Origin: Tribonema minus
Lineage: Eukaryota > Sar > Xanthophyceae > Tribonematales > Tribonemataceae
DNA length: 64,000 nucleotides
Assembly: GCA_017506865.1 (NCBI GenBank)
Contig: JAFCMP010000539.1
Span: forward strand, 496,001 to 560,000
Reading direction: 5' to 3'
Shown here: positions 1-64,000 of the stretch, piece by piece
Layout of the letters: each line of letters starts with the position of its first letter
How positions within the stretch are numbered: the first letter of the stretch is position 1
The notes under the pieces: generated by a model
Told to the model about the DNA's origin: nothing
The model's database searches: none
The model's input: the letters and a program-made list of their open reading frames with translations, nothing else
Made by a program: the position numbers and the translations under genes

Positions 1-1251
1 GATGCTGCCAAATGACCCTATTGCCAAAGTGGCAAGTTTGTAGCAATTCTGATCATAATGACCAGAATAGTGGGTAGTCTTGGCGGCCTCCTGGTCGCGG
101 CAGCATCGCTCAGGGTCTGCTGCAGTCTTCGCCGCCCGCGACGCCACCTGTGCCTCGAAGCAGGTAACGTCCACCATGAGCGGTAGGTGGCGTGTCGGGT
201 CGTCGTAGCCGGTCACCGGGAAGGCGTCGGCAGGCAGCACGATGTCCATCCTGCGACTCCCCGGCGGCCCGGCGGACCCCAGAAACGGCGTGTAGTCCTC
301 GTCAATCAGTCCCGTTTTGAGGTATTGCCGCAGGATGCGCTGCGTGGCCCTCTTGACGCTATTATGGACGATGGTGTCGTGCGCCTTGACGCGTGGCGCT
401 TGACATAGCCGTGCATGCAGGGTGCCGCCCGGCGACTTCCCGCACAGCTTGCAGCCTGTCGTCTGTTCCTCTACTCCGATGGCGCGTTTGACGGCCAGTT
501 GCCAGGATAGGCCGTCGAACGAAGCCGTTGTGGAGTACATGGGCTCGTTGAGGAATGCCATGCCGATCGAGTGCATGTGGCGCTGCGACCGGAATTGAGC
601 AAGTGCTTGCGTGCGTTGCGTGCCCTGCGGCAGCTGTTGCAGGTCCGCCTCCACCTTATCTGCAAGCTCGGTAGCGACGGCATCTGCAAGCGCACTCTGA
701 TTGGGGCGCTTCAGGCTACACTGCAACTGCAGAGCACTGGCGTCAAGTACGCAAACAGCCTCCGCACCAGTGCCACCACCTGCTGTCGGCCGCAGCGGCG
801 GCTGCTGCGTAGGTGGTTGCTGCTGCAGTGGCGTTAGCGCTGGTGGCAGTGTATGTTCCAGCTTGTCACGTGTTGCTGCACGTAGGGATGCGGCAGCTGT
901 GGCAATCGTCCGCATGAGGGGCAGGCGCGCCACCTCTGCTGCTGCTGCGCCTTGTAGCATTGCTGGTGTGGAACGCGCAGCGCCTGCATTGACGGCTGCC
1001 GCTGGTGCGTGCGCTGGTGCTGCAGCTGCGCCGCCTGCCGTTGCTGCTGCTGCCAGTGGTGTTGCTGCTGCAGCAGGTGTTGGTGCAGCACCTGCCGCAT
1101 TGGCCGCTGCCACCGCCATTGCCGCTGTCGTAGCCGGCATGATTGCGGCGCCGCCTGCCGACGCTGCTCCTGTTGCTCGTACACCTTTGTCATACCAGTA
1201 CTCGTACAGTACTCGTACTCGTTTACTCGTCTCGTCCCAAGTGTGAAAGTG
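1..1251 (-). mobile_element. C-terminal part of a non-LTR-retroelement-like protein (CCHC knuckle + REL endonuclease-like domain), partial
   Basis: The minus-strand frame is open from a stop at 1252-1254 to the window edge, about 417 codons. The first Met is at 1138-1140. The upstream part is Ala-rich linker (about 700-1140). Then come a CCHC knuckle 'CKLCGKSPGGTLHARLC' (C-x2-C-x8-H-x3-C, about 420-475) and a segment with 'RRMDIVLPADAF' and 'LPLMVDVTCFEA' (about 145-270). The order knuckle, R..D, then hydrophobic-D-V-T matches the restriction-endonuclease-like C-terminus of early-branching non-LTR retrotransposons and their domesticated relatives. 'YKLATLAIGSFGS' near the edge resembles the end of that domain. 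No reverse transcriptase domain is visible; it could only lie 5' of the Ala-rich part or be absent. The frame has no internal stop, so this is either a young copy or a host-used derivative. Family assignment is inferred from motif order only. Confidence 0.55.
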
Positions 1252-1254
1252 TCA

Positions 1255-2009
1255 TTGCCTCATCAACCTGTCCATCCCTCCCCCAGCCCCCCCCCTTACC
1301 CAAGCATACACAATCGCCATCAGAATCAGGGGAATGCGACACATACAGTGATGTTTGAGGCATGCTGACACAGAAATTGATTTCGTGCTTGCAAGCTGCA
1401 CCACAACCGCGGGCATACTCCAAGGGCCAACTTCGGCAGCTGGGCCCCGTGACTGAGTATGCATGTCGCCGCTATACTTGCTCAGTGTAGTTCTCAGCAA
1501 GTAGCTCATGTAGCTCTGAGTCACACAAACGCTGTGCATCTTTCTGACCATACCGCACTGCAGCGCCACAACGTGGCCTGAGAAACTCGCATCATGACAT
1601 GAAGCGCGCCAACGCGTTAACGCCAGTGCGGAACGCCGCGACAGCAGCTTGTGAGTCAAGTTGTGACCGTTCCCGACGCAAAATGATATTGACACCTCTA
1701 TCAAACGTTCATTGCGCGCCTCTCTGGCAATAGTTGCACAGCCTTGTAAACACACACTCACACGCAAGACAGCAACTGTAGCTCTTTCATGCCCCGCCCC
1801 CCCCCCCCCTTCACCCACAAAATTTGCATCCCCAGACAAAGACAGAACATGCCAAACACCCAGCACCACTTCGCCAAACATGCGTGAAACACCGCCGCCG
1901 CCTGCCGCACCACTCTGTCGGTGTGCGCAGCAGCGCAGCACCCAGTGGCGTTACTGCGAGCACTGCCCCCCCCCCCCCCCCCCCTCCCTCCCCCCCCCCC
2001 ACTGCCCAT
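1255..2009. other. Spacer with poly-C tracts
   Basis: No gene is recognised here. The stretch has C-runs at about 1797-1812 and 1966-2003. It separates the retroelement fragment from the 3' end of the minus-strand zinc-finger gene. Short frames on both strands are low-complexity Cys/Pro/Ala translations of repeats. Confidence 0.5.
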
Positions 2010-2336
2010 TCAACCATTCCCCTTGGTCTCCTCGAACCCCCCATCTTGCCAGCTCTCGCCCACACCCTCCGCCCACCAGACACCAGCAGCGCCACCGCCG
2101 TCGCCACTGCCACCGCTGCCGCTGCCGCCGCCATCGGCTGCGCCCTGCGGCGACGCCGGCGGCGGCGGCGGCAGCGTCAGCGGCGGCGGCGGCGCGTACG
2201 TCATGGTCGCCGCGTCCAGCAGCGGCAGCGGCAGCGCGAGCTGGCGCGCCGGGTGCACCGCGTCGCACGCCTCGCAGTACAGCGCCGTCGCCGCGTTGAC
2301 GAGCGTGCACACGGAGCACTGCCACAGCTCGCCGCT

Positions 2337-2387
<51 letters not shown>

Positions 2388-5300
2388 CGCCGCAGGCGTC
2401 GCCGCAGAGCGCCGCGCCGCCGCTGCTGCTGCCGCGGCGGCGGTGGCGCGGCGCGGGCTGCGCGGAAGCGGCGCCGCCGGCGCGGCGGGGGTAGGAGATG
2501 GCGAGCACGCGTGCGTCCAGTGACGGCGCCCGCAGGACGAATTCGGTGGTCGTTTCGGGGTTCGGGAGGGGCGCTAGGGGGTCGCGTTTGTGCTGCTGCT
2601 GCTGCTGCTGCGGGGTGCGGCGGTGGATGAGCGATGCCAACAGCGCCGCGTGCACTTCCCTGTTCATGTAGGGGCGGGCGATGGTGAGGAAAGAGTCAGT
2701 GTGCAGGTCTGTGTGGATGTTAGGGCCATCGCTGCTGTTGCCATCGGGCAATGGCGAGGAAGATTCAGTGTGTAGATCTGTATATATGTGCGGGCGATCG
2801 CGGTGTCGAATAACGGTTTGACCACGCAATTGACGAGCTCTGTGCTGGGATCTCGAGGTTGTCCTTGTACATTAATAACGTTTGTGGGGTACTGCTCAAC
2901 TTCAGCATCATGTCGATGTAGGCATGTCGTGCACAGGACCCAGGGTCCTGTTAGCTACAACAACGCCACAACACGCTCACACCATAATGATGACGCGGTC
3001 ATGACTGGAGCGCCCTCCACGAGTAGCACCACTGCGCACACGCTAGGCTTCCATTCCGCTTCAATGCCACAACTTCAACTTACAGTTCTGACTAATATAA
3101 ACGCACACCAGTAGACCTGGCCCCCACGGCTATCCCCGCAGCAGCCCCCCCCCCCCCCCCTTGCAATGCGCCGCCACAAACTCGCCTTCTCTGTCCAAAC
3201 TACCAACTTGTAGTACCAAGTCCAACCGCAAGCCTCAACTTCAACCCCAACTTTGACATAAAACGCACCCTTCGTCGGCATCCAGCGCCCCCGGCCGTCC
3301 CCGCAGCGCTCCCCCCGGCGCCGTGCCCCCCATGACGCACGACGCGGCCTCCGCATCGATGTCCAGCACGTGCTCCACTCCCGCCTCAGCGCTCAGCGCA
3401 TCGTGGTCAACGATAACAGCGCGCAGGGCGCACGCGACTGATGCTTCGTCGGCGGATGTGCCTGTCGGTGCGGGGCCGGAGGCGGTGGTGGCAGCGGCGG
3501 CGGCGGTGTTGCTGCGCTTGTAGAGCTGGGGCGTGGGCGAGAACGGAGGGGCGAGTGGTTGAGATGCAAGGAGTGCGGCGTCGGCACTGAAGCGTTTGAT
3601 ATCGAAGTTGAAGTCTGCTATGAGCTGTACTGCCCTTGATAGATACATAAAATGCTGACACAAGATGGAGCTCTTTGAGCACAATGTATGGAGGTCGTGT
3701 AGAAAGCAACAAAGTCTTCCGCTGAAGCGTTCTCACCATTGCAGAGACTTGTCTACGCTCTCCTGCCAAACAGGTTTTGACTGACATCAAACATCATGTT
3801 GCAGCGAGCGATCGAGGTACAGTGCTTCTTCATGAGTGATACTCTTACGTTTTTTGAAATTCCAGCATAGTTCAGAACGGCAAGTCACTACATACGGTAC
3901 CCTCATTCAAGAAAAGTTCAACCGCGGTCAACTTGAGACTGAGTTAGGGACAGAGTCAGGGTCAGGTTTTAAAAATGCTGGGTTGAGTGTGTGGGTAGTC
4001 TACAGTGCTGATGCTCATACCTCCATGAATCAAAAGATCGTAGAGCTCTAGGTGACAAGGGATGGTTAGCCGCAAGTGCCTTCCACCAATAACCGTGGTC
4101 GCCGCTGCTGCAGCAATTGGCCACGAGTCAAACAGTGCCACCGTATCCACCAGTCAAAAAGATTTCTGTGTGCAAGCTTTTAGCGTTCGAGGCATGGGTG
4201 TTCAGTATTACTACTTCGTAAAAAGAAAGTGGGCAAGTCACCGGTTGGGGCCCACAACCACTTTAGCATGTCTAATGGTATCAGGCCCCCTCTTTCGTGC
4301 ATGCATGCTCTCGCACGTGTTGTGTTCTACCAGACGTAAGATTCATCAGCACTCATGGGTGCACGTTTGGCCATCCTGAATCACAGTCAGAAACTTCGTG
4401 AAATGATCTCAGCCTCCCATTCATGACGACTCTAGCACTTGTGATTTGACTCTACAATGCGACGTGTGTGCATGTGTGCAAAGCAGAGTGGATGAGAAGG
4501 GTAGGTATATAATGTGTAACTGGCGATTGTCATACATACCTGCAGCCGGCACATGCCGTCGTCGATCATGCCAAAGTACTGGCCGTAGAGGGCTCCTTCA
4601 TCCGGCAGGCCGCTATCTTCAACTTGGTGTTCTGCCAGAGAGGCGATGATAGACGACGATCAATGTCAGTGATGCTGTACGCCGTACACTATTGCTGAAT
4701 GTAAGCGACAACGAAAGATAGGCAGTTCAAGGTTACCATTATAATAATGCACCACTGGGAGGTGATGCACACGATGATTAGCGTCAGTAATGATGCAGTG
4801 ACACATGTACGTCGCACCTAATTTCTGCAATTGAGCGACAACGGAAGTTATGGGGGTTTGAGGGGACACTGCACCACTGTAGACATCAAGGCCGCTGCTG
4901 CCAGCCAGGCACGCCCTCACACCTGCAGACAGCACAAGTCTACTGCTCCGGCACCTACAGCAGCGCTCAACACCAGTCAACCGCTGCTGCACCAGCAGCA
5001 TGGCTCAACACCTGCTGAATGCCACTCGCAGCATCGCACCACATTTACTGATCTACAGCATCATTCACCATCTGCTGAGCGGTGTTGTCCCCCCTCCCCT
5101 CTTCCCCCCCCCCCCCCCTCCCCCAAACACTACATATGTATATACTACGCCGCAGGTGCGGACCTGACACCCGCAGAGGCCTTTCGCCTGCTCTGATGCT
5201 GTCTCTCACCCATGTACTGCACGCCAAACATCATAAGCTCTCAGCGCGTGTTCGTCATCGTCACATTTACCTGACCAGAGCGTCGCCACCGCTTCCCCCC

Positions 5301-8300
5301 CAAACCCCCCCGCCCCCTCCCCCCCGGCGATGGTGTCCTCGTCCACCAGCGGCGGCGTTCCGCTAACGGCGCGGTCCGATTGGGCGTCCGCAGAGTTGTT
5401 GGTGAAGAAAGCGTCGCCGCCGTTGCCGCCGCCGCCGCTGACAACGCTGCCTAGGCCGCCTGCTTTGCGCAGGAGCGGTGGTGGTTGCGAGGTGTGAGAA
5501 CGTAATGGCTAGCCTTGATGGTAGGGCTACGCGCTAGCCCTCAGCGCAGGCCTGAGACGAGACCGTATATGACCACCAGGCTCTTTGCCTTGAAGTCTTT
5601 CAACGCTTCTTTACTTTTGAGAAAAAGTGCTATCATATTCATTTATACAAGAGATTTGAGAGCACCTGCAACCAACGAAATTGAGACTGTAAAAAGAGAA
5701 TGTATTGTGCACAATACAAGTGCCGCCAGCGTCGGGGCACGGCTGCACAATCTGGGTGTCTCAGCCATGCCAGAGTGATACTCACGGCAGCACCTCTCTG
5801 CCCAGCCGATAGTCACACCAGTGCCATTTTCTCCAGCAATAGCAACCCAGCTGTGGCATCCAGGGGCATGCACCTGCACCCTGATTGAACAGGTTCTCCG
5901 CGGCCAAATCCACATTTCCACCGCACAGCAGCAGCGCCGTTCGCGCGGCGGCGGCGCTGAATCCGAGCTCCAGCAACGTCGCCAGCGCTCCGTCAAACGC
6001 GTCGCCACGCTCCGCTGCGACAAGATGACAGTTACAAGAAGACATTTACAGTTACATGGGGGGCGTAACGGCCGGTGCGCGTGCTGTTGAAGTTGGACCT
6101 GACGGTGCGTACTCCAACTGTGCCTTGGGAAGCGTTAGAGCTAGTGTTAGGGTTGCAACAAAGGGTGTATGTATGTACAATGTGCCTCTGTACTCGAAAC
6201 CATTACAAATGACTGGCATGATACGGCACCACGGCAGCAGTAACATGCAGCGCTAGCAGTGCTGTCAGCGCTCCGTCGAATGCGGCGCTACGCCCAGGTG
6301 CTCGAGACAGTTGCAGCGATGGCAAGAAGGCGGAGTGCATGTACTGTCAATTGTCAACATGAACAACCTGGCAGCTTGGGCACGCACAATGTCTGTGCAG
6401 CTCTGTACTTGAAGTTGAACATCACAGACCCCCTGTGCTGCTAGGGGGCATTGCAAGCATCATGGTGTCCATACGGCATAAAGCAGTGGACGACGAGGCA
6501 TGACAAGCAACATTGGTCGCGATGCACACAGATTCCTTGTGACCTCTGCATATGTCGATTCGTAGTGGCGGTTGCGACAGCGACGTCATCGCTCAATCAT
6601 TAGTGGCAGCGCTCAGCAATCACCGTCGCGCCTCTGCGCACTCGTTGCCAGCGTTCAGCCGTCAGCGCTCGTGCTCAGTCATCAGCGCCACGCCACAATG
6701 AACCTTTGCAAAAATCAACGATGCTAACCTGGCAGCACTCCAAAGCCGCCGTCGCCGCCGTTGCTGTCCCAGCTCCCCAGCAGCTCCACCTCGCCCTCCC
6801 CCCCGCCTCCCTCCCCCGCATGCCGCTGCCCGCACTCCACCGCTGTAACCGCTGTGGCGCCACTGTACGATACCGTAGCAGTGGCGATGCTCAACTCGCC
6901 CACAGCTCCGCAAGGCTTCGAGCCGTCCTGCTGGGGCAGCAGCGCTCGCCGCCTGTCCAGCGCGCACCGTTCCTGAGCGCCGGCGCCGGGAACGCGCTGT
7001 TCCTCGGGAACGGTCCAGCCCCAGTCCGCGGCGGTTTCGGCGGCGCACGCGCGCGGCGGCGTGGCCGAGGTCAGTATGAAACCATTGTGTTCCAGACAGT
7101 ATGCACAGTGCTCGGCGGCGCTGGCGCTGTCGTGCGGGCAGCTGCCGCTGTCGGTGCTCTGGCGCGCCGCTGCTGCTGCGCCGCTTGCGCCGCCGTGCGC
7201 GCATGCCGCTGCCGCTGCCGCCGCCGGTGCCGCTGCCGCCGCCGCGGCGCTGTCGGTCTCCTGCGATCGCTGCGGCATCTGCGGCTGCGCGCATTGCGGC
7301 AGCGGCAGCCGCGCGGTAGCGGCAGCGGCAGCGCCGCCGGCGCACACGTCCGCTGCCACAGCGGGCGCGCTGCCGGCATCTGCTTGCGGCGTGCACGGCG
7401 ACTCCGCGGCGTCGGAAGCGCAACCACCTGGCGGAGCGTTGCTGCCGCTGTTACTGCTGCCGCAAGCTCTAACGGCTGCGGTAGCTAATAGCGGAGCCTG
7501 CAGGTCGCCATCCGAGGCCGCATTTGCGACGCCAAAGCTGCTGAGCAGCCCAGCGTTGATCACTGACAGCGCATCGCGGACGGTCGGCAGCGCTGCGCCG
7601 CCTGCTGCGCCAGCTGTTGTCGGCGAGAGCGGCAGCGGCGAGTTTGGCGGCGGCGGCGGCGGCAGCGGCGCGCATGCTGCCGCCGCCGCCGCTGCTGCTG
7701 CTGCTGCAGCGGGTGCGTGCGCCGCGCCAGCGGGCAGCGGAGCATGCGGTGCGGCAGGCGGCGCTGCGCACAGGTCCTGCAGGGTGGGTACGTAGTTTCC
7801 TGTACATAAGCTTCTTGGTCATGGCGACGAAGCTCGAATTTGGGGGTTGTGGGGTGATTAGCAGTTGCGGAACAGAGCGCGCATGCAGACTGCAAGATTG
7901 GCGCTGCGCCAAACGGGGCAGTATGCGAACTGCGAGATGCAGCTGCAGCTGCGCGCAGGGGCCATGTACAAACTTCAAGATATTGCTGCGCGCGTGGGAA
8001 GTGATAGGGGATTTCACTGGCGCTGCAGATTGCCATGACATCGTCACAGTAGTAAAGGGGCATCAGCCAGGCCACGAACAACAGCATGCACCGCATAGAG
8101 CGCAGGTTAAACGGCCTTTTGACACTGACATTTGCTAGACTGTTCTGCATTCATCCGGATGCATGGTTCTGAACCTCCTGTAATTATGTCAGGTGCACTT
8201 GACCCCTTGCGCCTGACAGCAGATGCACTACTGTACTGCCCTGTAATGTAGGCTATCTTGAGCCTGGGTATAAAGACTACGGGGAGCTGCAGCCATTCAG

Positions 8301-8984
8301 CGGTCGGTCTGCGTGCACAGAATTGCGCTACAGTACTTAGGCTACTGTGAATCCAGACAATCTATTCAGATTGTCAATGATAAACCTGAGAAACAGGCAG
8401 ACACATCCAGCCAATCCGCCCAACCATCAACCTCTCGACCGCTCCACTGTTCGTAGCAATCTGTCTCTCAGCGGTGCCCGTGCAATCACGCTTGAAATGC
8501 AAGTCAAGCGTTCTCACGCCAGCAATCCGGCATTCTGCCGACAATTCGTGTGCTTGAGACTATTGTAGTTCCGTGAGCAACAGCTGCACGTCAAGGACAA
8601 TCACTGCAAAAAGCACTGCTCGTTGCCCACCTCTGCCTCCGCGCAAACGCCTTTCTCCGCGAGCACTGCCCCATCGCCGCTCGCCAATTGCACCGCTGCG
8701 CGCACTGCTTCCCGCTGTTCCGGCTCCACCGCAGCAGCCTTAGCAGCAGCAGCAGCAGTGCCCGCCAATGCATCGTGCCCTGCAGGCAGCTTTTCACAAC
8801 AGTCTGCCTCTGGCCGATGTCCTGACTGAAGTTGAAGTTGTTGCTGAGCGTCATCATCTGCCAGTGTCCGCAGCTCGTCAGCAGGCACCCCTTCTTCGCG
8901 GCAGGCGTCGCCGATGTAGGCGAGGTCGTAGGTGGGCATGTGTGGCGGCGCGTTTGCGCGGGTGACCACGGCGTCGTACCACAC
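2010..8984 (-). CDS. Tudor-like / UBA / RanBP2-type zinc finger protein, seven exons, N-terminus not found
   Basis: I placed seven exons in phase: 8984-8631, 7776-6729, 6014-5880, 5459-5271, 4631-4540, 3624-3269 and 2457-2010. They give about 873 residues with the start missing. The first exon reads 'VWYDAVV...YDLAYIGD...EEGVPADELR', the pattern of a Tudor-like barrel. The second is a long Ala/Ser-rich region with a Cys-rich patch 'CPHDSASAAEHCAYC'. The third encodes a UBA domain ('ALATLLELGFSAAAARTALL', then 'GGNVDLAAENLF'). The last holds a RanBP2 zinc finger: 'LWQCSVC' and 'YCEAC' (W-x-C-x2-C...C-x2-C), after a long poly-Gly run. UBA domains bind ubiquitin and RanBP2 fingers bind ubiquitin or RNA, so a ubiquitin-linked adaptor role is an inference. 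Each junction has GT/AG ends and matching phase, which is the main support for one gene. The 5' exon or exons should lie between 8985 and about 10200. Confidence 0.7.
2336..2392. repeat. (GCC)n microsatellite encoding poly-Gly on the minus strand
   Basis: About 19 uninterrupted GCC units read as poly-Gly just N-terminal to the RanBP2 finger. Length variation would change only the linker. Confidence 0.85.
4025..4195 (+). repeat. Dispersed repeat family 1, long copy
   Basis: This ~165 bp element starts 'GAATCAAAAGATCGTAGAGC' and ends near 'TTTTAGCGTTCGAG'. A nearly identical long copy lies at 27126-27290. Shorter copies of its first ~65 bp lie at 27048-27116 (same orientation) and 25567-25633, 26219-26285 and 44633-44684 (inverted), plus a fragment at 25424-25456. 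I see no clear terminal inverted repeats and no coding capacity. It sits in an intron of the UBA/zinc-finger gene. A short non-autonomous element is the likeliest explanation. Confidence 0.7.
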
Positions 8985-10221
8985 CTGCCAGCGTCAGATG
9001 CGCAGCAGTGATGCTGTTGGTTCCACTGTCTGCAATGACCTAATTGAATAGAGGACAGGGTGAGCGTGTTTATGCAGAAGTTGGAAGTCGATGACACGGT
9101 CTCGAGACCACAAGTCGTATGCTGGGGGTACACGCCAGCTTGTGCGAAGTGCGACTTGACGCGGATGGATTTTCAAATTCTGGCTTTCGAAGTTCCGGCA
9201 CACGAAAGAAAGATCACCAACCGATTTTCCAAGCAATTGCATTGAAAGGAGCGAGCAAGCATGCATAGTTGGTGCTCAGCCGCCTGGAGTCACCCTACGA
9301 CAGCAAAGATATCAGCAGGCAAAAAACTGCATCCATCACGTTGAACAAGAAAACATTTGCACCTGCGCTCTCTGATGCGATTCAACTAGAAATGGAAGGC
9401 ACAAATTTTTGAACCAACTAGGCTAGCAAGCACAGCAGGCGGAGGTTGGCGCTCAGTACGCACGTTGTCAATTGTTCGCTGCACTCGTTGCCCAGTGCTG
9501 AAGTTCGCCGCCGACTCCGACTCCAGACGCCCCGACCCTGGTTCTTGAGACATCTGCACCGCCAGTCAGCTTTGTCATCACCAGGTGTTGTCAGGTGTTG
9601 GTGCTGGCACTAAGGTTTTGCGGCCACTTCAACTCTCCTGGCAAGCTTGAAGTTTATCGTGACTTGAAAGAACTTGAAAGCATCGCGTCTCAGTGGCTGT
9701 GGTTCAAACTGATAGACGGAGTGCCGCTTGCTTGCCACACCGAGCCTGACGGCGGCGACTTGCAGAGCAGGGAGAAGAGGAGCTTTGGAAACGCACTCCG
9801 TTGTGCAAACTCCAGATGACAGCGGTGAGTGAGTGAGAAGTAGTGTCGCCAGGATGACTGCATTCTAACATGTGATAGTAGCCGGTCCTGGTACTGCGGC
9901 CGCATCGCCATCGGTTACATGGTCATATGTCGACATTATCGCTTTCTATTGGTACCTCATTAGGCATTGGCCTCCCTGCCGGTGGTCCAATAGACTCGTC
10001 TTAGTCAATGAAGACACAGCAAGCGCATTGGCAGCCCTCAGCATCATCAAGTCTGAGATTGTGTGCTTGGCATTGCAACGTTCAAGACACACACCCGTGC
10101 ACGAGAACTCGGACTTGAGCATTTGGCATATCCTGCACCCTCAGCACACACAGATGCATCTTCCGCCCCTGCTCATATCTACGCTATCCTGAACCATCAA
10201 TGGTGTGCGCGTGCTGCGCAG
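8985..10221. other. Spacer between two divergent genes; missing 5' exons expected here
   Basis: The first recognised exons of the minus-strand UBA/zinc-finger gene and the plus-strand COPZ gene face away from each other across this stretch. Both lack a start codon in the exons found, so their initial exons and promoters should be here. I found no convincing coding segment; short frames on both strands look non-coding. Confidence 0.45.
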
Positions 10222-11495
10222 CCGCTGCTGCCGCTGGTGAAATGCGTGCTCATCCTGGACGATGACGGCGGCCGCGTCAGCACCAAGTACTACGACAAAG
10301 ACAGCTTCGGAACGCACAGCGTTCAGACGGACTTTGAGGACAAGCTCTGGAAAAAGACAAAGAACATCAACGCGCGCTCGGAGGCGGACGTGGTGCTGCT
10401 GGAGGACTGCGTGGCAGTGTTCAGGAGTGGGGTGGACATACACGTGTATGTCGTGGGGTCGGCGGATGAGAACGAGCTCATTCTGACGCTCGTTCTGGAC
10501 GCGTTGTACGACTCGCTCAACGCGCTGCTGCGCGGACAGGTGCGGATGGGGCGCTTACCCTACCCTTGAGCCTAACTCTAACCCTATTCCTAACTCTGAC
10601 CGTAGCCCTGATCTTGTGTGTGGCGTCACATTGGCGGTCACAGGGTGATGTTGCCAGCATTGCTTATGCGCGCAACTACACCCATTGCTCAGAACTGCGC
10701 AGTGTGTTTACTTCGTCCCTTGCCAGTCGCCTATTGCGATGCGGGGCCAGATAGTGCTCGCGCCTGAGGAAGTGTGTATGGTTGTTTGGGCTACAATGGA
10801 CACGGTGGGTGTATCAAGGTCCCAACCAGTGTAGGATGTCCGACAAAACGATGGTGCCATGCTGTTCATGCCTTGAAGCAATGTGCTTGTGCGTGTATGG
10901 AGCTGAAGGTTTTGCGTCCTTTGCTTGCATGCACGGTTTCTGGCGACATGGACATGTCACCCGCCTGCTTTCTGGTGCTGCTTGTGTGAGCGCTGCTGAG
11001 CCAACAGCTTGCATTTCCACTCAGGCTAGCACTGTGACTAACAGGCGCATGTGGACTGGCGTACCGGCAGTACCTACATGATTTCTGACGCGCAACTTTC
11101 GGCGGTCTCCACGCATCCGGTACTCTGCATGCATCTCATGCACTCTGGCACTGCAGCCGGGAACCAACTTTTGCAGCGCATAGCAATCCATCCGCCTGAA
11201 ATCGCATTCAACTAGGGTTAGAATTAGTCAGCACGCACACAACTTCAAGTGCGTATGTTTTGCTCCTGAACTGCAGTTGGACAAGCGGACGCTGCTCGAC
11301 AACCTGGCGCTGGTGCTGCTGGCGGTCGACGAGCTGTGCGACGGCGGCAAGATACTTGAAGTTGACCCGAGCGCCATCACCAACAGGGTGCTCATGAAGG
11401 GGGCCACGGGGGGGCCGCCGCCCATGACGGAGCTCACCATACAGCAGGCCATCGCGACGGCAAAGGAGGAGTTCATAAGGAGAATGGGCAATTGA
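10222..11495 (+). CDS. COPZ: Coatomer subunit zeta (COPI coat), two exons found
   Basis: Zeta-COP is a small subunit of the COPI coat on Golgi-to-ER vesicles; it pairs with gamma-COP in the adaptor-like subcomplex and has a longin/sigma-adaptin fold. Exon A (10222-10539) carries 'VKCVLILDDDGGRVSTKYYD', 'VVLLEDCVAVFRSGVDIHVY' and 'ENELILTLVLDALYDSLNAL', all diagnostic. Exon B (11277-11495) gives 'LLAVDELCDGGKILEVDP' and ends 'EEFIRRMGN' at TGA. Both junctions are phase 0. The 178 residues match the family length (about 177-180) except for the Met and a few residues before 'PLLPLVK', so a tiny first exon is expected upstream of the acceptor at 10220-10221. The ~740 bp intron contains degenerate CCTAAC/CTAACC repeats (about 10561-10610). 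Confidence 0.9.
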
Positions 11496-11499
11496 GCGC

Positions 11500-12160
11500 G
11501 TCTATGTTGGTTCATATTTGGTTGGTGTGCCGCCGTGACAGCGCTGCTGAGCATTGCTGTGTGCGGGCTCGGTGATAGAGCTTGCAGTGGCGGCGGCGGT
11601 GGTGCGGTGACGGCGGGGGGCAGGGTGCCTCTCGTGCCTTGTCAGTTTGACTCTGAATGCTAACACACATACTGTCGGTGCTTATCATGCAATGCTTGCC
11701 TCACTGTGCTGATGGGTGCCTTGACAACGCCACGACACTGTCAACTTGTGTCAATAACCTCACAATGTCGATGCTATGCTCTTGGCGTGATTATCCGCAG
11801 AACGAATCTACTTTTAAGTTTTGTCAATTGCAAGCAATTACAAATTTGGAAAATGTCATCTTTGGTGGCACCAGCCTGACTGACTTGTCACTGGGACGCT
11901 GTTTGCCAAGACTACGACCTGAGCTCTCTTGGTGCCAGCTGGTGAAGTGCATGCATGTTATCCACTCAAACACCAGAGACCCAGCTCCGTCTGATAGCAC
12001 AAATATTGACCCACTGACATGGTTGCTATTCATTTCATCCATGCCGCGACAGACGTGCAACATCAAACTACAGTGTGTTGCTTTTGAAAAAAAGAAGAGT
12101 AATATCTTTCATATTGGCCACGGATCGCGGGACTGCAAGCAGAAATGTTAAAAAATGTTC
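11500..12160. other. Spacer, nothing recognised
   Basis: AT-richer sequence downstream of COPZ. An open frame at 11657-12151 (plus) has no recognisable motif and unconvincing composition. Confidence 0.4.
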
Positions 12161-12167
12161 AAGATTG

Positions 12168-13157
12168 ACAGCGTCGGCAGCGGCGGCGACGGCGGCGGCC
12201 GCAGCACAGGCGCCACACCAGGTCGCACGCCTTCCCCGGCCAGCAGCGCTGCTGCTTCCGCGGCGCGTCGTCAGCAGCAGCGCCCGCGCGGCACGCTCCC
12301 CCGCCCCTCATCGTGGCCGCGCGACGGCGCCCACGCCGATCAACTCGCCTCCACTCACCAACGATGCAGCACGCGTGCACGACCTCGATCACCGTGGCGT
12401 AGCTGTCCCTGCGGAGCTGCGCAACGGCGGGCACCTGCGCCAGCGCAGGGAGTTTAATGCGGACCACATCAGGCAGCTGCTGCACGGCAAGAGCACCTTC
12501 TATATGCTGCAGTACAACCTGCTGCGACTGCGCGGGTCCGGGCTGCTTGTGGTGTTCACCACAACGGCAGCTGCAGCACGCTGCCCGCTCCAGCTGCAAG
12601 GGCTCTACAGCAGCGCGCGGCTGTACGCGCGTGATGCGCGGCGGCACACCTGACGGTCAATGCACGCCAGCCGGCACGCTGTGGCATCACGCACGAAACA
12701 TCGCATGCTGCTGTAGAGTCCTTGCAGCTGGAGCAGGTAGCGTGCTGCAGGTACCTTTGTGGTGAACACCGCAAGCACCCCGTAGCCGCGCAGTCGCAGC
12801 ACTTCGTACTGCAAAACGTAGATGGTGTCTATGCGGTGCAGCACCTGCCCAATGTGCGCATTGAACTCCCCGCGCCGGCGCAGGTCCTCGCCAATGCGCA
12901 GCTCCACGATAACAGCTAAGCCACGCTCATCGAGCTTGTACACATATGCTGCTGCGTCTGTGGGGGAAGGCGAGTTGATCGGCGCGGGCGCCGCCGCGCG
13001 GCCATGATGAGGGGCGGAGGAGCGTGCCGTGCGAGCGCTGCTGCTGACAATGTGATGGAGGGGCGCCGCGGTAGCAGCAGCGCTGCTGGCTGGCGAAAGT
13101 CCACGACCTGGTCCGACGCCTGTGCTGCTGCCGCCGTTATCTGCCGACGCTGTCAAT
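12168..13157. repeat. Fold-back inverted duplication 1 with two related open frames
   Basis: The plus arm (about 12168-12643) and the minus arm (about 13157-12686) are diverged copies of one ~480 bp segment arranged tail to tail around a spacer of about 40 bp. Each arm keeps an open frame in corresponding orientation. The plus copy has 'REFNADHIRQLLHG', 'YMLQYNLLRLRGSGLLVVF' and 'LQLQGLYSS'. The minus copy has 'GEFNAHIGQVLHRIDT', 'YVLQYEVLRLRGYGVLAVF' and the same 'LQLQGLYSS'. Conservation at protein level despite DNA divergence suggests the ancestral segment was coding. I do not recognise the family. No start, stop and splice set fits convincingly, so these may be relics of a mobile element gene. 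Confidence 0.65.
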
Positions 13158-13189
13158 CAGCGGCGGCGCGGCGGCAACAGCCGCAGCGG

Positions 13190-13530
13190 CTGCACCGGCG
13201 GCGGAGGGGGGGGACCAGCCAGAGGGCTCCGCCGCGGGGCGCGCGCCGCCGCCGCCGCCACTGCCGCCGTGAAGGTGAACGTGCGGCGGCGCGGCGGCAG
13301 GCTGAGCGCTGCCTGCAGCGGGAAGGCAGCCAGGGGACCGCGTGGCGTGCACAGCTGCCACCGCCACGGCCGCTGATGTGCAGCAGCGGTGGCGCGGAAG
13401 CAGCAGCGGCAGCGCTGCCTGCGGCGGCGGGGGGGGACCAGTCAGAGGGCTCCGCCGCGATGCGCGCGCCGCCGCCACCGCCGCCGCCGCCGCCGCCGTG
13501 CAGGTCGAGTAGCGGCGGTGGCGCCGCGGC
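13190..13530. repeat. Two tandem GC-rich units
   Basis: The segments near 13190-13310 and 13395-13530 share 'GGGACCAG.CAGAGGGCTCC' followed by GCC/CGG-rich sequence and similar ends. The period is about 220 bp. No gene is recognised. Confidence 0.55.
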
Positions 13531-13689
13531 AGAGAGAGTGTAGGCTGCGGCGGCGCTGCTGCCAAATGCAGGCCACGGCACTGCAGCTGTTGTGCGCGTC
13601 GCCAACGCCGCTGCCAAGGTCTGCAGTGTGTGCTCCGTTGGCGCTGTCACAGTCGCGGCCTCCGCTGTTGCTGACACAGTCGCGCCCTC

Positions 13690-13945
13690 CGCGCTGCGAC
13701 AGCGGCGCAGAGAACTGCTTGAACGTCAACCAGCGCCGCCCCGTCACCCTGGAGGCACGGGCATCCGCCGCAGGACGCGCCGAAGTCAAAGTTAAAGTCA
13801 AAGTCAAAGTCGGCGCGCGCCGAAGTCGAAGTTAAAGTCAAAGTCAAAGTCGGCGCATCGCGGCGTCAGGTGCCTGTGCCGCTAGGGTGCTGGGGCGTCG
13901 TCGGTTGACGTTCAAACGGTTCTCTGCGCCGCTGTCGCGTCGCAG
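13690..13945. repeat. Fold-back inverted duplication 2 with (AAAGTC)n in the loop
   Basis: The segment around 13690-13765 recurs in inverted orientation at about 13866-13945. Both arms encode the same short motif on opposite strands ('LTFKQFSAPLS' and 'LTFKRFSAPLS'). The spacer at 13786-13850 holds two copies of a block built from AAAGTC/GAAGTC hexamers separated by 'CGGCGCGCGCC'. Confidence 0.65.
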
Positions 13946-14462
13946 CGCGCTGAGCAGGCGGAGGGTGCGCAGATGGAAGCAGCTCCTGCAGCTCCTGCTG
14001 GAGCAAGAGCTCTGTTACATTGTTGTCCGCGTAGACCTGAGCATCGCCACCGCCGTGCGCCAGATCCTGCCATATGGCGTGCGTGCCGAGGGCACGCTCC
14101 GCGTCGTTGGCTTCCGGCGGCTGGGACGTCTGATGTGTGTGCCGCACTGTTGGCCAATGGCGACTGCCGATGCAACAGGGAGCTGGAGCTGCTGCTGCAG
14201 CAGCTGCCGCTGCGCGTGCATGGACGGCTTCGCGGTGGCAGGGGGGCCAATGACGTCACGACTGAAGGGGGTTCGGGTGGGGCTGGCATGTCTGTCTCTG
14301 AAGGGGGTGAGACTCCCCGAGGATTCCTCGATGCGCCTGCCGTTTGGCGGCGCTGCTGCCGTCGGTACGAGGGTCCTTGAGCGTGGACTGTCGCGGCGCG
14401 CAGCAGCGTGTACGCACATCAGCCTGGAAATTGCAGTCAGGCGCCATTGGCAACGGGTTTGA
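13887..14462 (+). CDS. Hypothetical open frame, 191 codons
   Basis: This frame follows fold-back 2 and includes 'LLQLLLEQELCYIVVRVDLS' then 'ATAVRQILPYGVRAEG', which reads like folded protein rather than repeat translation. I recognise no family. It may be another relic of the element that built the neighbouring fold-backs. Overlapping frames on the other strand make the strand assignment uncertain. Confidence 0.2.
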   Translation: MLGRRRLTFKRFSAPLSRRSALSRRRVRRWKQLLQLLLEQELCYIVVRVDLSIATAVRQILPYGVRAEGTLRVVGFRRLGRLMCVPHCWPMATADATGSWSCCCSSCRCACMDGFAVAGGPMTSRLKGVRVGLACLSLKGVRLPEDSSMRLPFGGAAAVGTRVLERGLSRRAAACTHISLEIAVRRHWQRV

Positions 14463-14469
14463 GCTTAAG

Positions 14470-15780
14470 CTCGTTCGTTGTCTGGTCCAGAGTGGACTCA
14501 CTGACATGTCATTTTCACCAGACTATAGATGTATCATTGATCATGTTGAGCGTTGCTGTGAAGTTCTGAACCGATTTAATCAGGTTGTGTTGAGTGTCAC
14601 ATGTCACACATGGATTGCGCGCTTGTCATTCACCTTGTGATGCCGGTTTTGAGTTTCACTCCAACATGATTTTGTGATTTCTGAAGTTGCTGCAGAAATT
14701 CTTTCGGTGCTGGCACTCATTGCCCCGCGTTCATCAAATACGTGTCTCGCTGAAAGAACATGACCACCGTGACCTTCTGCAGGCACGCTCTTTCGCGGTC
14801 ACCTATGAAAGGCTATCAACAGTCACCAAAAATGAAAACCCAACATGCTTGCACATGCCCCCAAAGAAAACTTAGGGCCTGCATGGGCCTGCATGTCTCG
14901 ATGACCTGATAACATCTGCATGTCTCTATGTAGCATCTGAGAATTCACTTTGTCTGATCGATGCCTGCAGCCCAGCTTGAGGCCACATGGAGATGTCATG
15001 GACGTTGACACTCCAAGCAGTTGCTGGCCGCACCGCATAGAAGTAGGTTTTATCATACATTATGGCAAGCCTCACCTGCATGCCGCGCGGCGTCTGCCTG
15101 CCAGTGGACTCTCGAGGGGGCGTTTGGCTGAAGGGCGACCGCCGCCCATGCTATCGGTGCGGGCGTTGAGGGCAGTGGGGCTCTCTGGCGATACCGTCTC
15201 TTCGTGTTCTGTCGCGCTGGAGCGGCAGCCGCTCCATGCTGCACACACACAGACTGCGGTGCGAGGTTTGCGCTGCCGGGAGGTGTGTGTACCACTGAAT
15301 GGCAAGGCCACTAGCTGCATGCCACGCCAGCCGGCAGGCATGGTCAATGGTCTCATCCAGGATGGATCAGCCGCGGTGATTCGCCAGCCATCGGCAATGT
15401 CCACGAGGGCGTTGATTAACTTGGTTCGGGAGAGTTGAGATCGCGGGAGACGGGTTTTGCAATAATTATATTCACGGGGCCCGGCGGTTCGGCGCTGGCT
15501 GGGCCGGCACCTGCAACAGTGCGATGCGCCGCACGGAATCGGTGACGTCGCCTTGAAGTTGAAGTTGATTCCATTCCCACCTTTCTCCGCGTATGCGCTG
15601 CCCCATCAACAACGGGTGTGGCGACGGCAATGCAGCGCCGCTGCCTGAGTTTTGCCCCCATCACCAACAAGCCTTCACGGGGTACCGACATGTACCCCTA
15701 AATAAGGATAAACTAGATGTGACGGTGGGGAGCAGTTGGAGTGGACACCGGCGTCCTGGAATAACATGCAGTCTCCCCAG
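14470..15780. other. Spacer, no gene recognised
   Basis: Short minus-strand frames (for example 15072-15404 with 'DIADGWRITAADPSWMRPL' and 15416-15691) could be pieces of the same element as the fold-back to the right. They show no known domain and are separated by stops. Confidence 0.35.
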
Positions 15781-15781
15781 G

Positions 15782-16195
15782 GTGTGGCGCGGCGGCAACA
15801 CGGGCAGGAAGATTTACAGCTCCGGAGACGAGCGTGCGTATTGTGAGCCATCAGTGCCACAGATTAAAGAATGTCGACGTGCCTTTCTGATATCGCCCCG
15901 CCGACAAGAGGCACAACCCATGCAGGATTACACACCGCCCCCCGCAGCCCCTGTATGGCCTCCGTGATGTGATGGGAGCACCCGCCGCCCTTCGGGTCCA
16001 ACACATCGCGAAGGCCATACAGCGGCTGCCGGGGGCGGTGCGTGATCCGGCATGGCTTGTGCCTCTCGTCGGCGGGGAACGTTGAGATTTTTTTCGTTCA
16101 GAATTGTGGCACATGGCTCACAATACACACGCTTGTCTCCGGAGCTGAAAATCTTGCTGCCCTTGTTGCCGACGTTGCCACACACCGGGCACTGC
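15782..16195. repeat. Fold-back inverted duplication 3 carrying a Cys-rich motif
   Basis: The plus arm (15782 to about 15975) and the minus arm (16195 to about 15996) are copies of one ~195 bp segment separated by only about 20 bp. The minus arm encodes 'MQCPVCGNVGNKGSK', 'SSGDKRVYCEPCA' and then 'RRREAQAMPDHAPPPAA', which looks like a small C4 zinc-binding unit. The plus arm encodes the matching 'GRKIYSSGDERAYCEPS' with cysteines partly lost. A strong cruciform or hairpin would form. Confidence 0.7.
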
Positions 16196-16502
16196 ATGTT
16201 GTCTCAGGACGTGCCAGAACTTCACTTGAACTGCTCCCATGTCAAATCTTTAGTTGGGGAAATTAATAAAAGTACATGTAGATCCCCGTGCAGGCTTGTT
16301 ACTGATGGGGCAACCACTCAGGCAGCGCGCTTGTCAGAGCACTGCAGCCAGTATCATCAGTAGCGACGGCTGCAATTGCCACACAGGCGGTCGCTAGCAT
16401 TCGGGAACGATCAGCGCCGCTGATGCACACTCAGGGTCCCCAGCAGCGGAAGTGACGCCGACAGCAGCAGCAGCGCCATCGGACTTACTGGCTCGTACAT
16501 TG

Positions 16503-16600
16503 TATCAATTCTTGCTCAGGGCGCGAAAAAGCCCAGATGAATGGAATCCAAGCTTGCTGTACGGAATACACATGTCGTGCGACAGTCTGAAAGTGTCTCG
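16503..16600 (+). repeat. Dispersed repeat family 2
   Basis: The core 'GCTCAGGGCGCGAAAAAGCC' followed by 'CAGATGA..GG' and 'GACAGTCTGAAAGTGTC' recurs at 35200-35293 (close match) and, more diverged, at 31117-31222. The copies are about 100 bp and in the same orientation. No coding capacity; possibly a SINE-like element. Confidence 0.6.
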
Positions 16601-16629
16601 ATGACGACCTCTCTAACGACGCCGCCGAA

Positions 16630-17300
16630 TGTACATGCAGCACCTGCCCTCGGCGCGGTCAACGGCGTCGCATAGCAGCGTCGAGGCCTCTACCGGAGCA
16701 GAGCAGCTGCAGCTGCGCATGGCGGCTGAGCAGCCTGCGCATGACTTCCGAATCGGAGGGTCGGCGCAGGATGCGCCGCGCGCCTTCGCGGGTCCGCCAC
16801 CGCCCCCAGGCGCCGATGGTTCGGGCTACAGCAGACTGAGTCTGTTTGTACGCGCGCTGAAGGCACGGAGCGCTGCGCCGCAGCAGCTGCCCCCGGCTCC
16901 ATCGTCGGCGCGGCACGGCGTCAGGGCCTGCACTGGCGCGCAGCGGCGGCGGCAGCAGCAGCAGCAGCAGCAGCAGTAGCAGCAGCATCAGTACCAGCAG
17001 CAGCAGTACCAGCAGCAGCGCACGGCGGCTGAGCAGCCTGCGCATGACTTCGGAGGGTGAGCTGCAGCGGGCAGCGCGCGCTTCAAGTTTGCGCAGGACG
17101 CGCTGCGCGCCTTCGCGGCTCGGCCGCCGCCCCTAGGCGCCGGTGGCGCGGGCTCGGGGGTTTGAGTCTGTTTGTGCACGCGTGGGAGGGGCACGGCAAT
17201 CCTCCTCAGCACCTGCCCGCAAATGTGTCGGCGTGGCACGGCGGCATTGGACGCGCGGGAGGGTATGAGCTCGACTGGATCGCAGAAGGTCGTCGCCTCC
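16630..17300. repeat. Two tandem copies of a ~300-350 bp GC-rich segment
   Basis: The copies start around 16730 and 17030 with 'GCAGCCTGCGCATGACTTC' and share 'GAGTCTGTTTGT.C.CG' about 110-120 bp later. Between them is a CAG-rich microsatellite (about 16955-17020). Corresponding plus-strand frames read 'LSLFVRALKARSAAPQQLP' and 'LSLFVHAWEGHGNPPQHLP', so the unit may once have been coding; no family is recognised. Confidence 0.55.
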
Positions 17301-17583
17301 GTTGATGAAGTTCTCATGCACCTCGACGCTGACCGGTGGTTTGCACTGGATGGACCGTATGCCCCCATCGCGTGGCCCATCACTGCGATCAACAACTGCA
17401 GCTGGTGGGCTCAGTCACCTTCCCCCCCCCTCCCGTTTCCCCCTCCCCCCTGCGCCACACACACGCATACACATTTGCAGGCCACGATGGTGTACATTAC
17501 ACTGTCTCTTCAGCCCTGATATGTATGCAGATCTGTTCAATCTAACTGCGTTTTCCTCTGCATGCAGCCGAGTAATTCGTGTG

Positions 17584-17634
17584 GGTATTGGAGTGGGGTC
17601 ACGGGTTCGAATCCCCCTACTTTTTGATACCCAC
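17584..17634 (+). other. tRNA-like minihelix (T-arm motif inside a 7-bp acceptor-like stem)
   Basis: 'GGTCACGGGTTCGAATCCC' matches the variable-loop/T-arm consensus of tRNAs (B box). It is flanked by 'GGGTATT' and 'GATACCC' plus A, which pair as a 7-bp acceptor-like stem. The whole is only about 51 nt and has no D-arm or anticodon arm, so it is not a normal tRNA gene. A tRNA-derived repeat or pseudogene is likeliest. Confidence 0.35.
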
Positions 17635-17779
17635 GAATGTGAGGCTCGTTCGCGAGTGGCTCGATCAGCAGACCGAGGCGTAGCGGCGATGTTTAAAAAG
17701 TTCAAGTTCTCGGTGACTCACAAGTTCAAAAGCAGGATTCGCCCACGCCTGCCTCTGATCAGGAGCTGAGGAGAAAGCA

Positions 17780-20700
17780 ATGCGCGGAAGCAGACTCTCT
17801 GCGGCGGCAGCGGCTTGCATGGCCCTATGCTACATGTGCCACAGCACAGTTGGGTTTGTTTCACCCCCATCGACCAGGTATCATGACACTCAGTGTACTC
17901 ATGGCCGCTTACGCAGCCAGCAGTACCGCCATTGGAGCCGGCAGCAACTAAATCCGCTCAGTAGAAGGACCAGCTGGAAGCGATGGGGTGGCAGTGAGGA
18001 CGAAGCGGATGGGACTTGCAGCAATGAAGCAGATACACGACAGCAGGAGCAGGAGCACGGCGAAGCACGGAGTAAAGCAGCTGAGGAAGGGAACGATGAC
18101 GACGCTATTCAGTTGCCTCCGCAGGACTGGCGGCGCTTCCGGGCAAAGCTGATCGCCGGGTCAGAGGAGGTGAGACAGATCTTCGCGAAGGCCGACGCAT
18201 GTTTCGGCATCGGCCAGCTTATAGAGAGCGTGCGGGCGCAAGCACTTCAAAATGCAAAGTACAGCATCACTACATATCAAAGTTGCGGGACTGTGTTTAC
18301 ATACAGACTACTCCTGAACGTGGCTTGATGCTCAGCTGGCTCCATCTGGTGACTGTAACCAATAAGTGTCATTCAATGATTTGCCTATGTCACGCACTTC
18401 AAAACGACCAAGCTTGCCCTAAAGTTTATCTCTTCGCGCAAGCGCAAGCATCTGCAGACTTGTACCGTTCCTGTTCAATGCTCAGCTGCACCCGCTGACG
18501 GAATTCATTGGACAATTGTAGACTGCAGCTGCGACACCAGCGTCTCCTCAGTAAAGTTGCACTGTTGCACGTAGCATGTCGAAACCTCACTGGTGCCTAC
18601 GCGCAGTTACAGGGCGGCCTTTTTGCACTGCTCTGTGGAAAACAAATACCCTGACTGTGAATCAAGGGGCCTGAGTTCAGCGCTGCATGCTTGTGCGCGA
18701 AGACCAGACTGTAAGTACGAATATCACCAGGTACACTTCAACATTTGATAACATGATGGCTGCCACTGCTGACCGCTACAGGTACTGCATGCACATAACC
18801 TGAAGCGCGCTGCCAGTCAAACCCATGCACACAGACTTTCGTCCAGGACGCTGTTGCCACTAACTTCTTCTTCGCACAGGCTGTGCATGTACGAGTTGCG
18901 TGTGATTGTGCTGGATCAACGCCCATGCTGCTCTTGAATCCCTTGGATGCGCTCTCGTCCATGCGCATGTGCAGCAGTGCTTCGGCGTAGTGTTGGCCGC
19001 TGGCCGTTGTCGATGCTGAGCGCTGACCATTGTCAATGCCGAGGTGTCGCTGTTGCAGTGCACGAGCTTCGTATCCAACTGCAACAGGCCACCACGAGGG
19101 CTCGAGTCTCTCACTCACCCCCACATGATGAGTACGTTCGCACTTGCGTCCACCCAAGTAGCCTGATGAAATCGCAACTCAACAACGGCAATTTGCTGCG
19201 ATGGGCGTGGATGATACAAAACAATTTAGAACGTGGTGCAGCATCGCCATGCGATCTGTCGCAGAACTGCATCTCAGGTTTTCTGGGAGCGTCCCCGCCT
19301 GAAGTTCAAGAAAGGACGGAGCAGTCTATGCACGGACCTCCACCTTGAACTTCAACGTGTGTGTTACAAACACAATTCAAAGGCTCAGGACCAGGCGGTG
19401 GCTCTGTCGCGCAGCTCTCTACAAGCTGTTGCGGTAGCAGTTTCAGGGACCAGCCACCTGCCCACCTTCACTCGAAGGCTGCGAGTGATTCCAGCCTCAC
19501 AGCATGCATGTCTGTAAACCTAATGAAGAAAGGACGGAGCAGTCTATGCACGGACCTCCACCTTGAACTTCAACGTGTGTGTTACAAACACAATTCAAAG
19601 GCTCAGGACCAGGCGGTGGCTCTGTCGCGCAGCTCTCTACAAGCTGTTGCGGTAGCAGTTTCAGGGACCAGCCACCTGCCCACCTTCACTCGAAGGCTGC
19701 GAGTGATTCCAGCCTCACAGCATGCATGTCTGTAAACCTTTGGTAGGTAATGTCAGAACGTACGCTGACTTCAAGACAACCATGACAGCTTCACGTTGAT
19801 CATGCCACCTCTCCCATCATACCTCTTCATAATGCTACTTCAGCTTGGCCCATGCCATGCCCCCCCGGGTCATGCCTCAGCATGCCCCATGATTTGCTGC
19901 TGAGAGCCATAGTGACATACGCTTAGATACTGGAGAGTGTACAGTAGCATATGTCACACTCATACGCCTAGGGCTGGTCTACCTAGGGTCCGTATTGACC
20001 AGTGAAACCCCCCCCCGCCACGCACACACACCCGCATCCCCTCCTGCCCACCCGCGCATGTCGCCACCAGAAGCAGCTGCAGCAAAACGTAAACCTGCAG
20101 CTTCATGGTGTCGAAACATGGGCGCACGAGCTCCTGGCTCCTGGGCCGGGCTGCCGTCTGCTGTCCACGTGTACTGCAGATGTACTGCTGATGCACACCG
20201 TCAGGGGAACATTCCCCCCCATTCAGTGAACTACACTCTCACACCCCCCCCCCCCCCCCCCTTCCGGGTTTTTCAGGCGTGGCACGAGCGGCTGCAGCGG
20301 AACGTCAACCCGCGGCTTAAGGACGTGGAAACGTGGGCGCACGAGTTGGCGGCGCCCGAACCGGGCTGTCTGCTGCTAGCGAGCCCTGACCACTTCACTG
20401 GACAAGAGAGCCAGTACAGCCAGGCGGTCATCTTCCTCGTGCAGCACAACGCCAACGGCAGCGTCGGCTTTGTGCTGAACCGCCCGACGCAGTTCACGAT
20501 AGGGACGGTGACGACGGGGATGGAGGTGTTCAACGCGTGCCCGCTCATGTGGGGGGGGGACCTGGGGAGGGGGACGGTGCAGATGGTGCACGCGTTCGAC
20601 GCGGAGAGGATGCCGGGGGCGCGCAAGGTGCGTCACCTGCCTCTTTTTACTGCAACTTCAACTGTAATGCACGGAAGTACTCCTTTGAGAATGCACTTAG

Positions 20701-23385
20701 TGCCTTCAGATAGTACAGAACACTATAGCATGGATCCTTTGAATGTTTATGCGTATATAGGTGCTGGCACTGCGGCCCTCAGTTGCTGGCCAAACAAGAA
20801 AACCATACTACAGAAACACCGTGCTTGCTTGTTCAATCATGTGTTATCCTACCTGTATATGACTGGTAGTACAGGGGGGGAGATGAGGAGGAGGGGGAAA
20901 GGGGGATGGGGAAGGGGGAGGAGCTCTTCTGCTGCTCCAGTAGCCCTTCAACGATTTCTGGTAATTGGCACCGCTGATTGAAACCGGCGTGCCTCGTTAA
21001 GGTCTTGTGGTGTCTCAGGCATTGCGCCTTCCCTTCTGTCTCTGGTGAGCAGATTGAGGACGAAGCCGCAGCTGTTATACAACAAGGGTGAGAGTAGAGA
21101 CCTAGGGTTCAAGGGTAGGGCAACGATGAGGGTCAGGGTCAGGGCCACAAATAGGGTTAGGGTTAGGGTTGCAGGTCTCACACGCATTGCCTTGCCCTTG
21201 CCTTTCGCTGCGCGCCTCTCGTGTACAGATCCTTGACGGCAGTTACGTCAGGCGGTTCCGGCTTGGGATCACATAAGGCTATGGTATAGGTGCACGGGCA
21301 GCGTCAGTGTTAGGGCATGCGCTGAGTCTTGGTCGCACGCGTCCTCTGCTGTGCGCCTCTTGTGACCAGATCATCGACGGCAGGTGCACGGGCAGCGTCA
21401 GTGTTAGGGCATGCGCTGAGTCTTGGCCTAACGCTCGTCCTCTGCTGTGCGCGTCTTATGACCAGATCATCGACGGCGTCTATGTGGGGGGCGGGGTACT
21501 GGACGCCCAGGAGGCGGTGGCGAGGGGGCAGGCGAAACCGGGGGACTTCAAGTTCTTCCTGCAGCTGTTCGGCAAGGCGCCGGGTCACCTGCAGGCCGAG
21601 GTACACTTTCAGTACATACTTACCTTACCTATGTGCACATCGTCTTGAACAAGCAGATAAGCATAGGGCATCGGACGCTGCCACACCGACGGTATCTCTA
21701 AAGCAGGTTTCTTGGGCAGGCGTCAGCGCCTTTGCATGCTGCTGCCGCTTCGGTGGGACACTGCAACGGAGGGGTACCGTTGAGCACTGATGCATGCCCC
21801 TGTGCTCCTCATCGGCGTTGGCGTCACCTTGTCGAACAGGAGACAAGCTCAAGCTCAGCACCGACAAATTGAGATATAACTCAATGGTTGTCCTCAAGAG
21901 GCCCTGCGGCCGCTGTCGAGCAATGCTGCATCGAAGCATCTGAGCAGTGCTGCGTAGGCCACATCAGGGACATCGGGTTGTTGTGAGCACAGTGTGGCGC
22001 GCTTGTGATAAGCGAAGTCATCACCGTGAGGATGCCTTACATATCAAACCCTGTGCTTTTCACACCAATAGTTTGTTGGTGCTCTGCAGCATCTGCTGAA
22101 GCACTGCTTCCGAGCATGGCCATGCGCCAGACTGATGTGAAGTTTGAGTTGAGCTGATTGCAGTGCCTAGCGACTCAATGGAGGGCGTTGTACGACACTT
22201 CACTGCTTGCTTACGAAGTCGAAACACCAATGCCTCTCTCCTCCAGCGATATTTCAGTGAATGTTGAAGTTGAGCTCAGCAACTCGAACTACAGGGCGCG
22301 GTGTCGCAGCGTCGCCGCACTGATCGATGCTGTTGGCATTTGTTTGCTACAATTTGTTCTTTCACAGTACTGTGTGTAAATCTGTGATGCCGCAATCTTC
22401 AAGAGGTTGAGCGCATCCTGCTGTGGTGCGTGCTGCATGTTGTGACGACCATGGCTGAGCGCTGCTGCATTGTGCTGCTGCAGATGGACGCCGGAAAGTG
22501 GATTTGTGCGGCCACGTCAAAGGAGCTCATACTGAAGCCCTGTATAAACCTGCCGGTGCCACTCTGGCGCGAGGTGCTGACGCTCATGGGGGGCAAGCAC
22601 AGGTATGTATGTATGTTTGTATACGCCCGTAACTGGCAACTTTTGCTACTGCAGCACCCGTTATCGTGGAGTCGGTGAGGCACGATCGTCGCACGCAATG
22701 CACTCACGGTAGGCATGTCACTCCTTCCACAAGTCATGTTTTTTTTTTTTGTAAAGCCCAAGAAGCACCGAAGCCTAATGTTACACCTACATTTGGTGCT
22801 CCGCTGGCATAAACCAGAAGCATCAGAGCCTGCTGTTTTGCGTATATCCAGTGCTCGGCAGCATAGCCCTTTCAAAGAGTGTCTTGGAAGTATGCTCAAG
22901 TAAAGATCAGAGTCACATCAATAGTCCTTTCAAAGAGTATCTTGAAGTATGCTGATAGTAAGGATGCGAGTCAGAGTCACAACAAAATCAACAAGTGCTC
23001 TGCTGCGCATGTTATTGGTACTCTTACTCGCCACGCAGCACGCAGCGCTTTTTCCGGAGAAACTGGCAGGCAGACATGTCTGAAACAGGTCAAGCGAGGT
23101 CATGCTAGCACATTGGTTGTTGATAATGTAACACAAAGTAATGCCCGGTGAGCTTGCCAACGACAAAATCAAACTCTGAAGAATTGGTGTACTTGCACCA
23201 CGATTCTCCACGAAACATAGATTTTGTTGCCATGCGCAGCTTGTTTTGCAGGTCTCAACTGCACCACTTGTGCACTTTAAGTTGACGTGCCGACATGCTC
23301 ATCCGCTCCTCTGGCCGTTCCTCTATTCGTGCGCCCTCTCCTCTTCTGCAGCATTCTGGGCAGGCTCACGTACGGCGACTTGTAG
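17780..23385 (+). CDS. Plastid-targeted UPF0301 / AlgH (YqgE, DUF179) family protein, five exons
   Basis: Exons 17780-18169, 20277-20627, 21466-21600, 22484-22602 and 23352-23385 join in phase to 342 residues. The N-terminus 'MRGSRLSAAAAACMALCYMC' then 'STVGFVSPP' is a signal peptide with Phe at the expected cleavage site plus a transit-like stretch, the heterokont plastid route. After an acidic linker comes 'LPPQDWRRFRAKLI'. The AlgH core follows: 'ETWAHELAAPEPGCLLLASP', 'QAVIFLVQHNANGSVGFVLN', 'PLMWGGDLGRG', 'IIDGVYVGGGVLDAQEAV', 'KPGDFKFFLQLFGKAPGHLQ', 'MDAGKWICAATSKELIL' and 'WREVLTLMGG'. The last exon is only 34 nt and completes 'SILGRLTYGDL' at TAG; it is the least certain junction but fits in phase. 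The biochemical function of the family is unknown. Confidence 0.88.
19308..19743. repeat. Perfect tandem duplication, 218 bp period, in UPF0301 intron 1
   Basis: The block from 'AAGAAAGGACGGAGCAGTC' to 'CATGCATGTCTGTAAACCT' occurs twice back to back, and I see no difference between the copies. Identity in intron sequence implies a very recent event or an assembly artefact. Confidence 0.85.
20068..20165 (+). repeat. Echo of UPF0301 exon 2 start in the preceding intron
   Basis: This intronic segment translates to 'KQLQQNVNLQLHGVETWAHE' and then 'LLAPGPGCRLLS'. The real exon start at 20287-20390 gives 'ERLQRNVNPRLKDVETWAHE' and then 'LAAPEPGCLLLA'. It is a diverged duplicate of the first ~100 nt of the exon, about 215 bp upstream. 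Confidence 0.8.
21152..21171 (+). repeat. Interstitial telomere-like repeat
   Basis: 'TAGGGTTAGGGTTAGGGTT' within UPF0301 intron 2, preceded by 'GGGTCAGGGTCAGGG'. Confidence 0.75.
21218..21465 (+). repeat. Two echoes of the UPF0301 exon 3 acceptor
   Basis: The true exon starts at 21466 after 'CAG' with ATCATCGACGGCGTC. Two upstream copies of acceptor plus exon start occur: near 21228 (CAG then ATCCTTGACGGCAG) and near 21367 (CAG then ATCATCGACGGCAG). The second and the true site lie in a ~100 bp tandem repeat sharing 'GGGCATGCGCTGAGTCTTGG' and 'CCTCTGCTGTGCGC'. Confidence 0.8.
22862..22975 (+). repeat. Short tandem duplication, ~62 bp period
   Basis: 'CCTTTCAAAGAGT.TCTTG' followed by 'GAAGTATGCT' and 'AAGGAT/AAGATC...AGAGTCACA' occurs twice in UPF0301 intron 4. 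Confidence 0.65.
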
Positions 23386-25147
23386 AAACCACTTGTGCAT
23401 TATTAGACTGCCGCCGCTGAGTGCCGGCTTTTTGCGCTGCACTGGACCGGCCCCGCACACTAGCCTACCCCTTGGGTGAAACTGCCGCTGCTCACGGCAT
23501 GAACGCTGCTGCTAACATGTGCCAAACATGTGAGCCAAACGCGAGACAGCGGCTGGCAGCTGTCGGCATGAACGTTGCCGCCAACGATCGCTAGCGACCG
23601 AGGCGACTATCGTAACATGTGACAACGGTCGTCAGCGGGGGCGGGGGTGGTGTCAGGAGAAGTCGGTTTTGTGTTGCGCGGTGCTGCGCACACACTTTTG
23701 TACATGGCAGTTACATGGCGGTTTCAACGGCTGCGTTTTTGGAGGCGGCGGTGTGCTCATCAAATGTAGCAGTAATGATCAGCAGCCTTTGGTGTTGATG
23801 TCCGCATTGGCCATGGTGTCCCTCTTGTTCACATGACATCATCCGTGCCCTTTCCTTCAAGCTTTACCGTTGCCCACTAGCCTGTTGCAGCAGAACCAGT
23901 TGTGCGCTGCTAGAAGGTACACAGTCTAGAAGGTACACATGTTTGTATGTAGTCTGTCCACAGGCAAAGTGCACTCCATTCCATTGGTGACGCAATGCGG
24001 AAACTGCCATCATGCTGCGACAGAGTCTAATAGGCTCAAATTTACGATGTAGGTGCGCGTTGGCCACCAAGCCAAGGCGCTCAGCATCTGGCGCTGCGCG
24101 CAGCTCTAAGTGTGGTGGGGGTGCTCGCAGATCAGGCCGTTGCGGTTCTGCCACGGTTTCACAAGCGCAAGTGGTGACGCTCAATGCGTGGCAATGCTCA
24201 ACCTAACCCTCGCGCAATGCCACGCACCTATGGAGATGCGGTCGATGTAGTGTGAAGACATGCATGATACAAAAGTCATCGAGAACTGCTGCGGCCTCTT
24301 CTTTCGATGCACACCTTCACCAACTGAAATCAACAGCAACGATGCAAGCAGTGGCCACCACAGCAGCAGATGTTTTGGGGGCGCAAGTCACTGCAGTAAC
24401 CCCATGTTAACCAAGCGACAACTTGCAGCATGGATTTGGTTATATTTGATGGACATGGGCACATTCCGGTCAGATGAGCAGCTAACAGCAGAAAGCGATG
24501 CAATGTCTACACCACTTGAAAGCATAGAAATTGGCTCGCACTTCTCACTTGTACCCGAGTTTCCCCCATTTCAGGCAGTGGACAGCCGTGACGATGCACA
24601 ACATACGCCGCTGCAGTGTGAGAAAGCCCCGGCAAGGTGTCACTTGAAATTGCTGTGATTGTACTAGCAGAAGTACTTGATGGCGGCACAGCAACCTAGG
24701 GTTTAACCCTAACCCTAAGCAGCGCCAGCCGGTGCCTTTTGGCAGCGACCACTATAGCTCAGCGGCAGTCATCTATGACCACTGTTCTATGATGCCCTCT
24801 ACGTGGGACTATGCCGCAACAGCAACAGATGCGGTCAAGATGCCGCATTCCCCACGACAGGCAGCACTCCTGACAAGCGGCACGGCTGACCAAGAGCAAG
24901 CGTGCATGCGCACTGCCTACATGATACTTGCCACTAGCATGATGCGATTGCTGCAGCGCTTGCGTGGCACAATCAACCGGGAATGTGCCATTCGCAGCAG
25001 CAACAGCATGTGCACTGCACTGTACCGAGTGCCACACGATCTACGCACTGCCTCCACCGCTCTTGACACTGTCCCCCCCCCCCTCTCCCCCCCCCCCCCC
25101 CCCACTATCTGATGCTGAGCGCTGCCTCCATCACCTCAAACGACGAT
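23386..25147. other. Intergenic spacer between UPF0301 and the convergent FKBP gene
   Basis: No gene is recognised. It contains a head-to-head telomere-like junction (24697-24718) and a C-rich tract (about 25074-25103) just beyond the FKBP stop. Both flanking genes end here (convergent), so terminators and polyadenylation sites are expected, but I see no clear motif. Confidence 0.5.
24697..24718. repeat. Head-to-head telomere-like junction
   Basis: 'TAGGGTTTAACCCTAACCCT' reads AGGGTT then TAACCCTAACCC, so the G-rich and C-rich orientations meet. Confidence 0.6.
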
Positions 25148-28100
25148 TCACCTGACGCGCTCGACCTGCACGTCCCACAGCGTGGTCGAATCGCGGCGAG
25201 GGTTCTTGACGACGCTGTCAAGCGCGTTCTGGTCAATCTTGCTGCGCGGCGCGGGCTGGAATGGCGTGCCGACCTTGTAGCCCTGCGCGGCGGGGACGAC
25301 GATGCGGCGGATGCCCCCCTTCTTCATGCCCAGTATGCCCTCCTCCAGGCCTGCGTATTGTAGAGGTAGGAGGGCGAAAATGCAATAGATGTCCTCTGTC
25401 AGTTGCAGGGCATTATTGGAAATGAATCAAAAGAGCGTAGAGCTCCAGGTGATAGGGTGTTGTTGTTATTATGCCCAGTATGCCCGTCTCCAGGCCTGCG
25501 TGTTGGAGGGGAGGAGGGCGTGCATGCATACATGCCCTCTGTCAGCTGCAGGGCATTGCTATCATTATTGGTGGAAGGCACTTGCGGCTACCCATCCCTT
25601 GTCACCTGGAGCTCTACGATCTTTTGATTCATTTTTCATTATGCTCAGCATGCCCTCCTCCAGGCCTGCAAATGGAGGGAGGGTGAGGGGCATGCATGCA
25701 TACATACCCCAACTCACACCACTGTCAGCTGCGATGCATGTTGTTGACATCATGGCTTATTCGGCTCAATGTCCAGTGGCGTTTATGATTATACTGCTGC
25801 ACACGCGCCTTGATGGGGTAGCAATTGACCAACTCTGGTAGCGCAAACAAGACGCCACAAAAGTTGGCACCTTCAACTTGAAAGCTGACAGACACGGTCT
25901 TAGTGTGCCGCCAAGGGTGATGAATGGGAAGGGGGGTGACGCAAGGAAACATTTCCCTCCGGCGCAGTTAAAACAGCAGGACTATAGAATCACGAGGGTC
26001 CATCAAGTCATGGTTGTCAACGAGACTGTTTTGCAATGTCCAAGTCAGGCGCAGCTGGATAGTCACTGAAGCACGTCGTTACCTCTGCGCATCACTTGCG
26101 TTTAAGACCCGAGATGTCAGCACCACCACGCATGAGTCTGACTCAAGATTATATACTTCTATCATATATGGCATAACTTTAATTCATACTTTGAAGTATG
26201 ATAAATGAGCGGCGACCGCGGTTATTGGTGGAAGGCACTCGCGGCTAACCACTCCTTGTCATCTAGAGCTCTACTATGTTTTGAATTGTTTCCATAATAA
26301 CTCAACAGAAGTACTTTGTTTGTTTGTGCACGTCAGCTATGTGCGTGTACCTGGTATGGTTTTCAAGACTGTTTTGCGACGTCCGCCTTTGGCACACCTG
26401 GCAGTCTACTGGAATGCTTCTTGAAGTTACGCCTTTTTCTCTGCGCATCACTCGCGATTCGCAATGCGGTATGCCGACCGCCACGTACAACTCTCATGTT
26501 GTCCATTACTGCAGGTCAGCTGTGTATGTGCGCGTACCTGGTATGGTGCTACCGTCGCCAATTGTCAGCACCAGCGGCTCTGGTCCCACCAGAGGGTCGA
26601 CCACATTGTCCTGTTCAAACAGGGTTAGGATTAGGGTTCAGGGTTAGGGGTTGGGGGTTTAGGATTAAGGTTAGGTCAGCACACCCCGCAAACACGCCCT
26701 TCAGCACAAGAGAGTAACGCTTCAGATACACGGATAGCAGGAAACACCAGAGAGTAAAGAAGCGTCAAGCGCGTTGCTCGAACGGTGCACGCGCACAGGG
26801 GTCAATCAACGGGCCCCTTGGACGCACAGCACACTTCAGCACTAGCAAGAGAGCAAGGTGTGAACACGCGCAATCAGACATGCAGATTTGTCAGTTTCAT
26901 TGAAACCTCTCCAGCAGCACAAATACCAAATGGGCTGCGATCGGCATCACGAGCGCTTGTCAATGTGTGCGTGAAAGACCGCCGCCGCCAAATCGCCAGC
27001 GCTGTGTATCTGCCGAATGGTGTGTGCATGTTATTTATACATGAAAAATGAATCAAAAGATCGTAGAGCTCTAGGTGACAAGGGATGGTCGGCCGCAAGT
27101 GCCTTCCACCAATATACATGAAAACGAATCAAAAGATCGTAGAGCTCTAGGTGACAAGGGATGGTTAGCCGCAAGTGCCTTCCACCAGTAACCGTGGTTG
27201 CCGCTGCTGCAGCAATTGGCCACGAGTCAAACAATACCACCGTATCCACCAGTCAAAAGACTTTTGTGTGCAAGCTTTTAGCGTTCGAGACATACACATT
27301 TGGAACGGTCTTTCAACCCTGTGCAGGTACATCCCTGCAGAGTAGCACTACCTACATGCTTCCCTGCACATGCATAACCGGATCAACTTCTGTCGAATAC
27401 TACATGCGCATTCAGGAAGTACACGAGTATGCTCCTCTAATGATGTCAGCAGGGCTCACCTTGGCGGATAATGACTTCATGCCATCAAGGTGAAGTAGCT
27501 TACTTGAAGTGCATGACAGCAGTGCTGATCTTTGAAGTAGGCTTGAGGTGAAGAGTGTCAGACAGCAGCGCTCACCTTTGTGAAGAAGTAAAGATGATGA
27601 AGTAGATAAACATACTTCAACACAATATGGCAGCAACCGGCCTCATGCCGTCAAGGCGAAGTGCATGAGCACTGCTCACCTTCTTGAAGTGAGAATTGAC
27701 TTGAAGCGTGTGAGACAGCAGCGCTCACCTTTGAGGAGAAGAACTTGACACCATTGAGCATGGCATGATAGCAGCGCGCACCTTCAAGGACAACCGGCTT
27801 CATGCCATTGAGGTGGAGTACATGAGCAATGCTCATATATTTTTATGTAGGACTTGAGTTGAAGTGTGTCAGGCAGCAGCGCGCACCTTTGTGGAGAAGA
27901 ACTTGACGCCGTTGAGGTTGAGCATCCGCCCTGTCGCCTGCACCCACACCCTGCTCCCCTTCTTCACCTGCGGACCGACGCATGCAAAGAAGAACACGTC
28001 CAGAAATGAGTCATGGAGATGAGTCACGATTCACGAGTCATGCGACGCATTGTCAGCGGAGTGTCACCTCCCTGACTCCGCCTCATCTGTTGCGCTACGA

Positions 28101-31100
28101 TCAGCTCTGTTCACTACGAGGGCTAGCGACAACTGTTACTGCAGTTCATCAGATGTACCACAAGTCTAGTTGCAGCAACTGCCACACTTCAAGAGAGATC
28201 ACACATGTGCACGCCACCACTGTATGTTGTTCAGCATTGACATAGTGTGTAGCCCTATTACACTACAGCAGCATCGTGGTGCCACAGCTGCGCTATCACC
28301 TCAAGCACGATCACACCATACCACCCGCGCAACTTGACACAAAGACTTCACTGCGCCTCCGAGGATTGCACTACCATCACATGTGTGCGATGCATGCACA
28401 GTTGCCAGCACCATCACCAAACTTCAAAATAACAACTTCAAGCTCGTAGCCCCATCACAGTTACACTTGAGAGCGCGGTGATTGCAGCTTGTCTACAGGT
28501 ATAGAAATGCACTAAAGGTGAACTTACCTCAGCGCCGCTCCCGCTGCGGTAGTCCTGCGAAGGCCAACACAGCAAGATGCAGCAATGCTCAGCGTGAGAA
28601 CGAATAGCTGCAGCTTCCTGATTTGCCCAGCAATGCAGGCAAATCCTCCAAAGGAAGTACGTCACTGCAAAAACAACGAATACATTCCTTTGTGAAACAT
28701 TCGTGGATCCACCTGCCACAACTGTAGGAAGTCGATGTGTCAGTGCCAAGTTGGCTGTGTCAGCTTGAGGTGTAAAAGCGATCTAGTTGCACTTGATTGA
28801 ACGGCAACTGGCGCACTGGGCTATGTAGCACTGCCCTGTCGATTGCACAAAGCCGGCTACTAAAGAACTTGAATCCCCCCCTCCCCCCTATGACTCACAG
28901 TTGGCGCTTTTCCACAAACGCAGCCGAGCGCTGCTGCATACCTTGGTCTTGACGCCGCTGGGCAGCGTGGTGAAGGGCACGTCGCCCAGCGGGATGCAAG
29001 AAGAACACGTACTTCAACAATCAGTCGTGAAACAAATTCATCAGTCGAGGGCTGCTGCATACCTTGATCGCTTCAGGATGCAAGAAAAACATGTACCTCA
29101 ACAAGCATGCTGAAACAAAAAAAAACAGGCGAGCGCTGCCGCGTACCTTGATCTTGACGCCACTTGGCAGCGTCATGAAGGGCACGTCGCCCAGCGGAAT
29201 GTAAGGAGAACACATGCTTCAACAATTATTCGAACATGAAGTTCATCAGCCGAGCGCTGCTGCGCACCTTGATCTTGACGCCACTTGGCAGCGTCGTGAA
29301 GGGCACGTCGCCCAGCGGGATGTAAGAAAAACACCTACTTCAACAATTATGCAAACATCAAGTTCATCAGCCGAGCGCTGCTGCACACCTTGCTCTTGTC
29401 GCCACTTGGCAGCGTCGTGAAGGGCACGTCGCCCAAGATGTAAGAAAAACACCTACTTCAACAATCATGCAAACATCAAGTTCATCAGCCGAGCGCTGCT
29501 GCGCACCTTGATCTTGACGCCACTTGGCAGCGTCGTGAAGGGCACGTCGCCGAGTGGCGCCTGATCCTTGCCGGACAGCGGCGTCTGCGTGCTCACGCTC
29601 TCAAAGCTGCAGGGCAGACAAGCAGGCGGTCGCAAGTAGCAATTACTTTGAAGTACAACGCGCTCTCACAGCCACAGAGCCCCGCAGGACGCACTGGCAG
29701 GAGATGTCAATTGCACATGCACGGCGCTGCCGGGGTGATGCTCATACATTGCAGGCCTCTCAAGGCTGCAGCGCTCGCGAGCAAGCGATCCGGGATCACA
29801 TCACTGCTGTGGCAGGTTAGGTTTAGGGTTAGGGTTAGGGTTAGTGGTGAGCGCTGCCATGGGTCAGGTGAGTTCAGCGCCGCCGCGGCGCAGATGCCCA
29901 GCATCTCAGCAACACTGCTGCGGGGCATGGCGATGTCGCGCATGAGGTCGCTTGAAGGTGCTGCAAAAGCACGCGAACGGGAGAACGTCAGCGCAGGGCG
30001 CGCGAGCATGCGATCCGGATCACAGGTGCTGGTGTGAAAGGTTTAGGGTTGGGGTGAGTGGCGAGTGCTATCACGAGTCAGTGTTCAGCGCAGTCGCAGT
30101 GCAGATGCTCAGCATGTCAAGTGCACTGCGGGTGTGCGTGATGATGTTGCGTGCGAGGTCGCTCGAAGCTGCTGCGGAGGGACGCGAACGGGAGGGCGTC
30201 AGTGCAGGGCTCGCAAGCAGGCAATCTGAGACCACATTGCTGCGCGTGGGGATGTCGCAGGGTTGGCATTAGGGTTAGTGGTGAGCGCTGTGATAAGTCA
30301 GCGCTCGGCGCCGCCGCAGCGCTGATGCTCAGCATTTCAGTAACGCTGCAGGTGCATGGTGCTGGCACACGTCAGCTGTAGAGGTATGCAAACAAGAGTT
30401 GAAGTTGCATTGAAGTGCGCTTGTAGTTGCAGAGACCTGCTTCGTGTACGTGCTCAGCGCAACGGGCCTCTGCTGGGGCTTCCATGGTCACCATTCGCAA
30501 GCTTCAAGAAATCATGATCAGCACCGTCTGAGTTTCGTCAACAACACTAGCTCATGGATTTGGCAAGCACGTAAGTGGCATCAGGCACTGCTTCAGTGTT
30601 ATTTTGGCACAAGGAACAGCGTGCATTCAGAAACTCTGGCTTAACGCGCAGCAGGCGTCGTGAACGAACGCACAATCACCCATTGCTGCCAGCATGGATT
30701 TATTGGCGGCAACATGGAGACTATGAATCAGTTGCTTGACAGTTGCTTGACAGGCGCATGCTCTCGATGGAGATCAGCAACTGATGACCATAATTAGGTC
30801 CAACCTAACCTTATGCCGCAACACCTGCAGCCTCCTATTGCTGGTAGTCAAACCAGTTGTGTGTCAGATTTATACGACAGGGCGCGTTGATCAGCTGCAG
30901 TGCAACAACGATGTGCAGTCTCATCACAATTTAAGTAGTGAACATGGCTCATAGTAGAACAGCAGAAGATAATGAACTCCTGTAGCATGTTGTTGGTGTT
31001 CGGTACAGAACGCTGACCTAGTAGGCCTATGCTTCTATGCCGCTGTGTTGGCTTCATGATGCACGCAGAAGCAAGGAATGAACCTGGCTATAGCAATTGA

Positions 31101-31466
31101 TGTGCTTTCAGTTCAACACGTGCTCAGGACTTGGAAAAGCCCAGATGTTGGATGCCCATGGGCTTGCAACCAGAATCTACATGTGTCATTGTGAACACCT
31201 TGAAAGTGTCTATTGGTGTACTATAAAATGCACAAGCACGTAGTCAATACGCACCTTGCCAGCCCTCCCGCACTGGTCTGGGCCGCTGCGGCAGCTCGCG
31301 GGTCCGCAATAACAGCAGCCAGCGCCCCCGGCAATGCGACAGTCGCCACCTTGAGCAAATCCCGCCTTGAAGTGCCATCGATTGCACAGCGAGGTGTGAT
31401 GATGTTGAAAGCCTTGCTGTACCGCAAACACACTGCCAGCAGGCAAGCGCGTGCAAGAATTCGCAT
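25148..31466 (-). CDS. Thylakoid-lumen FKBP-type peptidyl-prolyl isomerase-like protein, six exons
   Basis: Exons 31466-31255, 29606-29507, 28554-28528, 27967-27887, 26610-26538 and 25350-25148 join in phase to 231 residues. The start 'MRILARACLLAVCLRYSKAF' is a signal peptide ending at a Phe-containing cleavage motif. 'TSRRDLLKVATVALPGALAA' then gives a twin-arginine lumenal signal, so the protein should reach the thylakoid lumen by the Tat route. The FKBP fold follows: 'FTTLPSGVKIK', 'DYRSGSGAE', 'VKKGSRVWVQATGRM', 'LVLTIGDGSTIPG', 'LEEGILGMKKGGIRRIVVP' and 'SKIDQNALDSVVKNPRRDST'. Residues normally lining the active site are replaced ('VHYTG' is 'VQATG', 'FDSS' is 'FFST', the Trp of 'GW.EG' is Leu), as in many lumenal FKBPs, so isomerase activity is doubtful. 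Exon 3 is a 27-nt micro-exon. Introns are rich in copies of the exon ends. Confidence 0.9.
25470..25680 (-). repeat. Echoes of FKBP exon 6 acceptor
   Basis: The exon 6 start at 25326-25360 (plus strand 'CCCAGTATGCCCTCCTCCAG' then 'GCCTGC') recurs at about 25470-25503 and 25645-25673. Each copy includes the acceptor-side CAG on the minus strand. Confidence 0.75.
26330..26356 (-). repeat. Echo of FKBP exon 5 donor
   Basis: The minus strand reads 'ACCATACCAGGTACACGCAC', matching the true exon 5 end and donor at 26530-26548 ('ACCATACCAGGTACGCGCAC'). Confidence 0.7.
26617..26677 (+). repeat. Interstitial telomere-like repeat, degenerate
   Basis: About 60 bp of TTAGGG, TTAGGA, TTCAGGG and TTGGGGG units directly upstream (minus-strand sense) of the FKBP exon 5 acceptor. 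Confidence 0.7.
27048..27290 (+). repeat. Two copies of dispersed repeat family 1 in tandem
   Basis: A short copy (27048-27116) is followed by a full-length copy (27126-27290), both starting 'GAATCAAAAGATCGTAGAGC'. The long copy matches 4027-4192 with few differences. Confidence 0.75.
27455..27815 (-). repeat. Echoes of FKBP exon 4 donor
   Basis: The true exon 4 end on the plus strand is 'CACCTTTGTGGAGAAGAACT' plus 'TGACGCCGTTGAGG' (27884-27917). Diverged copies occur around 27463-27490, 27570-27590, 27727-27758 and 27778-27812, each with a CACCTT donor complement. Confidence 0.7.
28932..29440 (-). repeat. Array of five echoes of FKBP exon 2 end plus donor
   Basis: Copies near 28932, 29050 (shortened), 29133, 29255 and 29376 repeat the exon segment encoding 'GDVPFTTLPSGVKIK', its donor and intron start, with a ~120 bp period. 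The sixth, at 29492, is the real exon end. Copies lack a convincing acceptor, so they should not be spliced in as whole exons, but every donor looks usable. Confidence 0.88.
29814..29844 (+). repeat. Interstitial telomere-like repeat
   Basis: 'TTTAGGGTTAGGGTTAGGG' in FKBP intron 1. Shorter relatives are at 30040-30056 and 30261-30279, each at a unit border of the local tandem array. Confidence 0.8.
29840..30380. repeat. Tandem array, ~217 bp period, in FKBP intron 1
   Basis: Units starting near 29840, 30056 and 30278 share 'CAGATGC.CAGCAT.TCA', 'GAGGTCGCT.GAAG.TGCTG', 'CGCGAACGGGAG' and 'GTCAG.GCAGGGC.CGC'. They are separated by GGGTT-rich telomere-like spacers. A partial unit precedes 29814. 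Confidence 0.75.
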
Positions 31467-31689
31467 ACTGGCCAAGTGCACTGAGATCCTTTTTTTTCTA
31501 CACAAGAACTTCAACTTGGATCTTCCGTGAACTGACACACACACACACACGTTGGATCCGAGTGACAGCGACTAGGAGACTGACCAGGTCTGTACAAGGA
31601 AAGGCTGTGCGCAGGGCTCACTAGAGCACTGTACACCGACAGGTCGTGCGAGAGCTCTCACTGAAGGTGGCACTGCCGGATCCAGGACA
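31467..31689. promoter_or_regulatory. Bidirectional intergenic region between FKBP and TMEM256
   Basis: Only 223 bp separate the start codons of the minus-strand FKBP gene and the plus-strand TMEM256 gene, so promoter elements for both must lie here or overlap the 5' ends. It contains an (AC)n run at 31531-31550 and a T-run at 31491-31498; no TATA box is obvious. Confidence 0.55.
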
Positions 31690-32034
31690 ATGGTGTGGCA
31701 CGTGGTGGCGGCTCTTTCAGGTGCGTCCGGAGTTGGCCTTGGAGCCATAGGGGCACACCGCCTGAAGAACAAGACCGAGAAGGAGAAGAACGATTGGAAC
31801 ACTGCCACACGATATCAGCTGATTCACTCGCTGGCTCTGGCGGTGCTGCCTGCGTACCAGAGGAGCAATGCAAGGACGGCGGCAGGAGTTCTGTTTACCA
31901 GTGGTATTATACTGTTCTCTGGCTCCATCTACACTTACATACTCACGGATAACATCAAGATGTCGGGAGCTGCTCCGCTGGGGGGCATGGCGTTTATTGC
32001 AGGATGGCTGTCTCTGGCGCTGCTAAAGCGGTGA
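31690..32034 (+). CDS. TMEM256: TMEM256 / DUF423 family small membrane protein, intronless
   Basis: One uninterrupted frame of 114 residues starts 'MVWHVVAALSGASGVGLGAI' and ends 'AGWLSLALLKR'. Family hallmarks are 'GAIGAHRLK', 'W.TATRYQLIHSLAL', 'ARTAAGVLFTSGIILFSGS' and 'PLGGMAFIAGWLSLA'. Hydrophobic stretches at about 4-22, 45-56, 66-84 and 97-112 predict three or four membrane segments. The family is small and conserved from bacteria to animals, mitochondrial in animals; its molecular function is not established. The lack of introns contrasts with all neighbours. It is divergent from the FKBP gene with a 223 bp shared upstream region. Confidence 0.92.
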   Translation: MVWHVVAALSGASGVGLGAIGAHRLKNKTEKEKNDWNTATRYQLIHSLALAVLPAYQRSNARTAAGVLFTSGIILFSGSIYTYILTDNIKMSGAAPLGGMAFIAGWLSLALLKR

Positions 32035-32165
32035 GGCTTTTCCATCACTAATTCACTGCCATAGGAGGGGAAAGCACCAGTGCAATGCCAGACTTCACCA
32101 GTTCAGCCTGCCCTGCCTGCACTATGTACATGCTTCTTAGGGGACGGCTGACAATTGCACTGCAG

Positions 32166-32171
32166 AATAAA
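32166..32171 (+). promoter_or_regulatory. Possible polyadenylation signal for TMEM256
   Basis: AATAAA about 130 bp after the TMEM256 stop. Whether this lineage uses AATAAA strongly is not known from the window. Confidence 0.3.
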
Positions 32172-32867
32172 CGCCGTGGAGTTTCTGGACAGCGCACGTA
32201 CAGCCACCCTCACTTTGTGCACGCGGTATGATGGGCTGCAAAACAGAGCACAATTACGACGAACATGTACATGGCAGCTTTGGCGCATAGCATCCATTCT
32301 TGATGGTGAAATGCAGCCAGCCACGTAAAGGACTTTGGAATATGACCTTGCCATGCTTTCTACTCTGTCATTCAGTTGAGCTGGTGTGTGCTGCTGCTGC
32401 CCCTTGCTTGTGAGCTGCTTTGCGCGCTGCTGCTGCTGCTGTCGCTTGCTTGTGTCGTGCTCTCATGGAGCAGGGCGAGCTGCATGAATTTCAGTTGCTG
32501 CAGTGGCTGGTGCCGTCTATACTGGCACAGAAAGAGCATGACATGTAGTGCCACCAGGCTCTTGCAGTTGTTATGTGTTGATTGCAGGTCAACAACAAAG
32601 GTTTGGTGAGTATTGGGCTGTTATCGCTGAGCTGTGTAGACCAAAGTACAATCATGTGCACTACAGAATACACTCGGATCAAAGTCATAGGTAGCATCTT
32701 TAATCTGAAAGTTTCTGGAAATTTCCGTGCTTTCCTGGAAATTTCAGCTCATTATCGCCATTTTAGCTCCCCCACACCTTACAGCACAGAGACAATAGCA
32801 GAGACAACAGCAGAGACAACAGCAACGATTATCTACTGCACTGTGAAGGTGGACGCTCGGAGAGGCT

Positions 32868-33221
32868 ATGCGTACCGCAGTCCGCTGCACAAGCTGCACT
32901 TTGGCGAGCGTGCCAAGCAGCATGTGCCCTTCGCTGGCGGGTCGGTGGACGGCAGCAACCACGCCATCAACCAGGTCGACCGAGGCAGAAGATCACCGCT
33001 GTCAAGGGGATCGCGTGAGCTCCTCGTGGGAGTCCAGCGTTGACGCCCAGCAGCAGCACAGCAATGAAGCAGCTAACGTCACGGCGCCGGCACCTGAGGC
33101 GACTGTGCTGGAGCCAGGTTTCTTTCGGAAGCATGTGTTGTCACGGCACGAGAGGCAGTGCGCCAAGGCACATTTAGCAGCTGTTACCAAAGCTGTAGCC
33201 ACTGGCGTTCTGGCGCACTGA
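32868..33221 (+). CDS. Hypothetical open frame, ~118 codons
   Basis: The 3' half ('VLEPGFFRKHVLSRHERQC' ... 'AVATGVLAH') has protein-like composition and ends in TGA. The 5' half overlaps another plausible plus-strand frame (32582-33043). It could be the last exon of an unrecognised gene. No domain identified. Confidence 0.2.
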   Translation: MRTAVRCTSCTLASVPSSMCPSLAGRWTAATTPSTRSTEAEDHRCQGDRVSSSWESSVDAQQQHSNEAANVTAPAPEATVLEPGFFRKHVLSRHERQCAKAHLAAVTKAVATGVLAH

Positions 33222-34061
33222 TGAACAGACCTGCCAGCAAACAGCCAAGTCAAAGTCATTGTGTCATATGTGTATGAGCGAGAGCGGTGCTTCCCACTTT
33301 CTGGAATTGCATGCCGAGTGGCATCCGAGCTTCGGGATGTTGATGATAAGACAATGTATGTATCAAAATTAGCAACAATCAGAAAGACAAGTTGTAAGTT
33401 TGACGACTTGATTAAAAAAGAACACTGCTGATCTCTTCAGTGAAAAGTTGAAACTGCTGCCTTTTGGCGGGGGGGGCAAGAGGGTTTGTGGTAATGCCTC
33501 TGCGGTGTCAATAACTGAAGCTGAGGGTCCTGTCCGCTGGCCACGATCATCCTGAACATCGCCCTCGCGCAGCACCGTTCAGACTGTCTGTCCCATATTT
33601 TTGACACTAATTTAAAATCACACCGGCGTCAGCAACAGCTGCGGCGATTAGTTGCAGCCGCAGCAATCCTGATCGCACCATGAGAAACGGCTGTGTCGCC
33701 AGCGCTGCGACCGCTGTATACTTCACTGTGATGTACTACCGTAGCGTTGTCCAAAATGTTTCTTAAGGCTGGAGACGAGGAAAGAAGGCTGTGGGCGGCA
33801 CTGCTGCGCAGGTTCAGACAGCTGTCGGCCTACATTGTCGCCCGCGTTTCCACGCGAATAGCACCCGCGCTCGCGTGTGTGTCGAGCTGCCCGTGGGTTT
33901 GTTCGTGGGTTTGACGGCGACGGGCAATTCAGTGCCTGTGTCTGCTCACTTCCAAGAGGCGAGGGGGGGTCACAGTGGCAGTTACGTGTGTCGACGGTTA
34001 TACAAACGTGAATGGCAGCTGCGATCACACTCGTTCGTGTGCGCCGCTGCGGAGTCCTAGG

Positions 34062-34322
34062 CTGGACGAAGCTGCTGTTGTCCTGACGAAGCCAGACGAA
34101 GCCTTATCCTGCCATGCTGTTTTATCCTGACGAAGCCTTTGCCATGCGCGCTGTTGACTGGACCGAAGCTTCAGCCTTCTGCAAGCAACAAAACGTCAAC
34201 CTGACCTGACGAAGCCTATTTTCGCATTGCCGCGGCTTAGATAGTGGACGAAGCCTGATCTGCCACAGTCATATTCATATCTGACGAAGCATTCCTGTCA
34301 TGCGCAGTGAACAACGAAGCCT
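34062..34322 (+). repeat. Irregular array of GACGAAGCC motifs
   Basis: About nine exact or one-mismatch copies of GACGAAGCC (often 'CCTGACGAAGCCT') occur in 260 bp. Spacing is irregular (about 10-50 bp) and the spacers are unrelated, so this is not a simple tandem repeat. Confidence 0.7.
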
Positions 34323-35199
34323 TGTCGGCCATGAGACGCGCGGTGATAGACTGATTTTTGAGGTGCCGAATGCAGCAAGGCGACGGTGGTCGGCAAAAGT
34401 GCGCAAACGAGGGAGGCAAGGTTTCAGATAGGTTGCAAAGCGTGACTGGCTGATCGCCGGGCCGGGCCTGGACAAAAGCCAGGCCCCACTGCAGGCAGTT
34501 GTGCCGAAGGCGCGGGGAGGCCTCAGCGCCGGTTATCGGGTCCAAGTGGCCTTCCTCAGCTTTTAACCGATAAAAAGCCGATAATCCCTAGTGTCGCTCT
34601 GGCCACAGGCGATGGCGCGAGCTCGCCAGTCGCGCATCTTAGTTTCCCCCTCGTATAGGCTTAGTCTGAAGAGGGCGCCGCCTATCGCTGCCTGGTTCGT
34701 CCCATCAGGGGTAGTTGCGAAAGTGTTACATCTCGTGTTACGCCCCAGCGGCTAAGACCTAGGCTTTTCAAGCCTAGGAAAACTCGGTTCATTAGATTGA
34801 CAAAGTGACAGATTGACAAATTTCATGTTTGAATTCCCTTTAATTTTGAAAAGGATGGGTAATGTAATGTAATGCGTAGTAATATACACATGTTTGTCGT
34901 AAGTGCTTCACAGTGAGTGGTAGAAAGTGCAAGTGTGCGTATATGCTACGCCCACATCACAAAGCGCAGGCAGCCGGTACTACTTGGTAAACCCACGTTT
35001 CCCGTGTACACACACGCAAACCAAGAGGAGTCCAAATTGTATTAATAGCTGCACAAACACCTGTACCTCGTAGTGCTAGCCCCGGTCCATGAAAAAACGG
35101 ACGTGCTAGCTGCTCGCATTTCTAGTAGTACTGCCCATGTGGCTGATTTTTGTTGCTTCGATGAATAAACAAGTCATTGCCCGTTGTACTTTTTATTAA

Positions 35200-35293
35200 T
35201 TCTCGCTCAGGGCGCGAAAAAGCCCAGATGATTGGCATCTAGCTGTAAGGAATCTACATGTCGTATGACAGTCTGAAAGTGTCGCAACGGTGT
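35200..35293 (+). repeat. Dispersed repeat family 2
   Basis: Close match to 16503-16600, sharing 'GCTCAGGGCGCGAAAAAGCC' and 'GACAGTCTGAAAGTGTC'. Confidence 0.65.
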
Positions 35294-37057
35294 ACATCAA
35301 CTTCACCTCTGGCCTCTTTGTTTCACACGTGGATGCCTGTCCTTGCGCCTGCAAATGCGCTGCTTGCAGCCTGGCTTGTACTTATGATCTTGTATTTATA
35401 GCAGCCCCAAGGTGGGCTTGATGCGTTGGATAAGATTGCAAGTACTGTTGCGCATCACAATTGCACGTGCTGTGCTTCTGTTTGGCAATGTGCTATTTGC
35501 ATGGTTTTCCTGAGACAAGACAGGACTCTGGATGTTTGAGCCGATTTGTACATGGACTGCGCCACTTGCTACGTCTAAGCTGTGCATCACAGGCGATCCA
35601 CAAGTCAAAGCGAATGTGCAGGAATCTGCGGAACCAATATATTGTAGGTCGTGCGATCTGTTGAATTTTGGTCGTGGCTGTTGCAACGTGCGGCTCTCTC
35701 ACAATTCTGTTTCAAAGTCAGCGCTCACCAGTGATCACGCTAGTCTAGTGATGCGTAGCGTGCTTGCAACTACTCAACGTGAGTGGCAGCTGCACATCAG
35801 TACACCTCGTCTTGATTGAATATGGTTGTGATGATTGCGGTATATTCTTGCAAAAGCGCAGCACTAATCTCACCTCAAAAACACATGTACCTACGTATCC
35901 TGTAAAAACAGTAAACTGGCTGACGCGTGCACACGCAGAGCACGGGCTGGGCTCTGTTGCTTCAAGCTCTTGGGCGCAGTGCAAACTCGGCTGCCGCATA
36001 GGAGTCAACCCTAGGAATGCATCGGACACCCGGCGTCCCTCCCTTGAGGCCTTTATGAATCAAGTCCACAATGCTGATGCATATCACACACGCTTCCTGC
36101 CTGCAAAGTCAACTTTGAAGTTGCGTGTGGCCCTCTGGCAAACATGGCCATTCATCTCCGCCTCTGCCGCTTGTCAGCATTGCAGCAGCGCGGAAACATC
36201 GACAAAAACAAAGCGGCGCGGCTACTGGCTGCACGCTGCCAAGCACGCCCATTCAAAGCCTACATGTCGTCAACGACAGAGCTGATGCCGTTGTGCACAA
36301 GGCCGTGGCTCAGGCATGGCAAAACACTTGCAAGAAAAACACATTTGAATGAACAGCCAGCAAAGAAGCAAAGGAGCCTGCACTGGAAGCGCAAACAAAC
36401 TACTTGAAGTTGAAGTACATTCACAGCAGCGCTAGCCTGAGAAAATGATATGCCATACCTGGCACCCACGACGGCAGTGCTCAACAGCGTCGCCTGCCTC
36501 AATCAACAATTACCACATAAGCAGCTGCTATGGCACCCGTCGTTGACCTGTTAAAGAAGCACTAATGACTGGAGCTCATAGCGAACATACCGAAACACGA
36601 GCAGTGCCCTGCTCTGCCACCGACACACGGGCGAGGCAGTGCCCCCCCCCCCCCCCCCTCCCCCCCCCTGTCTCCGCTGCGCAATGGCTCAACAGCCTGC
36701 TCGCAGCTGCTGAATCACCATCTGAGCACTGCCACGCGGCTCTGCCGCACGGTCGCCTCGACCTCACAGCTAGCATCGTGACAGCAGGCGCAACACGCGC
36801 CAGCGCACAGCAGATCGACAGTGGCTGTTCCAGCTGCAGCTGATCCGCCGCTGCGCCAGCAGCGCAGCAGCAGCCCCACAGGCGGCACTGGCGCCGCCGC
36901 TTGCGGCGCTGTCCGCAACTGACTGAGCGTTGTGACCACACAAAGACTCGAGATTAGTGGCGCGCGCCGCCACCGCCGCCCGCTCAGCAGCAGCTGCCGC
37001 GGCGCAAGTCAGCGCCGCTACCATCTGCACGCGCGCGGCGGCCAGGCCAATGTGTGT

Positions 37058-39925
37058 TCAGCGGCGCGCGCCGCCGCCGCCGCCGCCGCCCGCGCGCGGC
37101 AGCACCTTCTTGAAGACGTTCTCCTTGAACACCGCGCGGAGGTCGTCGTCGCTGACGTTCAGCTTGACGAAGCGGGGTTTCTCGCCCCCGTCGCGGCGGT
37201 CAATACCCCCGCCCTGCACCTCCACGAGATTGCCATCAGCGAGGGCATCGAGCGCATACTGAAAGCCCTGCTGGTACGTGCCGAAGCCGGCGTCAAGCAT
37301 GGCGCCGGCGTGGCGCTGCTTGATCGCTGCCACCTCGGGCGTGTCGCCGCAGCGCTCCGCGCGCAGCGCGGCGATGACGCAGAGCAGCATCTTCTGCGCG
37401 GGCGCAAGCTCGCCCATTGTGCTGCGGCCGCTAGCGCCGTCGATGGCGGCGGCTGCTGCGGAAACGTCGCGTGTGGTAACCATGCCGGCCGCCGTCGCTG
37501 CAACGTTGCTGCTGACTTGGCTGCCGCCGCCGTTGCTGCCGCTGCCGTTGCCGCTGCCGCCGCTGGCGAGAGCTGCCTCGATCCGCTTTCGGACGACAAT
37601 GACAGCGCCCTGCGCCAGCTGCAGCGCGTCGCGCGCATCGCCGCTGCGCACCGCCACCCTCTTGGCGCACAGCGCAGCGGCGCGAGGATCGAAAATGCCG
37701 CCGGCGCGCGCCGTCAGTATCTCCTCGAGCTGCACAGCTGTGTACGTGGGGAACAGCACGCTCTTCACGGCGTCACTCGGGACGCCAATATCCGCCGTCT
37801 CCGTCAGGTTGATGTTGTTGGCGACGCCAATAAGAACGAGGCGAGAGTTGGGTGCGCATGCCCAGCCGAACAGCGCCTGCAGCACGGCATCGCCGCGGCC
37901 TCGCAGGTAGTTGACCTCCTCGATCGTCAGCACCAGCATCGTCTTCGCTGCGCCGCCAGCGCCGCTGCTGCTGCTGCCACCGCCATTGTCCGGGGGCGCA
38001 AGCATGGCCTCCAGCTGCGCACGCGCATCGCCGCCGCCGCCGCTGCCGCCGCCGCCGCCGCAGCCGCCGCTGCGCCCTGGTCGGAGGCTGCGCTGCACGT
38101 TCCTGGGAATCTTCTCAAGAATGCGCTGGAACACCTCCTTCGCCGATGTCTGGAATGCGGCGTCTACGTGGACGAACGCGGGGCGCGCTGCTGCCGCTGC
38201 TGCTGCTGGTGCTGCGGCGGCGGCGGCAGCGGCACCGGCGCCGCTGCCGCTGCCCTCGCCGAGCCACACACGCACCGCATCCTCCACTTGTTGCAGCGTG
38301 CACGTCTTGCCCGTCCCCGGCGCTCCGCTCACATAGATTGCTGTGCCGCAGCGCTCAGCAAGGGCGTCCGTCACGTAGCGCATCAGGACAGCCAGCTCCC
38401 TCGCGCGCTGCGGGATCGCCTCGGGGCAGTGCTGGTAGTTGAGCGCCGCCACGGCAGCGCTCAGCCGCTGCAGCGCGGCCGCGGGGCTGGCGTCCTCGAG
38501 CGGCGGCAGCGCCGCACGCGCCGCTGCTGCTGCCGGCGGCGCCGCTGCTGCTGCCGGCGGCGCCGCTGCCGCCACTGCGACTGCCGATGAGACGGCGACG
38601 GGCTTCTTGCTGCTCGACCTGCGGCCGCCGCCGCCGCTGCTGCTGCTGCTGCTGCTGCCGCGTGCGCCCACGCGTGGCGCGTCGTTCTCCAGGGCGCTGG
38701 GTGAGGCGCGGCCGTCGGCGGTCGCTCTCTTGACGGCGCGGCGCTTGCTGCTGCTGCCACTTGCCACCGAGCTCTGCGGCACTGCGCGCTTACGCGTCAG
38801 CAGAATAGCCGGCGCGGCAGCACCGGCGTCGCCGCCGCCGCTGCCGCCGCGGCGCGTGCGCAGCAGGGGCGAGGGCGCGCGCGGCGCCGCGGCGGCGCCG
38901 CTGCCGCTGAGCACTGCGCGGACGCGGTCGCACGCGCCGCTCAGGTCCCCAAACATGCTGATGCCGAGCGCTGTCAGGGCGTCTCTGCTCGTGACGCCGG
39001 GCGCGCTGAAGAGATGCGTGTGCTCTGTGTTGCCGCCGCCGACCCAGCGCCACCCGCGCTGCTTCAGCTTGGCCACGACAGTCTCGTCGGGGTCGTCCGC
39101 GGAGATGCCCTCGAACTGCTGCGCAGCGGCGGCGGCACTGCTGCCGCCGCCGCCGCCACCGCCGCCGCCTGCAAGTGGAGCATCTGTGGCTGGTGCTGTC
39201 TCGGCCGACTCCATCGCCGCCGGCGCTGCTGTCGCCGATGCCGCCAGTGCCGCAGCTGCTGCTACTGCCGGCGTCGCTGCCACCGCCGTTGATGCCGCCA
39301 GCGCCGCCGCTGCCGGCGCTGCCGGCGCTGAGCGCTTCGCGCTCCGCCCGCGCTGGCCGGGGCTCTGCGTCAGAGCGCGCTTGCGCTGCTGCGGCGGCTT
39401 GTGCGCGCTGCCGCCGCGGCACTCGGCGCCGCCGCCGCCGCAGCCGCCGTCGCTCCGGCCGCGCAGCTCCCTCTTGGGCGCCGCCGCCGCAGCGCTGCAG
39501 CGACACCCCGCGCGCACGAAGTCGCCCGCCGCTTTTGAGCCCGCAAACATGGTCACGCCGAGCGCGCCCGCCGCCGCCGCGCCGGGCTTGCCCGTAACCG
39601 ACGGCGTGCACAAGAGGTTCGCACCCGCCAGGCCGCCATTGCGCCAGCGCCACCCCGCCGCCTCGAGCTTTTTGACAATGGCCTTGTCGGCGTCGTCGCG
39701 GTCGATGCCCGCCAGCGAAAAGGCGCGCTTGAACGCGGCGGCGCCGCTGTTGCTGCGCAGGTCGAGGTGGGCCTGCAGCGCGGGCGATGCTGCGGCGGCT
39801 GCGGCGGCGGCGGCGGCGCTGGGCGGCGCTTGCTGAGCGACCGCTGCTGCCGATGCGCTGCTTGTGGCGGCAGGCAGCGCGTCTGTTGCCGATGCCGCTG
39901 GTGGTGGTGCTGGTGCTGGTGCTGG

Positions 39926-39956
<31 letters not shown>

Positions 39957-42900
39957 GGAGCTCCAATCGGCAACACCGCAGCAGCAGCAGCTATCTGCAT
40001 GCCTGATGCGTCCGCCGCCCCTGAGGCAGCCACAGCTGCCACATCAGCATCAGCAGCGTGGCCGCTGTTGCTGCTGTTGGCTGCGCCACCATCGCCGCTG
40101 CTGCTGCCGTCGCTCCGGCCGTGCAGCTCCCTCTTGGGCGGCGCCTCCGCAGCGCTGCGGCGGAACCCCGCGCGCACGAAATCGCCCGCCTCTTTTGAGC
40201 CCGCAAACATGGTCACGCCGAGCGCGCCCGCCGCCGCCGCGCCGGGCTTGCCCGTAACCGACGGCGCGCACAAGAGGTTACCGCCCGCCAGGCCGCCATT
40301 GCGCCAGCGCCACCCCGCCGCCTCGAGCTTTTTAACAATGGCCTTGTCGGCGTCGTCGCGGTCAATGCCCCCCAGCGCGAAGGCGCGCTTGAACGCGGCG
40401 GCGCCGCTGTCGCTGCGCAGGTCGAGGTGGGCCTGGAGCGCGGGCAATGCAGCGGCGGCAGCTGTGCCGGTGGCGGCGGCGCTGGGTGGCGCTTGCTGAG
40501 CGACCGCTGCTGCCGCTGCGCTGCTCGTGGCTGCAGGCAGCGCGTGTGTTGCCGATGCTGCTGCTGCTGGAGCTGGTGCTGCTGTCAATGCTGGTACCGC
40601 TGCTGCTGCCATATCAGAATCAGCAGCCTGGCCGCTGTTGCTGTTGTTGGCTGCGCCGCCGTCGCCGCCACGGCCGCCGTCGCTCCGGCCGCGCCGCTCC
40701 CTCTCTGGCGCCGCCGCAGGGCTGCAGCGGAACTCCGCGCGCACGAAGTTGCCGACCTGCCGCGAGCCCTCGAACATGGTCACGCCGAGCGCGCCTGCCG
40801 CCGCCGCGCCGCGCTTGCCCGTAACCGACGGCGCGCACAAGAGGTTACCGCCCGCCAGGCCGCCGTTGCGCCAGCGCCAGCCCGCCGCCTGGAGCTTCTT
40901 TACGATGGCTTTGTCGGCGTCAGCGGGGTCGATGCTGGCCAGCGCGAAGGCGCGCTTGAAGGCGGCGGCGCCGCTGTTGCTGCGGAGGTTGAGGTGGGCC
41001 TGGAGCGCGGGCGATGCTGCAGCGGCTGCGGCGGCGGCGGCGGCGGCGGCAGCGGACGGCGCTTGTTGAGCGTTTGCTGCTGCCGCTGCGCTGCTGGTGG
41101 CTGCAGCTGCTGCTGCCGCTGCGCTGCTTGTGGCAGCAGCAGCTGCTGCTGCTGCCGGAGCTCCAATCGGCGACACCGCAGCAGCAGCAGCTATCTGCAT
41201 GCCTGATGCGTCCGCCACCTCTAAGGCAGCCACCGCTGCCACATCAGAATCAGCAGCCTGGCTGGTGTTGCTGCTGTTGGCTGCGCCGCCATCGCCGCTG
41301 CTGCTGCCGTCGCTCCGGCCGCGCAGCTCCCTCTTGGGCGGCGCCTCCGCAGCGCCGCGGCGGAACCCTGCGCGCACGAAATCGCCCACCTCTTTTGAGC
41401 CCGCAAATATGGTCACTCCGAGCGCGCCCGCCACAGCCGCGCCGGGCTTGCCCGTAACCGACGGCGCGCATAAGAGGTTACCGCCCGCCAGGCCGCCGTT
41501 GCGCCAGCGCCACCCCGCCGCCTCGAGCTTCTTGATAATGGCCTTATCGGTGTCTGCGCAGTCGATGCCGGCCAGCGAAAAGGCGCGCTTGAAGGCAGCG
41601 GCACCGCTGTCGCTGCGGAGGTCGAGGTGGGCCTGGAGCGCGGGCGATGCGGCGGCGGCTGCGGCGGCGGCGGCGGCTGCGGCGGCGGCGGCGGCTGCGG
41701 CGGCGGCTGCGGCGGCGGCGGCGGCGCTGGGTGGCGGTTGTTGAGCGTCCGCTGCTGCCGCTGCGCTGCTTGTGGCTGCAGGCAGCGCGTCTGTTGCCGA
41801 GGCTGCTGGTGCTGGTATTGGTGCTAGTGCTGCTGCTGCTGTCAATGCTGGTGGTTCTGCCGCTGCAGCTGCTGCTGCTGCCGGAGCTCCAATCGGCGAC
41901 ACCGCAGCAGCAACAGCTATCTGCATGCCTGATGCATCCGCCGCCCCTGAGGCAGCCACAGCTGCCACATCAGCATCAGCAGCCTGGCCGCTGTCACTGC
42001 TGTTGGCGGCGGCGCCGTCGCCGCTGCCGCCGCCGTGGCCGCTGCCGCAGTCACCGAGCAAACCAGGGCTCCGCGCGGAGGCAGCGGCGTGCTCACCGAC
42101 AGGCGCCACAGCGCAGCGCGGAAGATCGTCCTCTGCAGCATCGCTCCCCGCATCGTGAACGCCGTACATCGCCTCGGGCTCATCGTCGCTGGCCATATAA
42201 TCGCCGTTCATCGCAAAGTCCATGTCGTCGTAGGCGCCGCCGCCGCCATCGCTGCCGCTGCCGCCGAAGCTGCCGTAGCCGCGGTCGCTGCTGCCGTCGC
42301 CGTCGCTGTCGCTGCCGCTGCCGCTGTCGCTGCCGTCGAAGCCCGCCAGCGTCCGCGCGCCGCCGCACCGGCGCCCGCCCCGCAGCGTTGCTGCTGCCGA
42401 ACTGAGCGATGCCCCCATCTGCGATGCGGCGCAACTCCTCGGCAAGACCGAACTCCTCATCGTCACCGCCGTCTTCGTCAGCGCTGTCGCCGTACTCAGA
42501 TGCCGCGGCACGCATCTCGCCGCCGTCGTCGCCGCAGACGCTGCCGCCGCCACCGCCAGCGCCAAGGGCGAGTTCCGGGGACTCCGCCGCCGCCGCTGCC
42601 GTGCGGCCGCCGCTGCTGCTGTCGCCGAGCAGCACGTGCGCGTCCTTGCACAGCGCGGCGTACACGGCGGCCTGCGACGGGTACACACGCGGCGCCGCCA
42701 GCGCCGCCGCCGCGCCGCCGCACGCGTAGCCGCCGCCGTCGACCTCGCGCCAGCCGCGCCGCCGCAGCTCCGCCCACTGCGCCTCCCACGGCTCCACGAG
42801 CAGCGGGAACTGGCTGAAGTGCTGCTGCACGTCCTCCGCCTCGGCGAACGCGCGCCCGCCGCCGCCGCGCCCGCCCGGCGACCAGATGCCGCCCCCTCCT

Positions 42901-45900
42901 CCCCCCCTTCCCCCTCCGCCGCGCCGGTGGCGCTCCCACCCGCGCGCCTCCAGCGCCGCGTACAGCTCGTGCGCGCTCGCGACGAGCTCCGGGTGCGCGC
43001 GGAGGAACGCCGCCGCCTCGTCCGCCGTGAACGTGTCGCGGCCGCGCGGGCCGCTGCCGTCCGGCGCCGCCGCGCCCCAGCGCACGAGCAGGTGCTCGCC
43101 CGTCGCGGGGCACTCCGCGTGCCGCCAGCGCAGCGCTATGAGGCGCTGCGCGACGGCCAGGTCGCCCTCGCGCAGCAGCGCCGCGACGCTGGGGAAGTCG
43201 CGCAGCGCGGGGGGCGCCTCCGCGGCGGCGGCGACGGCGGCGGCGGCGCCGATGGCGGCGGTGCGCGCGCGCCCCTTGCCGCCGCACGCGGCAGCGGGCT
43301 TTGCGGCGGCTGCGGGGCGGGCTGCGCCGCCGCGTGCCGCGGGCGCGCTAGACGCCACTGGCGCCTGCGCCGCAGCAGCAGCGGCAGCGGCAGCAGCGCT
43401 GGTGGCGGCGGCTGCAACGGCGCCGGTGGCAGCAGCGGCGCGCTTGACCGTGCGGCTGCTGCTGCCGGTGGTGTTGGCGCCGGTCATGGCGCCGGCAGCA
43501 GCAGCGCTGGAGTCAGCAGCGCGTGCACTCCGCGCTCGCTTCGGTGCCAGGGCGCTGCGCACAGCACGCGGCGAAAGCGTAGAGGTGCGCGGCGATGAGC
43601 GATGCACGATGAGGTTGAGCGCTGCTGAAGATGGCAGCAATCCAGATTCGCAGCACGGTAGTGCCAGCGAACAGGTGCAGCACGAGGTTCTACTCTTGTA
43701 CTGGCGTTGACCTACATGCTCCAAGAGCGTCGCTCTTGAACTCTGCGGGGCTGCACAGATTGAGCACTGATGCAGTGCGCAACTACCCCAATCCCAAACC
43801 CAAGTACCCGTCCCCATTCTGGATGGACTAGCATATAGATCCACTGTTCATGCCATTGATGCATGCTGCAGGCAGATGCGGCAGTGGTGGTGTTGCTGCT
43901 TCCACAGCAGTGCCATACACAAACTATTGCACCGTGTAGAGTAGGCAGCATATAATCAAGCCTACATAGCCATGCGACAGACACGGTGAAGCTGTTGTGA
44001 ACAGCGACACAAAACGCCAGGCATGCAGTGAACTTGTCAGAACATCACGCGCTCTAGCACACTTTGCATCTACTGCAGTCTGTAGCACTGTCTCAAGCAC
44101 CGCCGCTGCTGCCCGTTTGACACTGTGTGCTGCCGCTCAACCACGTTTCAAATCTGACACCCTCCTGCTACAAGCATTCTAGCATTCTCAAGCAGTGTGC
44201 GCACTCCTGTAGTAACGCCAAGCACCGCCGCCGCCCATACATAATGGGACCTCGTGCTGCTGCTACTCTACTGTTTACCCATACATACCTGACGGGCTCC
44301 GCCGACGCCACAGGTTGAGCGCTGACACCGCATTGCGTATCCACTATTAGCATTCTAAAGCAGTGTCAGCGGTAGTAACGCTGAGCACAGCCGCTGCCCA
44401 TATATAATGGCGCCTCGTGCTGTGCTGCTGCTGCACAACCGTTTTCCTACACTTCGTACATACCTGACGTCCTCCGCGGCCGGCACAGGCTGAGCGCTGT
44501 CACCGCGCTGCCCACACATGGCACCTCGTGCTGCTGCTCAACCGTTCTGTTTCGTACTTTGAAGTACATACCTGACGTGCTCGGCAGACGGCACAGGTTG
44601 AGCGCTGTGCTGCGTACCCACGGCGTGCACTTGCGGCTAGCCACACCTTGTCAGCTAGAGGTCTACAGTCTTTTGAATCGTTTCCATATTTGGCATCTCG
44701 TGCTGCTACTCAACCGTTTTCCCCTTACCTGACGTCCTCTGGCGACGCCACACGTTGAGCGCTGTCACCACGCTGCGTCCCCACGGCGTGCGCCCACGCG
44801 CCGCTGGCCCAGTTCGCCTCCACGAACGAGCGCACCTGCGCCTCGCTCGTGAAGTAGTGCAGGCCGAGGACGCTGTCGCTGAGCACTGCAGCGCGACTCA
44901 GGCCTTTGACTCGACTCGCTGATGACTCGCGCAGGCCCGGCCGGAACCAGTACATGCTGACGAGACCGTCGCCGTACTAAAGGAAGGGGGGGGTGGGGGG
45001 GGGGGCAGTTACGATGTCAGTTACACTTTTCAGTTACAGACGGTTGCGGAGTGTCAATTCAAGTGATGGATGATGCCGTCAGCCCAGCGAGTCGCCATGG
45101 ACATTCGAAAGAGTTTTTAATGCAGGCGGTACGGGGAAACGTACGAGCCATGGCGCACTCAACTCAACTTGAAGCGATGATTGTGAGGTGCCTGGTGCAC
45201 GTTGGCAAACCGTAGCAGCAGCACCGAGTGATGCTCACCATTTCAGCAATGCTGCTTGATCGGACACGAACAAGTCAGCGTACAGGCACCACCACGATTT
45301 GTGAGCGATGCTACTGAGAACTTACGGGTACTGGCGTTATACGGCACAGTGACCGTAGCACGCGGACCTGCAGAGGAAAAAGCTGATCCTTGATTGGCAT
45401 GCCACCTTGCTGTCTGCGGTTGTATGTACAACAGCTCACTTGCATATGACAGGTATGAAGTTTCGTTGCACCACCAGAAATGGACCCTCATGCGCACACA
45501 CTGCGTGAAAAAAGCCCCTCTGCTGACACCAGTTGAAGTTCGCAAACCACCAATAGCACTGCAAGAAGCTCTGTTGGAACGCACCCTCTCAATGCGCCTC
45601 GCTACACGCTATACATACATATGTACGTCCAGCACCGCCTCGATCGCCGTATCGCTCTGCCATCATACGCATACAGCAGAACACTTCAGCCTGCAGGCAT
45701 TGCCTACGGTGAGCAACAAACGCAATACCTACATACCTCGCTGTACCAGCCCTCGTCCTTCAGGTACGCCCACAGCTCTTTGAAAACCTTCGGTAGGCCG
45801 CCGACCTCAGCCACCAGTGCCGCCAGTGCGACGCCACCATTGCTGCTGCTGCTGCTGCTGCTGTGGCCGCCGCCAGTGCGTGCGTGCTTGCTGGCGCTGC

Positions 45901-48232
45901 TGCCGCTGCCGCCGTTCTGGTCGCTGCTGCTGCCGCTGCCTTTGCCGCTGCTTCTGCCGCTGTTTTCGCCGCTGCTGCTGCTGCCGCTGCCGCCGCTGCT
46001 GCTCCTGCCGCCGCTGCGGCTGCTGCCGCCACTGCCGCTGCTGCTGCCGCTGCTGCCGCTGCTGCCGCTGCGGCCTGCTGCCGCACTGCGTTTGGGCGAT
46101 ACCAGCCTGGTAGTGCCAGCAAACAGGTGCACACCGCAAGCTTCTACCCTTGAACTGGCGTTGATTCAGATGCGGTGAGTGCATCGCTGTTGAAGTCCGT
46201 GGGGCAGCACGGGTTGAGCACTGATGCAGCGCATACCTACCCCTAAGCGCATACCTAAGAAAACTCTGTCCTGTTCTAGACGGTCTTGAAGAAAATCCAG
46301 CTGTTTATGCCATTCACGCATGCTGCAGACAGATGAGCCAGTGGTGGCGCCGCTTGTTCTACAACAGTGCCATACACAATCGACTGCATGATGTGTAGCA
46401 GGAAGTAAACATGCATGTATACCTGGTCACACCACAGATATGGCGGAGCTGTTGTGAAAGTGGTGCGGTGCCGCAGCTACAGGGCGCTTACACACAATAC
46501 ACAATGAATCTGTTAACATCACGCGCGCTTGCACCCTTTGCGTCTAGCACTTTCAAGGCAGTATACATACATGCAGACCCGAGAATGCCACAGATAGGTG
46601 TAGCTGTTGCGGTGCTACAGCGCCATAGCTATAGGTTGCATGCAATATGCATAAACCTGTCATGATGTCACGCGCTCTTGCACACTCTGCTCTACTGCGC
46701 CCTTTCTCAAGCAACGCTGCTACCCATTTAGCACTGTGTGCCGCTGGTCAACAGATTACTATGATACCGGACGTCGTCCTGCTAGCATTCTCAGGCAGCG
46801 TGAGCGGTAGTAACGCCGAGCACCGCCGCTGCCCATATATAACGGCACCTCGTGCTGCCGCTTAAACCGTGTTTCCACATATACCTGACGTCCTCCTCCT
46901 ACAAGCATTCTAGCATTCTCAAGCAGTGCGAGCAGTACTCACGTCGAGCACCATGCAATGGCCCTGTGTGGCTGCTCAAACCGTTTCTCGATACATACCT
47001 GACGTCCCCCGCCGACGGCACAGGTTGAGCGCTGTCACCGCGCTGCGTACCCACCGCGTGCGCCCACGCGCCGCTCTCCCAGTTCTCCTCCACGAACGAC
47101 CGCACCTGCGCCTCACTCGTGAAGTAGTGCAGGCCGAGGACGCTGTTGCTGAGCACTGCGGCACGACTCAAGCCTTTGACTGGACTCGCTGATGACTCGC
47201 GCAGGCCCGGCCGGAACCAGTACATGCTGACCAGACCGTCGCCGTACTGAAAGGGAGGGGGGGGAAGGGGGGGGGGCAGTGGCGCAGCTGGCGTCAGGTA
47301 CAGTTTCAGTTACAGAGCAGCAGCGCAGCTCAGTTTCAGTTTCAGTTACGGGGGGTGCGGAGCGTCACTTCAAGTGATAGCTGCTGTCAGCGCAGCGAGT
47401 CACCATTGATGTTTGGAGAGTGTTGTTGTTGAGCGATACGATATAATGCCCTACAGACAAGCCTAAAGCCCTTACTGTGACAGGCAAACCAAATATAGCC
47501 CATACAGTGACACGCTTTTTGTCCACACTGCAATGCACTGAATGTTGTGCTGGGCGCGCAGGGCGGCAGCAGCGCAGCGTAGCGAGGCGTAATGGTGTAT
47601 GTAGCCTATGTCAGTTTCAATGTCAGTAATGGTTATAGGTGGGGAGTGTCACTTCAAGTGATTGATGTTGTCAGCACCGGCGTCACCGCGGAGAGTTCTA
47701 TAGAAAGTGGTACCAACAGGATGGAACAAAATAAGAGGCGAAACATGCACTGGGCAAACATGGGTATCGTGGCGCTCTCTACTCAAATTGAATTGATGAG
47801 GTGCTTATTTCACATTGGCAAACCATACCAACACCACCAAGAAATATTCATAGTTTCGGCGATGCGTCTTGATCAGAGACGAGCAAGTCAGCGCACAGGC
47901 AGTACTAAGATGCATTTGTGACACCAGTTGAACTTTGCAAACCACCAATGGCACTGCAAGAAGCTCTGTTGGAACTCATCCTCTCAATGCGCCTCGCCAC
48001 ACGCTATACATACATAGCTCCAGCACCGCCTCGATCGCCATATCGCTCTGCCATCATACATACGCATACAGCAGCACATGTCAGCCTGCAGGTATTGCCT
48101 ACGGCGAGCAACGAACGCGATACCTACATACCTCGCTGTACCAGCCCTCGTCCTTGAGGTACGCCCACAGCTCCTTGAAAGCCTCCGGTAGCCCGCCGAC
48201 CTCCGCTACCAGTGCCGCCAGTGCGCCGCCGC

Positions 48233-48275
<43 letters not shown>

Positions 48276-51200
48276 GCCGCCGTCTGCACGCGCATGTTTG
48301 CTGCTGCTGCTGCCGCCACTGCTGCCGCCGCTGCCGCCGCTGCTGCCGCTGCTGCTGCCGCTGCCACCGCTGCCGCTGCTGCCTCTGCGGCCTTCCGCCG
48401 CACTGCGTGTGGGCGACACCAGCCGGGCGCGTTTGCTCGCTGTGTCACCGCGTCGCCCAACCGTCTTTGCAGTCACAGTTGGCTGCGCAGTGCCATCCAG
48501 GCTCGCCGCAGCTGCCGTGCGCTTCGTCCGCGGTGCCGGTGCCACCAGCGCCGGCACTTCCGCCCCGCCCTCGGTGCTGCGCGGCGCTGGAGCCTGCTTG
48601 CGCCTGCCCTTTGCTGCGCCTGGCGCTGGCTTGACAGCGGAGGATGCAAGAGCTTCGGTCGCTGTCGCTGGCGCTGGTGCCGCCGCTGCTGCTGGCGCTG
48701 CTGGCGCCGCTGCCGCCGCTGCTGTCAGCGTTTCTTCTCGCAGCCGCCTCTCCTTCTCGGCAGTGGTGCGTGTCGTCGGCGCACGCGGCTGCGCCGCCGC
48801 TGCTGGCGTTGGCGGCGCTGGTGCCGCTGCTGACGCCGGCGGGGCTGACAACGCTGCTGGCACCGGCGGCGCTGCTGCCGCAGCTGCTGGCGGCTTGTCG
48901 CTACGCCGCTTCTTGTTGTCGACAGTGGCGCGCACCTTCTTGCGCACAGCCGGCGCCGCCGCTGCTGCCGCCGCTGCTGCCGCAGCTGCCGCAGCTGCCA
49001 GCGACTCCGCGACGACGCGATCCTCCTGCCTAGCAGCGGTGCGCGTCTTGCGCGCGGACGGCGGCGACACCGCCGCCGCCGCCGCCGCCGCGGTTACCGC
49101 CGCCACCGCCGCCGCCGCAGCGGGCGCGCCGCTTGCGTCGCTGCAGAGCGTCACCTCCTCGCGCCACGCGCCCGACTCCCACCTGCCGCCGCCGCGCAGC
49201 CACGCCAGGAGCTCGGCGTCGCTGAGGAAGTAGTGCTCGCCGCGCGCGTACGCGGCGCGCGCGCTGCGCGGCGTCGCGTCCGGCACCCCCGGCCGGATGT
49301 ACGGCACGTCCGGCGCCCAGCTGAACCCCGCTTCGCGCAGCAGCGCCTGGATCTGCCGCAGCGCGGCGGTGTGGATGTTGACCTCGTGCCACGGCGCTTC
49401 AGCGGCGCAGCGCTGCTGCCGCTCGCTGCCCGCGCTGCTGCCACTGCCGGCGCCGGCGCCGCCGCCGCCGCCGCTGCGGCGCGCTGAAGCGGGGGGGGAG
49501 GCGCCGCCGTCCGAGCCTATGAATGCCGCTGTCGGCGGAGAGTCACTTGCTGACCGCGAGCTGGGCCGCGCGGGTGTGGGCGTCACCTTGCGCGCCTTCC
49601 CCGCGGTAGTGCCCGCCGGCCTAGGCGATGTGAAATCCGCAGCTGCCGCCGCCGCTGCCGCTGGTGCCGCCGCCGCCACTGCTGTCGCCGCCGATGCGCC
49701 GGCGCTGCGGCGAGCTGCTGCTGCTGCTGCGCCGCTGCTGCCGCCGCCGCGTTCGCGGCGCATGTTCACGGGCGGGCTGACAATGGCCGGCACCGAGCGC
49801 AGCTTGGCAGCGCGCTCAGCGGGGCGCCTCGGGGCAGCGGTCATGGCAGTGACGGCCATGGCAGCCGCGGCCGCCTCGCTGTCCTCCTCGGCGGCACTGC
49901 CGCGCTGCGCGCGCGGCGGTGGCGTCGGCGGCGACGGCGGCGACAGCGTCACGGGCGCGTGCCAGCCGTCGCCGTGCCACGTCGCCTGCAGGAAGTCGAG
50001 CAGCATCTCGCGCGACGAGAAGAAGTCTGTACCCTCGCTGAACTGCCTGTGAACCCTGGCGCCGGGGCGCACAAAGTACTCCGCGGCAAGGAACGGCTCC
50101 CTGGGCCCCCTGAATTTGTACCCGGCGTCCAGCAGCAGGCGCCCGAGCTCCTGGTGGAGCAGGCTCGGGTCGCGCTTGATGGCGGCGATGTCGATGGCGG
50201 CGGCGCGCGCCTGCAGCGCCTCCGCCGAGTGCTGCGCGGCGCCGCTGCCGCTGCTGCCGCCGCCGCTGCTGCTGCGGCTGACGGCGCTCGACGCTGCTGC
50301 CGCGGCGGCGGCAGAAGTGTTGACAGCGTTGCTCTCCGCTGCTGCGGCCGCCGCTGCCGGTGCTGCGGCCACTGCTGCGGCGTCCGACGCGCTGGCGGCA
50401 CCCGCGTGGGGCGCCGCCTCCGCCACCGCGCTGCGCGCCGCTCGCTCCTCGTGGCCCTGCAGCTGCTGCTGCTGCCGCTGCTGCTCCGCAAGCACCGCCG
50501 CTGCTGTGTCTCTCCGCGCCTGCCGCAGCTCCGCCGCCTCTTTCATGGCTTCAAGCAGCGCGTTGCTAGCGTCGTCGCCGCGGAGGTTGGCGATGCCGTA
50601 CGCCTCCATGTGGCGCTCGTAGTCGGTTACGAGCGACGGATCGCTGAGCGATGAGGCGAGGTCGGGGTAGAGCAGGGGGACGACAATGGGGCCGTCGGCT
50701 GCAAACTTTTTCGGAAGCTGGCAGGAAAGCGCACAGCGAAGGGAACGGGAGAGGGAGTGAGGGAGTGGCTGTGTTGAGGCAGTTTGATGAAAGTGTTCAA
50801 AGTTTATGTAGGAACTTCGAAAGTACCGCAGGATTAAGCGTGCCGCAGGGCAGCAATCTCCAATACCATAGCAGTGCTATTTGACGCAGCATGTAGGTGT
50901 GCAGGCGGCAGCCATTCCAGCTGGAAGTGACGGCAGTCGGTATCGAAGCAGCAGCGAAGCATATGGTTTTTCAAAACCATGGTCATCTGATCATGTATGG
51001 ACGCATGCGACCAGAACCTACAGTTGGAGCTGCGACGCACTCCAGAACACTGCAGCTTGTGACCGACGCACCTTGCACTCTCTCCTGGCGTCTCTGGGCG
51101 ATGCATATTTCAAAGCGGGCCACCAGCCTTCTGGGTTCTCGGCCGTGAACACCTCGCGTCGCAACCACACTATCTCGCCCGTGACACGTGGTGTTTTAGA

Positions 51201-51308
51201 CAAGGCAGCGGCGGCGTCACTCTTGTCTGGCGTCCTCATCGTCCTCTGTCGCATCTCCATGCTCCCTGCATGTGTGTGCGTGCCAAGGATACATCGCGAG
51301 AGAGCCAA
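37058..51308 (-). CDS. CDC6/ORC1-like AAA+ protein with PWWP-like N-terminus and multiple repeat domains (minus-strand paralogue), six exons
   Basis: Exons: 51308 (or Met at 51260)-51072, 50717-48132, 47246-46999, 46106-45737, 44976-44729 and about 43554-37058. Junction phases agree, giving roughly 3,380 codons. Exon 1 has 'GEIVWLRREVF' and 'GWWPALKYASP' (PWWP-like). Then come Y.RPG repeats ('YFVRPGARVHR', 'YIRPGVPDATP', and 'YWFRPGLRESS' twice), a long acidic/Ala-rich region, four tandem GWRWRNGG modules, a fifth variant 'GWRWVGGG', and the AAA+ module. Walker A is 'GAPGTGKT', Walker B region 'LVLTIEEVNYL', sensor 1 'IGVANNINLTE', sensor 2 'SGDARDALQLAQ', then a winged-helix-like end. CDC6/ORC1 proteins load replicative helicase; DNA-replication licensing is inferred. 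The frame switches by one nucleotide between about 42395 and 42330 with no good intron, so the copy may be damaged, mis-assembled or use a tiny intron. Exons 4-5 are duplicates of the exon 2 end plus exon 3. Confidence 0.78.
39430..41645 (-). repeat. Four tandem ~565-660 bp units encoding GWRWRNGG modules
   Basis: Units cover about 41645-41300, 41010-40660, 40440-40075 and 39780-39430 plus linkers. Each encodes 'LQAHL.LRS.SGAAAFKRAF', 'GWRWRNGGLAG.NLLC.PSV' and 'GALGVT.F.GS...GDFVRA', followed by an Ala-rich linker with 'ADASGMQIA'. High similarity implies recent expansion; the plus-strand paralogue has a single, more divergent module. Confidence 0.85.
43660..48450 (-). repeat. Tandem ~2.4 kb intragenic duplication
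   Basis: The segment 46.1-48.45 kb is repeated as 43.66-46.1 kb. Both contain the exon end encoding 'ELWAYLKDEGWYSE', the exon encoding 'YGDGLVSMYWFRPGLRE' and matching intron sequence (for example 'GTTGAA.TTTGCAAACCACCA' near 45535 and 47930). The duplication doubled one Y.RPG domain and preserved splicing phase. Confidence 0.85.
44285..44625 (-). repeat. Three echoes of exon 5 donor
   Basis: Downstream of the exon end at 44729 the donor region recurs near 44565-44625, 44463-44515 and 44288-44335. On the plus strand each reads CCTGACG...CGGC/ACGCCACAGG(T/C)TGAGCGCTG. Confidence 0.8.
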
Positions 51309-52055
51309 AATTCAAATTCAAATTTGAGAGGGCGGCAAAGTGCTTGCTGAAAAGGTTCGTAAGGCACTGTAGAGTTTGCTGCCAAGTTTTGAGTGATGAT
51401 GGTATCCGTTTGTCACACATATGCTACCAGTACTGCGCAATCGAGTGAGCAAGTTCGTTCCAACGTACTGCGTGCGCGGTGGAGACTTGACGACAACTGG
51501 CAATGTGTGACAGCTTACTAACGACTCATTACTGATGAGAAATCAAGGTCTGCCAAGCTTCACCACTGCTAATCATGAATCCCATTTACTTTCTGAAATT
51601 CCTTTTGTGCAAAGAAATATGCCAAAGCGATTGTGCAGAGAAGACGCATCTGACTCTGCTAGCAGATCCTGCATGGGGAAAAGCACGATCAGGTGCCGCT
51701 GTTTGAAGGAAATACCCTTGCCCTTGCCTCTCTGCTTACTTCACAAGTATTTTGCATGCAACTGCAAACATATCGTTGCGCACAACATAAACGCCAAGCA
51801 TCAACCGGACAAAGTGGTAACTGCAGTGAGCATGGGAGTAAGAGTTGGACATACGCGCAACAACTTGAGTTGAACCAACTCACACACAACACATCGTCGT
51901 GTCATTACCAGATTTACAAGGCCCGCACTTGTTAGCATACCACCGCTTCGATGCCTACAGCGCGGCATCCGCTCTAACCCCCCTCCCCCCCCCCCCTATA
52001 CCACGTACAGCACACAGCACGCACGTCAACCCCCCCCCCCCCCCCCCCCCCCCCC
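51309..52055. other. Spacer between the CDC6-like gene start and the SDR gene end
   Basis: Upstream region of the minus-strand CDC6-like gene, AT-richer than its exons. No gene recognised. A poly-C tract (about 52029-52056) abuts the SDR stop codon. Confidence 0.5.
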
Positions 52056-53818
52056 CTATTCCTTGCGCCCCCTGTTGACGTCGTGCGTCTTGTAGTCCGG
52101 CAGGAACGGCGCGGCGACCGCCGAGGACCAGTATAGGAAGTTTCCGGGGAGGAGCGACGCGGAGAGGCGCATGATCACCGCCGGCGCGCCGACCTCGCGC
52201 CAGACGACGCGCCCCACGCTTTTGAAGATGACCTTGGGGAGCGTGGATGCGGCGACCGCGCCGCGCGCCGCCTTGTCCATCATGTCTATCCTGTGGTCGA
52301 GGCCGGAGTAGAAGGCGGTCGCGACGGGCGAGGGGTGGATGGAGAGGACGTCGACGCCCTTGCAGCGCACCTCCGCCGCGAGCGACCCCGCAAAGTTGGT
52401 CAGGAACGCCTTCGTCGCGCCGTACATGACGCAGAACGGCGCGGGCATGTAGGCGACGGCGGACGACGTGAAGACGACGCAGCCGCGCAGCCGCGCCGCG
52501 ATGAGGCGGCCCAGGAAGTGGTGCGTGATGCGCGCCGCCGCGACCGCGTTGCACTCCATGTTGGCGGCCTGCTTGGCGCCGAGCGTCGAGTCGTAGAACC
52601 CCGTCACGATGTAGCCGGCGTTGTTGAAGATGCACTGGATCGGCAGCCCGTCCGTGGCTTCCCTGCGCGCCCGTGTGCGTGTGAGTGAGGGGGGGCAAGG
52701 AAGGGGTTGTGAGCGGCGTTTCAGGGGATGATATGCGGCAGTGCTTAGACAGGCAGAAGCGCAGTGCAGCAAGGCAGCAGTGCTCCCCTGCACGCTTTGG
52801 TTTCGTTTTGAAGGGCGGGCACCGGGGGGTGGCATGCGGCAGTGCTCAGAGAGGCAGAAGCGCAGCAGCAGCGCTCAAAGTGTGGGGTGAGCTGTAGCGC
52901 TCTGCGCGCGCTGCAGGGTAGGGCGTGCGCAGCGCCTTTGTTGACGTGCCTATCCGAACGTTTGCGAGGCACAGCAGCTGCAGAGGATCAGTAGGCTCGG
53001 GCAAGTGCAAAGGACCAAAGGTGTGCATCAAGTTTGCAACCTAACCCTAACCCTGACCCTCGCCCTAACCTAACCCTACCCCTAACCCATCAAACCTGCA
53101 GCAATTGCACGCCACTGCCCATGTAGAGGATTGGAATCATGACAACAGGTTCTAGACGTTGTGTGAATGTGCCAGCAGCTTTGATGAACTTCTGGTCCTT
53201 GAAGGCAGCGCTCAGCGCCGCGTTTGTGTCGTCATCCCATGCACTAACATACTTCAGCAACATCATACTTTGTATATATTAGGTACATAGAAGAATCGCG
53301 CGTACGCACTTGATGGGCGTCATGTAGTCCACGCCTGGCGCAAACTTCACGCCCACATTGATGAACTTCTGGCCCTTGAAGGCAGCGCTTAGCGCCGCGT
53401 GCGTGTCATCACTTCATGCACTACTATATTTCCATGCCCGGCGCGAAGTTCACGTCCACTTTGACAAACTGCTGGTCCTTGAACGTAGCGCTCAGCGCCG
53501 CGTGCGCGTCACCTAATAAGGGCAGTTGATGATGATAAATTATGTCAGAACCGCAGATACGCACTTGATGGGCGTCATGTAGTCGACGCCCGGCGCGAAG
53601 TTCACGCCCACTTTGACGAACTTCTGGTCCTTGAAGGCAGCGCTCAGCGCCGCGTGCGTTTCGTCCAGCAGCCCCCCCCCCAGCGCCACGATGACCACGT
53701 TAAACCCCTGCAACGCCAGCGCCTCAACCAGAGCACGCCCGATGCCGCTGCTGCCGCCCGTTACGAGCGCCCACTCCGCGCCGTACTTCTTCTTGAGGTT
53801 CTGCGCGGGGAGCACCAT
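52056..53818 (-). CDS. Short-chain dehydrogenase/reductase (17-beta-HSD / 3-ketoacyl-CoA reductase-like), two exons
   Basis: Exon 1 (53818-53565) and exon 2 (52662-52056) join in phase 2 to 286 residues. The Rossmann motif 'WALVTGGSSGIGRALVEALA' binds NAD(P)H. 'GVNFAPGVDYMTPIK' and 'CIFNNAGYIVTGFYD' (NNAG) follow. The catalytic set is Ser in 'VVFTSSAVAYMPAP' and Tyr/Lys in 'VMYGATKAFLTNF'; 'LSIHPSPVATAFY' is the usual post-catalytic loop. The order and spacing fit the HSD17B12/KAR group, which reduces 3-ketoacyl-CoA or steroids, but substrate cannot be assigned. No clear membrane anchor is seen. The gene lies between the two head-to-head CDC6-like genes, and its intron holds several copies of the exon 1 end. 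Confidence 0.9.
52726..52880. repeat. Tandem duplication, ~100 bp period, in SDR intron
   Basis: 'ATGCGGCAGTGCT.AGA.AG' followed by 'GCAGAAGCGCAG' occurs near 52732 and 52832. Confidence 0.65.
53039..53090. repeat. Interstitial telomere-like repeat (CCCTAA strand)
   Basis: About 50 bp of CCCTAA/CCCTGA/CCCTCG units in the SDR intron, for example 'CCTAACCCTAACCCTGACCC'. Confidence 0.8.
53160..53515 (-). repeat. Three echoes of SDR exon 1 end
   Basis: Copies of the exon segment encoding 'AALSAAFKDQKFVKVGVNFA' occur near 53450-53505, 53305-53400 and 53175-53230, beside the true exon end (53565-53660). The copy at 53305-53400 even retains the donor 'CATCAAGTGCG'. Confidence 0.85.
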
Positions 53819-55715
53819 GGTGGCCAGGAGGGGGCCTGGGGGGCGGGGGGGGGGGAGGGGGAGGGGGGGGTCACAGAACCGACAAAATCGTAGCGAACGC
53901 GAGCGGAGGGGGGGTTGAAGGCGGGGGCAGTGTGGGTGGTCAAAGAACCAGCAAACTCATTGTAGTGAACGAATTTGCAGAAGGCTGATTGCGGTTGTAA
54001 CTGTGGTGGCGGGGGTGGTCGAGTGACATCGAACGGCAGCATGGTCGTGCGCGTACAACTGTTTGTGCTTGTGACAGTGGCGTGGGAGATGGGGAGAGGG
54101 CGGCACTCTCTGCCCCCTCAGCGGTGCATCGGGTATCAAATGTACTGCATTCAAGGAATGTCTTCAATGTTCAGATGAAAGTTTCATGCCTTTGAACGCC
54201 CCCCCGCGAGCGTAACAGATACGCCGCCGTGGTTCTGAACACCCCCCTTGAGCGCAACAGATGAAATGTCACGCTCTTACCCCCCACGAGCGTCGTGGTG
54301 CGCGTGAGGCGCCGCTGCTTATGCACGGTGACGTGCATATGCAGCAACCGAGTGCACCGCTGGCCTGAACGACGGTGCAGCGGCAGGCGTGATTCAACTA
54401 CAACTTGACATTGACGTGCATCAGCTCTGTGTCACGTCTGTGATCATGGTTAAGGACAGCATAGCCAGCTGCTTCACCCATGCACACATGTCCGCAGCCA
54501 TGTATGATAACAGTGCCGCAGAGTCGCACAACAGATGTGAAAAAGGAACCGTTGAATGAAGACATTAAATTCACAGCGTCTCTCTGCATGCCCAATTGTT
54601 CGTTAAAGGGTGTGTGTGATGTGACTGCGCTTCGAGCTTGTCATTGTTCTCTTGCCCTGCTATTGTTCAGGGTTGTTGGCAATTACTGAAGGTGCACCAC
54701 CGCGTCAGTTGTGTGCCGTGGCAGAGCTGCTCTCGCACACACACTCCCATGCGGGAACAGCTGAAGCAGCCCCCCAACCAGTGCGTATGTTTTGCATGGT
54801 GACGCGCTTGAAAATTGCTACTGCACATGTGCATGCACATGCGCAGTACGTTTTGCCGTCCTTCTCTGTGTGCATGTGTGCATCGCTGATACACAAGTAA
54901 CTTGCTGTGCGCAAAACCCACATGCCTTGAGGTCAGTGGCAATAGTGCGTGGAGCGCGCAGTGCGAATGTTGGGGGTACGCGCAGTGCGAATGTTGGGGG
55001 TATTGTCTGTTTCATGTCTCCCCTCTTGGGATCCTTGAATATGGCACTTGCGCAATCAGAGTCAGCAAATGCTTCTTCTGTTGGGCAACGGACATCATGA
55101 TCAAGAAGCAGCACAGGTGCTATGTGCACAATATCTAATGTGAAGACTTTTGTCAAGGCTTCAACGACACACTTGCGATATCACTGTGCAGCAGCTGATG
55201 GCATGTTTACAGAGCTTATGAATTACCTGCGCGGGGGCGGGGAGCTAATTCAAATGTGAGCTTGATAACTAATGTGCACCTGCACCTGTACAAAATTCTG
55301 TGCGGCAAGCCATACTGACGATAGATGCAACAAGCTGCAATGTTCCATCAAACAGCACTGTCGACGGGGCCTTGATAGAAACGAAAGATCATGTCTCACC
55401 GAAATACAGCACGATCCATAGCACTGTGGGCAACGCCAGCGCTCCTAGCAGCCAAGGCGACGTCAAAACCTCCAGCACATTCAGCAACATGGCGCGTGTA
55501 TGCTGCAGCGCCACTCTCCGTCTCTGCTTTAGTGCTTACTCTTGCTTCCTGGCTCCTGGGGACCCCGATTCGAAAGTGGCAGTTGGGGCCTTCTTGAACG
55601 TTGGTCGACGATGCAAACTGAACACTAGTACTAGGCTAGTTATTCGGGGTGGTCGAGGAGCCGGAGGGAAGAAGCAAAACGCAGAGGAGCCTGGCGACGG
55701 TGTGCCACTTGCACG
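53819..55715. other. Spacer upstream of SDR and of the plus-strand CDC6-like gene
   Basis: Divergent intergenic region. It contains a G-rich tract (53835-53871) just upstream of the SDR start and a 22-bp tandem repeat near 54955-54998 ('GCGCAGTGCGAATGTTGGGG' twice). No gene recognised. Confidence 0.45.
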
Positions 55716-58700
55716 ATGTCGCTGGGCGCTGGGCAACTGATCTGGCTGAAGAGGGTGGTGTTCAGCTCGTCTGAACCCGACCTCTGGTGGCCGGCCGTCA
55801 AGTATGCATCGCCCACCGAGGCTCGCAATCACATAATTGTGAGTACAAAGTGCAGTCGTCATGTTGTACTGATCGCTGGCCCTTGCCTCCGGATGTGCGC
55901 CTGCACCGCTGCACATGCATTCTTTCGATCAACCGCCAAATTCGCGCATCTCGATTTCTCCTGCCACCTGTGTAAAGCAAGCTGTTTGAGCTGTGAGAAC
56001 AGTCAATCCGCAACTGGAAGTGCGAGCTGGCGTGCCGTCTTGGCCTACTGATAGTGCACATCACTTGCATAATCTCTCCGATAACGTCAGCGGGATGCAA
56101 GGCAGCTTGACTGTCGTCAACTGGCAGTCTGCAGCACCAGTGCAGACTTCGCAGTCAAACAGTTGAAGTTATCATTGCAGACAAACGTCATGAACTGCAG
56201 CGGTGCATGCAAAGTGCTTTATGCTCTCTTCGCCACCTGCAGGAACTGAACCGTGAGAGCAGCGCGCCCGTGTTTTCCAGTTCCTCTGCACACCACTTGA
56301 CCGCAACAAGACCATACGAAACGCCGTGCTCTCCACTGCCTGCAGCGCCTCAATCAAAAACACACACGACGTGAACGTTGCGCCATCAGCTGAGCAATGC
56401 CATGCCCCCCCCCCCCCTCTTCCCCCCTCCGCGCAGATGCAGATGATCATGATGCAGCACGCGAAGCGCATCGTGCCGGACGCGCCCGTCGTCATGCCGC
56501 TGCACGACTACAACTGCATCGCGTCGCTGCGCAGCGCCGCGCACGTGCGCGACTACGCGGCTTTCTATGACGAGCTCAGCAGCAAGCAGAAGATGGATCG
56601 CGACACGTACAAAGCGTTCGACGCGGCCATCGCGCTGGCGGCGGACATGCAGAGCGCCGCGTCTGTGCTGGCGGCGCCAGCTCCATTTGAGCAGCCGCAG
56701 CAGCAGCAGCAGCCTGCGCCTGTGGGGGACCCTGCGGCGGCGGGCGGCGCGGGGGGCAGCAGCGGGGAGGCGGCAGCGGCGGATGCAGCGGCGGCGGCAG
56801 CGGCGCCCGGCGACGACGCTGACGCGTGCGCCGTCGGCGCCGTCGCCTCCGCTGCGGGCGACGCGTCGAGCGCTGCTGCTGACGTTGCGCACGCGGACGA
56901 GGGGGAGGAGGAAGAGATGGAGGCGTCAAGCGATGACGCTGACGCTGACGCCACAGAGGAGCTGCGCGAAGCGCTGCAGGTCGTGCTTCACGACAGCGCT
57001 CAGTTCTGGGGGACGCTCTGGCCCGTGCTGACGCGCGCCAAGTTCAGCTACTCTGCGGGCAACTCGCGCTTCCTGGGCAGCGAGTACTATCTGCGGCCCG
57101 GCGCGCGCCTGCAACGCGCGTTCCGCGCCGGCGAGCACTTCTTCACGGACCAGCCTGCGCTGCTGGCCTTCCTGCAGCGGCACGCCGCGGACGGGGGCTG
57201 GCTGGAGGCCGTCGGCAAGCCGGAGGCGCAGAGCACTGCTGCCGCTGCTGCTGCCGCAGGAGGCACCGGCGCGGCGCTGCCGCTGCACCTGGTGAGTCCG
57301 CGCGTGCGTGGCGCAGGCGGCGACAGCGCGCGGCGCCGCAGGGACGGCAGCAACGCTGCGGCGGCGGCGGCGGCAGCGCGCTTCAGGTCGCCGGTGCCGC
57401 GCGAGACGGCGGCGGCGGCGGCGCGCAAGGTGACGCCGACGCCGAACCGTCCAAGCGCTGCTGCCGCCGCTGCTGCTGCTGCTGCCGCCACTGCTGCTGG
57501 TGGTGCCACTGATGGCGACGACTGCGACATCCAGTCGGTCTCGGAGTGGGAGGCCGGCAGCAGCGCTCAGGGCTCGGCGCGCGCCGCCAGCAGGAAGCGC
57601 AGCGGCGGCGGCGCGCGCCGCCGCCGCCGCTGCCGCAGCACCAGCAGCGAACGCGGCGGCGGCAGCAGCGACGACGGCGGCAGCAGCTGCGGCAATGGCA
57701 GCGGCAGCGACTGCGAGGAGGGGGAGTGGACGGGCGTCTGGGACTGGCGGAAGTTCGACATCCGCAAAAGCGCTCTGCGGCAGATTAAGTTCCTGCTGCG
57801 TGGCGCGGGGTTCAGCTGGGCGCCGGACGTGCCGTTCATCCGCCCGGGGGTGCCGGACGCGACGCCGCGCAACGCGCGCGCCGCGTACGCGTGCGGCGAG
57901 CACTTCTTCCTCGACGAGGACGCGCTCATGGCGTGGCTGCGCGCGGGCGACAGGTGGCAGTCCGGCGCGTGGCGCGATGTGGTGACGCTCCCCAGCGATG
58001 ATGATGATAAAGACGACAAGGCGCTGAGCACTGGCGCGAGCGCGGCGCCGGCGGCGGCGGCAGCAGCAGCGGCGGCGGCGGCAGCAGCGGCGGCACCGGC
58101 GGAAGCGGCAGCAGCGATACCGGCGGAAGCGGCAGCGGCGGCGGCGGCGGCAGCGGCAGCAACGGCGGCAGCGGCGGCAGCAGCGCGCGACACCGACGAG
58201 GCGGACGGCTGGGTGGACGAGTACAGCTGGCGCCACGTGGACCCTGCCGCGTGCGCGTATGCCGACGTCAAGCACCTGCTGCTCAACGCGGGGTACTCGT
58301 GGGCGGCGGACAGCGCCGCGACGCACACGCGCCCGGGCGTCCCCAACGGCTCATCGTCGCGCTGCCGCGCCGCGTACACGAGCGGCGTCCACTACTTTGC
58401 GTCCGACAACGCGCTCATGGCGTACCTGAGCCAGCCTGGCGTGTGGTCGTCGGGCCGCTGGAAGGAGCCCGTGGTGCTGGGTGCGGGCGGCAGCGGCGGC
58501 GACGGCGACGACGCTGCGCCGCCCGAGGAGAAGCCGCCTTCCGCGCTCAAGACGCGCGGCGGCGCCGCCAAGCAGAAGGCGGCGGCGGCCGCTGGCAGGG
58601 GCGGCGCGGCGGCAGCAGCAGCAGGGAGCAAGCGGAAGCATGGGCGGGCCTCGAGCCCTGCGGCGGCGGCAGCGGCGGCGGCGGCGGCGCGCAAGCGCAG

Positions 58701-61700
58701 GAGCCCTGTGCAGAGCGCTGACGCTGGCAGCAGTGCGGGCAGCGGTGCAGCGGCGGCAGCGGCACCAGAGGCGGCAGCGGTGGAGGGCCCGCCGGAGCGC
58801 TTCAGCGCGCTGTGGCCAGAGCTCAAGCCGCATGGCTGGTTCAGCGTGTACGCCGCCGCCAGCAGCCTCGGCAGCAGCAGGTACTACTGCCGCCCGGGGC
58901 TGCCGAACAAGCAGAAGGGGGTGGCGTTCCCCGACGCGCGCCACACGCTCAACCTCCACTACTTCGACTCCGAGGAGCAGGTGCAGGCGTTCGCGCGCGC
59001 GAACTGGGGCAGCGGCACGTGGCAGCACCCCGTGGGCACCGCGCTCGGCGATCGTGCTGTGCAGGCGCCGGCGCCAGCCATAGTCGACAAGCGCCAGAAC
59101 CTCGGCGTGCGCAACTTCAGCGACGCGTTCGCGGACCCCACGCTTCGGAACCGCCCCCGCGCTGCCGCCGGTGGCGCCAAGGCGGCGAAGGCGGCGGCTG
59201 GCGCCAAGCGGAAGGGCGCCGCAGCCGCCGCTGGCGCAGGGGCACAAGCGCGCGCCGCCGACACGCTAGCGCGCCGCCGCCGCAGCCCGTGCGAGGTGCA
59301 GCTGCCGCTGGTGGTGCTGCCGACTGCGGCGGCGGCCGCACGTGACCGCAGCGGCAAGCGCCCAGCCACTGCTGCCGCGGCGGCGGCAGCGGCGGCAGCG
59401 GCGGCGGCGCCACACGCCATCGAGGGCTTCCTGAGCGTGGAGCGCCTGCTAAGCGAAGGCGACCCCGCCGTCTATGCTCGCCTGCGCGCGCTGGGCTGGC
59501 ACGACACGGACGCCGACGACGGCGAGGTCGTGCTGATCCGCCCCGGCGCGGCGCGCGACGGCAGCGGGCCGCGTCGCCGCGACACGTTCACCATAGACGA
59601 GGCGGTCGCGCTGCTGCGCGCGCGCCCGGAGCTCGTCGCCGAGGAGGACGAGTTCGTCGGCGCGATGCGGCGGCGCGGGTGGGAGCGGCGCCTTGGCGGA
59701 GCGCTGAGCACGCCCGCGGCAGCGGCGGCGGCGGGCGGCGGCGGCGGCGCGCGGCGCTTCGGCGGCTGGCGCGACGCGCAGGCGCACGTCAACGCGTTCC
59801 CCGCGCTCGTGGCGCGCTGGGAGGAGCAGTGGGAGGCGCTGGCGCAGCGCGGGTGGCGCGAGAGCGACAGCGGGGGGTACGAGAGCAGCGGCGGTCGCGC
59901 GTACGCTTCGCGGGCGGCGGTGTACGCCGCGCTGTGCAGGGATGCGCCGGCGCTGCTGGGTGACACGCGCGGTGGCAGCAGCGGCGGCGGCGGCGGGAGC
60001 GGCGGCGGAGGCGGCGGCGGCGTGGCGGTCGAGCAGGGCCACTTCAGCGACGCCTTTGACGATGACTACGAGGCGGAGCGCGATGAGGAGGACGGCGATG
60101 AGTTTAGCCTCGCGGCGCAGATGGGTGGCGAATCGCCGCTGCGCATGTATGCTGCGCGCGATGGCGGCGGCGACAGCGATTCCGCGGAGGCGGAGAGCAG
60201 CGGCGACGAGCGCAGCGCCAGCGGCAGCGGGGGGGAAGGGGGGAGCGAGGGGGAGGAGGGGGGGGACGGCGGCGCGGACAGCGAGGCGGAGAGCGACGCG
60301 GTGGACGCGGGCAAGATGAGGGACATCGAAGACGTCCATAGCTCTACGATGGAGAGCGATGACGACGAGGATGACGACGATGCCAACAGCGTCGATGGCG
60401 GTCACCTGTGCTCCATGGAGCATGACGATGGTGCGTTCGACGCCGCCGGTGCCGCCGCCGAGGAGGACGGCGCAGCGGCAGCGGCACCGGCTGCGCCGGC
60501 AGCAGCGCTGCCACAACACGCAGATGCTGCAGCGCTGGCGGCAGCTTCGTCAGGTGCGGAAGCGAGCACGGCTGCCGGCAGCGGTGCCGCCAGCGCAGCG
60601 GTGGCGCCGCCGCCGCTGTTCTTGTCCCCCCGCATCGCAGCGCGTTCAGCACGCGCACACGCGTCACACAGTGAGCCGCCGCCGCAGCGCTGCATCGCCA
60701 CGTTCGCGGCGGCAGCGGCGGGCGGCGCGCCACCGCTCGCGGCGCCGTGGGGCATCAAGGACGTGAGCGAGATGAGCAGCAGCGGCAGCAGCAGCAGCGG
60801 CGGCGGCAGCGATGCTGAGCACGGCGCCGCAGCGGGCAGCGCCTCAAGCAGCAGCAGCAGCGCAGCAGTGCCATCGGCGGCAGCGGCACGCTCGCCTCCT
60901 GCTGCCACTGCCGCCGCGCGGTCCACGACACCCGTGCAGCAGCAGGGGGCGCGGGCGTCGTCGCCCCCCAGCAGAGGCATCGCGGACTTTGCGGCGGCGG
61001 GGCTGGTGAGCACTGCTGCGCTGCCGCCGCCGTCTGACGCGCGTATCGACGGCATGCACCACGACGACTGCGATGCGGCAGGCGATGCCATGGACGTGGA
61101 CGACGGCCACGGCAGCTGCGGCGGCGGCGGCGGCGGCGGTGACGCAGTGCGCAGCAGCAGCGGCGGCGCCCCTGACGGCGCCGCGGAGATGACTGACGCG
61201 GCGGACGCGGCGGCAGCGGATGGGGAGCCTGCGACGGAGCCTGAGAAGGAAGCGGCTGTGCCAGAGCGCGACATTGGGCGCGTCATGGCGCAGGCCGGCA
61301 TCGCCACGGCCGACAACGCCACGGACACAGCCGTCCTGGCCGCGCTGGCGGAGCGCGGGTGGCGGTGGGTCAAGGGGGGGCTCATCCACACCAACCTGTT
61401 CTGCGCGCCCGGCGTCACCGCCGCCACACAGACGCTCGGCGTCAACGCCTTTCCGGAGAGGAGCAGTGTGGGGGAGTTCGCGCGCGCGCTGCTGCGCGGC
61501 GAGGCGCCGCCGCCGCTGCCGCAGCCGCTGGAGCTGGAGAACAAGCTCAGGCGGCACAGCGGCAGCGGCGGCGGCAGCGCAGAGCGCGGCGTGCTGCAGG
61601 AGCTGCGGCAGGCACAGAAGCGCGCCGCGCCGCAGAGCGCCGGCAAGGGCAGCGGCAAGAAGCGCATGCTGCAGGCGGCGCTGTCGTCTCGCGATGAGAA

Positions 61701-63219
61701 CGCGCCGCCAGGCGTTAACCAGCGTGCTGCGGCGACGGTGGCGGTGGCGGCGGCGGTGGTGGCAGCAGCGGCGGCGCCGCCGCCGCCCGAGGACGTCAGC
61801 CCCGCGGCCGCGCTGCAGCGCCTGAGCGCTGCTGTGGCGGCGCTCAACTACCAGCACTTCCCCGAGGCGATCCCGCAGCGCGCGGCGCAGCTGGCGGTCC
61901 TGACGCGCTACGTGACGGACGCCCTTGCTGAGCGCTGCGGCACAGCAATTTATGTGAGCGGCGCGCCGGGGACGGGCAAGACGTGCACGCTGCAACAAGT
62001 GGAGGATGCGGTGCGTGTGTGGCGCGGCGAAGGCAGCGGCAGCAGCGCCGGTGCCGCTGCCGCCGCCGCCGCAGCACCAGCAGCAGCAGCGGCAGCAGCG
62101 CGTCCCGCGTTTGTCCACGTGGACGCCGCATTCCAGACATCGGCGAAGGAGGTGTTCCAGCGCATTCTTGAGAAGATTCCCGGGAACGTGCAGCGCAGCC
62201 TCCGAGCAGGGCGCGGCGGCAGCGGCGGCAGCAGCAGCGGCGATGCGCGTGCGCAGCTGGAGGCCATGCTTGCGCCCCCGGACAATGGCAGTGGCAGCAG
62301 CAGCGGCGGCGCTGGCGGCGCAGCGAAGACGATGCTTGTGCTGACGATCGAGGAGGTCAACTACCTGCGAGGCCGCGGCGATGCCGTGCTGCAGGCGCTG
62401 TTCGGCTGGGCATGCGCACCCAACTCTCGCCTCGTTCTTATCGGCGTCGCCAACAACATCAACCTGACGGAGACGGCGGATATTGGCGTCCCGAGCGACG
62501 CCGTGACGAGCGTGCTGTTCCCCACGTATACGGCTGTGCAGCTCGAGGAGATACTGACGGCGCGCGCCGGCGGCGTTTTCGACCCACGCGCCGCTGCGCT
62601 GTGCGCCAAGAGGGTGGCGGTGCGCAGCGGCGATGCGCGCGACGCGCTGCAGCTGGCGCAGGGCGCTGTCATTGTCGTTCGAAAGCGGATCGAGGCAGCT
62701 CTCGCCAGCGGCGGCAGCGGCAACGGCAGCGGCAGCAACGGCGGCGGCAGCCAAGTCAGCAGCAACGTTGCAGCGACGGCGGCCGGCCTGGTTACCACAC
62801 GCGACGTTTCCGCAGCAGCCGCCGCCATTGACGGCGCTAGCGGCCGCAGCACGATGGGCGAGCTCGCGCCCGCGCAGAAGATGCTGCTCTGCGTCATCGC
62901 GGCGCTGCGCGCGGAGCGCTGCGGCGACACGCCCGAGGTGGCAGCGATCATGCAGCGCCACGCCGGCGCCATGCTTGACGCCGGCTTCGGCACGTACCAG
63001 CAGGGCTTTCAGTATGCGCTCGATGCCCTCGCTGATGGCAATCTCGTGGAGGTGCAGGGCGGGGGTATCGACCGCCGCGACGGGGGCGAGAAACCCCGCT
63101 TCGTCAAGTTGAACGTCAGCGACGACGACCTACGCGCGGTGTTCACAGAGAACGTCTTCAAGAAGGTGCTGCCGCGCGCGGGCGGCGGCGGCCGCGGCGG
63201 CGGCAGCGCGTGCCGCTGA
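55716..63219 (+). CDS. CDC6/ORC1-like AAA+ protein with PWWP-like N-terminus and Y.RPG repeats (plus-strand paralogue)
   Basis: Exon 1 (55716-55838) encodes 'GQLIWLKRVVF' and 'LWWPAVKYASP'. The main exon runs 56437-63219 after a C-rich acceptor, giving about 2,301 residues; an extra small exon between them is possible. In order: 'RIVPDAPVVMPL', Y.RPG repeats at about 57000-57220 ('YYLRPGARLQR'), 57760-57990 ('FIRPGVPDATP'), 58245-58480 ('HTRPGVPNGSS'), 58790-59060 ('YYCRPGLPNKQ') and 59415-59640 ('LIRPGAARDG'). An acidic segment (60060-60450), a single 'GWRWVKGG' module (about 61260-61500) and the AAA+ module (61800-63180) complete it. Walker A 'GAPGTGKT' is at 61960-61983, Walker B-like 'LVLTIEEVNYL' at about 62335, sensor 1 at about 62450, sensor 2 'SGDARDAL' at about 62630, and a winged-helix-like C-terminus. 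CDC6/ORC1 proteins mark origins and load MCM; that role is inferred. The reading frame is intact throughout. Confidence 0.82.
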
Positions 63220-64000
63220 ACACACGTCGGCCTGGTCGCCGCGCTCGTGCTGACAGCAGCGGCACTGGGGGACTGTGCGGCAGCGGCGGCTGTTGCTGCT
63301 GCTGCAGCTGCTGGGTGCAGTGCCGCTGCAAGCACAGGTGCGGCCATGCCGTGGGCGACCGCAACGCGCATATATATGAGGGAGAGAAACCAGAGCGCCG
63401 CTGCTGTGCGTGCTTTGTCGTTGCGGCGGCAGCTCTCATCGGAGGTTACTGACGGAATTGCTTCCGTTCCGGGTGGTATTATCGTTGGACAAAACAGCTG
63501 GCGACAGCGGCAGCGGCGGCAGCATTGCCGGCGTCGCAACAGAGGGGTTTGTGGATAGAGCGGAGTTCGCGCAATGTTGAAATTGTGTGTGTGCGACAGC
63601 TGTTGTGCAGTTGTAGCGGGGCAAGGCGGCCGATCGTCGTCGACCCATGCCTGTGTTCCCCAATCGGCGACGCAGTGCTCATTGGCGCTGCCATTTGTCG
63701 CACGCCTTGCGCGTCTGGCGAGTCACCTCTTGTGCACTGCCACGCTGCACCCTTAAGGCACCGGGACCACTGTTGACACAAGGTAGCGGTCTGTACCCGT
63801 GTGTCACGGCTGCGCAGCTGCTCAATGACATGCTTTGGACAAACTTCCAGTTTCCGTGTGTCATCATCTGCTCCTTGTTTGAACACAGACTGCATGTGCT
63901 GAAGTTTTTCTTGCAGTTGAACAGGGCTGCCCCTGGTATGGGACTTGTTGCAAACATCAGCTGTAGGCAGAGCTGCTGCCGCGGCCATAAGCTTTGTTTT
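63220..64000. other. 3' flank, with a possible minus-strand gene end
   Basis: A minus-strand frame from 63988 to 63479 (169 codons) contains 'DVCNKSHTRGSPVQLQEKL' and 'CPKHVIEQLRSRD', plausible protein of unknown family, possibly continuing beyond the window. The rest is GCA/GCT-rich spacer. Confidence 0.3.

Follow-up and report, generated by a model that had tools for sequence, protein, structure and literature searches.

Introns of Tribonema minus contain copies of neighbouring exon ends together with their splice sites

Introns of Tribonema minus contain partial copies of the neighbouring exon end with its splice site, here called echoes. They were found in the 64,000-nt stretch of DNA analysed (the window) and, in a 303-kb genome sample, at about a third of the predicted splice borders (73/226), which bears out the generality proposed in the first-pass annotation. 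The echoes are probably explained by small local tandem duplications followed by neutral decay of the intronic copy, with the exon copy preserved by selection. If about a third of borders carry such datable self-copies, intron growth, splice-site competition and duplication rates could be read from one genome; each echo, being a neutrally evolving duplicate of a conserved exon end, would provide its own clock.

Echoes at exon borders in the window

Eleven exon borders in the window were each locally aligned to the flanking intron and compared with 200 shuffles per border (two-base blocks); the intron side was the sole side searched. Eight of the 11, located in a UPF0301, an FKBP-type and an SDR gene, carry between one and five echoes scoring beyond the shuffles' 99th percentile, one of the eight weakly. 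At the seven strong borders the top scores are 47-166 against shuffled maxima of 24-30, and some secondary echoes score just 28-37. On the intron side of UPF0301 donor 20627, FKBP donor 31255 and SDR acceptor 52661 no echo above the shuffles was detected. The exons and echoes are as follows; echo counts at these borders refer to the 99th percentile.

20277..20627, plus strand: UPF0301/AlgH-like exon (exon model; PF02622, E 2.4e-11), acceptor 20277 with one echo
20072..20162, plus strand: echo of the 5' part of exon 20277-20627, 75% over 91 nt
21466..21600, plus strand: following UPF0301 exon (exon model), acceptor 21466 with two echoes
21288..21381, plus strand: contiguous tandem copy of acceptor 21466 and 12 nt of its exon, 93%, unit 94 nt
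21207-21240, plus strand: weaker copy of the acceptor 21466 edge (border alignment)
29507..29607, minus strand: FKBP-type gene exon, donor 29507 with five echoes; donor from the exon model, in which the exon starts at 29584, acceptor end read by eye
28921..29433, minus strand: five donor-edge echoes of exon 29507-29607, partly in 121-nt units made of about 50 nt of exon end, the donor and the intron start
29757..30359, minus strand: intron repeats upstream of exon 29507-29607, about 225 nt apart, weakly resembling acceptor border 29607 (one echo, barely above the percentile; score 28, shuffled maximum 29)
27887..27967, minus strand: next FKBP-type gene exon (exon model), donor 27887 with four echoes
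27447..27818, minus strand: four donor-edge echoes of exon 27887-27967, 73-90%
26538..26610, minus strand: FKBP-type gene exon read by eye and absent from the exon model, donor 26538 with one echo
26327..26360, minus strand: donor-edge echo of exon 26538-26610, 94% over 34 nt
25149..25350, minus strand: last FKBP exon, FKBP_C-like (PF00254, 20.9 bits against a cut-off of 21.1), acceptor 25350 with two echoes
25471-25543 and 25635-25669, minus strand: two acceptor-edge echoes of exon 25149-25350 (border alignment)
53565..53815, minus strand: first SDR exon (exon model, PF00106), donor at about 53563 with three echoes
53436-53506, 53292-53404 and 53179-53223, minus strand: three donor-edge echoes of the first SDR exon, 89-98%
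52059..52661, minus strand: second SDR exon, acceptor 52661 without echo
44258..44628, minus strand: donor-edge echoes at three sites of predicted exon 44729-44956 (genome-sample analysis)
46782..46902, minus strand: donor-edge echo of predicted exon 46999-47246 (genome-sample analysis)

One minus-strand FKBP-type gene, running from 31.5 to 25.15 kb, seems to contain all three echo arrays at 28.9-29.6, 27.4-27.9 and 25.3-25.7 kb; its exon order was read by eye, and Pfam supports the last exon alone, just below the cut-off. A Pfam profile search with the 27-amino-acid exon 27887-27967 gave no family. Simple repeats are plentiful in the window, and a dispersed repeat of about 73 nt sits within an FKBP intron. 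TTAGGG-like tracts had suggested a chlamydomonad green alga such as Haematococcus (compare PMC7617258), a reading that was dropped: one antenna-protein exon matches single-domain chains named ACP and CAC, names of chlorophyll a/c antennae, ranked behind summed weak hits to multi-domain LHCI chains. A second antenna exon had no hit at 1e-10, and a search for a phycoerythrin family typical of cryptophytes was negative, as it also was in its control genomes.

Echoes had been proposed for at least four unrelated genes, with one to five copies per border. The number per border was confirmed, and the UPF0301, FKBP and SDR genes stand. For the fourth, a minus-strand gene described as CDC6-like, the identity was not upheld: six of the ten minus-strand exons predicted at 37-51 kb were searched and yielded no family, and no CDC6-like domain was found among them. 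Donor-side echoes are present at two of these six.

Frequency, orientation and placement in the genome sample

Exons in the genome sample were taken from self-trained predictions; a first exon-finder run gave 2036 exons, an over-prediction, and was replaced by the later exon model. The counts include at least one predicted exon, 53310-53411, that is an echo. The repeats are local and direct: with short-period repeats masked, 412 direct and 11 inverted pairs were found within 3 kb, compared with 2 pairs in the reversed control. Among 160 records pairing exon with non-exon sequence, 140 show the placement predicted earlier, with echoes of exon 3' ends downstream and of 5' ends upstream, on the intron side; the remainder comprises 9 mid-exon records, 3 that span both exon ends and 8 placed otherwise. 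Mostly a single exon end is copied, and the median exon part is 55 nt.

Introns with border echoes are longer (n=50, median 1051 nt) than those without (n=41, 732 nt; p=0.007). This fits the intron growth suggested in the first-pass annotation, and also the greater room for echoes in longer introns. Echoes were also recorded at 4/10 predicted stop borders and 2/8 predicted start borders; of these six, two stop cases appear authentic, and the remaining four may be misplaced splice borders.

Composition and decay of the copies

The intron flank of the border was copied along with the exon end in 74/116 echoes (p<0.05 for each, relative to flanks from other introns; chance alone would give about 6), and in 42/116 the homology of the intron flank is not above chance. 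Since the flank is copied in most comparable echoes, the echoes probably arose by tandem duplication of local sequence spanning the border, followed by array growth and decay; together with the dominance of direct repeats, this sustains the earlier suggestion of duplication across splice sites. Ten contiguous tandem duplications of at least 88% identity were found, with units of 67-391 nt, and in 6/10 the two copies lie directly end to end or share no more than 6 nt. Many exon-echo pairs of at least 92% identity are separated by unaligned gaps of about 80-490 nt. Judged by eye, the exonic breakpoint is mostly common to the echoes of one border.

Mismatches between exon and echo at codon positions 1, 2 and 3 amount to 137/1571, 128/1567 and 228/1552. 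The equal change at positions 1 and 2 shows that the copies behave as dead fragments, decaying neutrally, and the excess at position 3 is read as silent change of the exon itself. Splice dinucleotides are retained in 39/51 (GT) and 40/45 (AG) echoes, with a neutral expectation of about 0.78.

Preference for exon borders

The earlier proposal that the process targets exon borders was examined by counting repeat families. Raw crossing rates (39/112 donors, 49/114 acceptors and 25.8% of intron-interior points; at ≥90% identity 13/112, 14/114 and 4.8%) were rejected as proof of targeting because the intron-interior counts contain the echoes themselves, and the raw border profile was likewise replaced by family counts, compared with planted and simulated nulls. 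Exon-touching families exceed those confined to introns by 68:22 (ratio 3.1, bootstrap 2.05-5.0), by 38:14 at ≥85% and 24:9 at ≥90% identity, and by 61:16 outside the window. Planted uniform duplications predict ratios of 0.56-1.10, and forward simulations, which retained 83-151 families against the 90 observed, gave 0.27-0.70; uniform placement with decay thus fails to reproduce the counts. Against a border share of 0.474, the binomial p is 4.8e-8 for all families, 1.5e-4 at ≥85% and 0.0028 at ≥90%.

These numbers favour a process directed at borders, in which breaks, stalled forks or R-loops at exon-intron junctions would raise tandem duplication several-fold and introns would grow from their ends. 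We regard it as possible but doubtful, because several observations speak against it. The excess depends on the region (S2 44:7; S1, the window's contig, 21:15, split into 7:6 in the window and 14:9 in the rest of the contig; S3 3:0) and after correction comes mostly from a single 100-kb stretch. Of the contiguous young duplications located in known introns or close to them, 4 lie at borders and 4 are intron-only (elsewhere one border case and one other). When whole introns were simulated to grow from 250 nt by uniform duplication of units of about 150 nt, ratios of 1.2-4.5 were reached at all identities, though 0.6-0.9 at ≥90%, so that the all-identity ratio alone cannot prove targeting. Echoes at the two genuine-looking stop-codon borders argue against a purely splice-site-specific process. 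An apparent gradient of repeats of at least 88% identity near borders, seen with exons masked, lost significance once the mask reached 30 nt past the exons and the comparison was made inside introns of at least 900 nt: intron 30-200 nt from borders showed no significant enrichment in repeats over deeper intron (ratios 0.21-1.25 in 11 settings; 41 introns, 37 outside the window), a comparison confounded by arrays born at borders.

Planted controls indicate that repeats containing exon sequence stay recognisable for longer, as the exon copy is conserved. This longer survival accounts for part of the excess and leaves a residue of about 2-5-fold unexplained. The border claim is supported in part, as a numerical excess over uniform expectation; its reading as targeting is weakened by the regional dependence, the even split of young duplications and the stop-border echoes. 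A tentative version would make coding-sequence borders, above all splice junctions, hotspots of short tandem duplication in this lineage, from which introns stack exon-edge copies inward, with the protected exon serving as the template through which the copies stay recognisable. If true, such a preference would suggest a mutational process, so far unrecognised, tied to splicing or exon chromatin. Exon parts make up a smaller share of the unit than expected under uniform placement (KS p 4e-11), for which later growth of the intron part could be responsible. An exon part fixed at about 50 nt was dropped as a mechanistic signature, as small units stretched by intron growth look alike.

Origin of the echoes

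In the explanation that we prefer, small direct local tandem duplications of about 65-400 nt would be frequent in and around genes of Tribonema minus, with slippage or break repair as the possible cause. If an exon border falls within a duplicated unit, the original one would remain in use, and the extra copy, holding the exon end, the splice site and some intron, would land in the intron and be spliced out. There it would decay neutrally, might duplicate again into an array, and would lengthen the intron. Since the exon copy cannot drift freely, border units should be recognisable long after purely intronic repeats have faded, a selective filter that we infer from the conservation of exons. 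Against this explanation stand the family counts not reproduced by uniform placement, the small exon share of the units, the 42 echoes whose intron flank is no closer than chance, the gaps in many highly similar pairs, and the differences between exon and intron parts described next.

Gene conversion might instead keep old border duplications young, the selection-protected exon repeatedly overwriting its intronic copies. In a number of echoes of at least 90% identity the alignment ends within a few bases of the splice boundary, and 6/28 of this class have intron flanks more diverged than the age of the exon part allows, a hint of re-copying from the exon. Between echoes, the exon part is closer than the intron part at 24/31 borders, a value biased by the detection of echoes through exon similarity. 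In duplicated gene copies of the window, intron divergence is 0.9 to about 1.8 times that at third codon positions, plus indels (few comparisons), and very fast introns are thus not the general cause. Promising on the echo-to-echo similarity, gene conversion did not hold up generally when a lenient same-age bound, of low power for older echoes, was applied: the intron flanks are as similar as expected in 109/116 echoes, and the 7 that fail at 5% are near the chance level. In addition, the exon's own third-position changes are absent from the echoes. We consider gene conversion unlikely.

Far less probable still is a function of the echoes as alternative or decoy exon ends in splicing. The retained splice dinucleotides, with AG somewhat above expectation, could be taken in its favour, but retention as a whole is close to neutral, codon positions 1 and 2 change equally, and the classified echoes are partial exon ends. 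To chance, low complexity or a dispersed repeat family we assign next to no probability: despite the simple repeats and the dispersed repeat mentioned above, the reversed control and the window shuffles, which the echoes clearly exceed save at acceptor 29607, refute chance.

Comparison with known systems

Minisatellites and intronic tandem arrays consist of units of tens to hundreds of nucleotides, and the arrays grow. The echoes share unit size and array growth with them, whereas an echo array is anchored and dated by the coding border within its unit. Introners (PMC9860276) likewise involve repeated intron sequence and intron turnover, but they are elements whose copies enter many genes; each echo instead derives from the exon next to it and was compared locally here. 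Tandem exon duplication leading to mutually exclusive exons (PMC9013439) is also a local direct duplication inside a gene, whereas here mostly one exon end was copied and decays as non-coding sequence. Complete, coding-constrained exon copies are not the rule among the echoes, as just 3/160 records reach both exon ends. By title or start of abstract, no description of partial exon-edge copies as a genome-wide feature appears among the open-licence literature matches listed.

Tandem genomic duplication as a source of introns is reviewed in PMC3443670, which cites Gao & Lynch 2009 and Hellsten et al. 2011. As presented there, a short local copy of exon sequence with a splice-like site is made and only some copied splice sites get used, which resembles the echoes. 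In that system, however, AGGT-containing sequence from inside an exon is duplicated and yields a new intron, whereas an echo unit straddles a border that already exists and leaves a dead copy within the intron present there, with no new intron position at the borders viewed. AGGT-type intron birth inside a former exon was not seen in the three regions and six borders viewed in sequence; the echoes there carry the splice site, usually with adjoining intron, beside a border already in use.

Echoes in the window and in the 303-kb sample

The window was aligned with itself, and the regions named in the first-pass annotation were inspected on the relevant strands. That annotation had described echoes, diverged copies of an exon end with its donor or acceptor in the adjoining intron, in UPF0301, FKBP, SDR and CDC6-like genes. 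For eleven borders (exon edges) in the UPF0301, FKBP-type and SDR genes, the flanking intron was searched for echoes by alignment, with 200 shuffles per border. Eight showed echoes above the 99th percentile of the shuffles, one of them barely; at the other three no echo in the flanking intron exceeded the shuffle threshold. The strongest arrays are those of FKBP donor 29507, with five echoes of 85-97%, and of the SDR donor, with three of 89-98%. Pfam searches matched AlgH-like/UPF0301 and SDR, with FKBP_C slightly under the cut-off. The CDC6-like identity was not recovered, since six submitted exons of the ten predicted on the minus strand at 37-51 kb matched no Pfam family; two of these six have donor-side echoes.

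The source genome comprises 158.2 Mb in 554 contigs, and three segments of it were sampled: S1, the window at C536:496001-560000 plus the remainder of its contig (153,044 nt), S2 (C1:1000001-1100000) and S3 (C334:1000001-1050000), together 303,044 nt or ~0.2% of the genome. Exons were predicted from sequence alone with a hidden-Markov finder, trained first on the window genes and afterwards on its own predictions. The finder converged on 144 exons, 122 of which had a score >10 and a length of at least 60 nt. These yield 112 donors and 114 acceptors, and both neighbouring exons are predicted for 91 introns. Some predicted borders are off by up to about 25 nt, as at S1:88365, where sequence and echoes suggest that the true acceptor lies further upstream, and the retained exon 53310-53411 is itself an echo.

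Local repeats (at most 3 kb apart, at least 38 bits) comprised 412 direct and 11 inverted pairs, compared to 2 in a reversed-sequence control. After leaving out alignments >300 nt and targets overlapping predicted exons, 160 exon-to-nonexon records were obtained. The polarity reported at first, with 3' ends echoed downstream and 5' ends upstream, was confirmed by 75 and 65 records, respectively; the remainder were mid-exon (9), spanned both exon ends (3) or were otherwise placed (8). Once predicted start and stop borders are set aside, 73 of the 226 splice borders are echoed (35 donors, 38 acceptors), 34 of them with more than one record. Median values are 55 nt for the exon part and 157 nt for the smallest spacing. 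An exon of a DEAD-box helicase (PF00270) is echoed three times on each side. The echo pattern is real and widespread, and no published description of it was found among the matches listed in a search of open-licence literature.

Nature and origin of the copies

Codon positions and splice sites were counted in 96 echoes with ≥78% identity. The echoes differ from the exon at 8.7%, 8.2% and 14.7% of first, second and third codon positions, respectively, and the splice dinucleotides are retained in 39 of 51 (GT) and 40 of 45 (AG) cases, near the neutral expectation at about 0.88 identity per base, with AG somewhat higher. Echoes thus look like neutral, non-coding copies, and the exon itself would continue to change silently. 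The intron flank of the echo is similar to that of the real border in 74 of 116 echoes. When the exon part is used to set an upper age bound, 109 of 116 intron flanks are as similar as expected; the seven exceptions are about chance level overall, and six of them fall within the 28 echoes at ≥90%.

A filter that excludes multi-unit arrays, for example that at 29.1-29.6 kb, retained ten contiguous duplications with ≥88% identity and units of 67-391 nt. The two copies adjoin directly, or share no more than 6 nt, in six cases; the overlap reaches 27 nt in one, and in three a gap of 4-22 nt separates them. These structures match the remains expected of local tandem duplication, which slippage or break repair may have caused. 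The best-supported mechanism is that local tandem duplication would be frequent, a filter would retain the original border, the copy would decay neutrally and the conserved exon would keep the repeat recognisable.

Further tandem duplications lie in the window. One at 19308-19739, outside predicted exons, is 100% identical over 214 nt with 218-nt spacing. Larger ones in minus-strand predicted genes (39424-42133 and 43651-48392) consist of exon-intron units of about 570-660 nt and one segment repeated 2.3-2.7 kb away; the divergence rate of their aligned introns is 0.9 to about 1.8 times that of third codon positions.

Duplication at borders and inside introns

In the 91 introns, 68 repeat families touch an exon and 22 are purely intronic, a ratio of 3.1 (bootstrap 2.05-5.0) that is biased by exon conservation. 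It is 54:18, 38:14 and 24:9 at ≥80%, ≥85% and ≥90% identity, and 61:16 outside the window. Duplications planted in real introns were recovered at 0.88-0.95 at borders and 0.79-0.90 inside introns up to 12% divergence, at 0.79 versus 0.43 at 16% and at 0.48 versus 0.04 at 22%. When ages are evenly distributed up to 30% divergence and both exon constraint and indels are included, the expected planted ratio is 0.56-1.10 (five identity classes, three settings). Forward simulations with 83-151 families (observed 90) gave 0.27-0.70, and whole-intron growth by uniform duplication gave 1.2-4.5 across the full identity range, with 0.75-1.9 at ≥80% and 0.6-0.9 at ≥90%. The observed ratio exceeds the planted expectation about 3-5-fold; we reason that any loss of intronic copies by deletion would lower this excess, by as much as another factor of 2.

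Preferential duplication of borders, as the first-pass annotation had suggested, is a possible explanation of this excess over the planted and forward-simulated ratios. However, the excess depends on the region (S2 44:7, window 7:6, rest of S1 14:9, S3 3:0), and young contiguous duplications in or near known introns are evenly divided (4 border, 4 intron-only; elsewhere 1 border, 1 other). A confounded test, in which exons were masked together with 30 nt on each side, showed no significantly higher density of intron repeats near borders. Non-splice borders are echoed as well (4 of 10 predicted stop, 2 of 8 predicted start borders): two stop cases appear genuine on reading the sequence, S2:81702 with three echoes keeping TAG and S1:82826 with echoes carrying TAG or TAA, and the remaining four are possibly splice borders placed wrongly. 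A general coding-edge process, or longer survival of exon-anchored repeats, fits these observations better than a splice-specific process.

Other repeats and genes

Several copies of a ~73-nt dispersed repeat, one pair of them in tandem, lie in the FKBP intron at 27036-27187; partial copies stand near 25417-25452, 25565-25627 and 26222-26284. Of 1794 candidates in a genome search, 40 were scored, each of them a match at 82-100% identity; the repeat could represent a small mobile element or one resembling introners.

Telomere-like TTAGGG/CCCTAA tracts, often imperfect, occur within genes:

Window 21150-21170, telomere-like tract
Window 26611-26670, telomere-like tract
Window 29815-29844, telomere-like tract
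Window 53040-53088, telomere-like tract
S1 ~87860-87930, telomere-like tract

Perfect tracts of at least 2 units number 15 in 303 kb, compared to 0.28 on average for motifs with the same letters in another order. One imperfect tract directly precedes an acceptor (26611), and one tract directly follows the donor of an echo.

Chlorophyll-binding (antenna) family matches number 92 genome-wide, counted per exon, from which the alga is judged to be photosynthetic. The antenna exon at locus L032 resembles chains named ACP and CAC, as well as multi-domain LHCI chains. A clathrin adaptor small chain gene (PF01217) has plus-strand exons at window 10222-11470, the second of them under the cut-off.
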